NCBI RefSeq assembly: GCF_000799565.1
Contig: NZ_JUHB01000001.1
Span: 1 to 64,000, forward strand
Reading direction: 5' to 3'
Source: Cellulophaga sp. Hel_I_12
GTDB lineage: Bacteria > Bacteroidota > Bacteroidia > Flavobacteriales > Flavobacteriaceae
Length of the DNA stretch: 64,000 nt
A program made the position numbers and the translations under genes. Every line of letters begins with the position of its first letter. The first letter of the stretch is position 1. The notes under the pieces are model-generated. The model was not told where the DNA came from, searched no databases, and saw nothing but the letters and a program-made list of their open reading frames with translations. Below, piece after piece: positions 1-64,000 of the stretch.

Positions 1-851
1 CTTTTATAGATTTTGCTGAGCATTATGAAACGGCAGTACTTCCAACTAGAGCCTACAGACCTAGAGATAAAGCCATCGTCGAAAATGCTGTACGTATCAT
101 ATATACACGTGTCTTTGCGCCATTGCGTAACCAAACGATCCATACTAAAGCTGCACTGAATAAGGCTATATTAGAACTTCTTAAAACCCATAACAGCACC
201 TCTTTTAGGGGGCGTGAATATTCTCGCTATTCGTTATTTGAAGAGATTGAAAAGCATCAGCTCAGACCATTGCCAGCAAAACGCTATGAGATTAAACGCT
301 ACGCTAATGCAACGGTTCATAAAAACAGCCATATTTATTTTAGTAAGGACAAACACTATTATAGTCTGCCCTATCAGCATATAGGCAAGCGTATCAAAAT
401 GGTTTACTCAGATAGCGCAGTAGAGATTTACTACCAGCAGGAACTGCTTACGGTACATCCAAGAAACAAGCAAAAATATGGGTATAGCACGATAAAGGAA
501 CACATGCCTTCCCATCACCGCTTTATCAGCGAGTGGAGCAGTGAAAAATTCATTACCTGGGCAGAGCAAGTTGGTAATAATTGTAAGGTGTTAATCATTA
601 ACATATTAGAAAAGAAACAACACCCTGAGCAATCCTACAAATCGTGTTTAGGCATATTGCACCTTACTAAAAAGGTAGGCAATACACGGCTAGATAATGC
701 CTGTAAGCGAGCATTAGACTATGGAGCGCATAACTACAATATTGTAGAGCGTATCCTTAAAAACGGCTGGGACACTTTAGATGAAGATATCGAAGATCAA
801 CCAGATATCCCAAACCATAGCAATATTAGAGGGAGCCATTATTACAAATAA
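1..851 (+). CDS. istA: IS21 transposase IstA, C-terminal part
   Basis: The reading frame is open from base 3 and is the C-terminal 282 residues of the IstA found complete at 43797-45341, with which it is identical where read. It contains the final acidic residue of the DDE catalytic triad (E of KAIVENAVR) and the basic C-terminal domain. IstA cuts and joins the element ends. The start is missing only because the window begins here. Confidence 0.93.
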   Translation, partial: FIDFAEHYETAVLPTRAYRPRDKAIVENAVRIIYTRVFAPLRNQTIHTKAALNKAILELLKTHNSTSFRGREYSRYSLFEEIEKHQLRPLPAKRYEIKRYANATVHKNSHIYFSKDKHYYSLPYQHIGKRIKMVYSDSAVEIYYQQELLTVHPRNKQKYGYSTIKEHMPSHHRFISEWSSEKFITWAEQVGNNCKVLIINILEKKQHPEQSYKSCLGILHLTKKVGNTRLDNACKRALDYGAHNYNIVERILKNGWDTLDEDIEDQPDIPNHSNIRGSHYYK

Positions 852-867
852 ATTTAAACCAAAAACA

Positions 868-1599
868 ATGAATAAACAGACATTAGAACACATGAAACAA
901 CTAAGGCTATACGGCATGTACAGAGCCTTTGACAGCAGTTTATCACCACAAAGTATAAACTACACAAATGATGAACTCATCGCATATCTGCTCCAAAGCG
1001 AATGGGATGACCGCCAAAACAGAAAGATAGAACGGTTAACAAAAGCGGCACGTTTTAGATATAGTGCTGTTATGGAAGCTATCGATTTTGATGCTTCAAG
1101 ACAGCTAGATAAAAATCAAATACAACGCTTTGCTAGCTGTGAGTTTATAAAGCAAAAACAGAATATCCTTATCACAGGAAGTACAGGTGCTGGAAAAAGC
1201 TATATAGCATCAGCTATTGGTCATCAGGCGTGTTCATTGGGATATAAAGTCATGTATTATAACACGAATAAACTTTTTACCATGCTTAAAACATCAAAAG
1301 CAGATGGCTCTTATTTAAAACAAATCAATAAACTAGAAAAACAAGACCTACTGATTATAGATGACTTTGGACTCAAAGCTTTAGATGCTATAAATAGGCA
1401 CTCTTTTATGGAAATTATTGAAGATAGACACGGAGAACACAGTATTATTATAGCTTCACAATTACCAGTAGAAGCATGGCATGAAATTATAGGAGAACAA
1501 ACCATCGCAGATGCCATTTTAGACCGCCTTGTACATAATGCACACAGAATACATATTAAAGGAGAATCGATGCGTAAAAAAATGAAAAATAAAGACTAA
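868..1599 (+). CDS. istB: IS21 helper ATPase IstB
   Basis: DnaA/DnaC-like AAA+ ATPase of 243 residues that assists IstA in target capture. Walker A is GSTGAGKS and Walker B is LLIIDDFG. I start it at the ATG 16 bases after the istA stop (MNKQTLEHMKQ), the usual IstB beginning; a longer frame overlapping istA is open but lacks family similarity. Same sequence as the copy at 45358-46089. Confidence 0.93.
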   Translation: MNKQTLEHMKQLRLYGMYRAFDSSLSPQSINYTNDELIAYLLQSEWDDRQNRKIERLTKAARFRYSAVMEAIDFDASRQLDKNQIQRFASCEFIKQKQNILITGSTGAGKSYIASAIGHQACSLGYKVMYYNTNKLFTMLKTSKADGSYLKQINKLEKQDLLIIDDFGLKALDAINRHSFMEIIEDRHGEHSIIIASQLPVEAWHEIIGEQTIADAILDRLVHNAHRIHIKGESMRKKMKNKD

Positions 1600-1689
1600 A
1601 TTTAACCACAAATGAATCGATTTTGAGCACTTACTTTGCTATGCTCACTTTCATCCGCCGCAAGTGGTTCAATTTGACCGCCCTATCCA

Positions 1690-1907
1690 ATTACTTCAAG
1701 AACAGCTCCGTTTAGTCCGATTTTCAGTCCGTTATCTAGGTTTTCGGTCAGCTTTATTTTCTTGTAAAGTATTTTTTTTTCAATTTTTTTTAATTCCGCT
1801 TTTTGTTTATCCTTAATTCCGAACAATTTTTCCTTTATCCAATCGTATAAAGCCCGAATTGCAACATAAATTCCGCCAATTATCCATTCAAAAATTAGTT
1901 CTCCCAT
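1690..1907 (-). pseudogene. Cassette gene truncated by IS21 (DUF4926-like, second copy)
   Basis: The first 72 or so residues match the complete 109-residue protein at 23473-23802 (MGELIFEWIIGG at the start). The DUF4926-like C-terminal half has been replaced by IS21, and translation would end two codons inside the element at about 1683. The right end box TACACACAAC survives, but the left-hand site of this cassette is gone. The next site to the right (family C) differs from that of the intact copy (family A), so the two copies arrived as separate cassettes. Confidence 0.85.
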
Positions 1908-1939
1908 TTATAGAATTCGCTTTTTCTCACATTACACAC

Positions 1940-2131
1940 AACGGTTCGGCTATGGCAAGTAGGGCAGTAAGGAAACCTTTTCGTTTCCGTCTGCGCTCGT
2001 AGCCAAAGCTTTTTGTTTTGTTTTTATCTTTTTCATTTTAAAAGCCAAATCCAAAAGATTTGGCAGTCATTGCAAACAAGCCTAAGCCAATAAATTTAGC
2101 GCTTTTTGCCCTATTTGCTATAGGCATTGTT
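1940..2131. repeat. attC-like site 1 (family C, 192 bp)
   Basis: Definition used for all sites: from AAC (end box of the cassette on the left) to GTT (start box of the cassette on the right). Left spacer of 5-6 nt, outer stem GGCTATGGCAAGTAGGGC pairing with GCCCTATTTGCTATAGGC, right spacer of 3 nt. Inside are two hairpins: GGAAAC/GTTTCC and GCCAAATC/GATTTGGC. The outer stem on the plus strand has G.T pairs at positions 7 and 12. Start box to the right: GTTACCTAC. Confidence 0.93.
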
Positions 2132-2133
2132 AC

Positions 2134-2622
2134 CTACAGTTTTTTATGCGTCATCTTATCGGTCAGTATTAATTTTTCCACCGTTTTAATCAGTGATGAT
2201 ATTTTAAATCGCGCGATTAATTCGATTATTAGTGAGTAAATCAGTCCGAAAGTCGGCATAATTAAAAACTCGACTTTGCTAAATCCGTTCATAGCTAATT
2301 GATATACAGCAATTGTTAAAGTCAGTCCGACAAAAAATATTCCAAACCAAAATTGCATCTTATAAGTAATTCCGTTAATCCTTTTTAGAGTTAGTTTGCT
2401 TTCGGTTCCATTTTCATTTGTATTTACCGCATTTGCAATAAGTTTCACTAACGGCCCTAAATTTGGAGTAAAAGCAAAAAATGATAAATTTCCATAGATT
2501 TCTATTCCTCCGTCCTCAGAAAATCCTCCTGCAATATTGTTCCGTCCTATTTCTGAATTAATTATTTCAATAATGCTGTTAGCCGAATTGTTAAGGTTAT
2601 ATACTTTTGTTTGGTCGTTCAC
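2134..2622 (-). CDS. Unknown membrane protein with two C-terminal helices
   Basis: Protein of 162 residues with no family I recognise. Residues 1-100 look soluble; two hydrophobic helices follow (FGIFFVGLTLTIAV and FLIMPTFGLIYSLII), so it is probably an inner-membrane protein with a cytoplasmic or periplasmic head. The frame stays open upstream into the neighbouring site, but that extension would be encoded by the site itself; I choose the GTG at 2622, the only plausible start inside the cassette. The cassette is bounded by GTTACCTAC and GTAGGTAAC. Confidence 0.75.
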   Translation of the reverse strand: MNDQTKVYNLNNSANSIIEIINSEIGRNNIAGGFSEDGGIEIYGNLSFFAFTPNLGPLVKLIANAVNTNENGTESKLTLKRINGITYKMQFWFGIFFVGLTLTIAVYQLAMNGFSKVEFLIMPTFGLIYSLIIELIARFKISSLIKTVEKLILTDKMTHKKL

Positions 2623-2644
2623 AGTGTTATTTGAAATTGTAGGT

Positions 2645-2831
2645 AACGGTTTGTATATGAAACGTAGCGTGCAAAAAGACACAGAAGTTTCGGATTATAC
2701 ACAAGCCAGATTTTTAAATTTTCTTTTTATCTTAATTTCTCAAAAAGCCAAATTTAAAAATTTGGCGATCTTCGAAAATACACAAAAACCTCTCGGAAAG
2801 CCTATAATAGCTATGTTTTATATACGTTGTT
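2645..2831. repeat. attC-like site 2 (family H long, 187 bp)
   Basis: Outer stem GTATATGAAACGTAGC pairs with GCTATGTTTTATATAC. Inner hairpin GCCAAATTT/AAATTTGGC. Opens the cassette with start box GTTGTAAAC. Confidence 0.9.
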
Positions 2832-2844
2832 GTAAACAGTTTTT

Positions 2845-3396
2845 TTATATTTCTTCATCATATCCGAACCAATGGTTAAAACATTTAACTTTTTCAGATT
2901 CTATTTCAATGAATTTGTTTTTCGTTAAATCTATTTTCCACACTTTTAAGATATGGTTTTTGTCAAAATATTCTTTGTCTTGATTTTTTGCTATTCCGAA
3001 TATGAATTTTTCGTTAGATTTGTCGGCCATCTTACAATCAGTCGGTTCAGAGAACAGTTTTGATTTGTCTGCAATCAATTGAACTTCGTCTAATATTTTA
3101 AAATTCACTTTCGAAGGATTATCTCTAATAATCTGTTCCAAAACCAGTACTTGTATGCTATCTTTCTGGAGGTATGAAAGTGCTTTGTCAGTACCGTCCA
3201 AAACCATTCCAACAATTTCAGTAAATCCTTTGTATTTATCCAACTCCGTTATTTTTCGATAAACAGTTTGGTCTTCATTTTCTATTAATAGAATTTCACT
3301 TTTTTTGTTAGTTTCAGAAACGGGTTGTTTCTTACTCTCTTTACAACTTAAAGTCAGAATAATTATTGAAATTGCTATTAAGTTTCTCGTTTTCAT
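2845..3396 (-). CDS. Unknown lipoprotein, 183 aa
   Basis: The N-terminus is a lipoprotein signal peptide: basic MKTRN, a hydrophobic stretch, then the lipobox LTLSC with Cys at about residue 17. The remainder is a soluble periplasmic or surface domain of no family I can name. The stop lies 13 bases from the site. Cassette boxes GTTGTAAAC and GTTTACAAC. Function unknown. Confidence 0.82.
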   Translation of the reverse strand: MKTRNLIAISIIILTLSCKESKKQPVSETNKKSEILLIENEDQTVYRKITELDKYKGFTEIVGMVLDGTDKALSYLQKDSIQVLVLEQIIRDNPSKVNFKILDEVQLIADKSKLFSEPTDCKMADKSNEKFIFGIAKNQDKEYFDKNHILKVWKIDLTKNKFIEIESEKVKCFNHWFGYDEEI

Positions 3397-3407
3397 AAAT
3401 TGTTTAC

Positions 3408-3599
3408 AACGTTTAGGCTATGGCAAGTAGGGCAGGAAAGGAAACTTTTCGTTTCCGCCTGGGCTCTTAGCCAAAGCTTTTTGTTTTGTTTTTATCTTTT
3501 TCATTTTAAAAGCCAAATCCAAATGATTTGGCGGACTTAGTAAAATAGCCCAAGTCATTAAATATAGCACTTTATGCCCTATTTGCTATAGGCATTGTT
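3408..3599. repeat. attC-like site 3 (family C, 192 bp)
   Basis: Close to site 1; hairpin GCCAAATC/GATTTGGC. Opens the cassette with start box GTTAGCACAA. Confidence 0.93.
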
Positions 3600-3611
3600 A
3601 GCACAAGTTTT

Positions 3612-4235
3612 TTATTCTTCCCACATTTTTATTTCATATATTTTTTCATGAAACCCATATAGCAATATTGTATCGTTGTAGATTTTCTTAATTACTTTGG
3701 GAGCTGCAAACTCTTGAAAAATTATATCAAATCCATTGTGATTTATTCTTTTATAATATTCATGACTCTCTTCAAAAGGTTGAGAGTCAAATGAAATTTT
3801 TCCATTAAGATAACTAACATTGGAAAAATGATGTCCATCTAGGTCTACTTCGAATTTCTTTCCGCTAATAATGATTTTATCGGTTTCTGTTTTTTTCAAC
3901 GAATCGTTAAGTTTCTTAAAAGTGTATGATGTTGTCTCGTCTACAATCATTAAACTATCAGCGCTAATTAATCCAATTGACAGATTAATACTATCATTAA
4001 GTATTAATTGATTTTTTTTCAGTTCAAATAACCCGCTGGATTTTTCGTAAAAAGCTGGTCCACTAAAAGATTCTGATTCGAAATGTCCATTTTTGAAGGT
4101 AAACACTTCGTTAAAAATTGCAACCTTACTTTGTGAGTCCGTATAACACAAAACCCATGTCCCGTCAATTTTTGAATTTGAGCAGGCCAAAAATACAAGG
4201 CTGAAAATTGATATGATTAAAATTCTTTTTTTCAA
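3612..4235 (-). CDS. Unknown lipoprotein, lipocalin-like composition
   Basis: I start at a TTG (4235) that gives MKKRILIISIFSLVFLAC, a clear lipoprotein signal with Cys at residue 18; the longer frame would read back through the neighbouring site. The mature part is rich in short beta-like segments and includes IDGTW near its start, as in many small Bacteroidota lipoproteins with a lipocalin-like barrel. That fold is a guess. Length 207 residues. Boxes GTTAGCACAA and TTGTGCTAAC. Confidence 0.78.
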   Translation of the reverse strand: MKKRILIISIFSLVFLACSNSKIDGTWVLCYTDSQSKVAIFNEVFTFKNGHFESESFSGPAFYEKSSGLFELKKNQLILNDSINLSIGLISADSLMIVDETTSYTFKKLNDSLKKTETDKIIISGKKFEVDLDGHHFSNVSYLNGKISFDSQPFEESHEYYKRINHNGFDIIFQEFAAPKVIKKIYNDTILLYGFHEKIYEIKMWEE

Positions 4236-4245
4236 AATTTGTGCT

Positions 4246-4433
4246 AACGTTTGGGCTATGATTAGTGCGGTGCAGAAATCCGACGGATTTCCAACCAAGC
4301 ACTAAGCAAAAGCAGTTTTTTTTGTTTTAAATTTTTTATCTCAAAGCAAAATCAAACTGATTTTGCGGACTTTATAAATATACACAAAGCACAGAATTAA
4401 ACACCAAGGCCCGCATTAATTATAGCCGTTGTT
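4246..4433. repeat. attC-like site 4 (family A, 188 bp)
   Basis: Outer stem GGCTATGATTAGTGCGG with CCGCATTAATTATAGCC. Inner hairpins GAAATCC/GGATTTC and GCAAAATC/GATTTTGC. It precedes the gene-less cassette and matches site 31, which precedes the same cassette elsewhere. Confidence 0.93.
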
Positions 4434-4731
4434 AGCAAAAGTATATTTTTTCTGCGTTCAGATTCACTGCTCAGTTTTTCCGTTCAGTTTTTCAATTCCG
4501 ACTGCGTAAAGTTTGCGTTTTGCTTTTCAATTCCAATTACACAAAGTTTGTAAATTCTGTCTGCGTAATCTTTGCGCTTTGCTTTTCAATTCCAACTACA
4601 CAAAGTTTGTAAATTCTGTCTGCGTAATCTTTTCGTTTTGCTTTTTTAATTCCGTCTTTTTTCTCCTTAAAAGACTCCGTTTAGCCAGCTCGATTTAAGT
4701 TCAGTTTTTGCTGTCTTTGGATATTTTTGCT
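4434..4731. other. Gene-less cassette, copy 1 (about 300 bp)
   Basis: The cassette has start box GTTAGCAAAA and end box TTTTGCTAAC but no minus-strand reading frame. It is built of T-rich, degenerate units around TTCCGnCTGCGTAA and contains a 65-bp tandem duplication (from about 4520 to 4650). A 61-codon plus-strand frame arises from the duplication and is not believed. Copies at 16755, 31488, 54457 and 59381. It could be a decayed gene or specify a small RNA; nothing in the sequence decides this. Confidence 0.8.
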
Positions 4732-4920
4732 AACGTTTCAGCTATGAGTAGTGCGGAGGCAAGGAAACCTTTTTGTTTCCGTCTGCGCACGTAGCAAAAG
4801 CTTTTTGTTTTGATTTATTTTTTTTCGCCAGAGCAAAATCCAAAAGATTTTGCGGACATAGTAAATATACGCTTACTTTAAATTAAATACCAAAACCCCG
4901 CATTACTTATAGGTATTGTT
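4732..4920. repeat. attC-like site 5 (family B, 189 bp)
   Basis: Outer stem AGCTATGAGTAGTGCGG with CCGCATTACTTATAGG. Hairpins GGAAACC/GTTTCC and GCAAAATC/GATTTTGC. Start box to the right GTTAGGCACA. Confidence 0.93.
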
Positions 4921-4932
4921 AGGCACAGTCTT

Positions 4933-5577
4933 TTATTTTTTTCGGTTTAGTTTTCTTAAATCCTTTTTCTCTAATCTGGCGGCTTTTCTGTCTCTTTTGA
5001 GCATGTCATTTTGAGTCAGATAATGAATTGCAATCATTATTTGAATGTTTCTATTCTCTAAATTCCAATTTGATGGTGCTTTTTGGATATTTGAGGCGAG
5101 AAATATTCCGTCATCGAAAGCGCCGATATTTTGCAATTTCTCGGCATAGTATTCTAAATATTTGTTTGATTTGCCCAATTCTTTTGCAAAATCAATAAAC
5201 AATTTGTTTTGACTAAAGCAAATGCTTTGATATTCATATTTAGGATCAACTTCCCTCCAAGTTTTACATATTGCCCATATTTTATTAAATGTAGAATCAG
5301 ATATTTTAGAATATAATTTTTTCTGATTTCGGTAATTAATTTTTTGTCTTACGTAATTATTTTCTAAGTCAACCAATTCAGGTAGAGATTTTGTAATGCA
5401 CTCCACAAATTTCCCCCTGTCTTTAGTCCCACAAATTTGTTCTTGAAAAAAATCCGTAATTAGATTCAAGTCCTTAATCTCGGTTTTTGAGAAATAGTTT
5501 TTCAAATCAAGTTCTGTTTTCTGACCTAAACAAGTTCCAAATACGAAAAGTAAAATATAGAGCAATTTGAATTTCAT
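4933..5577 (-). CDS. Unknown secreted protein, 214 aa
   Basis: Signal peptide at residues 1-18 (MKFKLLYILLFVFGTCLG, cleavage after G before QKTEL). The mature part is mostly helical and charged, with four Cys (residues 49, 60, 104 and 120) that could pair in the periplasm, and ends in a basic tail (RKAARLEKKDLRKLNRKK). No family recognised. Boxes GTTAGGCACA and TGTGCCTAAC, the latter containing the canonical integron core GCCTAAC. Confidence 0.82.
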   Translation of the reverse strand: MKFKLLYILLFVFGTCLGQKTELDLKNYFSKTEIKDLNLITDFFQEQICGTKDRGKFVECITKSLPELVDLENNYVRQKINYRNQKKLYSKISDSTFNKIWAICKTWREVDPKYEYQSICFSQNKLFIDFAKELGKSNKYLEYYAEKLQNIGAFDDGIFLASNIQKAPSNWNLENRNIQIMIAIHYLTQNDMLKRDRKAARLEKKDLRKLNRKK

Positions 5578-5594
5578 TTGTTTAGATTGTGCCT

Positions 5595-5779
5595 AACGTT
5601 CAGTATAAGAAACGTAGGGCAGGTGATAAGCGATACGTTTCGGTTTGGTACTAAGCCAAATATAATATTTTGCTTTTATCTTTTTTGTTGAAAATGCCAA
5701 ATTTTATATTTGGCGGCTTTATAAATAAGCACAGACCTTACGGGAAGCCAAAACCGCCCTATGTTTTTTATACATTGTT
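5595..5779. repeat. attC-like site 6 (family H-like, 185 bp)
   Basis: Outer stem GTATAAGAAACGTAGGGC with GCCCTATGTTTTTTATAC. Start box GTTGTAGTGC. Confidence 0.9.
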
Positions 5780-5792
5780 GTAGTGCGTTTTT

Positions 5793-6392
5793 TCATTTTT
5801 CAGATAACAGTTTTACAATATTCTGGCGATATTCCTCATCTTTTTCATTCAATTCGACAGTTCCGTTTTTTAAGTCAGGATTTATATAGAATTCAGCGTA
5901 TAGATTTTGCTCATTGTTGTCGTCAAAAAACAGCTTAAATTTAAATCGACCATTTTCTAAAGTTGCGTTTTCTCGGTTTAAAGGAAATATTGTGAAAGTC
6001 AGTTTTTCAGTCGAGAATTTTGTTTGTTTAGGTTGTCCATAAAGTTTAGAAATTACACCTATTAACTTATCGCTATCAGTTCCGATTGATTGTATTTCAA
6101 TTCCGTTTTCTACAAATCTTGTATTGTCAAGCTCATTATTCACGATTCCGGCTTGAATTCCGTCCGCAATATTGATTTTTAGTCCAACAATCTGATTTTC
6201 ATATTTTGCTTTACACGTCAAACTCCAAAATCCATTGTCTATTTTTTCCTTTTTAGTGATTGTGAAAATTAAATCTTGCCAACCTTCTTCAGCGTCTTGA
6301 TTTGAAGTCAGTTCAATTAGATTTTTGTTTTGACTAAATCCGAAAACGCTACTTAAAATTCCCATTATTAATATCAGTTTCTTGATTTTCAT
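5793..6392 (-). CDS. Unknown secreted protein, 199 aa
   Basis: Signal peptide MKIKKLILIMGILSSVFGFS followed by a beta-rich domain. It is probably periplasmic or exported; there is no lipobox and no family recognised. The start lies 26 bases from the cassette end box, and the leader carries the CTCAAATG motif (plus-strand reading) seen in several cassettes. Boxes GTTGTAGTGC and GCACTACAAC. Confidence 0.82.
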   Translation of the reverse strand: MKIKKLILIMGILSSVFGFSQNKNLIELTSNQDAEEGWQDLIFTITKKEKIDNGFWSLTCKAKYENQIVGLKINIADGIQAGIVNNELDNTRFVENGIEIQSIGTDSDKLIGVISKLYGQPKQTKFSTEKLTFTIFPLNRENATLENGRFKFKLFFDDNNEQNLYAEFYINPDLKNGTVELNEKDEEYRQNIVKLLSEK

Positions 6393-6415
6393 TAGGTTGC
6401 TCTCAAATGCACTAC

Positions 6416-6605
6416 AACGTTCAAGCTATGAGTAGTGCGGACACAGAAATCCGACGGATTTCCAGCTACGCACGTAGCAAAAGCTGTTTGTTATGTTTTT
6501 TATTTTTAGTTCACAAAGCAAAATCAAACTGATTTTGCGGACACTTTAAATATTCACAGAACTTTGGATTTAACACCAAACTCCGCATTACTTATAGGTA
6601 TTGTT
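6416..6605. repeat. attC-like site 7 (A/B chimera, 190 bp)
   Basis: The outer stem is of family B (GAGTAGTGCGG with CCGCATTACTTATAGG), while the inner hairpins are of family A (GAAATCCGACGGATTTC and GCAAAATCAAACTGATTTTGC). This suggests recombination between sites. Start box GTTGTGCGTA. Confidence 0.92.
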
Positions 6606-6625
6606 GTGCGTAGGCTTTTTTTATT

Positions 6626-7162
6626 TTACTTCTTCACGAATAATATTGTTTTCCTGTTTTTCCAATCACTTTGGTCCATTTGATATTCAAACGACAATTT
6701 AGAATTTTCTCCGCTTCCAGAAGGATTCACCCATTGCAATAGGGCACCTTCTTTATCGTAAAATTCGAACATTCCATCAATTCCGCCCGTTTTCCAAGTT
6801 CCATTTTTCTTAAGTCCAATCCCTGCAATAACGTCAAATTCATATGTACCATTCGAGATCAAAATCAATTCGACTTCATTTGAGTTAATTCCATTTTCAT
6901 TTAATAATTCCATGGCCTGTTTATTCGGTGCGTAAGTTCCTGAAAAATCTTCCATTTCACTTTTGTTAAATGACGGAACTGCAATGAAATACCAAAAAGC
7001 TATTAGTCCAAAACATAGTACAGGTATTATTCCAATTCCAATAGCAATTTTTATTTGCTTCTCAGATTTTTTAATTATTCCAACTATTACACTAATCACA
7101 GAAATAGTCAAAAATAATCCACCGACAAAAATTAAAAACATAAATAATAAACTTTCCAGCAT
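6626..7162 (-). CDS. Unknown membrane-anchored protein, 178 aa
   Basis: Two hydrophobic helices at residues 4-31 and 39-65 (LFLTISVISVIVGII; IGIIPVLCFGLIAFWYF), then a soluble domain of about 110 residues with SGTYAPN and NGTYEFD. That motif layout resembles small lipocalin-like domains, here probably facing the periplasm. No confident family. Boxes GTTGTGCGTA and TACGCACAAC. Confidence 0.8.
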   Translation of the reverse strand: MLESLLFMFLIFVGGLFLTISVISVIVGIIKKSEKQIKIAIGIGIIPVLCFGLIAFWYFIAVPSFNKSEMEDFSGTYAPNKQAMELLNENGINSNEVELILISNGTYEFDVIAGIGLKKNGTWKTGGIDGMFEFYDKEGALLQWVNPSGSGENSKLSFEYQMDQSDWKNRKTILFVKK

Positions 7163-7182
7163 ATTTTTTTTAGCTTACGCAC

Positions 7183-7305
7183 AACGGTCTCGGCTATGAG
7201 TAGTTGCGTGGGTTAGCACTTAACTTAGCAAGTACACACCAAACTGAAAATCCGCGAGGATTTTCAGAAGTAGGCGAGAACAAGCAATTACTTATAGCCA
7301 TTGTT
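7183..7305. repeat. attC-like site 8 (family F2 short, 123 bp)
   Basis: Outer stem GGCTATGAGTAGTTGC with GCAATTACTTATAGCC and one inner hairpin GAAAATCC/GGATTTTC. Lacks the second inner hairpin of long sites. Start box GTTGTAACAC. Confidence 0.9.
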
Positions 7306-7313
7306 GTAACACG

Positions 7314-7883
7314 TTATTTTTTATTATTCAGTGGAAATGTAATTCCGACCGCAAATGCTCCAGCATACTGTTCGACAGATGGTTGAAAATAATAAGCAAA
7401 TCCTAAATCAACATTATTATTTTTTCCCAATTCAAGTCCAAATGAAAATGGAATATGGTAAATGATTCCGCTTTTGTCTATGTTATCAAATGCCGTAAAT
7501 GTTTCAAATTTCCCAATTGAAGTTCCAATCCCAATTTCTACATAAGGTGCTACCCAAGGAATTGGTGCTCTAACTCTTGCTTTTCCTCCAAGTAAAAAGG
7601 CTTTTGATTCAGCTTTTTCATCAGTTGGATTACCATTTAGGTCTTCTCCATTTGAACTTGTCAAGATAAAACCTGCATATGGTCTAAATTCAATCCAAGA
7701 CTTTACTTTAAGCACTAATTCTCCTTGTGCAAAAAACCCATCATCTACAACTTCATCGACACTGTTATTTGGTGCGCTCAATCCATATCCGATTTGGGCA
7801 TTTATTGATTTTTCTTTAATGAATTGCGCTTCAACTAAATTCGAAGTCAGAGCGATTATTAATAATATCAGAGTTTTTTTCAT
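7314..7883 (-). CDS. Outer-membrane beta-barrel-like protein, 189 aa
   Basis: Signal peptide MKKTLILLIIALTSNLVEA. The mature protein has alternating amphipathic strands (INAQIGYGLSAP, WIEFRPYAGFIL, VAPYVEIGIGTSIG, NVDLGFAYYF, FAVGITFPL), the pattern of small eight-stranded outer-membrane barrels. Substrate or role cannot be read. Boxes GTTGTAACAC and GTGTTACAAC match perfectly. Confidence 0.82.
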   Translation of the reverse strand: MKKTLILLIIALTSNLVEAQFIKEKSINAQIGYGLSAPNNSVDEVVDDGFFAQGELVLKVKSWIEFRPYAGFILTSSNGEDLNGNPTDEKAESKAFLLGGKARVRAPIPWVAPYVEIGIGTSIGKFETFTAFDNIDKSGIIYHIPFSFGLELGKNNNVDLGFAYYFQPSVEQYAGAFAVGITFPLNNKK

Positions 7884-7893
7884 AATGTGTTAC

Positions 7894-8082
7894 AACGTCA
7901 AAGCTATGAGTAGTGCGGAGGCAAGGAAACCTTTTCGTTTCCGTCTGCGTACTTAGCAAAAGCTTTATGTTTTGTTTTAATTTTTTTTCGTCAAAGCAAA
8001 ATCCTAAAGATTTTGCGGACACTTTAAATATACACTTAGTTTTGAATAAACACCAAACTCCGCATTACTTATAGGTATTGTT
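7894..8082. repeat. attC-like site 9 (family B, 189 bp)
   Basis: The same site, cut by IS21, stands at 43582-43645 in front of the second copy of the next gene. Start box GTTGTGTAC. Confidence 0.93.
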
Positions 8083-8109
8083 GTGTACAGTGTTTTTTAT
8101 TTAATTCAC

Positions 8110-8481
8110 TCACTCCAAATTTTTCCATCCACTTATTCCATTCTTTTTTAGTAATAATAATAAGTATATAATTACAAAACCAAAAAATCCTAATGCTGCA
8201 ATTAAAATTCCATAACCGTTTACTAAATTGAAAATTAGTATCGACAAACTTGTAATTAAGAGTCCATAGAACGCCCATTTTTTCCAATTCAAAATCATTA
8301 TTGTAAACGTAATATCAGATAACCCAATAAGTAAAAGAAAAATATTGTCAAAATCAGGTCCAGAAAATACAGATTGGAAATCATCCTTTAATAAATAAAT
8401 TCCAATACCCAAAGTCAGATATAGATATATTGTTAAAACGATATTCCTCTTTTGGAAGTTTTTTTGATTTATTAATATCAT
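8110..8481 (-). CDS. Unknown four-helix membrane protein, 123 aa
   Basis: Four hydrophobic segments (IVLTIYLYLTLGIGIYLL; IFLLLIGLSDITFTIMIL; WAFYGLLITSLSILIFNLV; ILIAALGFFGFVIIYLLLLL) with a charged C-terminal tail. No family recognised. A second copy at 46180-46498 is truncated at the C-terminus by IS21. Boxes GTTGTGTAC and GTACACAAC. Confidence 0.82.
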   Translation of the reverse strand: MILINQKNFQKRNIVLTIYLYLTLGIGIYLLKDDFQSVFSGPDFDNIFLLLIGLSDITFTIMILNWKKWAFYGLLITSLSILIFNLVNGYGILIAALGFFGFVIIYLLLLLKKNGISGWKNLE

Positions 8482-8523
8482 AAATTAATGTAAATTTTAA
8501 GCGATTCTTGGGACATTGTACAC

Positions 8524-8709
8524 AACGCTTCAGCTATGAGTAGTGCGGAGGCAAGGAAACCTTTTTTTCTGTCTTCGCACGTAGCAAAAGCTTTTTGTTT
8601 TGATTTATATTTTTTCGCCAGAGCAAAATCCAAAAGATTTTGCGGACATAGTAAATATACGCTTACTTTAAATTAAACACCAAACTCCGCATTACTTATA
8701 GGTATTGTT
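8524..8709. repeat. attC-like site 10 (family B, 186 bp)
   Basis: The first inner hairpin is slightly decayed (CTTTTTTTCTGTC). The next gene runs 18 bases into this site and takes its stop codon from it. Start box GTTGTACACA. Confidence 0.92.
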
Positions 8710-9255
8710 GTACACAGGTTTTATTTTATTCCATTCGTATTCATAAATACGAAAGATGTTTACTTTGTTATTTCTATAATCCGTCACTTTACTAACATGC
8801 ATTCCGTTTTTTAAAGCAACACTTTCCGATGGCTTATTGGTCAAACTAATTATAGAAATTAAAGAATCCGAAAATTTATTTTCAAAAGCGAAGTCCCTGC
8901 ATTTTTTCGCCGACTCTGTGGCATAACCTTTATTCCAAAATTTTGGTAAAAGTGAATATCCAATTTCTAGTTCAATTTTACCGTCTACGTTTTGAACCAA
9001 AAGCCCACAATGACCAATTAATTTTCCTGTTTCTTTTTCAATTAGTGTATTCATTCCTCCCAAGTCATTTTGATAGCGATGAAATTGTTTTTCATACCAA
9101 TTTTCACACTCAATTTCCGGACTTTCTAATTCAGAAATCCAGTATTGAGAAGTTATTGGGTTTTTATGAAATTCAAACCAATCATTAAAATCAGATTTTT
9201 CAATTTTTCTGAATATTATTCGTTCAGTTTCTTGGTTTTCAAGTAGGTATTTCAT
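8692..9255 (-). CDS. GNAT-family N-acetyltransferase (RimJ/RimL type)
   Basis: Full-length GNAT acetyltransferase of 187 residues that transfers acetyl from acetyl-CoA to an amine. Visible family features: the ERIIFRKIEKSDF start, the strand LIGHCGLLV, and the acetyl-CoA loop LPKFWNKGYATESAKKC (Q/RxxGxG/A region), followed by the SLTNKPSESVALKNGM motif typical of RimJ-like enzymes. The substrate cannot be inferred. The last residues (NNTYK) and the stop are encoded inside the recombination site, so the C-terminus would change if the cassette moved next to a different site half. Confidence 0.9.
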   Translation of the reverse strand: MKYLLENQETERIIFRKIEKSDFNDWFEFHKNPITSQYWISELESPEIECENWYEKQFHRYQNDLGGMNTLIEKETGKLIGHCGLLVQNVDGKIELEIGYSLLPKFWNKGYATESAKKCRDFAFENKFSDSLISIISLTNKPSESVALKNGMHVSKVTDYRNNKVNIFRIYEYEWNKIKPVYNNTYK

Positions 9256-9275
9256 TCGGTTCTCAACTTGTGTAC

Positions 9276-9463
9276 AACGGTTTAGCTAAGCGTAGTGCGG
9301 AGGTAAGGAAACTTTTCATTTCCGTCTTAGCACGAAGCTAAAGCTTATTGTTTTGATTTATTTTTTCTATTCTAAAGCTAAATCCATAAGATTTAGCGAC
9401 TTTATAAATATACGCAGACCTTTCGTTTAAGCCCTAAAGTCCGCATTACGTTTAGGTTTTGTT
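9276..9463. repeat. attC-like site 11 (family D, 188 bp)
   Basis: Outer stem CTAAGCGTAGTGCGG with CCGCATTACGTTTAG; inner hairpin GCTAAATC/GATTTAGC. Start box GTTGTACACC. Confidence 0.93.
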
Positions 9464-9474
9464 GTACACCGTTT

Positions 9475-9876
9475 TTATTCCGTTAATCCATTCGCAGAAC
9501 TTTTAAAAATCCAAACACCTAGAACAATTGTCAAGGAATAAATTAACACCCATATAGTTTGTTCCGACCACCTTATTATAAATCCCTTATCTACTATAAA
9601 GAATGTAATCCAAACCGATAAAAAGGAATAAAAGGATAAAATTGTTTTCTCTTTCAAGTCCGAAACTTTGTTATTCAAACGTCGTTTAATTAATCCGAAA
9701 ATTACCATCGCTGGTATCGACGAAATCAAACCTACTAATATCATTACAAATAATATTTCGTAAGAATTTAATATACTATTGAAACTGGAATCACTAATAA
9801 TGGCACCTAAAATTAATGCTAATAAAAGCGGCGAAATTATTACAGTAAACAGCCAAACTTTTATAGTATATACCAT
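9475..9876 (-). CDS. Unknown four-helix membrane protein, 133 aa
   Basis: Second gene of a two-gene cassette: its ATG directly abuts the stop of the upstream gene at 9877, so the two are probably translated together. Four predicted helices (LFTVIISPLLLALILGAII; EILFVMILVGLISSIPAMVIFG; FYSFLSVWITFFIV; WVLIYSLTIVLGVWIF). No family recognised; toxin/immunity or sensor-type pairing with its neighbour is possible but unsupported. Confidence 0.8.
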   Translation of the reverse strand: MVYTIKVWLFTVIISPLLLALILGAIISDSSFNSILNSYEILFVMILVGLISSIPAMVIFGLIKRRLNNKVSDLKEKTILSFYSFLSVWITFFIVDKGFIIRWSEQTIWVLIYSLTIVLGVWIFKSSANGLTE

Positions 9877-10257
9877 CTATTTTCTATTGTCAATTTGTTG
9901 GATATACTCCTTATGATTTTTAAATCCGTTTTTTTCAAGATTTTCCAAGTCAATCATTTCGTCAAGTCCAGAATCATAAATCTGCCAATTGTGCTTTTTA
10001 GCCAACTCAATTAATTCATAAAGTCCGTTTTCTCCGCACAATGAGAGCATAAAGTTGCTCGAATACTCGTCCTCGGCAAAAAAGTCAATAGTGAAATCAG
10101 TTCCGATTATTTCTCTGTGGTTATCATCTTTTTTTATTTGGTCAAATGAGTTTTCCAAAATCCCGCTAAAGTCGGTTGGTTCGAGTAGGTTTTCGTCCAA
10201 TTCTGCAACTGATTCTAATTTCTGTTTTGAATTAAAAAGTACAATGTCCCAACTCAT
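9877..10257 (-). CDS. Unknown acidic cytoplasmic protein, 126 aa
   Basis: First gene of the cassette with the membrane protein at 9475. Starts MSWDIVLFNSKQ and has no signal or membrane segment. The strand-loop pattern (FTIDFFAEDEYSSNFMLSL; LYELIELAKKHNWQIYDSG) is that of small cytoplasmic alpha/beta proteins often found as orphan immunity-like genes; I cannot assign a family firmly. Boxes GTTGTACACC and GGTGTACAAC. Confidence 0.8.
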   Translation of the reverse strand: MSWDIVLFNSKQKLESVAELDENLLEPTDFSGILENSFDQIKKDDNHREIIGTDFTIDFFAEDEYSSNFMLSLCGENGLYELIELAKKHNWQIYDSGLDEMIDLENLEKNGFKNHKEYIQQIDNRK

Positions 10258-10283
10258 ATTTGCTAATTTCTCAAATGGTGTAC

Positions 10284-10471
10284 AACGTTTGGGCTATGAT
10301 TAGTGCGGGGCAGAAATCCGACGGATTTCCAACTAAGCACTAAGCAAAAGCAGTTTTTTTTGTTTTAATTTTTAGCTTTCAAAGCAAAATCAAACTGATT
10401 TTGCGCACTTTATAAATATACTCAAAGCACTGAACTAAACACCAAAGCCCGCATTAATTATAGCCGTTGTT
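10284..10471. repeat. attC-like site 12 (family A, 188 bp)
   Basis: Same as site 37, which precedes the second copy of the same gene. The start box GTTGGGCACA includes the canonical integron core GTTGGGC (GTTRRRY). Confidence 0.94.
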
Positions 10472-10492
10472 GGGCACAGGTTTTTTATTTGT

Positions 10493-11053
10493 TTAGTGCA
10501 AATTCAATTGATTGTTCGCAGAGCGCTTAAATAGCATGCTCGATAAATAAAACAGAAAAGCAAAAAATCCGCTTAATAAAAAAACTCCAGGCACACTTGG
10601 TGACCATGAAATTTCTGATGGTGGCCAAATAATTATTGCTATCATTGGTACCATCATTTGAACAACAGATGCAACTAATAAAGTTTTTGACATTCCTTTG
10701 GCCTTAAATCGAGAAATCAGAGCACCTACCAGACCTACCAAAAAAACTGCACCAAACAAAAGATTGGCATCTTGGTTTTCACTGCCTATAATTCCCACAG
10801 CACCGTTCACCCAGAATAGCAAAAAGGCACCCAAAAGTCCTATTACAAAAGCCATTTTATAGGTGGTTTTTTTTGATTTTATCGAGACAATTTCATAGGC
10901 GATTCCTATTCCGATCAATACAATTCCCATTATTAAGAAATCGGTCAAGTCCCAGTTTATTTCATCAGTAAATCTCATTGCAATAAACGGAATTAGTAAA
11001 GTGCAAATCACAAAGACAATCCAACCAATAAGTCTTTTAGTATTTAAAATCAT
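10493..11053 (-). CDS. Unknown six-helix membrane protein, 186 aa (copy 1)
   Basis: Six hydrophobic helices fill the protein (for example IGWIVFVICTLLIPFIAM, LLGAFLLFWVNGAVGII, VASVVQMMVPMIAIIIW, FLLSGFFAFLFYLSSML). It resembles small DUF-type integral membrane proteins; no catalytic motif. The second copy at 35463-36023 differs by one residue (N4 here, D4 there). The two copies share the left site but have different right-hand sites (family E here, D there), which fixes the right edge of the cassette at GCCCAAC. Confidence 0.85.
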   Translation of the reverse strand: MILNTKRLIGWIVFVICTLLIPFIAMRFTDEINWDLTDFLIMGIVLIGIGIAYEIVSIKSKKTTYKMAFVIGLLGAFLLFWVNGAVGIIGSENQDANLLFGAVFLVGLVGALISRFKAKGMSKTLLVASVVQMMVPMIAIIIWPPSEISWSPSVPGVFLLSGFFAFLFYLSSMLFKRSANNQLNLH

Positions 11054-11116
11054 ATTCTAATTTAATGATTTTAACTCATTTTTCATAAACTTTCCATTTT
11101 CAGTTTACTTGTGCCC

Positions 11117-11303
11117 AACGTTTTAGCTATGAACAGTACGGGAGCAAACTAGCGTTTGCTTTCCGCCATGCACATAGCGAAATATTTGTGTTTTGTTTTT
11201 TCTTTTCCTGTCCAAAGCAAAATCTCAAAGATTTTGCGGTCTTCATAAAAATACGCAAACCTATCGATTAAGCCCTAAGCCCGTATTGTTTATAGGTTTT
11301 GTT
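11117..11303. repeat. attC-like site 13 (family E variant, 187 bp)
   Basis: Outer stem CTATGAACAGTACGGG with CCCGTATTGTTTATAG. Unlike the other E sites its inner hairpin is GCAAAATC/GATTTTGC while the upstream element still reads GCGAAAT, so it looks chimeric. Start box GTTGTACCAC. Confidence 0.92.
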
Positions 11304-11316
11304 GTACCACGTTTTT

Positions 11317-12234
11317 TTAAAATAAGTCAGGGTAACGTACTTTTAAAATACTGTCTTTTTTTTCTTTCAGTTCCAATGGAGGTAATCCAATCGAAATTCG
11401 GTTGCTATCCACCTTTTTAAGGTCATCTATCATACGGGCATATCCACCTCCTTGTGCATGATACGTTCCATAAATTTGAGGCTCGTCATTATACAAATAA
11501 TATTGGTCAATTATAGTACCTAATGTATTTGGCGAACAACTTCCGCTTTTGATAAATTCAGTTAGTTTTGGGACGAAGTATTTCATTCTGATGGAGTCAG
11601 GTGTATGTAATAACATCGTCGAAATATGCACAGATGTTTGGTCTATAGAATAACTTCCGATTACCGTTTCGTTTGGATATCCAAATTCATTGAATATCTC
11701 TATAATTCTATTGGTATTATAAGCATCAATTTTTTCTTGTTTCTTTATGTTTTTTTGAAAGTTACCATTTCGATATTTTTGGTCTTCGATTTTCATTTGC
11801 TTAATTTCTTCTCGAAGATCTAAATTTATTTTCGACAAAGCCACATTTCGTAAGTAATCATATTCAGAAATCAATTTTTTTCCTTCTTCAGATGCGAATA
11901 TTTTATCAAAATTTTCATTCTGCTGAAGCCATTTTATTTCATAACCTCGTTCGATTTGTTTTTTGATAAATTCAATTGCTAATACACTCTTTCCTAAAAT
12001 CGCACAAGTCTCTGCAAAATTTGCGAGTTCATTATACCCTTCTGTGTTTATCGGTTCACAAGAATTAAAAGCTTCTTGATACATTTCAAATGCTTTCTTG
12101 TAATTTTCAGTTTCAAATGCGATATCTGCTTGATAAAGATTCTGATAGTAGTTTGTAATGTAATCACATTCAGTTTTTGATTCTTTTTTGCAAGAAACGA
12201 GTGTAATAAATAGAATGATTATAAAATATTTCAT
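11317..12234 (-). CDS. Lipoprotein with TPR-like N-terminal region, 305 aa
   Basis: Lipoprotein signal MKYFIIILFITLVSC (Cys at residue 15). Residues 28-110 hold helical pairs with the spacing of tetratricopeptide repeats (YQADIAFETENYKKAFEMYQ; ELANFAETCAILGKSVLAIE). The C-terminal half (about 170 onward) has the pattern of Bacteroidota proteins with a DUF6624-like region (IGSYSIDQTSVHI; LTDRVAL-type segment DEPQIYGT); that match is from memory and tentative. The leader was split by an IS3 element 15 bp upstream of the start, which would cut the gene off from any promoter further upstream. Confidence 0.83.
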   Translation of the reverse strand: MKYFIIILFITLVSCKKESKTECDYITNYYQNLYQADIAFETENYKKAFEMYQEAFNSCEPINTEGYNELANFAETCAILGKSVLAIEFIKKQIERGYEIKWLQQNENFDKIFASEEGKKLISEYDYLRNVALSKINLDLREEIKQMKIEDQKYRNGNFQKNIKKQEKIDAYNTNRIIEIFNEFGYPNETVIGSYSIDQTSVHISTMLLHTPDSIRMKYFVPKLTEFIKSGSCSPNTLGTIIDQYYLYNDEPQIYGTYHAQGGGYARMIDDLKKVDSNRISIGLPPLELKEKKDSILKVRYPDLF

Positions 12235-12288
12235 TAGTTTTTTCTCAAATGTCTTGTCCTGAAATATGGCTACAGGTTAAAATTGATT

Positions 12289-13166
12289 TTACGCTGTTTT
12301 TAAATATACCATATTTGGTGTTTTATAGTCTAAAGATAAATGTAATCTAATTTCATTGTATAAATTAATAGCATTTTTTGTTGCTCTTTTGGCGTGAGCC
12401 ACGTCTGTAAAGGTTTGGTCTAGATAAAATTCATCTTTTAAGATTCCATTTACACGTTCTGCCATTGCATTTTCATAGCAATGGTTTTGTTCTGTCATAC
12501 TGATTTGTATTTTGTTTCTTTTGAGTATTTGTGTGTATACATTACTGCAATACTGTATGCCTCTGTCTGAATGATGAGTAAGATCTTTAATACTCTTAGC
12601 TTGATAAATAGCCTTATGAAGCGCCCTGACACATCCATTGAGCTCTAGACTATCACTAAGGTCATATCCAACTATTTTACGAGAGTACATGTCTGTAATA
12701 AGAGCTAGATAACAAAAGCCTTTTATAGTTCTGATATAGGTAATGTCGGATACCCAAACTTGATTAGATCTAGTAACTTCAACATCTTTTATAATGTTGT
12801 TATACTTATAAAAGCGATGGTATGAGTTAGTGGTTCTGCTACTGTATTTCTTTCTAAGTGTTAGCATTTGATGTTTTCTAAGGACATTAAACAGTGTATC
12901 TCTGCCGACTTTAAGATTGGCTATAGTAAACTCGTCATCTAAGGATTTAACAAGTTTACGCACGCCTTCTCTAGGAAGGGATCTGCGTCTTTTGTGTACT
13001 ATTTCAATAATCTGTTGTTCTAGTTTTAAACGTTTGTCAGCTCTATCTTTATACTTATAATAGGCATTACGCTTTAGACCAAAACAATGGGTTATAGCAG
13101 CTAAAGAAGCAAATCCCTTAGATTTTCTTTTGGCTTTAATTAAGGCTTTATACTTAGCTTTTTTTT
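12289..13166 (-). CDS. IS3 transposase OrfB (made by -1 frameshift from OrfA)
   Basis: DDE integrase-type catalytic subunit: VWVSDITY (first D), HHSDRGIQY (second D) and NAMAERVNGILKDEF (E). The frame is open upstream of the GTG at 12963 as far as the nine-A run at 13159-13167 in orfA, with no stop in between, so the full OrfAB protein is made by slipping -1 on A9G, as usual for IS3 elements. Without frameshifting only the shorter product from a GTG would be possible. Confidence 0.92.
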
Positions 13167-13511
13167 TAGTTCAGCCACAGATTTATAGCCTAGATCTTCA
13201 GCAGCTACTTCTAGGTATGAATCTAATACCAAGGCATCCAGATCCTTTTTTAAGAGTAACTTTTTAAGCTGTTCTATCTCTTTTTGCAGTTCTTTAACTC
13301 GAGTTATCTCGTCTTTTGTTTCCACTTTTACTCTGGTGTTCATTAGGTCTTTACGGTTATACTTTCTAATCCATTCATTGATGGTGGTAGGCGCAATACC
13401 ATAGAGTTTACCTAATTGGTTTTTGTTTAGTTTCCCGGTTGTAATTTCGTCTAAAATTTTCAGTTTAAAAGGTTCTGAATACCGTCTGATTACTTTGTCA
13501 TTTTTGTACAT
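13140..13511 (-). CDS. IS3 OrfA (helix-turn-helix, leucine zipper)
   Basis: 123 residues: N-terminal helix-turn-helix (GKLNKNQLGKLYGIAPTTINEWIRKYNR) that binds the terminal repeats, followed by a heptad-rich coiled coil (VKELQKEIEQLKKLLLKKDLDAL) for multimerisation. It ends just past the slippery A run used to reach orfB. Confidence 0.92.
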   Translation of the reverse strand: MYKNDKVIRRYSEPFKLKILDEITTGKLNKNQLGKLYGIAPTTINEWIRKYNRKDLMNTRVKVETKDEITRVKELQKEIEQLKKLLLKKDLDALVLDSYLEVAAEDLGYKSVAELKKKLSIKP

Positions 13512-13561
13512 AATGTTTAAAATTATGTAGCCTTTATTCAGGACGGGTCAAAATGTGGTAC

Positions 13562-13748
13562 AACGTTTGGGCTATGATTAGTGCGGTGCAGAAATCCGAC
13601 GGATTTCCAACTACGCACTAAGCAAAAGCAGTTTGTTATGTTTTATTTTTTTATCTCAAAGCAAAATCAAACTGATTTTGCGGTCTTTATAAATATACAC
13701 AAACCACTGAATTAAAAACCAAAGTCCGCATTAATTATAGCCGTTGTT
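13562..13748. repeat. attC-like site 14 (family A, 187 bp)
   Basis: Directly follows the cassette carrying the IS3 element. Start box GTTGTGTGTA. Confidence 0.93.
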
Positions 13749-13756
13749 GTGTGTAG

Positions 13757-14359
13757 TTATTTATTAAACCCAACAGGACCTTTACCTTTTCCATTATTTA
13801 TTAATTCTTTTTTTAAATTTTCGAATTCATCGGTCGTAATGATTTCTCTGTCTTTTAACCATGATAAATTCATTAATTGAGGTTCATATGGCATGTCAAA
13901 ATCAAGAGTTCCATATTTTGATTTAAGGTATTTACTTATTCTACTTGTTAACTCACTTAAAAACTCATCAAACTGTTTTTGATTTGGTTTGGCTTTTAAA
14001 ATTTCAATATACCCATTGTTCAGAGTCGGAATTAATACCAAGTTTTTGGATTTCACATAGGTAATCATTGCACTAAACAACGTAACCATAAAAAGGAAAA
14101 GTCCAACACCAAACCATCCATCTCCCTTATAGTTCTCTGGATTAAATAGATTTATGATGAAAAATCCGCCAAAAATTAGCGTGATAATCAACATTATATT
14201 ATCAGTCTTTTTTTGAAAAATAAGCTTATTGGTGTCGATTTCTTCATAAGGAATATTCAATTCTTCTGAGCTGGTTAAGTCAGATGATTTAATATTTAAA
14301 TCTTTTTTATTCATTGTAAACTCTCTACGCAGGAAGAGTTTTCTTTGTAATAGAGTCAT
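13757..14359 (-). CDS. Unknown two-helix membrane protein, 200 aa
   Basis: Cytoplasmic N-terminus of about 45 residues, two helices (IMLIITLIFGGFFIINLF; WFGVGLFLFMVTLFSAMITYV), then a soluble C-terminal domain (LIPTLNNGYIEI...) ending in a region containing LSWLKDREIITTDEFENLKKEL, which looks like the SHOCT-type short C-terminal helix pair. The start could also be the second ATG at 14314 (MNKKDLNIK). Boxes GTTGTGTGTA and TACACACAAC. Confidence 0.8.
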   Translation of the reverse strand: MTLLQRKLFLRREFTMNKKDLNIKSSDLTSSEELNIPYEEIDTNKLIFQKKTDNIMLIITLIFGGFFIINLFNPENYKGDGWFGVGLFLFMVTLFSAMITYVKSKNLVLIPTLNNGYIEILKAKPNQKQFDEFLSELTSRISKYLKSKYGTLDFDMPYEPQLMNLSWLKDREIITTDEFENLKKELINNGKGKGPVGFNK

Positions 14360-14379
14360 ATTCTTTTTTAATTACACAC

Positions 14380-14566
14380 AACGTTTAGTATATGGCAAGT
14401 AGGGCAGTAGAAAGCGATAAACTTTCAATTTTGCAATGAGCCAAAACGTTGTGTTTTGTTTTTAAAGTATTCATTCTTAAATGCCAAATTAACGATTTGG
14501 CGGTGTTGGTAAATACCACTGAACTTTCTTAAACCACCGAACGCCCTATTTGCTATATACAGTGTT
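14380..14566. repeat. attC-like site 15 (family C variant, 187 bp)
   Basis: Outer stem GTATATGGCAAGTAGGGC with GCCCTATTTGCTATATAC; a C-type inner stem joined to an H-type outer end. Start box GTTAGCAAC. Confidence 0.92.
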
Positions 14567-14577
14567 AGCAACTGGTT

Positions 14578-15063
14578 TTATTTAAATTCGAGCAACATAG
14601 TTTGGTTTCCAATAAAGGCAATCATATTATCTGCGTATTTATAAGTTCCTTTATTGTGGACAGTCCCTCCATTATAATCATACTCGTTAAAGGATATGTA
14701 ATTTATTGATAAATCCAACTTATTTATAGAAAAACCAAACCCTTCATTCGTCAATATAGCGAAGGGTATTTCATTATCTTCTATACCAGGTATCTTGAAA
14801 TCCTTTATTTGATTGTATGTACTTATTATTGATTCAAAGTCAAGAAAATGATAATTGAAATCAGATTTTCCGTTATGTAATTTCCCGAACAGTCCTTCTT
14901 TAGAATCTTTTTTTTGTCCATTATTGGCTTTGAGTAAACACTTTAAATCATTAGGAATAAAATTCCATTCCTCTTTTTCTTGAATAGCATCTAAAATACC
15001 ATCATTTAACAGTCCATTACTGGATCGGCTAAATTCAATCCATATTTCAGATAATTTTTCCAT
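14578..15063 (-). CDS. SMI1/KNR4 (SUKH)-like protein, 161 aa
   Basis: Soluble protein with the layout of SUKH/SMI1-KNR4 domains: N-terminal helix EIWIEFSRSS, then WNFIPNDLKCLLKANNGQK (the LPxDyxxFLxxNNG-like motif), the aromatic turn NYHFLDFESII, and the strand IPFAILTNEGFGFSIN. In bacteria such proteins are often immunity proteins against secreted toxins. No toxin gene is adjacent, so it would be an orphan. Family call is moderate. Boxes GTTAGCAAC and GTTGCTAAC. Confidence 0.72.
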   Translation of the reverse strand: MEKLSEIWIEFSRSSNGLLNDGILDAIQEKEEWNFIPNDLKCLLKANNGQKKDSKEGLFGKLHNGKSDFNYHFLDFESIISTYNQIKDFKIPGIEDNEIPFAILTNEGFGFSINKLDLSINYISFNEYDYNGGTVHNKGTYKYADNMIAFIGNQTMLLEFK

Positions 15064-15081
15064 TTTATTTTACTTGTTGCT

Positions 15082-15205
15082 AACGGTTCGTATAACCGCA
15101 GTTACGGGTTAAATTAGCGATTATTTTCGGTTTGGCACAGACGTTAGCAATTCCGAGTGGATTCGGACGTAGTCGAATCCGCCGTAATTGCGGTTATACA
15201 TTGTT
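15082..15205. repeat. attC-like site 16 (family G short, 124 bp)
   Basis: Outer stem GTATAACCGCAGTTACGG with CCGTAATTGCGGTTATAC and an inner hairpin AATTCCGAGTGGATTCGG region. Keeps only the second of the two conserved G.T pairs. Start box GTTGTAGCAC. Confidence 0.9.
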
Positions 15206-15216
15206 GTAGCACGTTT

Positions 15217-15606
15217 TTATATTTCATCAAGTAATTCCGATTCAATTTTTGGATTGTTCTTTACAAAACTTTTCAATTCAGAAATAGATTTTCCTGCGAT
15301 AGTGTCACAATCCGTATTTTCAATTCGCTTCAACATTGTAATTGTCATATGGGATGGTTTGTCGATCAAGGAGGCATACAGTTTCTGTTCGTATTCCAGT
15401 GTTTCAAGTCCGTGCAATATTGTCCAAAAAACTCCAGCGCCATCATCAGTCGGATTTTTTTCAAAGACTCCGAAAAGAGCATCAATTCCGATTTCTGGCT
15501 TTCCGCTTTCCCACAATTCAGTCACTAATTCTTCTAATAGTAACCAATTTCCGTCATCACTTTTATATGATTCTATATCCGATATTATTTCTTTTACTTG
15601 ACGCAT
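15217..15606 (-). CDS. Unknown small acidic protein, 129 aa (immunity-like)
   Basis: Soluble, helical, acidic protein. NWLLLEELVTELWESGKPEIGIDALFG splits into helical hairpins, followed by DGAGVFWTILHGLE and the segment PSHMTITMLKRIENT. This resembles small immunity-type proteins, but I cannot name the family. The leader contains CATTTCTCAAATG on the plus strand. Boxes GTTGTAGCAC and GTGCTACAAC. Confidence 0.78.
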   Translation of the reverse strand: MRQVKEIISDIESYKSDDGNWLLLEELVTELWESGKPEIGIDALFGVFEKNPTDDGAGVFWTILHGLETLEYEQKLYASLIDKPSHMTITMLKRIENTDCDTIAGKSISELKSFVKNNPKIESELLDEI

Positions 15607-15622
15607 TTCTCAAATGTGCTAC

Positions 15623-15812
15623 AACGCTTCAGCTATGAGTAGTGCGGAGGCAAGGAAACCTTTTTTTTGCGTCTGCGCACGTAGCCAAAGCATTTTGTTT
15701 GCGTTTTATTTTTTATGTTTTAAATGCCAAATCAAACTGATTTGGCGACCTCTTAAATATACACAAACCATTGAATTAATCACCAAACTCCGCATTACTT
15801 ATAGCTATTGTT
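15623..15812. repeat. attC-like site 17 (family B, GCC subtype, 190 bp)
   Basis: B-type outer stem but inner hairpin GCCAAATC/GATTTGGC and upstream copy GTAGCCAAAGC, a paired change from the A.T of other B sites. Start box GTTGTAAAAC. Confidence 0.93.
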
Positions 15813-15823
15813 GTAAAACGTTT

Positions 15824-16453
15824 TTATTTTATTCCGAATGGTTTAGCTTTTAATTCCGTTAACCATTCCGTTCCATATTTCTTATTTAAATAATCGAAAA
15901 TCATTTGATTGTTTTCTGTTACTTTTTTAAATGATAAAGGGTCAATCACGCAATTCTCTTTTATAAGTCCAATTCCATATTTTTCCTTAAATGCCAAATA
16001 TCCTTCTGGAATTGAACCGTCGATGCCATGTATTATAAAATTTAGTGTTCCGTCCGAAATCCGTATTTTTATTTGTTCTTCGGTCAAATTTGTGTCCAAA
16101 TTCATAGGGAAAGAGTAAATTCCACTACTATAACTTAATTCAGTTTTTTCCATTAGCCGAATAGTAATTGTATTTTTTCTATTACTTATACGTGAAGGAT
16201 AGAAAGTGTAAGCAGTAAAGTCATCTGAAACGAAGCTGAATAGATATTTACCTTTTTCCGGTAAAGTGATTTTAAAACTCTCAGCGTTATTGACTTCGAT
16301 TTTGTGATTTGAATTAATGATTGTAAATTCTCCTGAAGTAAATTCCTTATTCGTTAAGTTCTCAAAAGTTACTTCGGCTATTATTTCTATTTCGGTTGCT
16401 TTCGAAATAGTACAAATCAAAGCTAAAATCAGAGTTATAAATATTTTTTTCAT
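15824..16453 (-). CDS. Unknown secreted protein, 209 aa
   Basis: Signal peptide MKKIFITLILALICTISKA. The mature part begins with a beta-sandwich-like stretch (EIEIIAEVTFENL...GEFTIINSNHKIEV...KYLFSFVSDDFTAY), consistent with a carboxypeptidase-regulatory-like fold, and then a C-terminal helical part ending LNKKYGTEWLTELKAKPFGI. No family assigned. The 113-bp leader before the end box is longer than in other cassettes and holds nothing I can identify. Boxes GTTGTAAAAC and GTTTTACAAC. Confidence 0.82.
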   Translation of the reverse strand: MKKIFITLILALICTISKATEIEIIAEVTFENLTNKEFTSGEFTIINSNHKIEVNNAESFKITLPEKGKYLFSFVSDDFTAYTFYPSRISNRKNTITIRLMEKTELSYSSGIYSFPMNLDTNLTEEQIKIRISDGTLNFIIHGIDGSIPEGYLAFKEKYGIGLIKENCVIDPLSFKKVTENNQMIFDYLNKKYGTEWLTELKAKPFGIK

Positions 16454-16566
16454 AGTTATTAATTTAAATCAAATATTAAATTACTATTTCTATAAAACAA
16501 TTCATAATTAGTGAATAACCTTTTTCGTTTAGTAAAACTGCTTTTTGATTGAGCTAAATGTTTTAC

Positions 16567-16754
16567 AACGTTTGGGCTATGATTAGTGCGGTGCAGAAAT
16601 CCGACGGATTTGCAACCAAGCACTAAGCAAAAGCAGTTTTTTTTGTTTTAAATTTTTTATCCCAAAGCAAAATCAAACTGATTTTGCGGACTTTATAAAT
16701 ATACACAAAGCACTGAATTAAACACCAAGGCCCGCATTAATTATAGCCGTTGTT
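16567..16754. repeat. attC-like site 18 (family A, 188 bp)
   Basis: Precedes copy 2 of the gene-less cassette, like sites 4, 31, 57 and 64. Start box GTTAGCAAAA. Confidence 0.93.
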
Positions 16755-16995
16755 AGCAAAAGTATATTTTTTCTGCGTTCAGATTCCCTGCTCAGTTTTT
16801 CCGTTCAGTTTTTCAATTCCGACTGCGTAAAGTTTGCGTTTTGATTTTCAATTTTAATTACACCAAGTGTGTAAATTCTGTCTGCGTAATCTTTGCGTTT
16901 TGCTTTTTTAATTCCGTCTTTTTTCTCCTTAAAAAAAACTCCGTTTAGCCAGCTCGATTTAAGTTCAGTTTTTACTGTCTTCGGATATTTTTGCT
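16755..16995. other. Gene-less cassette, copy 2 (about 240 bp)
   Basis: Same cassette as at 4434 but with only one 65-bp unit and several substitutions (TTCCCTGCTC near the start, TTCGGATATT near the end). It shares these variants with copy 5 at 59381, so at least two sub-lineages of this cassette circulate. No credible gene. Confidence 0.8.
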
Positions 16996-17184
16996 AACGT
17001 TCAAGCTATGAGTAGTGCGGAGGCAAGGAAACCTTTTTGTTTCCGTGTACGCACGTAGCAAAAGCTTTTTGTTTTGTTTTAAATTTTTTTCGTCAGAGCA
17101 AAATCCTAAAGATTTTGCGGACACTTTAAATATACACTTAGTTTGGAATAAACACCAAACTCCGCATTACTTATAGCTATTGTT
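16996..17184. repeat. attC-like site 19 (family B, 189 bp)
   Basis: Start box GTTGGCATT. Confidence 0.93.
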
Positions 17185-17358
17185 GGCATTTCGTTTTTTT
17201 TATTCAGTCTTATTCCGCTTTTAGATTTTCCTGCGCTTGAGTGAATTCCGTCAGCGTTTTATTCTATAATATTTTTAAATTCCGTTTGAGTAAGTAAATC
17301 AGTAACTTATTTAAGTTTAGAAGCAGTTCCGTTTCCGTTATGCTTCTAAAATTCTGAC

Positions 17359-17613
17359 TTATTTTTTATTTCTTTCTTCAGGTTTTCTTGTCATCACAAA
17401 ATATAAAACATACAACCAGCTAAAAATTCCGTGTAAAAATGCTAATAAAACAGATTTGTTCCTTTCCCAGGAAACAACAACGGCTAAAACAGTTCCTAAT
17501 CCAATTCCACTGCTTATTGCCGTATTTCTTATTCCGTTGTTTCCAGAGTCTTGGCTAAAACATTCTAAAGAGAAAATTAGTAAAAAAAATAATGTCAGTT
17601 TTAGTTTATTCAT
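17359..17613 (-). CDS. Unknown small exported membrane protein, 84 aa
   Basis: Signal-like N-terminus (LTLFFLLIFSLECFS, then QDSGNNG) followed by hydrophobic stretches (AISSGIGLGTVLAVVVSW; LLAFLHGIFSWLYVLYFV) and a basic tail. Between this stop and the site on its left lie 174 bases (17185-17358) without a gene, made of the same TTCCGnnTGnG-rich sequence as the gene-less cassettes. Boxes GTTGGCATT and AATGCCAAC. Confidence 0.72.
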   Translation of the reverse strand: MNKLKLTLFFLLIFSLECFSQDSGNNGIRNTAISSGIGLGTVLAVVVSWERNKSVLLAFLHGIFSWLYVLYFVMTRKPEERNKK

Positions 17614-17650
17614 ATTTTAATATTTTAAGGGCATTTCGCAAATGAATGCC

Positions 17651-17838
17651 AACGCTTCAGCTATGAGTAGTGCGGAGTAAAGGAAACCTTTTTGTTTCCG
17701 TCTACGCACGTAGCAAAAGCTTTTTGTTTTGATTTATATTTTTTCTCCAGAGCAAAATCGAAAAGATTTTGCGGACATAGTAAATATACGCTTACTTTAA
17801 ATTAAACACCAAACTCCGCATTACTTATAGGTTTTGTT
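17651..17838. repeat. attC-like site 20 (family B, 188 bp)
   Basis: Precedes copy 1 of a duplicated cassette; the matching site of copy 2 (site 54) is a clearly different B-type sequence although the genes are almost identical. Start box GTTGTGGCGC. Confidence 0.93.
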
Positions 17839-17849
17839 GTGGCGCGTTT

Positions 17850-18458
17850 TTATTCCATCCGCAAAGTGTCGAACCCCATTGGCGTAGGGGGATGATACGG
17901 AACTTGCTCCCAAAACGCAAGATTTAAAACAACATCAGTTTTTAGAGAATCATATTTTATTGCCAATGTATTTATGAAACTTTCAATTCCAACCGTTTTT
18001 TCGTCACGCATAGATTCAATAATCACGAAATAGTTATCTGGTTTGTCGGTTGAATTGGATGAATGATAATATGAGAATTCCGAGTGTAACATCATGGATA
18101 ACGAGTCCAAATTAATTTCAGGTAAGCTTTGTTCATGATAGACTTTACCTCTGTTAAAAGTTACATAATGTTTTCCTGCGGGGTCAAATATGAACGGTTC
18201 GCAGTCTTGAGTGGGATAAATATTCCGAACAATATTTTTAGATTCTATTACAATCCTAGGAATACTGTCATTACAAGACACTTCGATAATTCGGTCAATG
18301 AATTCACCATATGTTTTAAATCCGTCAAGTCGTAGCGAAACTTTTAAACTGTCATTTTCTTTTTTGCCATAACCATATTCTTTTAATTCCCTTTTTTGAT
18401 TTACACATGCCGAAGTCATTAATATTAGAATCAAAATTTTGGTAATGTTCAATTTCAT
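17850..18458 (-). CDS. Unknown lipoprotein, 202 aa (copy 1)
   Basis: Lipoprotein signal MKLNITKILILILMTSAC (Cys at residue 18). Soluble mature domain, no family recognised. Copy 2 at 51983-52591 encodes the same protein (one silent difference seen near 18097). The right-hand sites differ (family H short here, A there). Boxes GTTGTGGCGC and GCGCCACAAC. Confidence 0.85.
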   Translation of the reverse strand: MKLNITKILILILMTSACVNQKRELKEYGYGKKENDSLKVSLRLDGFKTYGEFIDRIIEVSCNDSIPRIVIESKNIVRNIYPTQDCEPFIFDPAGKHYVTFNRGKVYHEQSLPEINLDSLSMMLHSEFSYYHSSNSTDKPDNYFVIIESMRDEKTVGIESFINTLAIKYDSLKTDVVLNLAFWEQVPYHPPTPMGFDTLRME

Positions 18459-18484
18459 TTGGGAGGTTCTGTTAAATGCGCCAC

Positions 18485-18607
18485 AACGGTTAGTATATGA
18501 AAAGTAGGCGATTTTGAAACACCCAATTTTCAGCTAAGCACAAAGTTTTAAACGTGCTATAACCCTTCAATTTACTGCTGTCCCGCCTATTTTTTATATA
18601 CATTGTT
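18485..18607. repeat. attC-like site 21 (family H short, 123 bp)
   Basis: Outer stem GTATATGAAAAGTAGGCG with CGCCTATTTTTTATATAC. Opens the five-gene cassette with start box GTTACCTGC. Confidence 0.92.
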
Positions 18608-18719
18608 ACCTGCTGGCTCCTTCTTTCGTGTCACTGTATGTCTTGTCTTTATTGAGATTAATTGTCATTGTCTAATGTGTTTGTCGGGCTGTGTGTCGGT
18701 GTGGTTTTATTTTTTTGAA

Positions 18720-18837
18720 GCGTTGGTAAATTTATAAAAAACAATTTTTGTCTGCATTGGCAAAGCAAGCTCTTTTGCATTTTTTGGTCTGTGTATTGGC
18801 TTGTGCGAATTGCAAATGTGCTTGCTTTTAGAGTTGG
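18720..18837. repeat. GCGTTGG/TTGCAAATGTG element, copy A
   Basis: Part of the gene-free left end of the large cassette. ATTGGCAAAGCAAGCTC..TTTTGCA is followed by TGTATTGGCTTGTGCGAATTG and TGCAAATGTGCTTGC; the GCAAGC/GCTTGC and TTTTGCA/TGCAAA arms can pair. It aligns over about 85 bp with 59800-59885 at the equivalent end of the R-M cassette. It belongs to a different repeat class from the array sites. Confidence 0.75.
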
Positions 18838-18839
18838 AT

Positions 18840-19733
18840 TTAGCCTATTTTAACAGATGTCATAGTTAATGAACCTGCCACTGCTTTGTCGTTAAACAAA
18901 CTCACGTCATCTTTATCGTCTTTTAATGCTAACGAATAAAGCAAAGGCAAATAGTGTTCAGGTGTAGGGATGGCTAAGTCAAACGCCTTTCCTTGCGAAC
19001 GGAAATTGATAAGCTGCTTATGGTCGCCACTTAAAATAAATTTTTTCATTTTCTCATTTGCTTCAATTGCCCAATCATATCCAAAGGTTTCGTTCAATCG
19101 TTTCCACTCAACCATTCCGAGATTATGAACCATATTCCCACTACCTATAATCAGCACGCCTTTTTCACGAAGCGATTTAATTTGCTGCGCCAATTCGTAA
19201 TGATATTGAGGTGATTGGCTGTAATCAATACTCATTTGAATAACAGGAATGTCTGCATTCGGATACAAATGTTTTATCACACTCCACGCACCGTGGTCGA
19301 GACCCCACTTATCATCTAATACTATTTCTGTTTTTGTGATGAGTGTTTTGGTTTCTTTTGCCAAGTCGGGACTTCCCGGTGCAGGATATTGTACAGCAAA
19401 TAATTCTTTCGGAAAGCCGCCAAAATCGTGAATAGTAGGTGGATTTTGCATTGCCGTAACAAAAGTTCCTTTGGTTTCCCAATGAGCCGACACACACAAA
19501 ATCGCATTGGGCTTTGGGATTCCTTTGGCGATATTTCTAAAGCCCGTTACAAATTCATTTTCTTCTATGGCATTCATCGGACTGCCGTGCCCCAAAAACA
19601 AAACAGGCATTTTAGCCGTTTTGCTCATTGGTTCTGTTAACTTATTTAATACGTCTAATTTCATAGCTGCTGCTGTTAATGGCAATACTGCCAGTGATTT
19701 TAAAAATGTTTTTCTGTCCATCATAAACAACAT
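18840..19733 (-). CDS. ygiD: DODA-type extradiol ring-cleavage dioxygenase
   Basis: LigB/DODA-family enzyme of about 297 residues (4,5-DOPA dioxygenase type), which opens catechol-like rings with a single Zn or Fe. Visible motifs: LFLGHGSPMNA (first metal-binding His), LCVSAHWETKG, HDFGGFPKELFAVQYPAPG, LDHGAWSVIKHLYP, IGSGNMVHNL and PTPEHYLPL (last His). The N-terminus MDRKTFLKSLAVLPLTAAAM looks like an export or Tat-type leader, as in other Bacteroidota homologues. The start may be either the first ATG or the ATG four codons later. It follows the DsbA-like gene with no gap and is the last gene of the operon. Confidence 0.9.
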   Translation of the reverse strand: MLFMMDRKTFLKSLAVLPLTAAAMKLDVLNKLTEPMSKTAKMPVLFLGHGSPMNAIEENEFVTGFRNIAKGIPKPNAILCVSAHWETKGTFVTAMQNPPTIHDFGGFPKELFAVQYPAPGSPDLAKETKTLITKTEIVLDDKWGLDHGAWSVIKHLYPNADIPVIQMSIDYSQSPQYHYELAQQIKSLREKGVLIIGSGNMVHNLGMVEWKRLNETFGYDWAIEANEKMKKFILSGDHKQLINFRSQGKAFDLAIPTPEHYLPLLYSLALKDDKDDVSLFNDKAVAGSLTMTSVKIG

Positions 19734-20729
19734 TTACTTTAGTTTCCATATAGAACCGTTCTTAGTCGTGAGTTTTTTCAATTTTCCTTTTGCATCTAAT
19801 TCATCCAAAAATTGCTCGCTTCCCTTTCTTGGTGTTCCTGACAATTCAGCGAATTCTTTTGCAGTAAGTGAAGAATATTTGGCAAATAAGGTTTCCCAGG
19901 TTTTACTGTATTCTGCTTTTGAAGACGATGGGGCTAATTTCAATATGGCCATTTCATAAAACGCATACGGTTTTGTTCCGTAAACAAACTCCTTATTGCC
20001 TGTTTCATCCACAAAAAACATAGTAGGAAAGCCCCTTACGCCAAGTTCTTTTCCCAATTTTAAATCTTCTTGAAATAATTCTTTTGCTCTGCCTTCGTTA
20101 TCGGTTTTAAATTGTGCAACATCCAGGCCTACACTTTTAGCTGCTGTTTCCAAGTGCTCCCATTTGGCAATATTTTTCTTTTGTAAGAAAACCATTTCTC
20201 TTATTTCTCGGAGAAATTCAACGGCTTTTTCTTCGCTTTGCATTTGTGCTGCTTTAAAAGCAATTGATGGCGGATAAGAAGAATTTAAAGGGTCTTCCAG
20301 CCAAACATCACCATCGATTGGCATATCGTAATGAGCACTTACTTCGTCCCAATGATGGGCTACATCCGATGGTTTGCTAATTCCGCCACTGTTATAACTC
20401 CAGTCGGGTAATAAGCCGCCCATTCTATATTCAATTTCAATACTATTTCCATATTCCAATTTCAGTTTACGTAATTGTGGCTCTATACCCCAACACGATG
20501 AACAAATAGGGTCGGTGTAATAAATAACCTTTACAGGTTTTTGTGATGATTTAGAAAATGAAGCTTCCTGCTCCGTTTTTGATGAATCAGGCATTTCACA
20601 CATTCCTGTTTCGATATCGCATAAAAGCGGATTATTGTTATTTGATTCCATTTTATTTCGTACTTGTGATTGGCAGCTTGAACTACCAAAAGTTAAAAGA
20701 CTTATGATTAAAATTAATGCTGACTTCAT
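19734..20729 (-). CDS. DsbA-family lipoprotein with CSSC active site
   Basis: 331 residues. Lipoprotein signal ending SSSC near residue 19. The thioredoxin-like DsbA/FrnE domain starts at about residue 66 with YYTDPICSSCWGIEP (CxxC dithiol), followed by MGGLLPDW and the cis-Pro loop GVRGFPTMFFVD. This places it with the FrnE/SpxH-like branch; it probably acts as a periplasmic thiol oxidoreductase. The C-terminal 60 residues have a short DNA-binding-like or structural helical region (TAKEFAELSGTPRKGSEQFLDEL). Upstream gene 67 bp away. Confidence 0.87.
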   Translation of the reverse strand: MKSALILIISLLTFGSSSCQSQVRNKMESNNNNPLLCDIETGMCEMPDSSKTEQEASFSKSSQKPVKVIYYTDPICSSCWGIEPQLRKLKLEYGNSIEIEYRMGGLLPDWSYNSGGISKPSDVAHHWDEVSAHYDMPIDGDVWLEDPLNSSYPPSIAFKAAQMQSEEKAVEFLREIREMVFLQKKNIAKWEHLETAAKSVGLDVAQFKTDNEGRAKELFQEDLKLGKELGVRGFPTMFFVDETGNKEFVYGTKPYAFYEMAILKLAPSSSKAEYSKTWETLFAKYSSLTAKEFAELSGTPRKGSEQFLDELDAKGKLKKLTTKNGSIWKLK

Positions 20730-20796
20730 ATTGAAATTGTTTCAGGCAAAAGTGTAGTGTCGTCAATGATGATGACACTACACTCCATATATTCAA

Positions 20797-21579
20797 TTAT
20801 GAGTTGCCATAAATATTTGATTCGCCACCATCAATCGCAATTGTTTGTCCGCTTACATAGCCGTTGTCTTCACTTAAAAGAAAAGAAACTAATTTGGCTA
20901 CTTCGTGTGGTTGCCCAAGTCGTTTGGTCGGGTTACGTTGAGCATATTCGGTTTCTGCTGCTTTAGGGTCAGATGGATTAACTTGTTTGAATGCTTCTGC
21001 GACCATTGGTGTTAAGATAGCTCCAGGTGCAATGGCATTGGTTAAGATTCCGTCTCTGCCATATTCCAAAGCTGCATTTTTTGTCATACCCGACACAGCG
21101 TGTTTACTTGCCACATAAGGCATTTGGTTAAGCACTCCACGAATACCACCAACTGATGCCACGTTCACAATACGACCAAATTTTTGCTTTTGCATTACAG
21201 GAATTACATAACGCATTCCATAATACACACCCATCAGGTTGATGTCAATCACCTTTTTGAAGATGTTTACATCATACTCGGTAATGCTTGCCTGCTTTCC
21301 TTCAATTCCCGCATTGTTGTAAAGCCCGTCAATTCTTCCGAATGCTTTTACCGCTTCATTTACATAGTTTTGAACGGCTTCTTCTTTTGATACATCAGCC
21401 ACCACATTGATAATTTTCACATTCGGAAACTCTTTTGAGATTTCCGCTTTTGCATCTGCCAAACCTTTTTCGTTGTAGTCAACCAATACAAGGTTTGCAC
21501 CTTTTGAAGCCAATTCTTTTGCTGTTGCTAACCCAAGTCCCATACCGGCACCTGTGATTATTATTACTTTGTTTTTCAT
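20797..21579 (-). CDS. Short-chain dehydrogenase/reductase (SDR), classical type
   Basis: 260 residues, classical SDR. NAD(P)-binding motif TGAGMGLG at residues 9-16, D-V at the end of strand 4 (VADVS), NNAG at about 88, catalytic Ser in NVASVGG, catalytic YVASK, and the PG motif IAPGAILTPM. The D after strand 2 (VLVDYN) favours NAD(H) over NADP(H). Substrate unknown. It overlaps nothing and is 11 bp after the YceI gene. Confidence 0.93.
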   Translation of the reverse strand: MKNKVIIITGAGMGLGLATAKELASKGANLVLVDYNEKGLADAKAEISKEFPNVKIINVVADVSKEEAVQNYVNEAVKAFGRIDGLYNNAGIEGKQASITEYDVNIFKKVIDINLMGVYYGMRYVIPVMQKQKFGRIVNVASVGGIRGVLNQMPYVASKHAVSGMTKNAALEYGRDGILTNAIAPGAILTPMVAEAFKQVNPSDPKAAETEYAQRNPTKRLGQPHEVAKLVSFLLSEDNGYVSGQTIAIDGGESNIYGNS

Positions 21580-21590
21580 TGTTTACTGTT

Positions 21591-22133
21591 TTAAGATTGC
21601 TTTACAAATTGAAGTTCACCGAAGATTTTCACTTCTTCACTTACCAGCACACCACCAGTTTCCAAAGCTGCGTTCCAGTTAAGTCCCCAATCTTTGCGGT
21701 TTATTTTTCCTTCTAAAGAAAAACCCGCTTTTTCATTTCCCCAAGGGTCTTTGTTGATGCCGCCAAAATCTACTTCGAGGGCTACTTCTTTACTATTTCC
21801 TTTGATGGTAAGAATTCCTTTCAATTCATATTCATCATCATCTTTCTGTTTGAATGAAGTACTTTTGAACAAAAGTTCTTTGTGATTTTCCACATCAAAG
21901 AAGTCGGCTGATTTTAGATGATTATCTCTGTCATTATTGTTCGTGTTGATAGACGAAGCGTCTATGCTTACATTTAATGAAGATTTTAAAATATCGTCTC
22001 CATCTACTGCAACAGAAAAGTTTTTAAACTCACCTTTTACGTTAGTAATCATCATATGTCTTACTTTGAAAGTAAGTTCACTGTGAGTTGGGTCTAAAAC
22101 CCATTTTGTTGTTGTTTTTGCTACTGTTTCCAT
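21591..22133 (-). CDS. YceI-family protein
   Basis: 180 residues, lipocalin-like YceI domain that binds isoprenoid-type lipids: WVLDPTHSELTFKVRHMMITNVKGEF at the start, then SINTNNNDRDNHLKSADFFD and the closing WGLNWNAALETGGVLVSEEVKI. No signal peptide, so cytoplasmic, unlike the exported members. Co-transcribed with the SDR gene. Confidence 0.93.
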   Translation of the reverse strand: METVAKTTTKWVLDPTHSELTFKVRHMMITNVKGEFKNFSVAVDGDDILKSSLNVSIDASSINTNNNDRDNHLKSADFFDVENHKELLFKSTSFKQKDDDEYELKGILTIKGNSKEVALEVDFGGINKDPWGNEKAGFSLEGKINRKDWGLNWNAALETGGVLVSEEVKIFGELQFVKQS

Positions 22134-22231
22134 TTTTTTATGTTTTTAAATGATTAATTAATTTTGACACTACAAAGGTGCAATCATTTAAAGGGCAACG
22201 GGTAACAGTATTTGGAAGAAGAGTTGTAAAA

Positions 22232-23062
22232 TCAGGAAAGGAGCTTTTTCATCTCTTCACGAAACTCAGAAGGAGTTAGCCCTGTTCTTTTTTTAAACAC
22301 ATTGGTGAAATAGGCTTTTTCATTGAATCCAAGGTCAAATCCAATTTCTGAAATGTTTTTTGCTGAATGTGTTAGCTGATTTTTGGCTTCTATCAATTTT
22401 CTTGTTTCAATGATTTCAGTTACTGTTTGCTGAAGGATATTTTTACAAATAAGATTTAAATTTCTTGCCGACATAAACAACTTTTCAGCATAAAATTCTA
22501 CGCCTACAGGCCGCTGATAATTTTCTTCAAGTATTTGCAAAAAGTTTTGAAGTGTGGTATTCTGAGTAGTGCTTATTGCGGTTTCATTGGGTGTAATTTT
22601 ATTTCTTTCCGATTCTATCATAATGAACAAAGCGCTTAGCAAATGTCTTACTACACTCAAATCTGGATTTTCCTGCTGGATTTCTCCGTTTATAATTTCG
22701 CATATTGTAGTTAAACGGTTAAAGCAATAGTCGTTTGGCAGCTTTAGCATTGCGTGGTTGTGGTAATTTGCATAAAGCTGAAAAGTGATTTCAGGGATAA
22801 ACTCGCTTTTAAATCGCATTACCCACATATCGCACTTGCCGTTCTTTAATTTTGGTATAACACGATGAACTTTTCCTTTTGTGACAAAACTTACAAGAGG
22901 TGCGTCAAGTAATGTGTTTTCAAAATCAATAAAGTGTTCTAATTGACCTTCCATACCGATAATCAACTCTTCAAAGTCGTGTTGGTGCGGTTCGTCTGGT
23001 GAAGCACTGATTTTAGTTGCTTCATCTTCGTCCACTCTAAATATTTTGAAAAGTTGATTCAT
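22232..23062 (-). CDS. AraC-family transcriptional regulator
   Basis: 276 residues: N-terminal cupin-type sensor (DEPHQHDFEELIIGMEGQLEHFID) and C-terminal double helix-turn-helix of AraC type (LFMSARNLNLICKNILQQTVTEII; ISEIGFDLGFNEKAYFTNVFKKRTGLTPSEFRE). First gene of the cassette operon and the likely regulator of the four genes downstream, from the 98-bp gap at 22134-22231. The inducer is unknown. Confidence 0.92.
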   Translation of the reverse strand: MNQLFKIFRVDEDEATKISASPDEPHQHDFEELIIGMEGQLEHFIDFENTLLDAPLVSFVTKGKVHRVIPKLKNGKCDMWVMRFKSEFIPEITFQLYANYHNHAMLKLPNDYCFNRLTTICEIINGEIQQENPDLSVVRHLLSALFIMIESERNKITPNETAISTTQNTTLQNFLQILEENYQRPVGVEFYAEKLFMSARNLNLICKNILQQTVTEIIETRKLIEAKNQLTHSAKNISEIGFDLGFNEKAYFTNVFKKRTGLTPSEFREEMKKLLS

Positions 23063-23084
23063 AATTTTAAAGTTATGTTTTTAA

Positions 23085-23250
23085 ATGAGTGATGTGAGAA
23101 GTGGCTCTTTGGGTTTTGCTGAAGCGTTGGCTTTGCGTATCTGGGCAAAACCAAATGTGCCATTAATGCGGCTGGCAAAAATTGTTTTTAAAAAATGTGC
23201 GGTGGGAAAAAATAAAAATACAGAAGCGTTGGCTTTTGGGTCGGCTGTCT
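23085..23250. repeat. GCGTTGG/TTGCAAATGTG element, copy C
   Basis: Gene-free right end of the five-gene cassette. GAAGCGTTGGCTTTGCG, AAACCAAATGTGCC and TGCGGCTGGC line up in order with 62500-62575 at the equivalent end of the R-M cassette. Overlapping frames on both strands (about 70 codons each) are produced by the internal inverted repeat TTTGGGTTTTGC/GCAAAACCAAA and are not believed. Confidence 0.65.
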
Positions 23251-23327
23251 TATGGTTCATTTGTCCCATCATTTTATGTTTATTTCTGTAGTTCATTCTT
23301 GCTCTGTCGTCTTTTAGGCTTGCAGGT

Positions 23328-23449
23328 AACGTTTATGTATAAGATTAGTGGCGTTTTTAATCACCTAATCTAGCAAATAATTACTAGATAGAAAATCCGC
23401 AAGGATTTTCGTAAGTATGCGAGGACTAGCCATTAATTTTATACGGTGT
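23328..23449. repeat. attC-like site 22 (family F short, 122 bp)
   Basis: Outer stem GTATAAGATTAGTGGC with GCCATTAATTTTATAC; one hairpin GAAAATCC/GGATTTTC. Start box GTTGTGTGTA. Confidence 0.92.
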
Positions 23450-23472
23450 TGTGTGTAGTGTTTTATGCGTTT

Positions 23473-23802
23473 TTATTTTATCAGTTTAAATTGGTCAATT
23501 CCGATTTCAAACACAATTTTGTCATCTATCTCAATCTGTTTTCCATTAAGGTCGTAAAATTCAACGAAAACATTGTTTTCATCAATTACTTCAAGAACAG
23601 CTCCGTTTAGTCCGATTTTCAGTCCGTTATCTAGGTTTTCGGTCAGCTTTATTTTCTTGTAAAGTATTTTTTTTTCAATTTTTTTTAATTCCGCTTTTTG
23701 TTTATCCTTAATTCCGAACAATTTTTCCTTTATCCAATCGTATAAAGCCCGAATTGCAACATAAATTCCGCCAATTATCCATTCAAAAATTAGTTCTCCC
23801 AT
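23473..23802 (-). CDS. Membrane-anchored DUF4926-like protein, 109 aa (intact copy)
   Basis: N-terminal hydrophobic and amphipathic helix (ELIFEWIIGGIYVAIRALYDWI), a basic linker, then from about residue 52 a small beta domain (LTENLDNGLKIGLNGAVLEVI, VEFYDLNGKQIEI) like DUF4926. Function unknown; such domains occur beside toxin or immunity genes. A copy truncated by IS21 is at 1690-1907. Boxes GTTGTGTGTA and TACACACAAC. Confidence 0.82.
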   Translation of the reverse strand: MGELIFEWIIGGIYVAIRALYDWIKEKLFGIKDKQKAELKKIEKKILYKKIKLTENLDNGLKIGLNGAVLEVIDENNVFVEFYDLNGKQIEIDDKIVFEIGIDQFKLIK

Positions 23803-23834
23803 TTATAGAATTCGCTTTTTCTCACATTACACAC

Positions 23835-24020
23835 AACGTTTGGGCTATGATTAGTGCGATGCAGAAATCCGACGGATTTCCAACTAAGCACTAAGCAAAA
23901 GCAGTTTGTTATGTTTTATTTTTTATCTAAAAGCAAAATCAAACTGATTTTGCGGTCTTTATAAATATACACAAACCACTTAATTAAAAACCAAAGTCCG
24001 CATTAATTATAGCCGTTGTT
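23835..24020. repeat. attC-like site 23 (family A, 186 bp)
   Basis: The gene to the right ends 18 bases inside this site. Start box GTTGTGCCTA. Confidence 0.93.
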
Positions 24021-24509
24021 GTGCCTAGTTATTTTTTTTAAATCCGCTTGATGTTTTTCCGATAAGCACGGTTCTGAATATTCTAAAATTCCGTCATTTT
24101 CATATTCCGTCAGCATTTTTTTAATCTCGAAATAATTAATGTCTTTTAAAATTTCCATTGAAAAATATGAGTCATTAAGTCCTTCCGATGTGCATTTCAA
24201 TTCCTTAAATCGATTTCTTATAATTTCTTTGTCAAACCCATTTTGCAATATCATAACTAAAACTATAGAGTTCCCTGAAAACTTAGTTGTCTTTTGATAA
24301 GTCAGCATTTGCTCTGATTCCTCAAATTTCGCATAAAACTCGTCGTCGGTTGCGATTAATGGTCCGTAAAACGGAATATTATCTAATTTGTAAATGCCAT
24401 TTTCTTCGTCAATTATTTCACACCACATTGTTTCTACAGTCAATTCTTCTAGAACATTGCTGTGATATTTGAATAAAATCTTCTCGTATTTCTTTTCAGT
24501 TTCTGTCAT
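24003..24509 (-). CDS. DUF4265-like protein, 168 aa, stop codon inside the site
   Basis: Soluble protein with a DUF4265-like core: VLEELTVETMWCEIID and YKLDNIPFYGPLIATDDEFYA (the E..W....G.Y.LdNiPFy pattern), a strand NSIVLVMIL and a C-terminal region. Function unknown. The frame passes through the cassette box and stops at a TAA in the outer stem of site 23, so its last seven residues (RHNNGYN) come from the site. I start it at the ATG for MTETEKKYEK; the frame is also open five codons upstream into the end box. Confidence 0.8.
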   Translation of the reverse strand: MTETEKKYEKILFKYHSNVLEELTVETMWCEIIDEENGIYKLDNIPFYGPLIATDDEFYAKFEESEQMLTYQKTTKFSGNSIVLVMILQNGFDKEIIRNRFKELKCTSEGLNDSYFSMEILKDINYFEIKKMLTEYENDGILEYSEPCLSEKHQADLKKITRHNNGYN

Positions 24510-24524
24510 TCTGGAATTAGGCAC

Positions 24525-24715
24525 AACGTTGCGGCTATGGCAAGTAGGGCAGGTAATAAGTACTTATCTTTCCGCCAAGCCCGTAGCCAAAGCTTTTGCA
24601 TTTTGTTTTTATTTTATCTATTCTAAAAGCCAAATCAAAAGATTTGGTGGACTTCGCAAACAGTTCCAAGCCAATGAATTCGATGCTTACCGCCCTATTT
24701 GCTATAGGTATTGTT
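24525..24715. repeat. attC-like site 24 (family C, 191 bp)
   Basis: Inner hairpin GCCAAATC/GATTTGGT (last pair decayed). Opens the HigBA cassette with start box GTTAGGCACA. Confidence 0.92.
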
Positions 24716-24735
24716 AGGCACAGGCTTTTTTTTCT

Positions 24736-25092
24736 TTAATAGTCTTGTATCAAAACTTCCGTTGGAATATGCAATGTCGTATTAATTTTTCTTATCATGT
24801 CCAAAGTCAGTTTGCGCTTTTTGCTCAAAATTTCGCTTACCCTGCTTTTAAATCCCACGACCTCTGCTAAGTCCTTTTGTTTCATTCCCATTTGTTCCAT
24901 TCGGAATTTGATGGCCTCAATAGGATCTGGCATTCCTATGGGGAAGTTTTCATTTTCGTATCGGTCGATTAAAATCGATAGAATTTCGAGTTCGTCTCCA
25001 TTTTCGCTGCCTTTTGTGGCATCGAAAATTAGTTCGAGTCGCTTTATTGCGCTCTGATAGTCTTTTTCGTTTCTAATAGGTGCTATTTTCAT
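24736..25092 (-). CDS. higA: HigA-family antitoxin (XRE helix-turn-helix)
   Basis: 118 residues. An N-terminal helical part (IRNEKDYQSAIKRLELIFDA), then the HTH domain at about 66-110 (MEQMGMKQKDLAEVVGFKSRVSEILSKKRKLTLDMIRKI). It neutralises the HigB mRNA interferase and represses the operon. The toxin gene comes first and ends one base before this gene, the reversed order characteristic of higBA. Confidence 0.93.
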   Translation of the reverse strand: MKIAPIRNEKDYQSAIKRLELIFDATKGSENGDELEILSILIDRYENENFPIGMPDPIEAIKFRMEQMGMKQKDLAEVVGFKSRVSEILSKKRKLTLDMIRKINTTLHIPTEVLIQDY

Positions 25093-25093
25093 C

Positions 25094-25387
25094 TTAAATT
25101 TCGTTTGCGTTTATTTTGTCATATTCGGCATGCGTTCCAACAAAGCGAATCCAACAGATTTGATACTCGAAATTAAATTTTACGATTAAACGGTATCGGT
25201 TGCCTTTTATGTTGAAAACAATTCGATTGTCCTTTAATATGCTTGCGCTCGGATACTCGATTTTCAGCTCATTCAAGTTTTTAAATTCAGATTTTTCAGT
25301 TTCCCTGTACCAGGCGGTCAATTGTTGTTCACTATCCGCATGCTTTGTCCAGAAATCCCTTAAAGTCCGTTTCGCTATTACTCTCAA
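25094..25387 (-). CDS. higB: HigB-family mRNA interferase toxin
   Basis: 97 residues from a TTG start giving MRVIAKRTLRDFWTKH, the usual HigB N-terminus; the frame continues nine codons further upstream but without family similarity. Other conserved parts: AWYRETEKSEFKNLNEL, IVFNIKGNRYRLIVKF (NIxGNxYRL) and WIRFVGTHAEYDKI (FVGTHAEYDxI). It cleaves mRNA on ribosomes. As a cassette it would penalise loss of this part of the array. Confidence 0.93.
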   Translation of the reverse strand: MRVIAKRTLRDFWTKHADSEQQLTAWYRETEKSEFKNLNELKIEYPSASILKDNRIVFNIKGNRYRLIVKFNFEYQICWIRFVGTHAEYDKINANEI

Positions 25388-25403
25388 ATCATGTAATTTA
25401 TAA

Positions 25404-25437
25404 CAAAAGTACAAAAAAAAGTTACCATAACGGTAAC
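25404..25437 (-). promoter_or_regulatory. higBA promoter and operator
   Basis: Minus-strand TACTTTTG (25411-25404) matches the Bacteroidota -7 element TAnnTTTG, 17 bases upstream of the TTG start. Next to it lies the inverted repeat GTTACC-ATAAC-GGTAAC at 25421-25437, well placed as the HigA operator. The cassette thus carries its own promoter. Confidence 0.7.
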
Positions 25438-25464
25438 TTAATTGATTTTTTTTTGCTTGTGCCT

Positions 25465-25656
25465 AACGCTTAAGCTATGTGTAGTGCGGAGGCAAGGAAA
25501 CCTTTTTGTTTCCGTCTACGCACGTAGCCAAAGCATTTTGTTTGCGTTTTAATTTTTAATGTTTTAAATGCCAAATCAAACTGATTTGGCGACCTCATAA
25601 ATATACACAAACCATTGAATTAAACACCAAAACCCGCATTACTTATAGGTTTTGTT
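25465..25656. repeat. attC-like site 25 (family B, GCC subtype, 192 bp)
   Basis: Inner hairpin GCCAAATC/GATTTGGC as in sites 17 and 60. Start box GTTGTACACA. Confidence 0.93.
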
Positions 25657-25667
25657 GTACACAGTTT

Positions 25668-26192
25668 TTATTCTTTCAATAGTTTTTTCATTTCCTTTAT
25701 TGAATCAGTAAAGTCTGATATTTTAAGCTCTTTACCTAGTTGAATAGGAGTCATATTCATGCGATTTGTCAAGTCCTTAATCGGCATATTTTCTAAACTT
25801 CCAAATTCGTATTTCCACCAGTCTAAGTCTTGCAGTCTATGATTTTGGAATCCATTTGTTTTTCTGTCATTATCAGTGCGCAGAAAATCAAGTTCTCCAA
25901 TAATTGCATTTATATTTTCAAAATCCGTTATTATTCCGTCATATATTAATTGTCCATAAAATGCGTTTTTGAAAATTTCCTCAATATTATTCAAATCCGC
26001 CGTTTTTATGTCTGTCAAGATTACAAGATATTGAGTTTTTGCATTGGACATCAACCAACATTTTTTTCGGTCTACATAAAACACGGTTGCATTCCATTTC
26101 CCCAATAATCCACATTTGCCGTTAAAGTCGGTTTTAATTAGTTTTTTAACCAACTTTTCAAGTTTTTTTGATGTGTGAATTGGTGTTCGCAT
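25668..26192 (-). CDS. DUF6933-like protein, 174 aa
   Basis: Soluble protein. LGKWNATVFYVDRKKCWLMSNAKTQYLVILTDIK matches my memory of DUF6933, whose core pairs W-x-A-x-x-F-x-x-x-R-x-K-C with a strand ending in a helix. The C-terminal part includes DLDWWKYEFGSLENMPIKDLTNRMNMTP. Function unknown; members occur on plasmids and in mobile gene pools. Boxes GTTGTACACA and TGTGTACAAC. Confidence 0.78.
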   Translation of the reverse strand: MRTPIHTSKKLEKLVKKLIKTDFNGKCGLLGKWNATVFYVDRKKCWLMSNAKTQYLVILTDIKTADLNNIEEIFKNAFYGQLIYDGIITDFENINAIIGELDFLRTDNDRKTNGFQNHRLQDLDWWKYEFGSLENMPIKDLTNRMNMTPIQLGKELKISDFTDSIKEMKKLLKE

Positions 26193-26203
26193 AAATTGTG
26201 TAC

Positions 26204-26391
26204 AACGCTTCAGCTATGAGTAGTGCGGGGGCATGGAAACCTTTTTGTTTCCGTTTTCGCACTTAGCAAAAGCTTTTTGTTTTGATTTATATTTTTTGTC
26301 CAGAGCAAAATCGAAAAGATTTTGCGGACATAGTAAATATACGCTTACTTTAAATTAAATACCAAACCCCGCATTACTTATAGGTATTGTT
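26204..26391. repeat. attC-like site 26 (family B, 188 bp)
   Basis: Start box GTTGTAAAAC, the same box as at sites 17, 35 and 55. Confidence 0.93.
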
Positions 26392-26403
26392 GTAAAACGT
26401 TTT

Positions 26404-27195
26404 TTATAATTCGGCTTTGTATAGGTTTTCCATATTTTTCAATGGTCTGCGCAATAATTTTTCGGCTTCTTTCTGTCCATTCGCTTTTTGGTCAGAAGTC
26501 AATTTAGTTTCTAATTCTTGTATTTCTTTTACAATCTGTTGTTGTTGAATGTAAGAGAAGTCTTTCTTAAACTCATTGAATATTAAAAACCATTGATAGC
26601 TTTTAAATAAGTCTTTTTCCAATTCTCCACCATCTCTGTACATTTGAGCAAGTTGTAATCTAGTAGAAGTTATGTAACCACTTTTAGTCAAATTTTCAGG
26701 ATTTTCTAACTTTCCAAGTTTAGTTGCCCATTCCAGCATTTTATCCATATTTTTCTCTACTCCCATCCCAGAATAGTAACAATTAACTATATTCCACATG
26801 CAAGTTCCGTCTCCATTTTCAGCACATTCTAGCCCAAAATCAAAAGCTTTTTTATAGTCTTGCTCAACTCCATCTCCATTTCCATATGCCATCATCATTT
26901 GATAAAGTCCATCGTTAAATCCTTGGTCAGCCGATTTAGCAAACCATTCAATTCCTTTTTCTGTATTCGGTTCAACGCCAACTCCAGCACGATAACTGTA
27001 ACCTAGATTATATTGAGCTTCTGCATTTCCTAATTCAGCAGCTTGTTTTAAAATAGGAATAGCTTCTTCAAATTTCTGTTGTTCAATTAATTTTTTTGAC
27101 TGTTCATTTAATTCTTCCGCATTTTGTCCAATTACATTAATGCTTACGAAAGTCAGAATTAGAAACGTTATTTGTTTAATCATTGGTTTTTTCAA
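26404..27195 (-). CDS. Secreted Sel1-like repeat protein, 263 aa
   Basis: Signal peptide MIKQITFLILTFVSINVIGQ (an alternative start is four codons upstream). Mature part with Sel1-type tetratricopeptide repeats: LGNAEAQYNLGYSYRAGVG, WFAKSADQGFNDGLYQMMMA, ENGDGTCMWNIVNCYYSGMG, each about 36 residues. Such repeats mediate protein-protein contacts in the periplasm or at the surface. Partner unknown. Boxes GTTGTAAAAC and GTTTTACAAC. Confidence 0.9.
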   Translation of the reverse strand: MKKPMIKQITFLILTFVSINVIGQNAEELNEQSKKLIEQQKFEEAIPILKQAAELGNAEAQYNLGYSYRAGVGVEPNTEKGIEWFAKSADQGFNDGLYQMMMAYGNGDGVEQDYKKAFDFGLECAENGDGTCMWNIVNCYYSGMGVEKNMDKMLEWATKLGKLENPENLTKSGYITSTRLQLAQMYRDGGELEKDLFKSYQWFLIFNEFKKDFSYIQQQQIVKEIQELETKLTSDQKANGQKEAEKLLRRPLKNMENLYKAEL

Positions 27196-27205
27196 AATGT
27201 TTTAC

Positions 27206-27328
27206 AACGGTTTGTATATGAAAAGTAGCGGATTTTTAAGTACTAACTTTTCGAAAAGCAAGATACTTAATTAAAGACAAAAACGGTTCAGGTTAGCACC
27301 TAAACCGCTATTTTTTATATACGTTGTT
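27206..27328. repeat. attC-like site 27 (family H short, 123 bp)
   Basis: Outer stem GTATATGAAAAGTAGCGG with CCGCTATTTTTTATATAC. Opens the sigma-factor cassette, start box GTTATGTGC. Confidence 0.92.
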
Positions 27329-27347
27329 ATGTGCTGGCTTTTTTTAT

Positions 27348-28013
27348 TCAACCATTTTCCTTTTCAAATTCTTCTATTTCTCTGTAGAATTCAATGGCTT
27401 TTTCAACGGATTTTCCGCCCGAACCTGCTATTAAATTTCTAAACCATTTTTTATTTAAGTTTTCGAGTTTGTGATTTTTATACAACCAAAAGGAAAAGTA
27501 AATAAAACTACCTGTTAGGATTATTTGAAAGATAATATAAGGTAATCCTACGTTTTGTGGAAACCAATTGTCACTCAAATAAAATGTTGTAAAAAAGGGA
27601 AATTGTAAACACATAATTTTGGCGTGGTCAATTATGGAAAGTTGAAGTCTTGATAATTGTTTCTGAATTTCCATTATGCTACCATCGTAATTTATATTTT
27701 TTGTCCAAGCAAGATGTTTAATATAGTCTGCAAACCCTTTTATATTTATCAAAGCGATTGCTGAAACTGAAACAATAAAATAATTACTTGCCGAAGAATA
27801 ATTTGAAATAGCATAAAACAAGGCGTAGCCTAAGATGAGAAGATAAAATACAAAAGCTACTATTCCTGCCGTTTTTAATTTAACCAAGCCGTTTAAAGTA
27901 GATTCTGCCTTTCTGCCAATAGTCTCTTTTAAAAGTAATTTATTAATTGTCAATGTTTTTTCTATTTTGACATTTTGCTCTTTCCAAATATTTATAAGTT
28001 CTATATTTTCCAT
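27348..28013 (-). CDS. Membrane protein encoded with ECF sigma factor, 221 aa
   Basis: Cytoplasmic N-terminus (MENIELINIWKEQNVKIEK), then about four helices (VAFVFYLLILGYALFYAI; YFIVSVSAIALINI; MCLQFPFFTTFYL; IIFQIILTGSFIYFSFWLY) and a C-terminal charged helix (AIEFYREIEEFEKENG). Genes of this kind follow ECF sigma factors in many Bacteroidota, where they may act as anti-sigma-like partners; this is an inference from context. It begins one base after the sigma gene ends. Confidence 0.83.
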   Translation of the reverse strand: MENIELINIWKEQNVKIEKTLTINKLLLKETIGRKAESTLNGLVKLKTAGIVAFVFYLLILGYALFYAISNYSSASNYFIVSVSAIALINIKGFADYIKHLAWTKNINYDGSIMEIQKQLSRLQLSIIDHAKIMCLQFPFFTTFYLSDNWFPQNVGLPYIIFQIILTGSFIYFSFWLYKNHKLENLNKKWFRNLIAGSGGKSVEKAIEFYREIEEFEKENG

Positions 28014-28014
28014 T

Positions 28015-28527
28015 TTATTGAATTTTAAGTTGATTGAATTCCGTTTTTAGTATGCTTTTAATTCTGCCAATTTTTGTTGCAACATTGGTTTCTGTAATTC
28101 CGATGATTTCTGAAATTTCCTTATAACTTTTTTCTTCGAGATATAGCAACATTAGGGCTTTGTTCAAATCATTTAATTCTGAAATTATATGATTCAATAT
28201 TCCCAAGTTGGTTTCTTTTTCATCAGATATTTCTTTGTCGGAAAAATCGAAAATATCTGTTGTAAGCGGGTTTGAAATCCGTTTTCTACTTCTCTCTTTC
28301 CTGTAGAACGATATAGCTACATTCAAGGAAATTCGGTATATCCAAGTTGAATATTTAAATTTTTCGTTGTAGCTGTCAAATGATTTCCACAATTGCAAAA
28401 TAATTTCTTGAACGAGGTCTTTTCTGTCTTCAATATTCAGACAATATGAGTTTGCGACTTTAAATAGAATACCTTTATTGTTCTCAACAATAACAAGAAA
28501 ATTGGCTGTTCTATTTTTGTCCATCAT
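28015..28527 (-). CDS. ECF RNA polymerase sigma factor, 170 aa
   Basis: Two-domain sigma-70 of the ECF type. Region 2: DRKDLVQEIILQLWKSFDSYNEKFKYSTWIYRISLNVAIS (-10 recognition, DLVQE and W-x-x-x-I motifs). Region 4: LNKALMLLYLEEKSYKEISEIIGITETNVATKIGRIK. It would redirect RNA polymerase to its own target promoters, an unusual cargo for a cassette array. Its start overlaps the upstream small lipoprotein gene. Confidence 0.93.
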   Translation of the reverse strand: MMDKNRTANFLVIVENNKGILFKVANSYCLNIEDRKDLVQEIILQLWKSFDSYNEKFKYSTWIYRISLNVAISFYRKERSRKRISNPLTTDIFDFSDKEISDEKETNLGILNHIISELNDLNKALMLLYLEEKSYKEISEIIGITETNVATKIGRIKSILKTEFNQLKIQ

Positions 28528-28702
28528 TCGGTTTGTACGTTTGAGAACCTAATTTTAATACATAGGTTGTACTGTCTGTCTTTATTGGGGCTTTTGGTTT
28601 TGCACTATAATAATTTCTCGTTATTGAAATGCTACAACCTGTTGCGAGTATTGTAAAAGCTGTAACGATAACAATAATTAATCTGATGTTTTTGTGTTCC
28701 AT
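28511..28702 (-). CDS. Small lipoprotein, 63 aa
   Basis: Lipoprotein signal NIRLIIVIVTAFTILATGC (Cys at residue 23), then a 40-residue tail rich in S, T, K and P. It overlaps the sigma factor gene by 17 bases, so the three genes form one operon. The 175 bases upstream (28703-28877) contain no gene and presumably the operon promoter. Confidence 0.72.
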   Translation of the reverse strand: MEHKNIRLIIVIVTAFTILATGCSISITRNYYSAKPKAPIKTDSTTYVLKLGSQTYKPNDGQK

Positions 28703-28877
28703 TTTAGTTAGATTTTATTAAGAAGTATTCGTCTTTTCTTAATTATTCGCACAATGGTTCTCAAAATCACACTTTTTGAAGAAAATTTTTTCAGTCAAGA
28801 ATTCAGCTTAAACTTTTAGTGAAGTTCAGAGAAGAAGATTGATGTTATTCCTGAAGTTTTTTCTTCCGCTTGCACAT

Positions 28878-29064
28878 AACGTTGCGGCTATGATTAGTGC
28901 GGTGCAGAAATCCGACGGATTTCCAACTAGGCACTAAGCAAAAGCAGTTTTTTTTGTTTTAATTTTTTATCTCAAAGCAAAATCAAACTGATTTTGCGGT
29001 CTTTATAAATATACACAAACCATTGAATTAAAAACCAAAGTCCGCATTAATTATAGGTATTGTT
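28878..29064. repeat. attC-like site 28 (family A variant, 187 bp)
   Basis: A-type stem, but its right end reads TATAGGTATTGTT as in family B. Start box GTTACCATAC. Confidence 0.92.
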
Positions 29065-29086
29065 ACCATACGTTTTTATTCGTTTT

Positions 29087-29548
29087 TTATTTTTCGTCTT
29101 CTATTTTTATGACGGTGGTTTTTGCCCATAGGTCTCCCAATCGCTGATTTTTTTCAGAATTTTTAATCGTAATTATTGCAACAAGACCAAAAAAGAACAT
29201 ATCTATAAGGTCAAGAAGGTGTCTTTTAAAGGATTGCCCAAAAGTTGATTTTTGAATTGCATTTTTGTAAATCCGTCCATCAATATGTTCAAGAATTGAA
29301 ATTGGTTTTAATCCAACTAGTCCATTTCCAAAAGTTGCTCCGAAAAGTTGTTCAAGTCCAACCGTCATAAACAGCCAGAAAATCATTGGAATTAAGGCTG
29401 GCGCGCCATTTAATGAATAACCACCTTCGTCATTCGGTTCGCCGAGCGTGTAAGCGAGGAAAAATGTGACAGCATAAATTATAAAATAATCTATAAATCC
29501 AGCTAATACCCGTTTTCCAATATTTGGTTGAGTTTGTATTTGTTCCAT
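29087..29548 (-). CDS. RDD-family membrane protein, 153 aa
   Basis: RDD domain, named for the conserved R-D-D: IGKRVLAGFIDYFIIYAVTFFLAY (R and D present), then helices ALIPMIFWLFMTVGLEQLFGATFGNGLVGLKPI and LLDLIDMFFFGLVAIITI, closing with QRLGDLWAKTTVI. Members are thought to be small transport-like membrane proteins. Boxes GTTACCATAC and GTATGGTAAC. Confidence 0.92.
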   Translation of the reverse strand: MEQIQTQPNIGKRVLAGFIDYFIIYAVTFFLAYTLGEPNDEGGYSLNGAPALIPMIFWLFMTVGLEQLFGATFGNGLVGLKPISILEHIDGRIYKNAIQKSTFGQSFKRHLLDLIDMFFFGLVAIITIKNSEKNQRLGDLWAKTTVIKIEDEK

Positions 29549-29583
29549 TTAGTTTGTTTGATTTTTTTGGGGAAATGTATGGT

Positions 29584-29706
29584 AACGGTTCGTATAACCG
29601 CAGTTACGGATTAATATGCGTTAATTTCCGGTTTAGCACTGACTTTAGCAATTCCGAGTGGATTCGGACGTAGTTGAATCCGCCGTAATTGCGGTTATAC
29701 ATTGTT
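29584..29706. repeat. attC-like site 29 (family G short, 123 bp)
   Basis: Second family G site, close to site 16. Start box GTTGTGTATA. Confidence 0.9.
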
Positions 29707-29721
29707 GTGTATAGTGCTTTT

Positions 29722-30225
29722 TTATTCAATCCAATATTCTTTATAGACTTTCAAGATTTCCCCATTCTCAAAAAAGAACAAATATGCTGTTCCGTTCGAA
29801 CCTTCTTTTCCAACTCTGTTTGTTGTTATATCAATCAGTAAGTTGTCTTTATCGAGTTTTGAAAATTCAACGTTGGGTTTTCTTTTTTTATTCACGCAAT
29901 CTAATTTCAAGTCTTTTATTTCACGTTTGGTGTTTTCCAGTTTTTTGGAAATCGGATATGTTTTTGTTTTGTCAAATTCAAAGACTTTCTCTTTTTCAAT
30001 GTCAAGTTGATAAGCAACATATTCTGTCGAAAAATACATTCCGTAATTCCATCCGTTTCCAATTTTAGAGTCGAATCTAAAATTCCGAGTTTTTAATTCT
30101 TTGTCAGCTTTAATATATTCCATTGCCAATTGAATTTGCCCACATAATTCTTCATCCGAATTTACTTCAAATATTTGTCCATAAATGGAAGTCGTAAATA
30201 ATAAAAGAAGCAATATTTTTTTCAT
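29722..30225 (-). CDS. Unknown secreted protein, 167 aa
   Basis: Signal peptide MKKILLLLLFTTSIYG, cleaved before QIFEVNSDEE. I use the ATG at 30225; a longer frame starts in the end box. Mature part about 150 residues, with no recognised family; its two Cys residues may pair. Boxes GTTGTGTATA and TATACACAAC. Confidence 0.8.
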   Translation of the reverse strand: MKKILLLLLFTTSIYGQIFEVNSDEELCGQIQLAMEYIKADKELKTRNFRFDSKIGNGWNYGMYFSTEYVAYQLDIEKEKVFEFDKTKTYPISKKLENTKREIKDLKLDCVNKKRKPNVEFSKLDKDNLLIDITTNRVGKEGSNGTAYLFFFENGEILKVYKEYWIE

Positions 30226-30252
30226 TCGAAACGGTTTTTCCGCATTATACAC

Positions 30253-30440
30253 AACGCTCGGGCTATGATTAGTGCGGTACAGAAATCCGACGGATTTCCA
30301 ACTACGCCCTAAGCAAAATCAGTTTGTTATGTTTTAATTTTTTTTCTCAAAAGCAAAATCAAACTGATTTTGCGGTCATTATAAATATAAACAAACCTTT
30401 GTTCAAAACACCAAAGTCCGCATTAATTATAGCCGTTGTT
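30253..30440. repeat. attC-like site 30 (family A, 188 bp)
   Basis: Start box GTTACCTGTA. Confidence 0.93.
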
Positions 30441-30451
30441 ACCTGTAGTTT

Positions 30452-31288
30452 TTATTCCGAAATATTTTTCAATAATTCTGCTATGGTTGGTTCAATTTCT
30501 CCGACGAATTTTAGTTTAGATGCTTTTTTGTTTGTTAGCATTTGATAAAAAACACAAGCATTTAGAAATGCTCCATATTTGTTAGGATGAATATTGTCCT
30601 CATAAACATTGATATTTGGATATTCAGTCAATATTTCATAAACCTTATTCCCATTCTCAGATGTTATGAGTCCATATTTTTCAGCCACTGAATCATATGA
30701 TTCATTGATTAATTCAATTTCTTGTTCTAAGCTCTTTATTTCTGGTGAACAATACTTATCATTTTCTAATGAATGATTAATCGACGATTTGGAATAACAG
30801 TATTGTTTTGGGTATTCCTCTTTTGAAGGCCAAGTTTTAAATAAAATAAACTTGCAATCTTTATTTGAAATTCGATTCTTTATTCCTGCAATTGCAGTTT
30901 CTACTTTATATTCTTTAGCCTCTGGAATTAAAAGTCTAACAGTCCCTTCTTGAAGAATTAAAATATCCCAATCCTTTTCGGACAACTTAATTTCCGTTTC
31001 GGTTTTTTCTCCTTCTTTTTTTTGCCGAGTATTAATTCCATTCTCAGTTCGTGATTCAATTATGTCGTTCAAATGCCCATATAACGGCATACCAGGGAAT
31101 GTACTATGCTCAATGTTAAAATTCGAGTTAGTCTCATTCACCATTTTTTGTAAAGTTTCAGGCATATCATGGTAATAGGTTAAACTATTGCCAATGAATA
31201 GAACATTAATTTTTTCTGTTGCTTTTATGTCTTGAGATTTACAATTAACAGAAACAAGTATTAAAAGTATTAGCAGAATCTTTTTCAT
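30452..31288 (-). CDS. SGNH/GDSL-type hydrolase, lipoprotein
   Basis: 278 residues. Lipoprotein signal MKKILLILLILVSVNC (Cys at 16). The SGNH hydrolase fold begins with INVLFIGNSLTYYHDMPETL: block I GNSLT with catalytic Ser. Further blocks are DWDILILQEGTVR and the C-terminal NINVYEDNIHPNKYGAFLNACVFYQML, which supplies the Asp-x-x-His dyad (DNIHPN). It probably deacylates a carbohydrate or lipid in the periplasm. Boxes GTTACCTGTA and TACAGGTAAC. Confidence 0.9.
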   Translation of the reverse strand: MKKILLILLILVSVNCKSQDIKATEKINVLFIGNSLTYYHDMPETLQKMVNETNSNFNIEHSTFPGMPLYGHLNDIIESRTENGINTRQKKEGEKTETEIKLSEKDWDILILQEGTVRLLIPEAKEYKVETAIAGIKNRISNKDCKFILFKTWPSKEEYPKQYCYSKSSINHSLENDKYCSPEIKSLEQEIELINESYDSVAEKYGLITSENGNKVYEILTEYPNINVYEDNIHPNKYGAFLNACVFYQMLTNKKASKLKFVGEIEPTIAELLKNISE

Positions 31289-31299
31289 AAATTACAGGT

Positions 31300-31487
31300 A
31301 ACGTTTGGGCTATGATTAGTGCGGTGCAGAAATCCGACGGATTTCCAACCAAGCACTAAGCAAAAGCAGTTTTTTTTGTTTTAAATTTTTTATCTCAAAG
31401 CAAAATCAAACTGATTTTGCGGACTTTATAAATATACACAAAGCACAGAATTAAACACCAAGGCCCGCATTAATTATAGCCGTTGTT
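31300..31487. repeat. attC-like site 31 (family A, 188 bp)
   Basis: As far as I can read by eye it is identical to site 4, and the cassette that follows is also the same. Start box GTTAGCAAAA. Confidence 0.93.
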
Positions 31488-31785
31488 AGCAAAAGTATAT
31501 TTTTTCTGCGTTCAGATTCACTGCTCAGTTTTTCCGTTCAGTTTTTCAATTCCGACTGCGTAAAGTTTGCGTTTTGCTTTTCAATTCCAATTACACAAAG
31601 TTTGTAAATTCTGTCTGCGTAATCTTTGCGCTTTGCTTTTCAATTCCAACTACACAAAGTTTGTAAATTCTGTCTGCGTAATCTTTTCGTTTTGCTTTTT
31701 TAATTCCGTCTTTTTTCTCCTTAAAAGACTCCGTTTAGCCAGCTCGATTTAAGTTCAGTTTTTGCTGTCTTTGGATATTTTTGCT
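31488..31785. other. Gene-less cassette, copy 3 (about 300 bp)
   Basis: Same as copy 1 at 4434, including both 65-bp tandem units. Site plus cassette are repeated as a unit; the right-hand neighbours differ (AACGTTTCAGC there, AACGCTTCAGC here). Confidence 0.82.
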
Positions 31786-31973
31786 AACGCTTCAGCTATG
31801 AGTAGTGCGGAGGCAAGGAAACCTTTTTGTTTCCGTCTTCGCACGTAGCAAAAGCTTTTTGTTTTGATTTATATTTTTTCGCCAGAGCAAAATCCAAAAG
31901 ATTTTGCGGACATAGTAAATATACGCTTACTTTAGATTATTCACCAAACCCCGCATTACTTATAGCTATTGTT
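31786..31973. repeat. attC-like site 32 (family B, 188 bp)
   Basis: Start box GTTGCCCACA. Confidence 0.93.
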
Positions 31974-31989
31974 GCCCACAGTTTTTATT

Positions 31990-32574
31990 TTAGCTTATCC
32001 ATTCAAATTCCGTTTTCGTAATTGTCCATTTGCCATTTTCCAATTGATAAGTCCGAGTTTCTCCTCCACCACATTTTCCTCCACACATTGAGCCAATTAT
32101 TATAAGTGCTTTGTCAAATTTTTCATTAAAAATTGGTTTGCTTATTGAGATATAACCATTTACACAATTTGATTCCACCCAAGGCCAGAATAGATAATTT
32201 CCATTTTCTGCTTTTTCCGCAAATTCTTTAAACTCAGTTACTGTAATAATTTGTTTTCCAAAAGCCATGTCTTTTGTTATTCGATAATTATGAAATAATT
32301 CCAGTTGCGTTTTTAAGTGCGAGTCTTTTTTTATTTCTAATTCCGTTTTGATAAAATTATTAAGGTCAGTTGTAAATATGGTATGAAGAAATCTATTGTT
32401 TTCGCTTATACAACTAGAATCCATATACAGGTCAGTTGAGTCATTGATTATTAGTGTCAGAAGTTCGGTAGTTTTCTCCTTATCCAAATTCCTATAATCA
32501 ATTTTAGGGTTTTCTTTACATCCAAAATGTAACAGAAAAACCAAAAGTAATATGTAAGCTAACTTCTTTTTCAA
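31990..32574 (-). CDS. Unknown lipoprotein, 194 aa
   Basis: TTG start at 32574 gives MKKKLAYILLLVFLLHFGC, a lipoprotein signal with Cys at 19; the longer upstream frame is encoded by the neighbouring site. The C-terminal part contains MCGGKCGGGETRTYQL, a Cys- and Gly-rich turn that could bind metal or form disulphides. No family recognised. Boxes GTTGCCCACA and TGTGGGCAAC. Confidence 0.8.
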   Translation of the reverse strand: MKKKLAYILLLVFLLHFGCKENPKIDYRNLDKEKTTELLTLIINDSTDLYMDSSCISENNRFLHTIFTTDLNNFIKTELEIKKDSHLKTQLELFHNYRITKDMAFGKQIITVTEFKEFAEKAENGNYLFWPWVESNCVNGYISISKPIFNEKFDKALIIIGSMCGGKCGGGETRTYQLENGKWTITKTEFEWIS

Positions 32575-32583
32575 ATTGTGGGC

Positions 32584-32769
32584 AACGTTTGGGCTATGAT
32601 TAGTGCGGTGCAGAAATCCGACGGATTTCCAACTACGCACTAAGCAAAAGCAGTTTTTTTGTTTTAATTTTTTATCTCAAAGCAAAATCAAACTGATTTT
32701 GCGGTCATTATAAATATACACAAACCACTTAATTATACCCCAAAGACCGCATTAATTATAGCCGTTGTT
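32584..32769. repeat. attC-like site 33 (family A, 186 bp)
   Basis: Start box GTTGTGTTTTC, an unusually T-rich box. Confidence 0.93.
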
Positions 32770-32784
32770 GTGTTTTCGTTATTT

Positions 32785-33153
32785 TTAGTCCTCAATTTTA
32801 TTTCCATTTTTGTCATATCCAGGCGGCCAAACGTCATATTTATTTTTGAATTCTGACGGAGTTGTAGGCTCACCCATATTCCCAAAAAATTTGGGTTTAT
32901 TTTTTACTTCAATCAAACTTTTCCAAGTTTCATCATCCATTGATTTAATTCCGAAAGAAGCTAATTTTTCAGACTTAGAGTAATTTAAGCTATCTACTTT
33001 TTTGTTAATCCTCACTTTTTGTTCTGTCGTTAATTTTATCGCAATTTGTTTCCACAAATCAGAAATCGGATTTCTAATATTCAATACAGCTAGTTTTTCC
33101 ACCTCCAGTGCGGTCAAGTTTTTAGGAAATTCATCCGGATTAAATTCATTCAT
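32785..33153 (-). CDS. Unknown small cytoplasmic protein, 122 aa
   Basis: No signal or membrane helix. The N-terminal half is helical ([37 protein letters not shown]); the C-terminal end is PWPP-like and extended ([17 protein letters not shown]). No family recognised. Boxes GTTGTGTTTTC and GAAACACAAC. Confidence 0.78.
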
Positions 33154-33192
33154 TAAATTGAAATTTTAGGAGTGAGTTATCAAATGAAACAC

Positions 33193-33380
33193 AACGCTTC
33201 AGCTATGAGTAGTGCGGAGGGAAGGAAACCTTTTTGTTTCCATCTTCGCACGTAGCAAAAGCTTTTTGTTTTGATTTATATTTTTTCGCCAGAGCAAAAT
33301 CGAAAAGATTTTGCGGACATAGTAAATATACGCTTACTTTAAATTAAACAACAAACCCCGCATTACTTATAGGTATTGTT
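33193..33380. repeat. attC-like site 34 (family B, 188 bp)
   Basis: Start box GTTGTAAAC. Confidence 0.93.
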
Positions 33381-33391
33381 GTAAACAGTAT

Positions 33392-33772
33392 TTATTTGTC
33401 CACTTTTACAAATCCCAAAATATTATCAATTAAAGGACTCGTTGCGTGAACTTTATATCCGCCAGAATCAGTACTAATTATTTTTACGTTTATTTTTTGT
33501 CCAATCATATGACTAGCGTCTTCAGGGTAATTTAATATTTTAGTATAAGTCATTACGTATTCGCAATCCGACTTCCATTTAATTGACGAATAGACCTCTA
33601 CTTTAGTTATTGGATTAATTTCTATTTGAGTTGAGTCAGTTCGAATAACCAATTCCGGCCTATTTTCTAGTACATAATTAAATTCTCCGGTCCTATAGTC
33701 CAAACATTTTTTTTCCTGTGCTTTACAGCTAAAGCAACATATTATAAACACTAAATAAATCCAGTTTTTCAT
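33392..33772 (-). CDS. Lipoprotein related to the one at 46673, 126 aa
   Basis: ATG at 33772 gives MKNWIYLVFIICCFSC (Cys at 16). The mature part shares the order CLDYRTGEFNY, VYSSIKWKSDCEYVMTYTKI and MIGQKINVKII with the protein at 46673 (FKTGIYEY, IYYIKWISDCHYVLTYKKM, LIGKEIDVEII), so the two are paralogues on unrelated cassettes. Function unknown. The frame is open upstream through the site but that part is site sequence. Confidence 0.82.
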   Translation of the reverse strand: MKNWIYLVFIICCFSCKAQEKKCLDYRTGEFNYVLENRPELVIRTDSTQIEINPITKVEVYSSIKWKSDCEYVMTYTKILNYPEDASHMIGQKINVKIISTDSGGYKVHATSPLIDNILGFVKVDK

Positions 33773-33781
33773 ATTGTTTAC

Positions 33782-33968
33782 AACGTTTAAGCTATGAACA
33801 GTACGGGAGCAAACTAGCGTTTGCTTTCCGCCACACACATAGCGAAATCTTTGTGTTTTGTTTTTACTTTTTTTGTCAAAAGCGAAATCCCAAAGATTTC
33901 GCGACCTTATAAAAATACGTAAACCTTAGCTTTTAAGACCTTAGCCCGTATTGTTTATAGGTGTTGTT
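33782..33968. repeat. attC-like site 35 (family E, 187 bp)
   Basis: Inner hairpin GCGAAATC/GATTTCGC with upstream GCGAAATC: the G.C version of the covarying pair. Start box GTTGTAAAAC. Confidence 0.93.
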
Positions 33969-33978
33969 GTAAAACGTT

Positions 33979-34488
33979 TTATTCATCCCGTAATTGATTC
34001 AGAATGTTCATTAAATTTTCTTTGAATTCCTTCATTTTTTTTACTTGCATAAAATGGATAAAAGCCAAAAAGGCTATAGAAAAAGGAATAAATAAAATTA
34101 ACAGGGGATATGCTTCAGTAATAATAATTGTAATGAAAATTATTAAAAAGAACAGATGAGCAAAGATTTTTCCAAAACCATTAAATTCATCATTTCCGTT
34201 GATTTCGATTTTTATGTTCGTTCTGTCTTTATCTCCAAAAATTTTTCCATTTGCATTGGCAGGAGACATATTCGGATTCATAAACTTTCTTTTTTTTCTT
34301 AATATAAATTCAGTTGAATCTATCTTTCCTAAATATGTTTTTTCCGTACTAAAAAATTCGTCTGAGAAATATCCTCTATCATTCTCAATATATTTTTGAA
34401 ATCGATTAGTAAAAGTGTCATTTCCGAAATCAAAATCTACCAGAATTATCTCTTTTGGATAAAAATATTCTATAAGATTAAATCCCAT
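33979..34488 (-). CDS. Unknown two-helix membrane protein, 169 aa
   Basis: Soluble N-terminal domain of about 100 residues, then two adjacent helices (IFAHLFFLIIFITIIIT; LLILFIPFSIAFLAFIHF) and a charged helix at the end (KMKEFKENLMNILNQLRDE). Topology suggests the domain faces the cytoplasm. No family. Boxes GTTGTAAAAC and GTTTTACAAC. Confidence 0.8.
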   Translation of the reverse strand: MGFNLIEYFYPKEIILVDFDFGNDTFTNRFQKYIENDRGYFSDEFFSTEKTYLGKIDSTEFILRKKRKFMNPNMSPANANGKIFGDKDRTNIKIEINGNDEFNGFGKIFAHLFFLIIFITIIITEAYPLLILFIPFSIAFLAFIHFMQVKKMKEFKENLMNILNQLRDE

Positions 34489-34504
34489 ATTGGAAATGTT
34501 TTAC

Positions 34505-34693
34505 AACGGTCTAAGCTATGAACAGTACGGGAGAAAACTATCGTTTGCATTCCGCGACGCACATAGCGAAATCTTTTTGTTTTGTTTTTTCTTTTTTGGT
34601 GTCAAAAGCGAAATCCCAAAGATTTCGCGACCTCATAAATATACACAGACCTTTCGTTTAAGCCCGAAACCCGTATTGTTTATAGGTGTTGTT
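34505..34693. repeat. attC-like site 36 (family E, 189 bp)
   Basis: Nearly the same as site 39, which precedes the second copy of the next gene (they differ at a few positions, e.g. GGTCTAAG versus GGTCTGAG). Start box GTTGTACGC. Confidence 0.93.
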
Positions 34694-34724
34694 GTACGCT
34701 GGCATTTCCGTCCGAGTGTATTAT

Positions 34725-35201
34725 TTACTTACTTTTTAATTTTTCCGCTATCTCGTCATAATATTCCTGCGTTACTACTTCAGTCCAAGAAGTTGGTTGT
34801 CCACCACCATATAAAGCCAAATACGTTACATCACTAAACTTGGTAGATGAATGCCAATGTTCGATGTCTTTTTCACATTTAATTACATCTCCTTCTTTCA
34901 AAATAACAGGCTCATTTCCTCTCTCCTGATAATAGGCTTCTCCATCTACAATTATTAAGACTTGCGCCGTTCCATGTTTATGCCAGTCCAAGGTTGAGTT
35001 TGCTTTAAAAGTTGCTTTTGTAATGTTATAACCCAATTCCTCATCATCGTGAATAATTGCATTCAACCAAGCTTCTCCGATATAATGAGTATTTGGCGCT
35101 TTTGTTCCATCTGTTAGATATGAGGATATCTTGTAATCTGAATTTTGGGAAAATACGGATACAGAGGTTAAAACTAATAGGAGGAAAATTGATTTTTTCA
35201 T
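34725..35201 (-). CDS. Secreted cupin-domain protein, 158 aa (copy 1)
   Basis: Signal peptide MKKSIFLLLVLTSVSVFS. The cupin domain spans about residues 60-135: WHKHGTAQVLIIVDGEAYYQERG (motif 1 with His-x-His and later G) and KCEKDIEHWHSS (motif 2 with metal-binding His). It probably binds a metal ion in the periplasm; reaction unknown. Copy 2 at 36983 differs by a silent change near 35111. Boxes GTTGTACGC and GCGTACAAC. Confidence 0.9.
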   Translation of the reverse strand: MKKSIFLLLVLTSVSVFSQNSDYKISSYLTDGTKAPNTHYIGEAWLNAIIHDDEELGYNITKATFKANSTLDWHKHGTAQVLIIVDGEAYYQERGNEPVILKEGDVIKCEKDIEHWHSSTKFSDVTYLALYGGGQPTSWTEVVTQEYYDEIAEKLKSK

Positions 35202-35253
35202 TTTCTTGATATTTAAATATTTCTTGTTTGTTCCGATTTTCATGCTTGCGTAC

Positions 35254-35441
35254 AACGTTTGGGCTATGATTAGTGCGGGGCAGAAATCCGACGGATTTCC
35301 AACTAAGCACTAAGCAAAAGCAGTTTTTTTTGTTTTAATTTTTAGCTTTCAAAGCAAAATCAAACTGATTTTGCGCACTTTATAAATATACTCAAAGCAC
35401 TGAACTAAACACCAAAGCCCGCATTAATTATAGCCGTTGTT
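35254..35441. repeat. attC-like site 37 (family A, 188 bp)
   Basis: Same as site 12 over its full length as read by eye. Start box GTTGGGCACA. Confidence 0.94.
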
Positions 35442-35462
35442 GGGCACAGGTTTTTTATTTGT

Positions 35463-36023
35463 TTAGTGCAAATTCAATTGATTGTTCGCAGAGCGCTTAA
35501 ATAGCATGCTCGATAAATAAAACAGAAAAGCAAAAAATCCGCTTAATAAAAAAACTCCAGGCACACTTGGTGACCATGAAATTTCTGATGGTGGCCAAAT
35601 AATTATTGCTATCATTGGTACCATCATTTGAACAACAGATGCAACTAATAAAGTTTTTGACATTCCTTTGGCCTTAAATCGAGAAATCAGAGCACCTACC
35701 AGACCTACCAAAAAAACTGCACCAAACAAAAGATTGGCATCTTGGTTTTCACTGCCTATAATTCCCACAGCACCGTTCACCCAGAATAGCAAAAAGGCAC
35801 CCAAAAGTCCTATTACAAAAGCCATTTTATAGGTGGTTTTTTTTGATTTTATCGAGACAATTTCATAGGCGATTCCTATTCCGATCAATACAATTCCCAT
35901 TATTAAGAAATCGGTCAAGTCCCAGTTTATTTCATCAGTAAATCTCATTGCAATAAACGGAATTAGTAAAGTGCAAATCACAAAGACAATCCAACCAATA
36001 AGTCTTTTAGTATCTAAAATCAT
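35463..36023 (-). CDS. Unknown six-helix membrane protein, 186 aa (copy 2)
   Basis: Second copy of the protein at 10493-11053; residue 4 is D instead of N, the only amino-acid change seen. Site plus gene plus leader are the same up to GCCCAAC at 36083-36089, where similarity to the first copy stops abruptly. This is one of the clearest demonstrations of the cassette boundary. Confidence 0.87.
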   Translation of the reverse strand: MILDTKRLIGWIVFVICTLLIPFIAMRFTDEINWDLTDFLIMGIVLIGIGIAYEIVSIKSKKTTYKMAFVIGLLGAFLLFWVNGAVGIIGSENQDANLLFGAVFLVGLVGALISRFKAKGMSKTLLVASVVQMMVPMIAIIIWPPSEISWSPSVPGVFLLSGFFAFLFYLSSMLFKRSANNQLNLH

Positions 36024-36086
36024 ATTCTAATTTAATGATTTTAACTCATTTTTCATAAACTTTCCATTTTCAGTTTACTTGTGCCC

Positions 36087-36275
36087 AACGACTAGGCTAA
36101 GCGTAGTGCGGTAGTAAGGAAACTTTTCGTTTCCGTCTGCGCACGAAGCTAAAGCTTTTGGTTTTGATTTATTTTTTTCTTGTCTAAAGCTAAATCCCAA
36201 AGATTTAGCGATATTATAAATATACACAGACCTTCCGATTTTGCCCTGAATTCCGCATTACGTTTAGGCATTGTT
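36087..36275. repeat. attC-like site 38 (family D, 189 bp)
   Basis: Same as site 52 before the second copy of the next gene. Start box GTTGTCATTA. Confidence 0.93.
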
Positions 36276-36285
36276 GTCATTAGTT

Positions 36286-36744
36286 TTATTGCGCTAAAAC
36301 TCCTATCGATATGTTAGTCCCAAAGACCTTTCCATAATCGTTTTGAGTTTCAACGAATCCACTAAAGAAGTTTTTTTCTTCGGTCAATTTGCGTTCAAGG
36401 ATGAAAGCTCCATTTTCCATTTGAAGAGTGTCCTTGTATTTAGCCCCTTTTTCTTGGGATTCATTAAACATAACTCTGCTTTTTCCTTCATCATTATACG
36501 CTATAAATACAATTTCGTTTCTGGATATTGAATTAAGCTTATCCGTATTCTTATAGCTGGGAATTGTTCTTACCGCAACATTATCGAACACATACTTTTC
36601 CTTTATTCCATTCACAATGTTCACGAGTGAATCATTCCGTCTTTTTAATCCCTCGATTTCCGTCTCTAACTTTGCTGTCCGTTCGTTATTTTGACAGTTA
36701 ATAAAAAGTAACGGCAAAACGATTATGGCGATTAGTTTTTTCAT
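36286..36744 (-). CDS. Lipoprotein with N-terminal coiled coil, 152 aa (copy 1)
   Basis: Lipoprotein signal MKKLIAIIVLPLLFINC (Cys at 17), followed by a heptad-rich coiled coil (KLETEIEGLKRRNDSLVNIV) and a beta-rich C-terminal domain. Probably trimeric or dimeric at the membrane surface; no family. Copy 2 at 49192-49650 has an IS481 element in its leader. Boxes GTTGTCATTA and TAATGACAAC. Confidence 0.85.
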   Translation of the reverse strand: MKKLIAIIVLPLLFINCQNNERTAKLETEIEGLKRRNDSLVNIVNGIKEKYVFDNVAVRTIPSYKNTDKLNSISRNEIVFIAYNDEGKSRVMFNESQEKGAKYKDTLQMENGAFILERKLTEEKNFFSGFVETQNDYGKVFGTNISIGVLAQ

Positions 36745-36763
36745 TTTTTGTAAATTAATGACA

Positions 36764-36951
36764 ACGGTCTGAGCTATGAACAGTACGGGAGCAAACTATC
36801 GTTTGCATTCCGCGACGCACATAGCGAAATCTTTTTGTTTTGTTTTTTCTTTTTTGGTGTCAAAAGCGAAATCCCAAAGATTTCGCGACCTCATAAATAT
36901 ACACAGACCTTTCGTTTAAGCCCGAAACCCGTATTGTTTATAGGTGTTGTT
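36764..36951. repeat. attC-like site 39 (family E, 188 bp)
   Basis: See site 36. Start box GTTGTACGC. Confidence 0.93.
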
Positions 36952-36982
36952 GTACGCTGGCATTTCCGTCCGAGTGTATTAT

Positions 36983-37459
36983 TTACTTACTTTTTAATTT
37001 TTCCGCTATCTCGTCATAATATTCCTGCGTTACTACTTCAGTCCAAGAAGTTGGTTGTCCACCACCATATAAAGCCAAATACGTTACATCACTAAACTTG
37101 GTAGATGAATGCCAATGTTCGATGTCTTTTTCACATTTAATTACATCTCCTTCTTTCAAAATAACAGGCTCATTTCCTCTCTCCTGATAATAGGCTTCTC
37201 CATCTACAATTATTAAGACTTGCGCCGTTCCATGTTTATGCCAGTCCAAGGTTGAGTTTGCTTTAAAAGTTGCTTTTGTAATGTTATAACCCAATTCCTC
37301 ATCATCGTGAATAATTGCATTCAACCAAGCTTCTCCGATATAATGAGTATTTGGCGCTTTTGTTCCATCTGTTAAATATGAGGATATCTTGTAATCTGAA
37401 TTTTGGGAAAATACGGATACAGAGGTTAAAACTAATAGGAGGAAAATTGATTTTTTCAT
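36983..37459 (-). CDS. Secreted cupin-domain protein, 158 aa (copy 2)
   Basis: Same protein as at 34725-35201, including signal peptide and both cupin motifs. The two copies lie only 2.3 kb apart with two other cassettes between them, and the right-hand sites differ (A there, F short here), so this is not a simple tandem duplication. Confidence 0.9.
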   Translation of the reverse strand: MKKSIFLLLVLTSVSVFSQNSDYKISSYLTDGTKAPNTHYIGEAWLNAIIHDDEELGYNITKATFKANSTLDWHKHGTAQVLIIVDGEAYYQERGNEPVILKEGDVIKCEKDIEHWHSSTKFSDVTYLALYGGGQPTSWTEVVTQEYYDEIAEKLKSK

Positions 37460-37511
37460 TTTCTTGATATTTAAATATTTCTTGTTTGTTCCGATTTTCA
37501 TGCTTGCGTAC

Positions 37512-37634
37512 AACGTTTATGTATAAGATTAGTGGCGTGTTTAAGCACCTAATTTAGCAAATAAACACCAGATAGAAAATCCGCAAGGATTTTCGTAAGT
37601 AGGCGAGAACTAGCCATTAATTTTATACGGTGTT
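37512..37634. repeat. attC-like site 40 (family F short, 123 bp)
   Basis: Start box GTTGGCAAC. Confidence 0.92.
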
Positions 37635-37649
37635 GGCAACTGGCTTTTC

Positions 37650-38177
37650 TTATTCACGATTAAATACTTGATTATAATATTCGTTCAATAATCCTTTTCC
37701 GCTATGTTTTGTTTTTAAAATCAGTTTTGATTCAGCACAAGCCTTTTTATATAAACTCTGTTCTTTGTCATTCAGACTCTTTGAACCTAAATAAACCATT
37801 TTGTAAATCGGGTTAGATTGTTCTAATTCAAACGCTTTTTTCAGCATTTCTTTCCCTTTAATTTCCAATTCCTCGTAATCTCCAAACTCGTAAGGGAAAA
37901 TAGAAATTGTATATCCAGCAATAAAATTAAATTCAGCTAATTCCGAGTATTTTTTCAGTCCGTTTTTTAATTCGGATTCCAATTCGGTTCGTAAGTCAAT
38001 ATCTTTTTTAAAAAGTCCGTTCACATCTTCAAGCATAGACCACAAAAAGAAGAAATAATATTTCCACGTTTCAAAATCCGCATTATTTTCCGAAATCAGT
38101 TTTTGATATTCAGAATACGCCTCGTTATATTTTTCGGCAGTTTCTAATTCAAATATTTGTTCCAGATTTTGATTCAT
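37650..38177 (-). CDS. Unknown helical protein, TPR-like, 175 aa
   Basis: No signal peptide, so cytoplasmic. Entirely helical, with TPR-like spacing (LEQIFELETAEKYNEAYSEY; IKGKEMLKKAFELEQSNPIYKMVYLG) and aromatic residues between helices (WKYYFFFLWSML). Related in style to small tetratricopeptide adaptor proteins. Boxes GTTGGCAAC and GTTGCCAAC. Confidence 0.8.
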   Translation of the reverse strand: MNQNLEQIFELETAEKYNEAYSEYQKLISENNADFETWKYYFFFLWSMLEDVNGLFKKDIDLRTELESELKNGLKKYSELAEFNFIAGYTISIFPYEFGDYEELEIKGKEMLKKAFELEQSNPIYKMVYLGSKSLNDKEQSLYKKACAESKLILKTKHSGKGLLNEYYNQVFNRE

Positions 38178-38202
38178 TCGGGATTTTTTTCAGCTTGTTG
38201 CC

Positions 38203-38324
38203 AACGGTTGGGCTATGGTTTGTTGCGTGGCTCGGCACTAAGATAGCAAAAAAACACAGATAGAATATTCCGAAGGAATGTTCGTAAGTCGGCAGTGACC
38301 TAGCAATAAATTATAGGCGGTGTT
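38203..38324. repeat. attC-like site 41 (family F2 short, 122 bp)
   Basis: Outer stem CTATGGTTTGTTGC with GCAATAAATTATAG, three G.T pairs. Inner hairpin GAATATTCC/GGAATGTTC. Start box GTTGTAGTGC. Confidence 0.9.
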
Positions 38325-38380
38325 GTAGTGCGTTTTTTATTTTTGTATCTATTTGGCACGTCAGAGTGAAGTCCGACGTT

Positions 38381-38872
38381 TTATTTAAGTCCAATTTCAT
38401 TAATATTTTCGTCAACTCTTTTCCAGTCAGTTCCGATAAAATTCCGTGCGTCATAATTTTCGGATAGTACTAAATAAAAATACTTTGTCAAATAAAATAC
38501 TTCAGCGTTTCGTTTCTCATATCCTAAAGCTCCAATATCTTTCATTTGGAATTCTACTTTATGATTACCTCTATTTTCATTAATCAGTTCAACCGTTTGA
38601 GTTTTCCAAGTTTGAGTATGAAATAATATTTTTGATGGATTCAAATAAATCAGTCCGATAATTGTCAAAATTGGGATTAACTTTCTTAAAATCGGTTCAG
38701 ACAAATTTCGATTGTGTTTAAATTCCATTATGAGTAAAGGAATTGTTATAATCAAAATCCCGTAATAAATAATTGCTTTTAAAAATCCGATTTTGGTTTG
38801 AAACAAGTCGAAAACGTCCAATAAAAAAAGGAACAAAATTATGTAAAATGTGACTCGTATTGTCTTTAGCAT
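38381..38872 (-). CDS. Unknown membrane protein, 163 aa
   Basis: About four hydrophobic helices in the first 90 residues (VTFYIILFLFLLDVFDLF; AIIYYGILIITIPLLIMEF; LIPILTIIGLIYL), then a soluble C-terminal domain (TQTVELINENRGNHKVEFQM). No family. I use the ATG for MLKTIRVTFY; an upstream ATG seven codons earlier is also possible. Boxes GTTGTAGTGC and GCACTACAAC. Confidence 0.8.
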   Translation of the reverse strand: MLKTIRVTFYIILFLFLLDVFDLFQTKIGFLKAIIYYGILIITIPLLIMEFKHNRNLSEPILRKLIPILTIIGLIYLNPSKILFHTQTWKTQTVELINENRGNHKVEFQMKDIGALGYEKRNAEVFYLTKYFYLVLSENYDARNFIGTDWKRVDENINEIGLK

Positions 38873-38896
38873 ATCGGTTTTGCGCAAATGCACTAC

Positions 38897-39088
38897 AACG
38901 GCTCGGCTATGGCAAGTAGGGCAGGCAAGGAAACTTTTCGTTTCCGTCTGTGCTTGTAGCCAAAGCTTTTTGTTTTGTTTTTATATTTTTCATTTTAAAA
39001 GCCAAATCCAAAAGATTTGGCGGACTTAATAAACAAGCCCAAGTCATTAAATTTAACACTTTTTGCCCTATTTGCTATAGCCATTGTT
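38897..39088. repeat. attC-like site 42 (family C, 192 bp)
   Basis: The start box GTTATGCAA supplies the TAA stop of the next gene (minus strand). Confidence 0.93.
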
Positions 39089-40082
39089 ATGCAATGTTTG
39101 GAATTTCAAACGTCAAGTCCAATTCCAGCAAACCAGTTGTGAAGTCATCACTTCTTATAGTTATTTTACCTTGGACTGGATTCATTCTTTTTACTCCCAG
39201 TAATAAGTTTTGGTTGAAAACATCTTTCAATGAACCTTTCTGAGCCAGCCTATATTGTGAAGCTCGCATATCAGAGAGTATTATTGAAGCACCAGTATCC
39301 TTAGAACTAAAAAATGGATCAGAAAAACTAATAATTGGACCTGATGTTCCAAAAATAGAATGACTATTTTGATGATTTTCTCGTTGTATTTGACGGACCT
39401 CTTTTTCTGTTATTAACACATGGTCGTTTGACCTAAAAACCTCCAAATCAATCTCGAATTCTATTGATTTATTTGAAGTATTTAGAATTTCAATATCTAA
39501 GTAGCGAAATCCAAGTTCATAAAGCTCACTGTCATCAGGAATTCCAACAATTGGAGTTATTTTCAAATCATTCTTTCTGTCTTTAGACTTAAACCTATTA
39601 TCATAAATAATTTCAAGGTCCTTACGGGTAATTTTATTTGTTGAACTTCCAACCCTTATAAATCCGTCTCCCCGTCTGTATTCTATTTCATTAGTTCCAG
39701 GTTTTTTTACGTCTTTTTTAAAAAGATATGGCCGCGCACTGTTATCAAATATTTTGAGGTAACCAATTAGCTTTCCATTATATTCAAAATTCCTATATTC
39801 AAATTGCAGTTCAGGTTCGATGTTTTCCTTTATGAATTCTTGGTAATTTGCATCGTCCAATGGATCATTAATATTAAAGAATTCGCTTGCCATTCCATTA
39901 CTCTCTTTAACCCCTACAAATATATATTTATCTTCATTTGATGGATGATTGGCCAACGCCATCAAGTCTTTAAGAATATCATTTTTCTTTAAATGTTTAC
40001 CAAGTCTATAGTCCTCTTTCTTAAAGTCTAAAGTTGGACTTTCGGAATTGTACAATAAAATATTTATTACTTCTTGGTTCAT
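39087..40082 (-). CDS. AlbA_2 (Schlafen-like) domain protein, 331 aa
   Basis: N-terminal AlbA_2 domain (residues 8-150): ESPTLDFKKEDYRLG (the E/D-F-K motif), LKDLMALANHPSNEDKYIFVGVKES (the A-N-..G-G/Y-..-G-V core) and RRGDGFIRVGSSTNKITRKDLE (the Y-x-R-x-G-S-x-x motif). The C-terminal half is a beta-rich unknown domain. AlbA_2 proteins include nucleic-acid-binding regulators and defence components; here it stands alone. Its stop codon falls in the recombination core itself. Boxes GTTATGCAA and TTGCATAAC. Confidence 0.87.
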   Translation of the reverse strand: MNQEVINILLYNSESPTLDFKKEDYRLGKHLKKNDILKDLMALANHPSNEDKYIFVGVKESNGMASEFFNINDPLDDANYQEFIKENIEPELQFEYRNFEYNGKLIGYLKIFDNSARPYLFKKDVKKPGTNEIEYRRGDGFIRVGSSTNKITRKDLEIIYDNRFKSKDRKNDLKITPIVGIPDDSELYELGFRYLDIEILNTSNKSIEFEIDLEVFRSNDHVLITEKEVRQIQRENHQNSHSIFGTSGPIISFSDPFFSSKDTGASIILSDMRASQYRLAQKGSLKDVFNQNLLLGVKRMNPVQGKITIRSDDFTTGLLELDLTFEIPNIA

Positions 40083-40100
40083 CTAAATTCAATATTGCAT

Positions 40101-40288
40101 AACGTTTTAGCTAAGCGTAGTGCGGAGGTAAGGAAACTTTTCGTTTCCGTCTGGGCACGAAGCTAAAGCTTATTGTTTAGTTTTATTTTTTCTTGTCCAA
40201 AGCTAAATCCATAAGATTTAGCGACTTAGTAAATATACACAGACCTTTCGTTTTAGCCCTAAAGTCCGCATTACGTTTAGGTTGTGTT
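40101..40288. repeat. attC-like site 43 (family D, 188 bp)
   Basis: Start box GTTAGCAAAT. Confidence 0.93.
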
Positions 40289-40409
40289 AGCAAATGTTTT
40301 TTCCGCCCGAGTAAGGTTTCTCCATTTAGTTTTTCAACTCCGCGCGAGTAAAAAGTCCATCAACATTACAGTTGCGTTTGAGTAAGAAGTGCATTTTGCG
40401 TAAAGCTTA

Positions 40410-40754
40410 TCAATTCCGCTTCTTAGCTTTTTTTATTTCTTGATACTCTTTACAGCATTCTATTATTATTTTTTCTGTTTCTGTTGGGTCCATATAGCTT
40501 GCAGAGTATGAACCTTTTTTTGCATATTCGCTCTCTTTGTAAAAGCCATATTTTAGTCCGTTTTCTATATTTTGAATATCTACAGGGTCAAATTCTGGGT
40601 TTTCAGAGATAGCAAAACTCCATTCATCGTATTTAGCCCTGAAGTAAAATTGATTGGTATCGATTGTACCTTCTGCTTGAACCGGTGCAAGTCCATAAAT
40701 TTTTCCATTTAATTTTAACCCTAAATGGTTTATGGTCTTGTCTGAATTTTTCAT
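40410..40754 (-). CDS. Unknown small protein, 114 aa
   Basis: Soluble, no signal. GKIYGLAPVQAEGTIDTNQFYFRAKYDEWSFAI splits into beta strands; the end is helical (TEKIIIECCKEYQEIKKAKKRN). No family I can name. The 121 bases between the stop and the site (40289-40409) are TTCCGCnnGAG-rich sequence of the gene-less-cassette type. Boxes GTTAGCAAAT and ATTTGCTAAC. Confidence 0.78.
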   Translation of the reverse strand: MKNSDKTINHLGLKLNGKIYGLAPVQAEGTIDTNQFYFRAKYDEWSFAISENPEFDPVDIQNIENGLKYGFYKESEYAKKGSYSASYMDPTETEKIIIECCKEYQEIKKAKKRN

Positions 40755-40771
40755 TTTTTCAAATATTTGCT

Positions 40772-40894
40772 AACGTGATTGTATAAGATTAGTGGCGTGT
40801 TTAAGCACCTAATTTAGCAAATAAACACCAGATAGAAAATCCGAGAGGATTTTCGTAAGTAGGCGAGAACTAGCCATTAATTTTATACGGTGTT
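40772..40894. repeat. attC-like site 44 (family F short, 123 bp)
   Basis: Start box GTTGGCAAA. Confidence 0.92.
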
Positions 40895-40916
40895 GGCAAA
40901 TCGTTTTTTATTTTTT

Positions 40917-41324
40917 TCAGCTTATTTGAATTCCGATATTTTTAAATAGCTCTTTAGCTTCTTTAATATCCGATTCGTTTTTCATTTCCATTAAGTCTCT
41001 CAATTTTCCATTTTTCAATTTCAGACTGAACCTTTTTCGTCCAAAAATTTGCTTTTCTATCAGCGAACTGATTTCGGATAAATTCAGTTTTTCAGATGTC
41101 GATTTTTTCATTATTTGATAAATCAACATAATTATAGATGCCAAACCAAGAATTATCCAAATAAATCCCATCCATTCTAATTGCTTTTTTTCTAAAACAA
41201 AAAGAGGAAAAAGAATAGAATTAATAAGAGTAAAAATCAGCATCATTTTTATCAATAAATACTGTGTTTTTAATCCGTCATTTATTTCAATCGACTTTTC
41301 TTTTTCGTTATATTTTATTTTCAT
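40917..41324 (-). CDS. Unknown two-helix membrane protein, 135 aa
   Basis: N-terminal cytoplasmic strand region, two hydrophobic helices (LIKMMLIFTLINSILFPLFVL; MGFIWIILGLASIIMLIYQI), then a short soluble end (LSLIEKQIFGRKRFSLKLKN). Similar in plan to the protein at 55708. Start taken at MKIKYNEKEK. Boxes GTTGGCAAA and TTTGCCAAC. Confidence 0.78.
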   Translation of the reverse strand: MKIKYNEKEKSIEINDGLKTQYLLIKMMLIFTLINSILFPLFVLEKKQLEWMGFIWIILGLASIIMLIYQIMKKSTSEKLNLSEISSLIEKQIFGRKRFSLKLKNGKLRDLMEMKNESDIKEAKELFKNIGIQIS

Positions 41325-41348
41325 AGTTCTGTTTTTCAAATGTTTGCC

Positions 41349-41536
41349 AACGGTTCGGCTAAGCGTAGTGCGGAGGCAAGGAAACCTTTCGTTTCCGTCT
41401 GAGCACGAAGCTAAAGCTTATTGTTTTGATTTATTTTTTCTTGTCTAAAGCTAAATCCATAAGATTTAGCGACACCATAAATATACACAGACCTTTTGAT
41501 TTAGCCCTAAAGTCCGCATTACGTTTAGGCATTGTT
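41349..41536. repeat. attC-like site 45 (family D, 188 bp)
   Basis: Same as site 61 before the second copy of the next cassette. Start box GTTGTAATCA. Confidence 0.94.
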
Positions 41537-41653
41537 GTAATCAGTAGCGACACGCATGAGTAAGAACGAACGATTGTGTTTCCTTATTTTTTCCGCCCGA
41601 GTGAAGTCCATCTGCGCAACAGTTGCGTCTGATTGAAGTCCGTTCGCAATTAT

Positions 41654-42118
41654 TTATTTTTTAATCATTTGTGGAATAAATTCGTCTTCTTGCCCAAATC
41701 TATATTCAATATTTTTTTCTCGAAAGAAAGTTAATATTTCTATTAGTTCAGTTTTATTAACTTGACTTTCTAAAGTAACATAAATCCAGTCCATTTCGTC
41801 AGCTTTGTTTTCCTGATTTGGGAGACTTGCAATGATTTCGGTTTTACAAGATTCAGAGGAATGGAATTTTAAGTCTTTCATCATTAGTCCGTCTTCTGAA
41901 AATAGAATGAAGTTGTTTATCATTCTTTCAGGTTTATAAACTGTTTTAAGAGTATCATTCTTAATTGACTGAATCCAAACATTAAACTTTTTTTGAAAAA
42001 CTTGAAGTTCCGTGTTAGACGCTGCATCAGCTTGAACTTCGAAATTATTGTCATTTTGTCCAGACATTAGAAGAGGAATTTGAAAAAGAATAATAATAAA
42101 TAAGAGTTTTCTTTTCAT
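41654..42118 (-). CDS. Unknown secreted protein, 154 aa (copy 1)
   Basis: Signal peptide MKRKLLFIIILFQIPLLMSG, cleaved before QNDNNFE. Mature domain with helix SNTELQVFQKKFNVWIQSI and a mixed C-terminus. A second copy at 57177 appears identical, together with the 117-bp gene-free stretch (41537-41653) between gene and site, which holds TTCCGCCCGAG-type sequence. Boxes GTTGTAATCA and TGATTACAAC. Confidence 0.83.
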   Translation of the reverse strand: MKRKLLFIIILFQIPLLMSGQNDNNFEVQADAASNTELQVFQKKFNVWIQSIKNDTLKTVYKPERMINNFILFSEDGLMMKDLKFHSSESCKTEIIASLPNQENKADEMDWIYVTLESQVNKTELIEILTFFREKNIEYRFGQEDEFIPQMIKK

Positions 42119-42135
42119 TTGGAGCTATTGATTAC

Positions 42136-42320
42136 AACGGCTCGGCTATGCTTAGTGTGGGGCGGAAATCCAACGGATTTCCAGTCTCGCGCTAAGCTAA
42201 ACCTTTGGGTTTCGCTTTTTCTTTTTTGTCCAAAGCTAAATCCCAAAGATTTAGCGATATTATAAATAGACACTGACTTTGGCTTAAAAATCTAAGCCCG
42301 CATTAAGTATAGTCATTGTT
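42136..42320. repeat. attC-like site 46 (family D variant, 185 bp)
   Basis: Outer stem CTATGCTTAGTG with CATTAAGTATAG; inner hairpin GCTAAATC/GATTTAGC. Start box GTTAGCTTTA. Confidence 0.92.
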
Positions 42321-42365
42321 AGCTTTAGTTTTTTCGCACTTAATTTTTCTCAATTTTAGTTAACT

Positions 42366-42701
42366 TTAATTCAGACTTTCAATTGATTTTTTAAGTTTTC
42401 CCGTAAGAATACCAATATCTTCTGTTTTTCCAGTTAATTCTAATCTTAAATTATCGTCACGGTCAGATCCTTTTAAAAGAATAACCGCAATAGAAATATT
42501 TTGTTCAGGATCATTTTCCTTAAACATCTCTTCAATAGTTTTCCAGTCAAAGTTCTTTAACTCCTCCTTACTGTCTCCCTTAATTTCCAAACTCGTTAAA
42601 GCAGTTTTATTATTTTTCTTAGTTGCACTAATTTGTGTAAACGCAATAAATGCAAACACAATTAAAGTTAAAGTTCCGATTAGAATTTTTTTATTTTTCA
42701 T
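42366..42701 (-). CDS. Unknown membrane-anchored protein, 111 aa
   Basis: Single N-terminal helix (ILIGTLTLIVFAFIAFTQI), then a small periplasmic alpha/beta domain (NISIAVILLKGSDRDDNLRLEL; IGILTGKLKKSIESL). No family. Boxes GTTAGCTTTA and TAAAGCTAAC. Confidence 0.78.
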   Translation of the reverse strand: MKNKKILIGTLTLIVFAFIAFTQISATKKNNKTALTSLEIKGDSKEELKNFDWKTIEEMFKENDPEQNISIAVILLKGSDRDDNLRLELTGKTEDIGILTGKLKKSIESLN

Positions 42702-42729
42702 ATTAAATTGTTTTTTTATTATTAAAGCT

Positions 42730-42852
42730 AACGGTCTCGGCTATGAGTAGTTGCGTGGGTTAGCGGTTAACTTTGCAAGTACACACCAAGTTGGAAATTC
42801 CGCAGGAATTTCCAAAGTAGGCGAGAACAAGCAATTACTTATAGCCATTGTT
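42730..42852. repeat. attC-like site 47 (family F2 short, 123 bp)
   Basis: Close to site 8; inner hairpin GGAAATTCC/GGAATTTCC, a paired change from site 8. Start box GTTGTATGCA. Confidence 0.92.
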
Positions 42853-42863
42853 GTATGCAGTTT

Positions 42864-43160
42864 TTATTTTAGATTCCTTTTTAATAATTCAAAGTTTTTT
42901 CGTTTTTCTTCAGAGATTACATTCTTAACCATCTTTGAATCGCACGCACCATATTTCACAAAGTTTTCTCTGCCTTCTCTCAAAGTTATATGATTAGGTC
43001 CGGAATGAATGTCAAGTTCATTAACGTCAATTCCGTCATCTTCCCAAAAACATATTGGACAAATTAAATAACTTCCTCTTTCTGGTAGACTAACATAATC
43101 ACAGCAAGGACATTGATATTTAAGTTTTGAACTCTTTGGTTTATACCATTTCCATTTCAT
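42864..43160 (-). CDS. CPCC-type cysteine-rich protein, 98 aa
   Basis: Two zinc-ribbon-like knuckles: YQCPCCDYVSL and YLICPICFWEDDG, the signature of the Cys-rich CPCC domain, followed by HSGPNHITLREGRENFVKYGAC. Such proteins occur in mobile gene pools and near toxin or immunity genes; molecular role unknown. Second gene of a two-gene cassette, 21 bp after the gene at 43182. Confidence 0.9.
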   Translation of the reverse strand: MKWKWYKPKSSKLKYQCPCCDYVSLPERGSYLICPICFWEDDGIDVNELDIHSGPNHITLREGRENFVKYGACDSKMVKNVISEEKRKNFELLKRNLK

Positions 43161-43181
43161 TTTTCTATTCTCCTTAATATT

Positions 43182-43565
43182 TTATTCAAACTGTTTTATC
43201 CACTCTCGCTGTTTTATTTCAGTCAATGAGTCTATTTCTTTTAAATATTCTACTTTCCAATCAGTTCCGTTTTTATTGGTCAAATACTTGTCAATTTCGG
43301 CGTTGTAAATTTCGATTCCATTTAATTCAGTTCCGCTCACTACACACCCAAATCCGACGTTGGTAAACCCGTATTTCTGACTTATTTTATCCATTTCAAT
43401 TGGTGAAATCGTTAATTCTCCAACTAATATTTTTTGAGGTGAATTATTTGCAATATCCGATTTTGCTGTTAAGTAATTAAATCGGCTAAAAAAACCGTAA
43501 TTCCACAATCCAATTCCGATTAGAATTAATATTATTCCACTAAATATTATCGTTTTTCGGTTCAT
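43182..43565 (-). CDS. Unknown membrane-anchored protein, 127 aa
   Basis: N-terminal helix (TIIFSGIILILIGIGLWNYGFF), then a soluble domain (ILVGELTISPIEMDKISQKYGF; CVVSGTELNGIEIYNAEIDKYL). First gene of the cassette with the CPCC protein; leader contains CTCAAATTGC on the plus strand. Boxes GTTGTATGCA and TGCATACAAC. Confidence 0.8.
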   Translation of the reverse strand: MNRKTIIFSGIILILIGIGLWNYGFFSRFNYLTAKSDIANNSPQKILVGELTISPIEMDKISQKYGFTNVGFGCVVSGTELNGIEIYNAEIDKYLTNKNGTDWKVEYLKEIDSLTEIKQREWIKQFE

Positions 43566-43581
43566 TTCTCAAATTGCATAC

Positions 43582-43645
43582 AACGTCAAAGCTATGAGTA
43601 GTGCGGAGGCAAGGAAACCTTTTCGTTTCCGTCTGCGTACTTAGC
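43582..43645. repeat. attC-like site 48 (family B), cut by IS21
   Basis: Left 64 bases only: AACGTCAAAGCTATGAGTAG and onward to CTTAGC, matching site 9. The right half was lost when IS21 entered, so this cassette cannot form a complete site. Confidence 0.9.
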
Positions 43646-43796
43646 TGCAAAAAACGGGCATAGTATACCACCTACAGCGGATTAAAGTGATCATAGTGGA
43701 GCGGGTGAAAGTGAACCACTTGCGGCGGACGAAAGTGAACCACTAAAAATCGATTCTATTTGTAAAGCTTTAAATATCTTTTTATAAAAAGATATT

Positions 43797-45341
43797 ATGG
43801 CCAACAAACAAATAGAAATGCGAAAAATAAAACAGATTTTCAAACTTTACAGTGAAGGAGTCAGTAAGCGTCAAATAAGCCTAATCACAGGGCTATCACG
43901 TAATACCATCACTAAATATATTGACTTTTTTAAGCGCTATGGGCTTACTAATTACGAAGTGTCTTCCATGACACTCGAGGAGCTGAACAGACTTTTTAAA
44001 ACCGACCAAAAAGGTAAGAGCCAACAACTATTGACTCTAGAAACATACTTTCCTTATTTCGACAAAGAACTGCGCAAAACGGGTGTAACCAAAGAGCTAC
44101 TCTGGCAAGAGTATGCTTCCAAACATCCAGATGGTTACAAACTTTCCCAGTTTAGATATTGGTACCGGGAGTGGGCTAAAGAAGTGTCTCCAGTGATGCA
44201 TTTTACACACAAAGCTGGCGATAAACTTTTTATTGATTTTACAGGTAAGAAGCTTTCCATCGTAGACCGTTACACAGGTGAGATACAAGATTTAGAAGTC
44301 TTTGTTTGTGTATTGGGAAGTAGCCAATATACGTATGTTGAGGCTTGTGAGAGCCAAAAGAAAGAAGACTTTATAGCTTGTGTAGAAAATGCACTTTGGT
44401 TTTATGGCGGTGTACCACAAGCTTTAGTGCCCGATAACTTGAGGGCAGCAGTTACTAAAAGTAGTCGTTACGAACCGAAAGTAAATGAGACTTTTATAGA
44501 TTTTGCTGAGCATTATGAAACGGCAGTACTTCCAACTAGAGCCTACAGACCTAGAGATAAAGCCATCGTCGAAAATGCTGTACGTATCATATATACACGT
44601 GTCTTTGCGCCATTGCGTAACCAAACGATCCATACTAAAGCTGCACTGAATAAGGCTATATTAGAACTTCTTAAAACCCATAACAGCACCTCTTTTAGGG
44701 GGCGTGAATATTCTCGCTATTCGTTATTTGAAGAGATTGAAAAGCATCAGCTCAGACCATTGCCAGCAAAACGCTATGAGATTAAACGCTACGCTAATGC
44801 AACGGTTCATAAAAACAGCCATATTTATTTTAGTAAGGACAAACACTATTATAGTCTGCCCTATCAGCATATAGGCAAGCGTATCAAAATGGTTTACTCA
44901 GATAGCGCAGTAGAGATTTACTACCAGCAGGAACTGCTTACGGTACATCCAAGAAACAAGCAAAAATATGGGTATAGCACGATAAAGGAACACATGCCTT
45001 CCCATCACCGCTTTATCAGCGAGTGGAGCAGTGAAAAATTCATTACCTGGGCAGAGCAAGTTGGTAATAATTGTAAGGTGTTAATCATTAACATATTAGA
45101 AAAGAAACAACACCCTGAGCAATCCTACAAATCGTGTTTAGGCATATTGCACCTTACTAAAAAGGTAGGCAATACACGGCTAGATAATGCCTGTAAGCGA
45201 GCATTAGACTATGGAGCGCATAACTACAATATTGTAGAGCGTATCCTTAAAAACGGCTGGGACACTTTAGATGAAGATATCGAAGATCAACCAGATATCC
45301 CAAACCATAGCAATATTAGAGGGAGCCATTATTACAAATAA
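43797..45341 (+). CDS. istA: IS21 transposase IstA
   Basis: 514 residues. N-terminal helix-turn-helix (LYSEGVSKRQISLITGLSRNTITKYI), DDE core with DKLFIDFTGKK (first D), ALVPDNLRAAV (second D) and KAIVENAVR (E), and the IstA C-terminal domain. The start ATG follows the internal terminal repeats. Confidence 0.95.
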   Translation: MANKQIEMRKIKQIFKLYSEGVSKRQISLITGLSRNTITKYIDFFKRYGLTNYEVSSMTLEELNRLFKTDQKGKSQQLLTLETYFPYFDKELRKTGVTKELLWQEYASKHPDGYKLSQFRYWYREWAKEVSPVMHFTHKAGDKLFIDFTGKKLSIVDRYTGEIQDLEVFVCVLGSSQYTYVEACESQKKEDFIACVENALWFYGGVPQALVPDNLRAAVTKSSRYEPKVNETFIDFAEHYETAVLPTRAYRPRDKAIVENAVRIIYTRVFAPLRNQTIHTKAALNKAILELLKTHNSTSFRGREYSRYSLFEEIEKHQLRPLPAKRYEIKRYANATVHKNSHIYFSKDKHYYSLPYQHIGKRIKMVYSDSAVEIYYQQELLTVHPRNKQKYGYSTIKEHMPSHHRFISEWSSEKFITWAEQVGNNCKVLIINILEKKQHPEQSYKSCLGILHLTKKVGNTRLDNACKRALDYGAHNYNIVERILKNGWDTLDEDIEDQPDIPNHSNIRGSHYYK

Positions 45342-45357
45342 ATTTAAACCAAAAACA

Positions 45358-46089
45358 ATGAATAAACAGACATTAGAACACATGAAACAACTAAGGCTAT
45401 ACGGCATGTACAGAGCCTTTGACAGCAGTTTATCACCACAAAGTATAAACTACACAAATGATGAACTCATCGCATATCTGCTCCAAAGCGAATGGGATGA
45501 CCGCCAAAACAGAAAGATAGAACGGTTAACAAAAGCGGCACGTTTTAGATATAGTGCTGTTATGGAAGCTATCGATTTTGATGCTTCAAGACAGCTAGAT
45601 AAAAATCAAATACAACGCTTTGCTAGCTGTGAGTTTATAAAGCAAAAACAGAATATCCTTATCACAGGAAGTACAGGTGCTGGAAAAAGCTATATAGCAT
45701 CAGCTATTGGTCATCAGGCGTGTTCATTGGGATATAAAGTCATGTATTATAACACGAATAAACTTTTTACCATGCTTAAAACATCAAAAGCAGATGGCTC
45801 TTATTTAAAACAAATCAATAAACTAGAAAAACAAGACCTACTGATTATAGATGACTTTGGACTCAAAGCTTTAGATGCTATAAATAGGCACTCTTTTATG
45901 GAAATTATTGAAGATAGACACGGAGAACACAGTATTATTATAGCTTCACAATTACCAGTAGAAGCATGGCATGAAATTATAGGAGAACAAACCATCGCAG
46001 ATGCCATTTTAGACCGCCTTGTACATAATGCACACAGAATACATATTAAAGGAGAATCGATGCGTAAAAAAATGAAAAATAAAGACTAA
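45358..46089 (+). CDS. istB: IS21 helper ATPase IstB
   Basis: 243 residues, same as the copy at 868-1599. Walker A GSTGAGKS, Walker B LLIIDDFG. Starts 16 bases after the istA stop. Confidence 0.95.
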   Translation: MNKQTLEHMKQLRLYGMYRAFDSSLSPQSINYTNDELIAYLLQSEWDDRQNRKIERLTKAARFRYSAVMEAIDFDASRQLDKNQIQRFASCEFIKQKQNILITGSTGAGKSYIASAIGHQACSLGYKVMYYNTNKLFTMLKTSKADGSYLKQINKLEKQDLLIIDDFGLKALDAINRHSFMEIIEDRHGEHSIIIASQLPVEAWHEIIGEQTIADAILDRLVHNAHRIHIKGESMRKKMKNKD

Positions 46090-46179
46090 ATTTAACCACA
46101 AATGAATCGATTTTGAGCACTTACTTTGCTATGCTCACTTTCATCCGCCGCAAGTGGTTCAATTTGACCGCCCTATCCA

Positions 46180-46498
46180 AGTATATAATTACAAAACCAA
46201 AAAATCCTAATGCTGCAATTAAAATTCCATAACCGTTTACTAAATTGAAAATTAGTATCGACAAACTTGTAATTAAGAGTCCATAGAACGCCCATTTTTT
46301 CCAATTCAAAATCATTATTGTAAACGTAATATCAGATAACCCAATAAGTAAAAGAAAAATATTGTCAAAATCAGGTCCAGAAAATACAGATTGGAAATCA
46401 TCCTTTAATAAATAAATTCCAATACCCAAAGTCAGATATAGATATATTGTTAAAACGATATTCCTCTTTTGGAAGTTTTTTTGATTTATTAATATCAT
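46180..46498 (-). pseudogene. Four-helix membrane protein, C-terminus lost to IS21
   Basis: Second copy of the gene at 8110-8481. The first 106 or so residues match; then the frame runs into IS21 and ends at 46121 after 19 foreign residues. Three helices and part of the fourth remain. The leader and end box GTACACAAC are intact, and the site to its right (family F short) differs from that of the intact copy (B). Confidence 0.88.
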
Positions 46499-46540
46499 AA
46501 ATTAATGTAAATTTTAAGCGATTCTTGGGACATTGTACAC

Positions 46541-46664
46541 AACGTTGTTGTATAAGATTAGTGGCTTGTTTTAAGCACATAATTTAGCAAATAAACACTA
46601 GATAGAAAATCCGCGAGGATTTTCTTAAGTAGGCGAGAACTAGCCATTAATTTTATACGGTGTT
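46541..46664. repeat. attC-like site 49 (family F short, 124 bp)
   Basis: Start box GTTGTACAAC, itself a perfect palindrome. Confidence 0.92.
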
Positions 46665-46672
46665 GTACAACG

Positions 46673-47317
46673 TTATTTTATTTTTTTTATAATTCCGAAA
46701 TCAGTTTTTTCTTCAAAGTTTGCTTTCGATTTATACACATAACTTCCATCGTCAAGGACACCAATAATTTCCACGTCAATTTCCTTTCCAATTAAATGTT
46801 TTAAGCGTGGTTCGGTCATTTTTTTATATGTCAAAACATAATGACAATCCGAAATCCATTTTATGTAATAAATCTGTTTTCCGTCTTTGAATATTTCTCT
46901 TTGAACTTTTCTTTTCCTTTTAATTTTGGTGTCCTTATAAAGAACGTGCTTATATTCGTAAATTCCAGTTTTGAATTCTTCGCAAGCTTTACATTCCTCT
47001 TCGTTAAGACTTTTACTTTCATATTTATCATTTATGAATTCAAATGTCGAATCGTAACAATTATTTTTTAGTTTACTATCAGAATAATATTGCACTCCGA
47101 GAAGATATTGTCGAAGTTGTTCAATATTATAATCATTTTCATATGTAGTTTTGTCCGAAACAATTGTTACTTCACTAATTTTCGCTTCATCATTCACACA
47201 GAAATTTACAGTAACATATTCTACACTTTTTACGTCTTCGACAAAGAATTTTTTCTGCACCTGTCCGAATGTGTTTGAGAAAACTAAAAGTGCTGTAAAT
47301 AATGTTATTTTGTTCAA
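46673..47317 (-). CDS. Secreted protein related to lipoprotein at 33392, 214 aa
   Basis: TTG start gives MNKITLFTALLVFSNTFG, a signal peptide cleaved before QVQKK. Residues 35-100 are a domain absent from the 33392 protein; the C-terminal half shares FKTGIYEY, IKWISDCHYVLTY and LIGKEIDVEII with it. CKACEEF suggests a dithiol. Function unknown. Boxes GTTGTACAAC and GTTGTACAAC. Confidence 0.8.
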   Translation of the reverse strand: MNKITLFTALLVFSNTFGQVQKKFFVEDVKSVEYVTVNFCVNDEAKISEVTIVSDKTTYENDYNIEQLRQYLLGVQYYSDSKLKNNCYDSTFEFINDKYESKSLNEEECKACEEFKTGIYEYKHVLYKDTKIKRKRKVQREIFKDGKQIYYIKWISDCHYVLTYKKMTEPRLKHLIGKEIDVEIIGVLDDGSYVYKSKANFEEKTDFGIIKKIK

Positions 47318-47344
47318 ATTTTATGGTTTTTGGTAATGTTGTAC

Positions 47345-47536
47345 AACGGTTCGGCTATGGCAAGTAGGGCTGGCAAGGAAACTTTTAGTTTCCGTCTGCG
47401 CTGGTAGCCAAAGCTTTTTGTTTTGTTTTTATCTTTTTCATTTTAAAAGCCAAATCCAAAAGATTTGGCGGTTTTGGCAAATACGCCTAAGCCATTAAAT
47501 TTAGCACTTTGTGCCCTATTTGCTATAGGTATTGTT
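47345..47536. repeat. attC-like site 50 (family C, 192 bp)
   Basis: Start box GTTGGCATTA. Confidence 0.93.
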
Positions 47537-47540
47537 GGCA

Positions 47541-48092
47541 TTAGTATTTTATTTCCGTTGTTGTTTTCATTTTTGGTATTACCTTTTCGGTAAGTAGTTT
47601 TCTATGAGAAATTGAATCCACAACAAATTGAAATTTATATTCTTTCTCTCGATATGAGAATTCTACATAATTATCACCACCATAACTCCTAGTTGGGTCT
47701 CCATCGGAAATTAGGTTAATTAAACGGCCTTTATGATCATAGCCACTAAATCTCAAATTTTTGATTTCAATCAAGTTAAATTTTCTTGCGTAATTTATAG
47801 TTATTTCATTTTCATCAAAGGTTATAAATCCCTTAATAATTCTATTATTTCCGTTTTTATCAACAAAACCATAAAATGTTCCAATCAAGAGGCAGATTAA
47901 AAAACCATACATCATATATTTCACCAATTGATAATCCAATAGAATAATATTTGTATAGTTTTTCAAAATCCAGTTAAAGAATAAAAAAAGAAAAAGTCCA
48001 GCACCACCGATGTAATAGAATTTTTCTGAAATACCAATGTCGTACTTGGCTATTTTTTTATCTAAAACTAAATCGAATGAAAGCTTTTCCAT
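47541..48092 (-). CDS. Unknown two-helix membrane protein, 183 aa
   Basis: Soluble N-terminal 25 residues, helices FYYIGGAGLFLFLFFNWIL and MMYGFLICLLIGTFYGFV, then a beta-rich cytoplasmic domain of about 90 residues (IKGFITFDENEITI, YVEFSYREKEYKFQFVV) resembling a pleckstrin-homology-like barrel; that is a guess. Boxes GTTGGCATTA and TAATGCCAAC. Confidence 0.8.
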   Translation of the reverse strand: MEKLSFDLVLDKKIAKYDIGISEKFYYIGGAGLFLFLFFNWILKNYTNIILLDYQLVKYMMYGFLICLLIGTFYGFVDKNGNNRIIKGFITFDENEITINYARKFNLIEIKNLRFSGYDHKGRLINLISDGDPTRSYGGDNYVEFSYREKEYKFQFVVDSISHRKLLTEKVIPKMKTTTEIKY

Positions 48093-48101
48093 ATTAATGC
48101 C

Positions 48102-48293
48102 AACGTCACGGCTATGGCAAGTAGGGCAGGCAAGGAAACTTTTCGTATCCGTCTGCGCTGGTAGCCAAAGCTTTTTGTTTTGTTTTTATCTTTTTCATTT
48201 TAAAAGCCAAATCCAAAAGATTTGGCGGATTTAGTAAACAAGCACAGGCCTTTAAATAAAGCACTTAATGCCCTATTTGCTATAGGTATTGTT
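48102..48293. repeat. attC-like site 51 (family C, 192 bp)
   Basis: Start box GTTAGCCATA. Confidence 0.93.
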
Positions 48294-48301
48294 AGCCATA
48301 G

Positions 48302-48982
48302 TTATTTATTGAATTCCACAAATTTGGTCATTATTCTATTATTCATTTTTTTGGCCTTTTCGATAGACTCATTTCCATTCAAGTCCAAGTAATAACCTGC
48401 ATAAACAAGATGATTTTTTATAACAATCAAATTAAAAACGAAAACAACTATATAATCGTGATAATCTGAATATGGCTTTACAAATTTGACTGCTGAAAGA
48501 ATATCGGGATGTGGTCTATATTCTTCTATTATAATTGATTTTTCGGAATGTAAGAACGTTGTGTCTGAATAAACCTTGCTCAATGCAATATCCCTTTCAA
48601 AATTTTCGAGAGACTTTTTCTTTTTTTGAATCCTGAATATTCTCTCCAAATCTTTTCCCGTCAGTTTCCATTTCTGCTCATTCACATTAACCATAAAAAC
48701 AGCATAGTCCTCAAAGTCAATTATGTCAAGGCTGTCTTTTTTTGAATAAGTATTATTATTCAAATAGACTCCAACAGTTTTTATTTTTTCGAACATAGAA
48801 AAACTGTCAAAGTAATCTTTAACTTCTGTTTCTGAATAACATTCTGTCCATTCTCCAAATTTCGGAAAGTCAAATTCTATAAATTCAATGTCATTTTTTT
48901 CGTCCGAATAATAATCTTCCTTTTTATCAGATTTACATCCAATTATTAGAAGCAAAAATATTGGTATTAGGATTCTGTTCAT
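48302..48982 (-). CDS. Unknown lipoprotein, 226 aa
   Basis: Lipoprotein signal MNRILIPIFLLLIIGC (Cys at 16). Mature part charged, with an acidic stretch after the Cys and the segment NHLVYAGYYLDLNGNESIEKAKKM near the end. No family. Boxes GTTAGCCATA and TATGGCTAAC. Confidence 0.82.
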   Translation of the reverse strand: MNRILIPIFLLLIIGCKSDKKEDYYSDEKNDIEFIEFDFPKFGEWTECYSETEVKDYFDSFSMFEKIKTVGVYLNNNTYSKKDSLDIIDFEDYAVFMVNVNEQKWKLTGKDLERIFRIQKKKKSLENFERDIALSKVYSDTTFLHSEKSIIIEEYRPHPDILSAVKFVKPYSDYHDYIVVFVFNLIVIKNHLVYAGYYLDLNGNESIEKAKKMNNRIMTKFVEFNK

Positions 48983-48992
48983 AATTATGGCT

Positions 48993-49181
48993 AACGACTA
49001 GGCTAAGCGTAGTGCGGTAGTAAGGAAACTTTTCGTTTCCGTCTGCGCACGAAGCTAAAGCTTTTGGTTTTGATTTATTTTTTTCTTGTCTAAAGCTAAA
49101 TCCCAAAGATTTAGCGATATTATAAATATACACAGACCTTCCGATTTTGCCCTGAATTCCGCATTACGTTTAGGCATTGTT
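48993..49181. repeat. attC-like site 52 (family D, 189 bp)
   Basis: Same as site 38. Start box GTTGTCATTA. Confidence 0.94.
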
Positions 49182-49191
49182 GTCATTAGTT

Positions 49192-49650
49192 TTATTGCGC
49201 TAAAACTCCTATCGATATGTTAGTCCCAAAGACCTTTCCATAATCGTTTTGAGTTTCAACGAATCCACTAAAGAAGTTTTTTTCTTCGGTCAATTTGCGT
49301 TCAAGGATGAAAGCTCCATTTTCCATTTGAAGAGTGTCCTTGTATTTAGCCCCTTTTTCTTGGGATTCATTAAACATAACTCTGCTTTTTCCTTCATCAT
49401 TATACGCTATAAATACAATTTCGTTTCTGGATATTGAATTAAGCTTATCCGTATTCTTATAGCTGGGAATTGTTCTTACCGCAACATTATCGAACACATA
49501 CTTTTCCTTTATTCCATTCACAATGTTCACGAGTGAATCATTCCGTCTTTTTAATCCCTCGATTTCCGTCTCTAACTTTGCTGTCCGTTCGTTATTTTGA
49601 CAGTTAATAAAAAGTAACGGCAAAACGATTATGGCGATTAGTTTTTTCAT
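49192..49650 (-). CDS. Lipoprotein with coiled coil, 152 aa (copy 2)
   Basis: Same protein as at 36286-36744. The leader is interrupted 10 bp upstream of the ATG by an IS481 element; a longer frame starting inside the IS is an artefact. The gene can be expressed only from a promoter supplied by the IS, if at all. Confidence 0.87.
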   Translation of the reverse strand: MKKLIAIIVLPLLFINCQNNERTAKLETEIEGLKRRNDSLVNIVNGIKEKYVFDNVAVRTIPSYKNTDKLNSISRNEIVFIAYNDEGKSRVMFNESQEKGAKYKDTLQMENGAFILERKLTEEKNFFSGFVETQNDYGKVFGTNISIGVLAQ

Positions 49651-49660
49651 TTTTTGTAAA

Positions 49661-50972
49661 TGTTCGTTAAGGCACATAGTTTACACAAGTTAAAGATTAG
49701 GGTTTACACTAAATTAGTTTCTAGCCTTGTTGCTTGTTGTTTATTTCTTAAATACTTTTCATCAAAGAAACCTAAAAATACGTTTCTATAAAATACCCTC
49801 CAAATACCATTACCCATTTCTTGAATACCTATGTATTTCCCTGTTAAAGCTGCGGTTACATATACCCAATAATAAGATTTCCATCTGATAGATCCATTTT
49901 GAGTTACTTTAAGCACTTTGTATTGCGCATCGTAATCAAAGTTAGGTATTTTTTCAAGGAATGGTCTGGTAGAAAAATCATGTATCGTAGCAGGTGTTTT
50001 CATGTTTAGTGCTTCATGAGGTCTTAGGTGATTATATTCCTTTACAAAGTGATTTAAACGCCTTTGCTGGGCTTTTAAATCATAAGCCGAGGGTTTGGCA
50101 CAAGCTGCTTTTAAATCTCGATGCATGCGTTCATGTCTTCCGTTTTGTTCCGGATGAGCAGGGTCTGAAAAAACAGGTGTAATACCCAGCTCAATAAACC
50201 AATACGAGAGCTGCGTAAAGCGTTGAATGGTACGTACAGAACCAAAGGGACTACCGTTGTCTGTGTGTATTTGTTTAGGGATGCCAAAGGTTCTAAAGAC
50301 CCTTGTAAATTCAGCCTTAGCAGACTTTAGGTTTTCATGATAATGGCCTTTGGCGGTAAATAGAAATCGACTTTTAGAGTCAGCAATAGTAAGTGGATGA
50401 CAATAGATTTTATTGCCCATTAAAAACTTTCCTTTATAGTCCGCACTCCATACTTCATTACACTCTTTTGGGTCGAAAATAGGGTATACCGGTTTAACTC
50501 TTCGCATCCTTTTTTGCGGGCATACTAAACCGTTTTTCTTTAGGATGTTGTGAATTGTAACCACAGAAGGCACTTCTTGTTTTGTAAACTCGTTAAACAA
50601 CAATTCCTTAATTTTTTTTGCTCCCCAATGCTTGTGTTTTTTCTTTAGTTTTAGAATACCATCAACGATATTTTGATTGGTTGCATTAGGGTGTTTTCCT
50701 GGAGCTCTGGACTGTTCTCTTAAGGCTTCAAAACCTTGTTTTTCGAACCTGCTGATCAACTTATAAGCCGTTGGTCTAGAGATTTCAAAACTTTTGCATA
50801 ATTCTGTAATGGTGTACTTTCCAGTACGCCATTCACAAATAAATTCAATTTTTTGTTCCATAGTTGTTGTTTCTTTCCAAGGCATAATTTCTGAGTTTTA
50901 TTCAGAAAATTAGTCTTTAAAAGTGTAAACTATGTGCCTTTAACTTTGTAAAGGATGTCCCTTTAACGTACC
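49661..50972 (-). mobile_element. IS481-family insertion sequence, about 1.31 kb
   Basis: Outer ends TGTTCGTTAAGGCACAT and, read inward, GGTACGTTAAAGGGACAT form imperfect inverted repeats; a second pair (GGCACATAGTTTACAC and GTGTAAACTATGTGCC) lies just inside. Flanks share AAAT, and removal restores TTTGTAAATTAATGACAAC as in the intact copy at 36745-36766. One transposase gene. Confidence 0.9.
49704..50885 (-). CDS. IS481-family transposase, 393 aa
   Basis: N-terminal helix-turn-helix (YTITELCKSFEISRPTAYKLISRF), then a DDE integrase core: EVWSADYKGKF (first D), KQIHTDNGSPFG (second D) and HPEQNGRHERMHRDLK (E), the IS481 signature. C-terminal extension of about 80 residues typical of the family. 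Confidence 0.94.
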   Translation of the reverse strand: MPWKETTTMEQKIEFICEWRTGKYTITELCKSFEISRPTAYKLISRFEKQGFEALREQSRAPGKHPNATNQNIVDGILKLKKKHKHWGAKKIKELLFNEFTKQEVPSVVTIHNILKKNGLVCPQKRMRRVKPVYPIFDPKECNEVWSADYKGKFLMGNKIYCHPLTIADSKSRFLFTAKGHYHENLKSAKAEFTRVFRTFGIPKQIHTDNGSPFGSVRTIQRFTQLSYWFIELGITPVFSDPAHPEQNGRHERMHRDLKAACAKPSAYDLKAQQRRLNHFVKEYNHLRPHEALNMKTPATIHDFSTRPFLEKIPNFDYDAQYKVLKVTQNGSIRWKSYYWVYVTAALTGKYIGIQEMGNGIWRVFYRNVFLGFFDEKYLRNKQQATRLETNLV

Positions 50973-50983
50973 AAATTAATGAC

Positions 50984-51170
50984 AACGCTCGGGCTATGAT
51001 TAGTGCGGTGCAGAAATCCGACGGATTTCCAACTACGCACTAAGCAAAAGCAGTTTGTTATGTTTTATTTTTTTATCTCAAAGCAAAATCAAACTGATTT
51101 TGAGGTCTTTATAAATAGACACAAACCACTGAATTAAAAACCAAAGTCCGCATTAATTATAGCCGTTGTT
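50984..51170. repeat. attC-like site 53 (family A, 187 bp)
   Basis: Inner hairpin GCAAAATC/GATTTTGA, last pair lost. Opens the ParDE cassette, start box GTTGTGTG. Confidence 0.92.
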
Positions 51171-51183
51171 GTGTGTAGTTTTT

Positions 51184-51486
51184 TTATCTCAATCGTTTTT
51201 TAATATCCATTCTCTGATTTAAAATTCTAACGATTTCCACAATTTCATTTTCCGCTTTTCTGTAAAAAATCAGATGCGATTTTATTTTAGTAACTCGATA
51301 GTCTTTTCGAGTTAGTTCAACCGATTTTCCAATCAGATAATTATCCGCAATAAATTCAATCTCTCCGATTATCAAGTCGTAATACCTGTCGGCTTGTTCT
51401 TTTGACCATTTGTGAAAAGTATAAACCCAAATATCATTTAAATCGTCAATCGCTTGTTTACTTATTCGATATTGTTTTTTACTCAT
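51184..51486 (-). CDS. parE: ParE/RelE-superfamily toxin
   Basis: 100 residues. Typical ParE features: YRISKQAIDDLNDIWVYTFHKWSKEQADRYYDLI (helix pair), GKSVELTRKDYRVTKIKSHLIFYRKAENEIVEIVRILNQRMDI (the R-x-x-x-x-x-S-H-x-I-F-Y and I-x-R-I-L-H/N-x-x-M-D motifs). ParE toxins poison gyrase. The ATG overlaps the stop of the antitoxin gene by four bases, so translation is coupled. Confidence 0.93.
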   Translation of the reverse strand: MSKKQYRISKQAIDDLNDIWVYTFHKWSKEQADRYYDLIIGEIEFIADNYLIGKSVELTRKDYRVTKIKSHLIFYRKAENEIVEIVRILNQRMDIKKRLR

Positions 51487-51725
51487 AAGTGTTTGCGATG
51501 TAATTCAGTCAGGTTTTGTTTTGGGTCAAAATTTTCAATAAAACCACTATTTTCACCAACTTCGAGAGCTTTAATTAGTTCTCTTTCTTTTTTTTCTTCG
51601 CGTTCCAACAAGCGTAATGCAGAACGAATAACTTCGCTCACCGAGCCATATCTACCAGAATTTACTTCTTCTCTGATAAAATCCTCAAAATGATTTCCGA
51701 GTGATATTGATGTGTTTTTTCCCAT
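51483..51725 (-). CDS. parD: ParD-family antitoxin
   Basis: 80 residues from the ATG for MGKNTSISLGNHFEDFI; an upstream in-frame start would place promoter and operator inside the protein. Ribbon-helix-helix N-terminus (NTSISLGNHFEDFIREEVNSGRYGSVSEVIRSALRLLEREE), then a C-terminal toxin-binding tail. It binds ParE and represses the operon. Confidence 0.93.
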   Translation of the reverse strand: MGKNTSISLGNHFEDFIREEVNSGRYGSVSEVIRSALRLLEREEKKERELIKALEVGENSGFIENFDPKQNLTELHRKHL

Positions 51726-51743
51726 TTTGACTATAATTTTACT

Positions 51744-51775
51744 CAAATGTACCAAATATTGGTAATGTAGCCAAA
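51744..51775 (-). promoter_or_regulatory. parDE promoter and operator
   Basis: Minus-strand TTTG (51774-51771), 20 bases, then TACATTTG (51751-51744) fits the Bacteroidota consensus TTTG-N17-23-TAnnTTTG. Between them lies the palindrome TACCAAATATTGGTA (51750-51764), the likely ParD operator. The promoter belongs to the cassette. Confidence 0.75.
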
Positions 51776-51783
51776 TTGCACAC

Positions 51784-51971
51784 AACGTTCAAGCTATGAG
51801 TAGTGCGGAGGCAAGGAAACCTTTTTGTTTCCGTCTGCGCACGTAGCAAAAGCTTTTTGTTTTGTTTTATTTTTTTTCGTCAGAGCAAAATCCAAAAGAT
51901 TTTGCGGACACATAAATATACACAAACCATTGAATTAAACACCAAAACCCGCATTACTTATAGGTATTGTT
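51784..51971. repeat. attC-like site 54 (family B, 188 bp)
   Basis: Precedes copy 2 of the lipoprotein cassette but differs from the matching site 20 in many positions (for example GTTCAAG versus GCTTCAG and the segment after the inner hairpin). Start box GTTGTGGCGC. Confidence 0.93.
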
Positions 51972-51982
51972 GTGGCGCGTTT

Positions 51983-52591
51983 TTATTCCATCCGCAAAGT
52001 GTCGAACCCCATTGGCGTAGGGGGATGATACGGAACTTGCTCCCAAAACGCAAGATTTAAAACAACATCAGTTTTTAGAGAATCATATTTTATTGCCAAT
52101 GTATTTATGAAACTTTCAATTCCAACCGTTTTTTCGTCACGCATAGATTCAATAATCACGAAATAGTTATCTGGTTTGTCGGTTGAATTGGATGAATGAT
52201 AATATGAGAATTCCGAGTGTAACATCATGGATAGCGAGTCCAAATTAATTTCAGGTAAGCTTTGTTCATGATAGACTTTACCTCTGTTAAAAGTTACATA
52301 ATGTTTTCCTGCGGGGTCAAATATGAACGGTTCGCAGTCTTGAGTGGGATAAATATTCCGAACAATATTTTTAGATTCTATTACAATCCTAGGAATACTG
52401 TCATTACAAGACACTTCGATAATTCGGTCAATGAATTCACCATATGTTTTAAATCCGTCAAGTCGTAGCGAAACTTTTAAACTGTCATTTTCTTTTTTGC
52501 CATAACCATATTCTTTTAATTCCCTTTTTTGATTTACACATGCCGAAGTCATTAATATTAGAATCAAAATTTTGGTAATGTTCAATTTCAT
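51983..52591 (-). CDS. Unknown lipoprotein, 202 aa (copy 2)
   Basis: Same protein as at 17850-18458. Gene and both boxes are conserved, yet the left-hand site is from a different branch of family B. Either the site body was exchanged by recombination with another site or the cassette acquired a new site. Confidence 0.87.
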   Translation of the reverse strand: MKLNITKILILILMTSACVNQKRELKEYGYGKKENDSLKVSLRLDGFKTYGEFIDRIIEVSCNDSIPRIVIESKNIVRNIYPTQDCEPFIFDPAGKHYVTFNRGKVYHEQSLPEINLDSLSMMLHSEFSYYHSSNSTDKPDNYFVIIESMRDEKTVGIESFINTLAIKYDSLKTDVVLNLAFWEQVPYHPPTPMGFDTLRME

Positions 52592-52617
52592 TTGGGAGGT
52601 TCTGTTAAATGCGCCAC

Positions 52618-52804
52618 AACGTTTGGGCTATGATTAGTGCGTTGCAGAAATCCGACGGATTTCCAACTACGCACTAAGCAAAAGCAGTTTGTTATGTTTT
52701 ATTTTTTTATCTCAAAGCAAAATCAAACTGATTTTGCGGACATAATAAATATACAGAAAACATAGAATTAAACACCAAAGCCCGCATTAATTATAGCCGT
52801 TGTT
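52618..52804. repeat. attC-like site 55 (family A, 187 bp)
   Basis: Start box GTTGTAAAAC. Confidence 0.93.
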
Positions 52805-52973
52805 GTAAAACGTTTTTTTCTCAATGTTTGCGTTTTACTTTTTACAATTATGTATTCCACAAACTTTGTGAATTCCATCTGCGTAATATTTGCGTTTTGC
52901 TTATAAATTCCGTTTACTCAAAGTTTGTTAATTCCATTTGATAAACGATATATTACTCGATATCTAAATTTTC

Positions 52974-53402
52974 TTATTCAATTTGCCATTCTTGCAAATC
53001 ATTTACTGGACTTGGCAATCTTTCAATCAGGTATTTCAATAAAATTTCAGGCTTAAATTCTGTATTTTTTGTTTCAATTACCCAAGAAAGATAATCTTCT
53101 GGACTACCGTTTAAATATGGTGCTGGTGAAACTGGGTAGAAAACGGTTGGTAACCTTTCGTTAACTGAAATATAATTAACTATACAACCTAACTCTTGGA
53201 TTACATTCCAAACTAAAGGGTGTTTAATGTCAAGTTTAAATTTAACCCACCAAAATCCATTATCTTCCAAATTGAAAGAAATCGGTTTTTTTAGGGACGG
53301 GACTTTTTCAAGATATTCAATTAAAGTTTTAAATCCTTCTTCCTCCAATTTTTTATCGTTTTTTGAATTTCCACGCTTCTTTAAGAAATCAAATATTCCC
53401 AT
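52974..53402 (-). CDS. Unknown cytoplasmic protein, 142 aa
   Basis: Starts MGIFDFLKKRGN, a short amphipathic helix as in many peripheral proteins. Core: FNLEDNGFWWVKFKLDIKHPLVWNVIQELG and YPVSPAPYLNGSPEDYLSWVIETKN. No family assigned. Between its stop and the site are 169 bases (52805-52973) with TTTGCGTTTTGCTT and AATTCCATCTGCGTAA, a degraded relative of the gene-less cassette at 4434. Boxes GTTGTAAAAC and GTTTTACAAC. Confidence 0.8.
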   Translation of the reverse strand: MGIFDFLKKRGNSKNDKKLEEEGFKTLIEYLEKVPSLKKPISFNLEDNGFWWVKFKLDIKHPLVWNVIQELGCIVNYISVNERLPTVFYPVSPAPYLNGSPEDYLSWVIETKNTEFKPEILLKYLIERLPSPVNDLQEWQIE

Positions 53403-53421
53403 TTTTTAGCAAATGTTTTAC

Positions 53422-53611
53422 AACGTTTCTGCTATGCGTAGTGCGGAAGCAAACTTGCGCTTAACTTTCCGTTTAGTACAAAGCCAAAACAGTTTTTTTG
53501 GATTTTAATTCTTTTGTTTTAAAGCTAAATCAAACTGATTTGGCGACTTAGTAAATATACACAAAACTTAGAATTTAACACCAAACCACCGCATGACGTA
53601 TAGGTATTGTT
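53422..53611. repeat. attC-like site 56 (family D2, 190 bp)
   Basis: Outer stem CTATGCGTAGTGCGG with CCGCATGACGTATAG; inner hairpin GCTAAATC/GATTTGGC with one mismatch. Nearly the same as site 63. Start box GTTACCACAC. Confidence 0.92.
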
Positions 53612-54269
53612 ACCACACGTTTTTTTTGGTTTTTGTTGCCAATTGTTATTTCCGGTATTACTTTTCCATAAAGTTTTTAAAATCCAACTGCAATACTAGC
53701 TTTAGAGTACGTTTAAAGCCAACAATACAGGATTGAGTTTTTTGTCCGACTGCGTAAGAGTTGTATTTCGATTAGATGCGATTAAGGACGTCTTTTTGTA
53801 TGCGGCTAATTTTTTTTACAAGCCTTTCAAATTGGCGCCTAAAAATTCCCAAAAGCGCCGTTCAAATTAAGAGGTAAGAAGTAACTTGTTCAATACGTGA
53901 TCAAACGCTTCTCGCTTGCACGCCTCTTACAAGTTACTCCTTTCCAAAGTATTATGAAAATATATTTGTTGTAGGACATTGATTTTCAGCTAACTGACCG
54001 CTTGTTAATCATGTTTTGAGCATATTCATTTTTTTCTTGATAAAAAAACGAACCAAAAAAATCAAGGCTTGTCCCTTCGGATATATTTCACATCCTCAAC
54101 GCTAAATCAAATGAACTCGCTATCGCTCAAACAGCATTTGATTTTTAACGCTTTCTGCGGTGGAAATATTAATCCTGCCAGGGAACTAGGCCGTAAAAAG
54201 CCAGAATTAAAGATAAGAACACTTAAGATGATTTAGTGCAGAGTGAACCGCTTAGACGCAATGTGTGGT
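53612..54269. other. Large gene-less cassette, copy 1 (about 660 bp)
   Basis: Bounded by GTTACCACAC and GTGTGGTAAC but without a believable gene on either strand. It contains an inverted segment (AGGTAAGAAGTAACTTG with CAAGTTACTCC, about 53880-53940), a hairpin ATCAAATG...CATTTGAT near 54110-54150 and TTTCTTGATAAAAAAACG, a motif common between flavobacterial genes. It may be a captured intergenic region or encode an RNA. Copy 2 is at 58537. Confidence 0.78.
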
Positions 54270-54456
54270 AACGCTCGGGCTATGATTAGTGCGGTGCAGA
54301 AATCCGACGGATTTCCAACTACGCACTAAGCAAAAGCAGTTTTTTTTGTTTTAATTTTTTACCCCAAAGCAAAATCAAACTGATTTTGCGGACTTTATAA
54401 ATATACACAAAGCACAGAATTAAACACCAAGGCCCGCATTAATTATAGCCGTTGTT
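54270..54456. repeat. attC-like site 57 (family A, 187 bp)
   Basis: Start box GTTAGCAAAA; precedes copy 4 of the gene-less cassette. Confidence 0.93.
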
Positions 54457-54695
54457 AGCAAAAGTATATTTTTTCTGCGTTCAGATTCACTGCTCATTTT
54501 TTCCGTTCAGTTTTTCAATTCCGACTGCGTAAAGTTTGCGTTTTGCTTTTCAATTCCAATTACACAAAGTTTGTAAATTCTGTCTGCGTAATCTTTTCGT
54601 TTTGCTTTTTTAATTCCGTCTTTTTTCTCCTTAAAAGACTCCGTTTAGCCAGCTCGATTTAAGTTCAGTTTTTGCTGTCTTTGGATATTTTTGCT
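54457..54695. other. Gene-less cassette, copy 4 (about 240 bp)
   Basis: Same type as at 4434, with one 65-bp unit; its substitutions place it with copies 1 and 3. Confidence 0.8.
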
Positions 54696-54820
54696 AACGT
54701 TTGGTGTATGGTTGGTTGCGTGTGCAGCAACTAATTTAGTAAACAAATACTTGCCATAGAAAATTCCGAAGGAATTTTTCGGATAAGCACTTGCCAAAGC
54801 AATTAATTATACACGTTGTT
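54696..54820. repeat. attC-like site 58 (family F2 short, 125 bp)
   Basis: Outer stem GTGTATGGTTGGTTGC with GCAATTAATTATACAC, four G.T pairs. Hairpin AAAATTCC/GGAATTTT. Start box GTTGGCAAA. Confidence 0.9.
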
Positions 54821-54833
54821 GGCAAATCGTTTT

Positions 54834-55136
54834 TTATTCCTCTTCTTCAACCAAAGGATAACTGAAGATAGTTATTACTTCATTATCAATTTCAGCTTGG
54901 TCAAAATATTTCGAATGCGAATCGTCGGTATCGTTTTCATAAAACTCCCGAGTGATAAATTCCAAATTATCTAATGAAGTTATTATCCAACCAGATTCAT
55001 CAATCATTTTTTCCGCTATAATTTTTGCGCTTTCAATGTCCGAATAATTTATCCAGCAATTTATATAAGCTCCAGCATCGTCAGTTGGTCTTAAAGGCTC
55101 ATTTTTTGGTTTCGCAGTATATTGAATATAAATCAT
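54834..55136 (-). CDS. Unknown small protein, 100 aa
   Basis: Second gene of a two-gene cassette, 23 bp after the gene at 55160. Soluble, acidic: MIYIQYTAKPKNEPL, AGAYINCWINYSDIESAKIIAEKMIDESGWIITSL, acidic tail PLVEEEE. Compact alpha/beta, no named family known to me. Confidence 0.78.
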   Translation of the reverse strand: MIYIQYTAKPKNEPLRPTDDAGAYINCWINYSDIESAKIIAEKMIDESGWIITSLDNLEFITREFYENDTDDSHSKYFDQAEIDNEVITIFSYPLVEEEE

Positions 55137-55159
55137 TGTTTTAAAAATCAGTTTATGAT

Positions 55160-55534
55160 TTACTTCATTTTTATTTCAACTGTGATTTCTTTAATTCCAT
55201 CTTCAGGTGGTCCAAATCTTAATTTGGCTTTTGCTCCATTCAAAAAATCAGTTTTTTCCAAAGTTGATTTAATTCCATTAAATAATGTTTCGGCATTCGG
55301 TCCGTACATATAAAGAAATCCATCACTATAATCCGTTGCGATTTCGTGGCCGTCATAATCTCCCAAATTATTTTTCTCAATAATATTTTTGAGCTTGTCT
55401 CTTAATTCGTAAATCTTTTCCATTCCTTCAATTCCATAATTGAAATGTATAATAACAGCGTGTTCGATTTCCTGTTCAGTCGATTTAGGAATTGAAACTT
55501 TTTTACTTCTAAAAATTTTGTCTAAAAATCCCAT
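55160..55534 (-). CDS. Unknown small protein, 124 aa
   Basis: First gene of the cassette. Starts MGFLDKIFRSKK (amphipathic and basic), then KSTEQEIEHAVIIHFNYGIEGMEKIYELRDKL and YSDGFLYMYGPNAETLFNGI, a beta-alpha-beta plan. No family I can name. The frame is open upstream into the site, but the ATG at 55534 is the first inside the cassette. Boxes GTTGGCAAA and TTTGCCAAC. Confidence 0.8.
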   Translation of the reverse strand: MGFLDKIFRSKKVSIPKSTEQEIEHAVIIHFNYGIEGMEKIYELRDKLKNIIEKNNLGDYDGHEIATDYSDGFLYMYGPNAETLFNGIKSTLEKTDFLNGAKAKLRFGPPEDGIKEITVEIKMK

Positions 55535-55557
55535 TATTGTTATTTCTAATGTTTGCC

Positions 55558-55680
55558 AACGTGATTGTATAAGATTAGTGGCGTGTTTAAGCACCTAATT
55601 TAGCAAATAAACACCAGATAGAAAATCCGCTAGGATTTACGTAGGTAGGCGAGGTCTAGCCATTAATTTTATACGGTGTT
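55558..55680. repeat. attC-like site 59 (family F short, 123 bp)
   Basis: Start box GTTGCCAGTA. Confidence 0.92.
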
Positions 55681-55707
55681 GCCAGTAGTTTTTATACATT
55701 CAGGCTT

Positions 55708-56130
55708 TTATTCTGTTATTTTTATTTCAGAGTTTAATTTTATTAAGTCCGAAATCAGTTCGTCATTATTTTCAGGCGCGATATAAATTTCATCATACTT
55801 ATTGAACTTTATAATAAGTCCATTTCTCGCCAATGCTGGTTTAATTCCGCTCCACATTGTTTTTCCTTTCAGAATTTCTTTTATGTTCGGAATTTCAATT
55901 TTCCCTCTTAAAAATCCAGAACGATAAATCAGTTCGTTCTTTTCAATTTTGTAAAAAGTGTCAAAATAAATCCAAAATAGTAATATCAATGGACTCAATA
56001 ATGGTAATAAAATAAAAGGTTTTTCCGTAAAAGTATTTTTGTCAAGAAAGAAAACAACTATCGGTAAAATCATAGAACCAATTAATAAATAATTGAAAAG
56101 TCCTTTTCTATTTGCTTTATAAATTTTCAT
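55708..56130 (-). CDS. Unknown two-helix membrane protein, PH-like, 140 aa
   Basis: Helices LFNYLLIGSMILPIVVFFL and FILLPLLSPLILLFWIYF, then a beta-rich domain (FYKIEKNELIYRSGFLRGKIEIPNI...KYDEIYIAPEN) typical of bacterial PH-like (DUF304-type) membrane proteins. Boxes GTTGCCAGTA and TACTGGCAAC. Confidence 0.83.
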   Translation of the reverse strand: MKIYKANRKGLFNYLLIGSMILPIVVFFLDKNTFTEKPFILLPLLSPLILLFWIYFDTFYKIEKNELIYRSGFLRGKIEIPNIKEILKGKTMWSGIKPALARNGLIIKFNKYDEIYIAPENNDELISDLIKLNSEIKITE

Positions 56131-56158
56131 TCTATTCTGTTTTTCTCAAATTACTGGC

Positions 56159-56350
56159 AACGTTGCAGCTATGAGTAGTGCGGAGGGAAGGAATCATTTT
56201 TGTTTCCGTCTACGCGCGCAGCCAAAGCATTTTGTTTGCGTTTTATTTTTTAATGTTTTAAATGCCAAATCAAACTGATTTGGCGACCTTATAAATATAA
56301 ACAAACCATTGAATTAAACACCGAACTCCGCATTACTTATAGGTATTGTT
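56159..56350. repeat. attC-like site 60 (family B, GCC subtype, 192 bp)
   Basis: The next gene takes its stop from this site. Start box GTTGGCAGTA. Confidence 0.93.
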
Positions 56351-56857
56351 GGCAGTAGTTTTAATTTTATTCATAAATCTCGTTTTTCTAATTTTCTTTT
56401 TTCCTCGCAATATGACTGAAAGATCTTGCAAATTGGCAGTCCCATTAACAATAATAATTGACTCTTTGGATTTCAGCATTAATTCCAAATAGGTAAAGTC
56501 AGTAAATGGAGGGCCATATCCATATGACTGGAAAACTTTTACATGGCCTATATCTGATTTCAATATTTCCTTTTTAATAGTTCCATTTTCAATTATTAGC
56601 TTAGGTGTTTCTTTTTCCAATTTTACAATCTTATTGGCTTCCATTTTGGAATATTCATTACGGTAATTAACCACCCTTATGATAGTCCAAAACACAAACC
56701 CCATTGGAAGTATTATCAAAATCAATTTCCAACTTTCTTCAATATTATTAGAAAGCCCCTTTATTATGATATAGATTAGGCATACGCCAATAAGCAATCC
56801 ACTTAAAATATAGAACCAAGTATCCGAGTGATGTTTGTATTTATATGTTTCGGTCAT
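56333..56857 (-). CDS. Unknown two-helix membrane protein, stop inside the site
   Basis: 174 residues. Helices WFYILSGLLIGVCLIYIII and LILIILPMGFVFWTIIRVV, then a cytoplasmic domain (VKLEKETPKLIIENGTIKKEIL; SIIIVNGTANLQDL). The last six residues and the stop (NNTYK then TAA) are read from site 60, as in the acetyltransferase at 8692. Boxes GTTGGCAGTA and TACTGCCAAC. Confidence 0.82.
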   Translation of the reverse strand: MTETYKYKHHSDTWFYILSGLLIGVCLIYIIIKGLSNNIEESWKLILIILPMGFVFWTIIRVVNYRNEYSKMEANKIVKLEKETPKLIIENGTIKKEILKSDIGHVKVFQSYGYGPPFTDFTYLELMLKSKESIIIVNGTANLQDLSVILRGKKKIRKTRFMNKIKTTANNTYK

Positions 56858-56871
56858 TATTAATTACTGCC

Positions 56872-57059
56872 AACGGTTCGGCTAAGCGTAGTGCGGAGGC
56901 AAGGAAACCTTTCGTTTCCGTCTGAGCACGAAGCTAAAGCTTATTGTTTTGATTTATTTTTTCTTGTCTAAAGCTAAATCCATAAGATTTAGCGACACCA
57001 TAAATATACACAGACCTTTTGATTTAGCCCTAAAGTCCGCATTACGTTTAGGCATTGTT
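56872..57059. repeat. attC-like site 61 (family D, 188 bp)
   Basis: Same as site 45. Start box GTTGTAATCA. Confidence 0.94.
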
Positions 57060-57176
57060 GTAATCAGTAGCGACACGCATGAGTAAGAACGAACGATTGT
57101 GTTTCCTTATTTTTTCCGCCCGAGTGAAGTCCATCTGCGCAACAGTTGCGTCTGATTGAAGTCCGTTCGCAATTAT

Positions 57177-57641
57177 TTATTTTTTAATCATTTGTGGAAT
57201 AAATTCGTCTTCTTGCCCAAATCTATATTCAATATTTTTTTCTCGAAAGAAAGTTAATATTTCTATTAGTTCAGTTTTATTAACTTGACTTTCTAAAGTA
57301 ACATAAATCCAGTCCATTTCGTCAGCTTTGTTTTCCTGATTTGGGAGACTTGCAATGATTTCGGTTTTACAAGATTCAGAGGAATGGAATTTTAAGTCTT
57401 TCATCATTAGTCCGTCTTCTGAAAATAGAATGAAGTTGTTTATCATTCTTTCAGGTTTATAAACTGTTTTAAGAGTATCATTCTTAATTGACTGAATCCA
57501 AACATTAAACTTTTTTTGAAAAACTTGAAGTTCCGTGTTAGACGCTGCATCAGCTTGAACTTCGAAATTATTGTCATTTTGTCCAGACATTAGAAGAGGA
57601 ATTTGAAAAAGAATAATAATAAATAAGAGTTTTCTTTTCAT
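57177..57641 (-). CDS. Unknown secreted protein, 154 aa (copy 2)
   Basis: Copy of 41654-42118, with the same signal peptide and no difference seen. Site, gene-free stretch and gene (41349-42138 and 56872-57661) match end to end, about 790 bp; the match stops at GATTACAAC. Confidence 0.85.
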   Translation of the reverse strand: MKRKLLFIIILFQIPLLMSGQNDNNFEVQADAASNTELQVFQKKFNVWIQSIKNDTLKTVYKPERMINNFILFSEDGLMMKDLKFHSSESCKTEIIASLPNQENKADEMDWIYVTLESQVNKTELIEILTFFREKNIEYRFGQEDEFIPQMIKK

Positions 57642-57658
57642 TTGGAGCTATTGATTAC

Positions 57659-57781
57659 AACGGCCCTGGCTATGGCAAGTGCGGGAATTTGAAACCGAAT
57701 CTTTGTCCGCCAGACCGAATGTTATTAGTTGCAATATCTTTATTTTTAAGCAGTCAGCCCGCATTTGCTATAGCCGATGTT
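57659..57781. repeat. attC-like site 62 (short, unique type, 123 bp)
   Basis: Outer stem GGCTATGGCAAGTGCGGG with CCCGCATTTGCTATAGCC, both G.T pairs present. Inner sequence unlike other families. Start box GTTGTAGCCA. Confidence 0.9.
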
Positions 57782-57794
57782 GTAGCCAGTGCTT

Positions 57795-58316
57795 TTATTT
57801 TTCTTTTTTTAATTTATAAAGCGTATTCCAATTCAGTCCGCCATTGTCGTGATTCTCCCAAAATGTTCTTAAATCTTCAACCGTCTTAAAATTCTCTTTT
57901 TCTGGTCCGAATTGATAGTCAGTTAGGAAGTAGATTTTATTGTCAGGAGAGTTGTCAATAGCAATCTCCAAAATTCGGTTTATGTCATTTTTGTACTCTT
58001 GTCTGAATTGGAATTTGAAGTCTTGATTTGCGTAACTATTGTCTTGGTTACTTTTTAGTCCTTTTCGTTTTTTGTCAAAGTCAGGATCTTCAAATTCCCA
58101 GTCAATTATTTGTCCAGCAAAGTATCCACTATCCTTATCGGTTTTAAATTCAGGGTTGCCGATATGAATGATTGTTCCTTTTTGCTTTAGAAGAAAGTCA
58201 TAGAATAGTCCTCTGTGACTCTCAAGTTTCTTTTCCTCAATAATGGCAACATCAAAGTCATCTTGATTTAGGTCAAATCCAGTCGAGTTAATTGATGCTA
58301 TTTCTATTGTCGGCAT
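57795..58316 (-). CDS. Unknown cytoplasmic protein, 173 aa
   Basis: Soluble alpha/beta protein. MPTIEIASINSTGFDLNQ and FDVAIIEEKKLESHRGLFYDFL suggest a first beta-alpha unit, GTIIHIGNPEFKTDKDSGYFAGQIIDWEFED a second; the end is LRTFWENHDNGGLNWNTLYKL. It may be an orphan immunity-like protein, but no family is clear. Boxes GTTGTAGCCA and TGGCTACAAC. Confidence 0.8.
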   Translation of the reverse strand: MPTIEIASINSTGFDLNQDDFDVAIIEEKKLESHRGLFYDFLLKQKGTIIHIGNPEFKTDKDSGYFAGQIIDWEFEDPDFDKKRKGLKSNQDNSYANQDFKFQFRQEYKNDINRILEIAIDNSPDNKIYFLTDYQFGPEKENFKTVEDLRTFWENHDNGGLNWNTLYKLKKEK

Positions 58317-58346
58317 TTTCTTGGTTGTCTTTTTTGCATTGGCTAC

Positions 58347-58536
58347 AACGTTTCAGCTATGCGTAGTGCGGAAGCAAACTTGCGCTTAACTTTCCGTTTA
58401 GTACAAAGCCAAAACAGTTTTTTTGGATTTTAATTTTTTTGTTTTAAAGCTAAATCAAACTGATTTGGCGACTTAGTAAATATACACAAAACTTAGAATT
58501 TAACACCAAACCACCGCATGACGTATAGGTATTGTT
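58347..58536. repeat. attC-like site 63 (family D2, 190 bp)
   Basis: Nearly the same as site 56. Start box GTTACCACAC. Confidence 0.92.
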
Positions 58537-59192
58537 ACCACACGTTTTTTTTGGTTTTTGTTGCCAATTGTTATTCCAGTATTACTTTTCCATAAAGTTT
58601 TTAAAATCCAACTGCAATACTAGCTTTAGAGTACGTTTAAATCCAACAATACAGGATTGAGTTTTTTGTCCGACTGCGTAAGAGTTGTATTTCGATTAGA
58701 TGTGATTAAGGACGTCTTTTTTATGCGGCTAATTTTTTTTACAAGCCTTTCAAATTGGCGCTTAAAAATTCCCAAAAGCGCCGTTCAAATTAAGAGGTAA
58801 GAAGTAACTTGTTCAATTCGTGATCAAACGCTTCTCGCTTGCACGCCTCTTACAAGTTACTCCTTTCCAAGGTATTATGAAAATATATTTGTTGTAGGAC
58901 ATTGATTTTCAGCTAACTGACCGCTTGTTAATCATGTTTTGAGCATGTTCATTTTTTTCTTGATAAAAAAACGAACCAAAAAAATCAAGGCTTGTCCCTT
59001 CGGATATATTTCACATCCTCAACGCTAAATCAAATGAACTCGCTATCGCTCAAACAGCATTTGATTTTTAACGCTTTCTGCGGTGGAAATATTAATCCTG
59101 CCAGGGAACTAGGCCATAAAAAGCCAGAATTGAAGATAAGAACACTTAAGATGATTTAGTGCAGAGTAAACCGCTTAGACGCAATGTGTGGT
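58537..59192. other. Large gene-less cassette, copy 2 (about 655 bp)
   Basis: Same as 53612-54269 with scattered substitutions and small indels (for example TATTCCAG for TATTTCCGG). The inverted segment and hairpin are kept. No gene. Confidence 0.78.
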
Positions 59193-59380
59193 AACGCTCG
59201 GGCTATGATTAGTGCGGTGCAGAAATCCGACGGATTTCCAACTAAGCACTAAGCAAAAGCAGTTTTTTTTGTTTTAAATTTTTTATCTCAAAGCAAAATC
59301 AAACTGATTTTGCGGTCATTATAAATATACACAAAGCACTGAATTAATCACCAAAGTCCGCATTAATTATAGCCGTTGTT
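59193..59380. repeat. attC-like site 64 (family A, 188 bp)
   Basis: Start box GTTAGCAAAA; precedes copy 5 of the gene-less cassette. Confidence 0.93.
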
Positions 59381-59619
59381 AGCAAAAGTATATTTTTACT
59401 GCGCTCAGATTCCCTGCTCAGTTTTTCCGTTCAGTTTTTCAATTCCGACTGCGTAAAGTTTGCGTTTTGATTTTCAATTCAAATTACACAAAGTTTGTAA
59501 ATTCTGTCTGCGTAATCTTTGCGTTTTGCTTTTTTAATTCCGTCTTTTTTCTCCTAAAAAAACTCTGTTTAGCCAGCTTGATTTAAGTTCAGTTTTTGCT
59601 GTCTTCGGATATTTTTGCT
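59381..59619. other. Gene-less cassette, copy 5 (about 240 bp)
   Basis: Same type as at 4434; one 65-bp unit, with the sub-lineage changes of copy 2 (TTCCCTGCTC, TTCGGATATT). Like copy 4, it stands immediately to the right of the large gene-less cassette. Confidence 0.8.
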
Positions 59620-59743
59620 AACGTTTAAGTATATGAAAAGTTGCGTGCAAAAAAGCGCAAATTTTTCGGTTTAGTATTGACCATAAAAATACAATAAGAC
59701 CAATGAATTAAGCACTTACCAGCAATTTTTTATATACATTGTT
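59620..59743. repeat. attC-like site 65 (family H short, 124 bp)
   Basis: Outer stem GTATATGAAAAGTTGC with GCAATTTTTTATATAC. Opens the restriction-modification cassette, start box GTTAGCCAC. Confidence 0.92.
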
Positions 59744-59799
59744 AGCCACTAGCTTTATTCCGTTCTGTATTTCAGTTCCAATATTTTCTTGTCGGTTCG

Positions 59800-59885
59800 G
59801 ATTGAGCGTTGGCAAGACATACTCTTTTGCAATTTTGGGTGGTGTGTTGGCTTGAGCGAATTGCAAATGTGTATGGCTTTAAGCG
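59800..59885. repeat. GCGTTGG/TTGCAAATGTG element, copy B
   Basis: GAGCGTTGGCAAGACATAC, TTTTGCAA, TTGGCTTGAGCGAATTG, CAAATGTGTATGGC, then AAGCGTTGGC. Aligns with copy A at 18720-18837. The GCAAGACATAC..TTTTGCAA and TTGCAAATGTGTATGGC arms can pair. Confidence 0.75.
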
Positions 59886-59891
59886 TTGGCT

Positions 59892-61202
59892 TTATTTGTT
59901 CGTAATATCAATTATTTCGTTTGTCTTATACAAATTCGGCAGAAACTGTGATTTAATTCGGAATTGGCTACGTTTCTTGATTTTCGGTTTTGTAGAGATA
60001 TTTTCCATTTTAATTCCTGGGTCATAATAAATATTCCCTTTTGCCATTTCTCCTAAAAACAGTTGAAAATCAGTTCCAGTTCCCAAAATTATGTTGTTTC
60101 CATATTTATATTTTCTGTCGCCAGTCGTTTCGGAAAGTGATGGAACATAACAAGCTTTATTATGCTTTCTGTTCCAATGTAGTAGCATTGAGGCAAAACT
60201 CCACGAAGCAGCTTCGTTGTCATTTTTATCAATTAAAGCAATTCTGCCATTTGTATTCCTAATTTTTCCGCTTTGTTGGTCAAATCCGACCAGTTGCATT
60301 TCCAAGTCAGTTAAATGATGTCTCACTCCAGTTTTATGAACTCCACCAAAATTCATTCGGTCTTTTCTGCCCATTTTGTCAGCATAACCATAATTTTTGA
60401 TAAAATATTCGGTTCCTTGAGTTCTGTAGATTCCGTCTGTTGGTTCTGGTGTCATTAAAGTTATGACAGAAGATTTTATATTTTCAAATTTCTTAACGCC
60501 AAATTGTTTAACTTCCCAACCCATAAAATCAGGTTCAGAGTAGCCATTTGGTGTGATTCCCAATTCCGCTTCTAAAGTATAACCACCACAATTTGGTGAC
60601 CTGCAAGGTAAAATGTTTCCGATAGAATCAAGTCGTTTGGATGTTATCCAACCAAGTTGATAGATACGAAGTAGCTCATTTAATAATACTTCTCGATTGT
60701 TTGCGGATTGTGGCAATTCAATAACTGCAAAAACTCCGTGTTCAGAAACGGTTGGCTCACTTTTAAATTCCTTGGCAATTTCCGAGTCTGGTCCGGCAAC
60801 ATATCCTAAAACTGTTCCAGTTTTTGTTACTGCAAAGAACAAAAGTCTGTCAGCAAGTCTTTGTGTCATTAATTCAGATGGTGGTTTTTGACAACCAGAA
60901 AGAAAACCTGAAAATCTAACTTCAGGATATTTTGGATAAAGAATTAATTGGGCTTTTGGTGCAGGAATAATATTGCCATCATCGTTTAGCCAACTGAAAT
61001 TTATTTTTGCTTTAAATCGTTCCTTGTTCCAATCGCCAGCTTCCTCTGTTGTGATTTCGGAAAGCGGTAAAATGTTTAAGATTTCAAAGTTACCACCGAA
61101 ATAAACTTGATTTTTGGAATTGTCGTTTGGCGCAAGTGTTTTTACGTAGATTTTTTTACAGCCATTATTGGTAAACAGCGACTTTAGATTTTTTAGATTC
61201 AT
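59892..61202 (-). CDS. Type II restriction endonuclease, MvaI/BcnI family
   Basis: 436 residues. The C-terminal half holds the MvaI/BcnI catalytic core: GYTLEAELGITPNGYSEPD then FMGWEVKQFGVKKF, with D, E and K of the D-(X)n-E-x-K site (EVK). These enzymes cut as monomers at CCWGG (MvaI) or CCSGG (BcnI); here CCWGG is likelier given the Dcm-like partner, by inference. The N-terminal half is a mostly beta region seen in longer family members. Its ATG overlaps the methyltransferase gene by 38 bp, so expression is coupled and the protecting enzyme is made first. Confidence 0.88.
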   Translation of the reverse strand: MNLKNLKSLFTNNGCKKIYVKTLAPNDNSKNQVYFGGNFEILNILPLSEITTEEAGDWNKERFKAKINFSWLNDDGNIIPAPKAQLILYPKYPEVRFSGFLSGCQKPPSELMTQRLADRLLFFAVTKTGTVLGYVAGPDSEIAKEFKSEPTVSEHGVFAVIELPQSANNREVLLNELLRIYQLGWITSKRLDSIGNILPCRSPNCGGYTLEAELGITPNGYSEPDFMGWEVKQFGVKKFENIKSSVITLMTPEPTDGIYRTQGTEYFIKNYGYADKMGRKDRMNFGGVHKTGVRHHLTDLEMQLVGFDQQSGKIRNTNGRIALIDKNDNEAASWSFASMLLHWNRKHNKACYVPSLSETTGDRKYKYGNNIILGTGTDFQLFLGEMAKGNIYYDPGIKMENISTKPKIKKRSQFRIKSQFLPNLYKTNEIIDITNK

Positions 61203-62400
61203 TGATTTTCAAAAGTTCTTTTACAATGTTTTCGCTAACCGCTTGAAATAATGGGGTTACAACAGAATTGCCAAATTGTTTATATGCTTGATTATCAGAA
61301 ACAGGAATTATGAAATTATCTGGAAATCCTTGAAGTCTTGCACATTCTCTCGGTGTTAATCTTCGTGGGTTTTTACCTTTTTGAGGTATTAAAATTTCTG
61401 CTCCATCTTTGTAATAACGAGCACTCATCGTTCTTGAAATTCCATTGAGGTCAGTTAAGCCAAATCCAAATCCGTTTCCTTTTGCTTTATGCTTTTTCTT
61501 GTATTCTTGAAGGTAGTTCCAAAGTTTATCTGAAAGCGTGTATTTTGGGTCAACTTTTGGTTCAAGAATGTCTTTGATTGCGTAAGTTTTGTTTGTTGGC
61601 TCTGGAAATTTAAAGGTTTCTTTGCCTTTGAAAACAGATTTTTTAAAGCCTACAATTACAATTCTTTCGCGATGTTGAGGAACGTAATTTTGACCATCTA
61701 AAATTTTATAATGAAGATTGTAACCTAAATCGGTTAGGGTTTCTGTTATGACTTTAAAAGTTTTTTTCTTATCGTGTGAAACAAGATTTTTGACGTTTTC
61801 CAACATAAAAACCGAAGGTTTTTTATAATCTAAAATTCTTGCAATGTCAAAAAATAATGTTCCTTGTGTTTTATCCAAAAAACCGTGAGCTCTACCTAAA
61901 GCATTTTTTTTGGAAACTCCTGCAATTGAAAAAGGTTGACAAGGAAAACCTCCAAGTAAAATATCGTGGTCAGGTATGTCTTTTTCTGAAATTTCGGTAA
62001 TGTCGCCAAATGGCACTTCTCCAAAATTAGCTTCGTAAGTTTTTTTTGAATAGGTGTCCCATTCGCTTGTAAAAACACACTTTCCACCGTTATTTTGGTA
62101 AGCCATTCTTAATCCGCCAATTCCTGCGAAAAGGTCGATGAACTTAAATTTAGGTTCTGTTTGTGGTGGAAAAGGAATGTCCCATTTTATTGGTAAATAA
62201 TATTGAAAATCAGGTTCTTCAACTATGTTTAATTTTTCGTGCAGTTCAGTCAAATATTCCTTTGCGGTTGGCTGAAAATATTGGGAAACACCATTTTTGT
62301 GATTTTGAAAATAGTGTGTTAAATGAGCTAAATCGTTGTCGGTTTTTTTGTCAACAACAATTTGAAGTTTGTCCTTTATTTTTGAATATCGTTTGTCCAT
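61165..62400 (-). CDS. DNA (cytosine-5) methyltransferase
   Basis: 411 residues with all main C5-methyltransferase motifs: I FKFIDLFAGIGGLRMA, IV GGFPCQPFSIAG (catalytic PC), VI MLENVKNL (ENV), VIII HRERIVIVGF, IX RRLTPRECARLQGFPDNF and X QFGNSVVTP. The 90-residue N-terminal extension and the overall order resemble Dcm (CCWGG). It protects host DNA from the endonuclease encoded next to it. First gene of the cassette. Confidence 0.95.
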   Translation of the reverse strand: MDKRYSKIKDKLQIVVDKKTDNDLAHLTHYFQNHKNGVSQYFQPTAKEYLTELHEKLNIVEEPDFQYYLPIKWDIPFPPQTEPKFKFIDLFAGIGGLRMAYQNNGGKCVFTSEWDTYSKKTYEANFGEVPFGDITEISEKDIPDHDILLGGFPCQPFSIAGVSKKNALGRAHGFLDKTQGTLFFDIARILDYKKPSVFMLENVKNLVSHDKKKTFKVITETLTDLGYNLHYKILDGQNYVPQHRERIVIVGFKKSVFKGKETFKFPEPTNKTYAIKDILEPKVDPKYTLSDKLWNYLQEYKKKHKAKGNGFGFGLTDLNGISRTMSARYYKDGAEILIPQKGKNPRRLTPRECARLQGFPDNFIIPVSDNQAYKQFGNSVVTPLFQAVSENIVKELLKINESKKSKVAVYQ

Positions 62401-62479
62401 AGTTATCTGTAAAGAACGTAAAAATTAGCCTAAAATTCACGGTTTTGCTTTCAAATTCTTAACAATCTTGTTAACGTGA

Positions 62480-62590
62480 TTTCGAGCGCAAAGGCGAAAA
62501 CAGCTCTTTTATTTTTTTGAGCGTTGGCTTTAAGCGTTGGGAAAAAAATGAATGTGCTGTTTCTGCGGCTGGCTTTTCCGATGGATTTTT
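62480..62590. repeat. GCGTTGG/TTGCAAATGTG element, copy D
   Basis: Right end of the R-M cassette, upstream of the methyltransferase gene: GAGCGTTGGCTTTAAGCG, GAATGTGCTG and TGCGGCTGGC in the same order as in copy C at 23085-23250. The remaining gene-free sequence from 62401 to 62625 shows nothing else I can identify. Confidence 0.65.
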
Positions 62591-62625
62591 AATTCAAGTC
62601 CGGATTTTTTTTTCAGCTTGTGGCT

Positions 62626-62815
62626 AACGTCTCGTATATGAAAAGTAGCGCTGAAAATAAGCGATAACTTTTTGGATGAACACAAGCCGAATTTTTAAAT
62701 TTTACTATTTATTTTATTTTTGGAAATTTGTCAAATTTAAAAATTTGGCGACTTTCCAAAAATGCCCAAGCCTTCCTGTTAGCAACGACTTGCGCTATTT
62801 TTTATATACATTGTT
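62626..62815. repeat. attC-like site 66 (family H long, 190 bp)
   Basis: Outer stem GTATATGAAAAGTAGCGC with GCGCTATTTTTTATATAC (left partner written GCGCT). Long AAATTTTTAAATTT inner arms. Start box GTTACCACAC. Confidence 0.92.
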
Positions 62816-62833
62816 ACCACACGTTTTTCTGCG

Positions 62834-63187
62834 TTACAATATCAGATTTTCCAATTGATTGCGAATTGAAAATAAAAATAATACAATTAAAAGTGTAATC
62901 AGATTAGTTTTGAATTTCACATATTCTTGTTTTCGGTATTCCTTAATTATTAAATAGATTAAAATTCCGCCAACGATTAACATTGGAAGATAATTTATTA
63001 TTAAATCAACATACCACAATTCCGCTATTCTACTTGAGCCTGCACCTGAACCATATAAAAGAAAAAAAGCAATAATCTCAATCAGAAACAAAAGGATAAT
63101 CATTGTAAAAAATATTAATGACCTAATTCCAATACCGAAATAATTGGTTTTTACATTAAAAAAATCGGCGATTTTAAATTCAGTCAT
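62834..63187 (-). CDS. Unknown three-helix membrane protein, 117 aa
   Basis: Second gene of a two-gene cassette; its start overlaps the end of the upstream gene by eight bases. Three helices (LIFFTMIILLFLIEIIAFFLLY; LIINYLPMLIVGGILIYLII; FKTNLITLLIVLFLF). No family. Confidence 0.8.
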   Translation of the reverse strand: MTEFKIADFFNVKTNYFGIGIRSLIFFTMIILLFLIEIIAFFLLYGSGAGSSRIAELWYVDLIINYLPMLIVGGILIYLIIKEYRKQEYVKFKTNLITLLIVLFLFSIRNQLENLIL

Positions 63188-63614
63188 TTTTAATATTATA
63201 ATCCAACCAATATTTTGCCATTGTCAACATTTCGTTCGTAAACATATTATTCAGCTCTAACTTTTCGAAATAAGTACAACCTGAACAAACAGAAACTAAT
63301 TCAGATGATCGTTTAATTCCTGCAATCAAATTTAATTCCGTTTGGTTAAGATTATATTTCCCAATTTCAGTCAGTTTTTCCAGAATGATTACAGACATAT
63401 ATTTTTCCGCCGTATTTTCCGAACTCAACTTTTTCGAAATCCATTTATAGTTTTCGCTTTTAATTTTTTTCGCAAACTTTTCAACCGTTTTAGATTCGCT
63501 ACCCTCAAAGTAGCAAGCAAACCCAACCATTTCATTTTTATCCACGTTGTCTTGAGCATTTAAAACGCTTAAAATTCCGATTAGAAATACTATAGTCAAT
63601 ATTTTAGTTCGCAT
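63180..63614 (-). CDS. Unknown secreted protein, 144 aa
   Basis: Signal peptide MRTKILTIVFLIGILSVLNA, cleaved before QDNVDKN; ATG at 63614 preferred to one three codons upstream. Mature part helical, with three Cys (GFACYF, CSGCTYF). Co-transcribed with the membrane protein at 62834. Leader carries CATTTTTCTCAAATG on the plus strand. Boxes GTTACCACAC and GTGTGGTAAC. Confidence 0.8.
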   Translation of the reverse strand: MRTKILTIVFLIGILSVLNAQDNVDKNEMVGFACYFEGSESKTVEKFAKKIKSENYKWISKKLSSENTAEKYMSVIILEKLTEIGKYNLNQTELNLIAGIKRSSELVSVCSGCTYFEKLELNNMFTNEMLTMAKYWLDYNIKND

Positions 63615-63632
63615 TTTTCTCAAATGTGTGGT

Positions 63633-63823
63633 AACGGTCGAGTATATGAAAAGTAGCGCTGAAAAAGTGCGCTATCCATTCGGTTGTACTCGAGCCGAAT
63701 TTTTAAATTTTTCTATTTATCTTTCTTTTCTCAAATAGCCAAATTTAAAAATTTGGCGACCTCGAAAAAGTGCCCGAACCTTTGTGTTTGCAACTGCTCG
63801 CGCTATTTTTTATATACATTGTT
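63633..63823. repeat. attC-like site 67 (family H long, 191 bp)
   Basis: Outer stem GTATATGAAAAGTAGCGC with GCGCTATTTTTTATATAC; inner hairpin GCCAAATTT/AAATTTGGC. Start box GTTGCCCACA; the matching end box lies outside the window. Confidence 0.92.
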
Positions 63824-64000
63824 GCCCACAGGTTTTATCCGCGTCATTGTCCAATCTAAATCACGAAAATGAGGACTGCTTTCGTATTCTAATTCATAGA
63901 ATTTTAACCTTTCGAATGGTACAGGTTTTAATAATTTAAAATTAATATGCTGTAAGCGTTCAAATTTTTCTCTTTTTGGCAATTTAGGAATTATTTCACG
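63803..64000 (-). CDS. Unknown gene, C-terminal 65 codons only, stop inside the site
   Basis: A minus-strand frame is open from the right window edge and ends at a TAG in the outer stem of site 67. It reads PVPFERLKFYELEYESS and HFRDLDWTMTRIKPVGNN; the last residues (NNVYKK) are site-encoded, as for the genes at 8692, 24003 and 56333. No family can be named from this fragment. The 5' end is outside the window. Confidence 0.75.
   Translation of the reverse strand, partial: REIIPKLPKREKFERLQHINFKLLKPVPFERLKFYELEYESSPHFRDLDWTMTRIKPVGNNVYKK

What the first reader, a model, noticed from the sequence alone, without database searches (positions are those of the whole stretch)
1690..64000. A 67-site gene-cassette array of integron plan in a Bacteroidota genome
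Seen: 67 structured sites in 62 kb, one every 930 bp on average, with every cassette gene on the minus strand and its 3' end next to the site on its left. Known: integron arrays have this plan (gene followed by attC, all genes in one direction, gene-less and toxin-antitoxin cassettes, duplicated cassettes). Inference: this is a sedentary integron-like array or a cluster of attC-like sites whose integrase is elsewhere. The sites are longer and differently folded than proteobacterial attC, so standard attC covariance models may miss them.
Basis: partly seen in the sequence, partly recalled or inferred. Interest (0 to 1): 0.95.

Follow-up and report, generated by a model that had tools for sequence, protein, structure and literature searches.

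The report
Patchless integron: folded-site gene-cassette array
A bacterial genome carries 80 gene cassettes joined end to end, which are likely captured and shuffled as folded single-stranded DNA hairpins by a nearby recombinase that lacks a part defining the classical integron integrases, so gene capture of the integron kind is probably more widespread than thought and may not need that part.

Summary
The window lies inside an array of 80 cassettes tiling 78,736 bp without a gap; 65 cassettes and 66 sites are complete in the window. In 66 of 80 cassettes the 7 nt after the opening GTT are perfectly complementary to the 7 nt before the AAC of the cassette's own site (13 more at 6/7). Identical cassettes sit at different places with breaks at GTT. 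The site stem covaries and has two A.C mismatches in 45 of 45 sites, G.T on the bottom strand, whose stem is predicted more stable in 79 of 79.

Seven kb beyond the window, at the array's start, lie an attI-like site and a tyrosine recombinase that is not IntI: no patch, below the IntI cut-off, outside the IntI clade. Homologues (E <= 1e-50) occur in 165 of 345 genomes of the class; 29 of 47 examinable loci have at least two such cassettes downstream, against 0 of 7 XerC/XerD loci. A divergent zinc-ribbon-like gene accompanies 37 of 75.

Best reading: a second, patchless integron lineage. Recombination itself is untested.

The parts
1943..63635 (-). 65 complete cassettes, end to end (part of an 80-cassette array, contig 70,994 down to 1 and on across the contig origin to 4,023,385). 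Outside the window, same contig coordinates: attI-like site 70,992-71,033 (-), patchless tyrosine recombinase 71,034-72,161 (-), divergent companion gene 72,253-72,642 (+)
   Evidence: array; platform:
1943..2131 (-). attC-like site of the last complete cassette in the window (long class); the sites of the chain are listed by coordinate
63636..63823 (-). first complete attC-like site in the window (long class)
57662..57781 (-). example of a short-class attC-like site (120 nt)
18488..18607 (-). short-class site that closes the 4,843-bp cassette
18488..23330 (-). largest cassette: five genes scanned (LigB-like, DsbA-like, short-chain dehydrogenase, YceI, AraC-type regulator)
11120..13564 (-). 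cassette C58, 2,445 bp with (by eye) an IS3-type insertion, 100% identical to first cassette C01 (contig 68,550-70,994)
13565..14382 (-). cassette C57, 100% identical to C02 (contig 67,732-68,549); order relative to C01/C58 is swapped
56875..57661 (-). cassette C12, 100% identical to C27
41352..42138 (-). cassette C27, 100% identical to C12
35257..36089 (-). cassette C35, 99.88% identical to C59
10287..11119 (-). cassette C59, 99.88% identical to C35
31303..31788 (-). cassette C41 without a sense gene, 100% identical to C67
4249..4734 (-). cassette C67 without a sense gene, 100% identical to C41
59623..62628 (-). cassette C08: MvaI/BcnI-type endonuclease gene and C5 cytosine methylase gene
24528..25467 (-). 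cassette C48: two-gene pair matching PD-Lambda-2 A and B
50987..51786 (-). cassette C20 with a ParE-type toxin-like gene
42733..46543 (-). cassette C25 (own match only 5/7), enlarged by, by eye, an IS21-type pair of genes on the + strand

Best explanation
This is an integron-like array of 80 gene cassettes, joined end to end, that are likely excised and inserted one at a time at GTT by a neighbouring tyrosine recombinase without the integron-integrase patch, which is predicted to read each cassette's site as a folded bottom-strand hairpin. Shown: the cassette boundaries, the self-complementary ends, the covarying stem with two fixed A.C mismatches (G.T on the bottom strand), identical cassettes at different places, a first cassette that opens 39-57 nt after the recombinase in 12 loci, and the recombinase-array association across the class. 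Inferred: in the free circle a cassette's start meets its own site, so that the outer stem closes; the bottom strand folds better than the top because its mismatched positions are G.T pairs, which would set the strand; the recombinase joins this hairpin to the double-stranded attI, and one strand exchange followed by replication inserts the cassette, as in classical integrons. The divergent small gene would be a regulator or recombination helper.
For: 80 cassettes tile 78,736 bp; own 7-mers 7/7 in 66, 6/7 in 13, 5/7 in 1 of 80, against neighbour matches of 0-6. Random pairing control. L-stem covariation 0.493 against 0.108 +/- 0.014, 0 of 500 shuffles; A.C in 45 of 45 at both positions; in 199 of 203 chained sites (79 of the main array, 120 from 25 other loci; 4 dropped for poor stems) A.C 401, C.A 20. 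Bottom strand more stable in 79 of 79 (stem arms) and 77 of 79 (whole site). Identical cassettes with breaks at GTT and swapped order. Recombinase loci with at least 3 kb downstream: 17 of 21 and 12 of 26 with two or more own pairs, sense:reverse 125:3 and 57:2; XerC/XerD 0 of 7, 1:2. First boundary within 200 nt of the recombinase in 21 of the 26 loci with a chained cassette, 12 of them at 39-57 nt; inverted repeat of at least 8 pairs ending 0-6 nt before GTT in 16 of those 21. Two array-linked recombinases in the same genome. Contigs end within 1.49 kb downstream of the recombinase in 14 of 75 loci, upstream in 2 of 75. Active-site residues (named by recall) invariant in 45 homologues.
Against: No recombination was observed; all is sequence inference. 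18 of 47 loci with at least 3 kb downstream show fewer than two own pairs, so some homologues may have another job or lost their array, and the Persicobacter plasmid homologue has none. 'Further standard pair types' in the stem do not exceed shuffles (18 against 18.1). Several duplicates (C69-C70/C75-C76) are blocks that homologous recombination could have copied. The role of the companion gene is a guess; it is absent by this test from 38 of 75 loci.
Confidence: 0.85

Rival explanations
1. The same recombinase moves the cassettes, but on double-stranded DNA, treating the two stem arms as ordinary inverted recombinase-binding sites (Xer/dif-like), with no single-stranded hairpin.
For: The protein is closest in sequence and fold to XerA and lacks the part of IntI tied to folded sites.
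Against: Stem sequences differ among sites of one array while the pairing is kept, so a fixed double-stranded sequence is not what is read; the A.C/G.T asymmetry at fixed positions and the matching of a cassette's two ends are best explained by folding of one strand.
Confidence: 0.08
2. A classical IntI encoded elsewhere moves the cassettes and the neighbouring recombinase is a bystander.
For: Classical IntI exists in other genomes of the phylum: 105 of 395 over the cut-off.
Against: No match over the cut-off in this single-contig genome; of the 112 genomes with a match two are of this family, both below the cut-off; the array-linked recombinase recurs at the same position in many genomes.
Confidence: 0.03
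3. The sites are inert repeats (structured terminators or REP-like elements) spread between genes, and duplicates arose by homologous recombination.
For: Sites lie just 3' of genes (median 13 nt from stop) and are themselves repeats.
Against: Terminators do not predict that the bases before a gene match those after it, nor identity that stops at GTT with different neighbours, nor a recombinase and attI-like site at the array's start.
Confidence: 0.03

Closest known systems
Classical integron with IntI (class 1, Vibrio superintegron)
   Same: Cassettes in one orientation, GTT/AAC core, self-complementary ends extending 9-11 nt (passage in PMC2727003), R stem - internal loop - L stem - variable tip, attI at the array's start
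   Different: Recombinase lacks the IntI patch and is outside the IntI clade; R boxes fit RYYYAAC/GTTRRRY in 4 of 80; L stem has A.C/G.T positions instead of bulged extra-helical bases; recombinase points towards attI; divergent companion gene
Treponema integrons
   Same: Integrase transcribed towards attI, in the direction of the cassettes (passage in PMC3607928)
   Different: The Treponema enzyme is described there as intI; here no IntI patch
XerA (5hxy, 4a8e) and NCBIfam NF040815
   Same: Best sequence and fold matches
   Different: Here tied to cassette arrays and an attI-like site; many members have an extra N-terminal part of about 100 residues, others (297 aa, L051-L053) do not
Tyrosine recombinases beside IS91-type transposases in rhizobial plasmids (L088, L089)
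   Same: About 37-40% identity and the short spacing of 59
   Different: Next to an annotated IS91 family transposase; cassette test not run on them

Membership tests
Integron integrase IntI (TIGR02249) | Score over the curated cut-off of 265 bits | tested here: not met
   193.5 and 200.3 bits for the two array-linked recombinases, in two stretches; no genome match over the cut-off
Integron integrase IntI (TIGR02249) | IntI-specific additional domain / patch | tested here: not met
   Spacing from the lysine motif to HxLRH: 58-59 residues in the 31 of 32 family proteins where measurable, 64-66 in 7 of 7 XerC/XerD, 100 in 17 of 17 IntI; the stretch left unaligned between query and IntI4 (2a3v) is 43 residues longer in IntI4
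Integron integrase IntI (TIGR02249) | Tyrosine-recombinase active site (R K H R H Y) | tested here: met
   R235, K260, H324, R327, H350, Y359 invariant in 45 homologues; their roles assigned by recall
Integron integrase IntI (TIGR02249) | Placement inside the IntI clade | tested here: not met
   11 IntI form one clade, 100/99, with none of the 25 family members inside
attC site | AAC ... GTT core at the outer ends | tested here: met
   80 of 80 by construction of the chain; also 63 of 63 profile-found complete sites
attC site | R-box consensus RYYYAAC / GTTRRRY (recalled) | tested here: not met
   4 of 80 and 4 of 80; GTTR 80 of 80
attC site | Imperfect hairpin with R stem, unpaired spacer and L stem | tested here: met
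   Predicted folds of circular-form sites and covariation
attC site | Extra-helical (bulged) bases in the L stem | tested here: not met
   In the 16 against 16 stem columns examined there is no gap in 45 window sites; two A.C (bottom strand G.T) positions in 45 of 45 instead. Whether these bases flip out when bound is unknown
Integron platform | attI beside the integrase gene with the first cassette at it | tested here: met
   First boundary within 200 nt of the recombinase in 21 of 26 loci with chained cassettes, inverted repeat before GTT in 16 of the 21; attI activity untested
Integron platform | Demonstrated site-specific cassette movement | not testable with these tools
   Only traces of movement: identical cassettes at different places
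XerA-like NF040815 | Score over the curated cut-off of 220 bits | tested here: inconclusive
   235.4 bits for the main recombinase (met), 212.6 for the second (not met)

The most novel reading that the evidence does not exclude
A second integron lineage, whose recombinases occur in about half of the sampled genomes of its class, recombines folded single-stranded cassette sites without the IntI patch, choosing the strand by G.T against A.C pairing; since IntI groups with these enzymes apart from XerC/XerD, hairpin-cassette recombination may predate the patch, and IntI would be a later derivative.
Probability: 0.5. Interest if true: 0.96.

Novelty: new variant of a known kind. Interest (0 to 1): 0.9.

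Why it matters
Integrons are a main known device by which bacteria capture single genes. It has been proposed that gaining an I2-like domain in the catalytic core let a Xer-like ancestor recognise folded single-stranded sites (passages of PMC4792948; that this domain lies in the IntI patch is recalled). A patchless enzyme with 80 cassettes and relatives in 165 of 345 genomes of a class makes that idea directly testable, offers a new strand-choice rule (G.T on one strand, A.C on the other), and would add a large unsurveyed pool of mobile genes in a phylum where a RefSeq survey named one complete Bacteroidetes integron (passage of PMC9024848).

Tried and rejected
Rfam at gathering scores and tRNA/tmRNA scans of the window: nothing. 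The genome-contig scan with a single sequence found only two close loci and one unrelated one, too few; the genome search was used instead. The profile of this genome's sites found nothing in those two loci, although one of them (L016) has a cassette by the own-pair rule: site sequence does not carry over, the rule does. The Persicobacter plasmid homologue (41.7% identity) was tested for an array and has none by strict or relaxed pairing. A pair test without the C/A positions is the same on both strands by construction and gives no strand control; that script stopped at a locus without downstream sequence (L155), and the tally was redone on all 75 loci. The first chain left one 4.8-kb gap because of a 4.5-kb length limit; it is a cassette. 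The 40 loci of the second set were picked by hand from the listed hits, favouring hits away from contig ends. Rows left out of the trees: L040 (broken gene), L056 and L064 (fragments), L042, L044 and three IntI from both; L054, L057 and six near-copies from the careful tree; no IntI-type reading frame was picked up for L078, L083, L084 and L086. In one search the family is one group in only 73% of bootstrap trees, so IntI nested among patchless enzymes is not excluded; only flavobacterial XerC/XerD and no archaeal XerA were sampled, and the program warns of long branches. The N-terminal part of the recombinase was not searched alone; its fold is unassessed. Phage records gave one match covering 80% of the query, the best ones listed at 36-37% identity; not followed. 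Literature: in nine open-access full-text searches no listed paper was recognisable as describing such arrays; preprints and most subscription papers are not held, so prior description cannot be excluded. Papers were seen as search listings and passages only, none whole.
Full report
WHAT IS THERE. The window is bases 1-64,000 of a single 4.03-Mb contig. An iterated nucleotide profile from five seed sites found the structured sites, all in one orientation, in the window and beyond both ends. On the gene-sense (minus) strand every site begins with AAC and ends with CGTT (63 of 63 profile-found complete sites). The seven bases before AAC are the reverse complement of the seven bases after the GTT that opens the same cassette. 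Chaining on this rule from the GTT at contig 70,994 gives 79 cassettes with one gap; the gap is one more cassette of 4,843 bp, with a 6/7 match, so 80 cassettes cover 78,736 bp without a break. Own 7-mers match 7/7 in 66, 6/7 in 13 and 5/7 in 1 of 80; with the start of the next cassette, the partner in the integrated state, matches spread from 0 to 6. In one search the own match averaged 5.95 of 8, the in-array partner 2.90, random pairing 2.80 +/- 0.19 (best of 2000: 3.52).

SITE ANATOMY. Sites are of two lengths, about 120 nt (17 of 80) and 182-190 nt (63 of 80). From outside inwards: an R stem of AAC/GTT plus seven variable pairs, a conserved C.A mismatch (C in 74 and A in 79 of 79) and further pairs; an unpaired spacer; an L stem of about 17 positions; a variable tip. 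On 45 different long sites of the window the L stem is paired in 97.0% of cells (shuffled 76.5), with covariation score 0.493 against 0.108 +/- 0.014 (0 of 500); sliding the partner by one to three columns destroys it; the count of further pair types does not exceed shuffles (18 against 18.1, 314 of 500). At two positions five base pairs apart there is an A.C mismatch in 45 of 45. Across 199 of 203 chained sites (79 here, 120 from 25 other loci), A.C outnumbers C.A 401 to 20. Read on the bottom strand, these are G.T pairs. With DNA energies, circular-form stem arms fold better on the bottom strand in 79 of 79, whole sites in 77 of 79, array-form sites in 70 of 79 (the 80th cassette was not yet in the set). 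I infer that this asymmetry sets the recombining strand, the part played in classical attC by extra-helical bases and the unpaired spacer (passages of PMC2727003).

SIGNS OF MOVEMENT. C01 and C58 (2,445 bp, both with the same, by eye IS3-type, insertion) are 100% identical, as are C02 and C57 (818 bp), but the order is C01-C02 at the array start and C57-C58 inside. C12/C27 and C41/C67 are 100% and C35/C59 99.88% identical. For C01/C58 identity begins exactly at GTT (no identical base upstream, where one is at attI and the other at a site) and ends at the next GTTG. C69-C70/C75-C76 are a neighbouring pair copied together, which homologous recombination could do.

ACROSS GENOMES. Homologues (E <= 0.001) were found in 59 of 60 relatives, a threshold that also catches ordinary Xer enzymes, and at E <= 1e-50 in 165 of 345 genomes of the class, 99 of 178 genera. 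I examined 75 family loci (35 and 40) and 7 XerC/XerD loci. Of loci with at least 3 kb downstream, 17 of 21 and 12 of 26 have two or more perfect own pairs (C and A required), in total 125 sense against 3 reverse and 57 against 2; XerC/XerD: 0 of 7, 1 against 2. The 18 family loci without two pairs are listed there. In the first set 26 of 31 loci with at least 1 kb downstream give a chained cassette with a stem, controls 0 of 7. The first boundary lies within 200 nt of the recombinase in 21 of these 26, at 39-57 nt in 12, and an inverted repeat of at least eight pairs ends 0-6 nt before its GTT in 16 of the 21. Platforms with closely related recombinases open with different cassettes: the opening 7-mers of L009, L015, L016, L028 and L040 all differ. 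Contigs end within 1.49 kb downstream of the recombinase in 14 of 75 loci and upstream in 2 of 75, as expected if repeats break assemblies. A divergent gene of about 125 aa with CxxC...CxxxC, without a Pfam family at its cut-off, lies within 1.6 kb upstream of the recombinase in 22 of 35 and 15 of 40 loci and 0 of 7 controls; further copies elsewhere in genomes of the genus mean that the family has other members too.

CARGO. Of 80 cassettes 72 have a sense ORF of at least 80 aa; the stop lies a median 13 nt before AAC and the start a median 23 nt after GTT. The 20 cassette proteins scanned against Pfam include a restriction enzyme and methylase pair, a ParE-type toxin-like protein, GNAT, RDD, a sigma factor and a Schlafen/AlbA-type domain; five have no family. 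A PADLOC scan of 10 (eight of those again, two others) adds a PD-Lambda-2 pair. Most cassette genes were not scanned.

HOST. The nearest named relative is by inference Cellulophaga algicola: G014, of the same genus, has a contig of 4,888,353 bases, the length given for the longest contig of P0030, which is named so.

CONCLUSION. It works like an integron and is not filed as one with IntI, because the defining patch, score and clade were tested and not met. Classical IntI exists in the phylum, 105 of 395 genomes over the cut-off; the two genomes of this family with a match there are below it. The most exciting open point is whether hairpin-cassette recombination came before the patch.

Noticed in passing
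G000:C1:3,712,001-3,732,000 (L156): A cassette cluster with ten own pairs on one strand and no recombinase match within the fetched 20 kb; further site hits near 1,587,832-1,589,281, 1,737,073 and 3,799,264.
   Followed up: partly
window 1-1599 and 43797-46089: By eye, IS21-type gene pairs on the + strand inside cassettes C71 and C25; C71 spans the contig origin.
   Followed up: no
window 1943-2647 and contig -5105 to -4405 (counted back from the contig origin): C70/C76 are 92.4% identical although their neighbours C69/C75 are 99.9% identical; where the differences lie was not examined.
   Followed up: no
L088 and L089, 7941-8801: Rhizobial plasmid tyrosine recombinases with the same short spacing lie just upstream of an IS91 family transposase, an enzyme family known (recalled) for single-stranded DNA.
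   Followed up: partly
window 59196-59622, 54273-54698, 31303-31788, 16570-16998, 4249-4734: Five related copies of a cassette without a sense ORF above 60 aa, 84-100% identical in the pairs listed.
   Followed up: no
phylum sample: Classical IntI over the cut-off in 105 of 395 genomes of the phylum, mostly outside this class.
   Followed up: partly
L009:10253-10642 and paralogue G000:C1:2,847,383-2,847,721: The companion gene's family has further members elsewhere in genomes of the genus, so its basic function may be wider than the array.
   Followed up: partly
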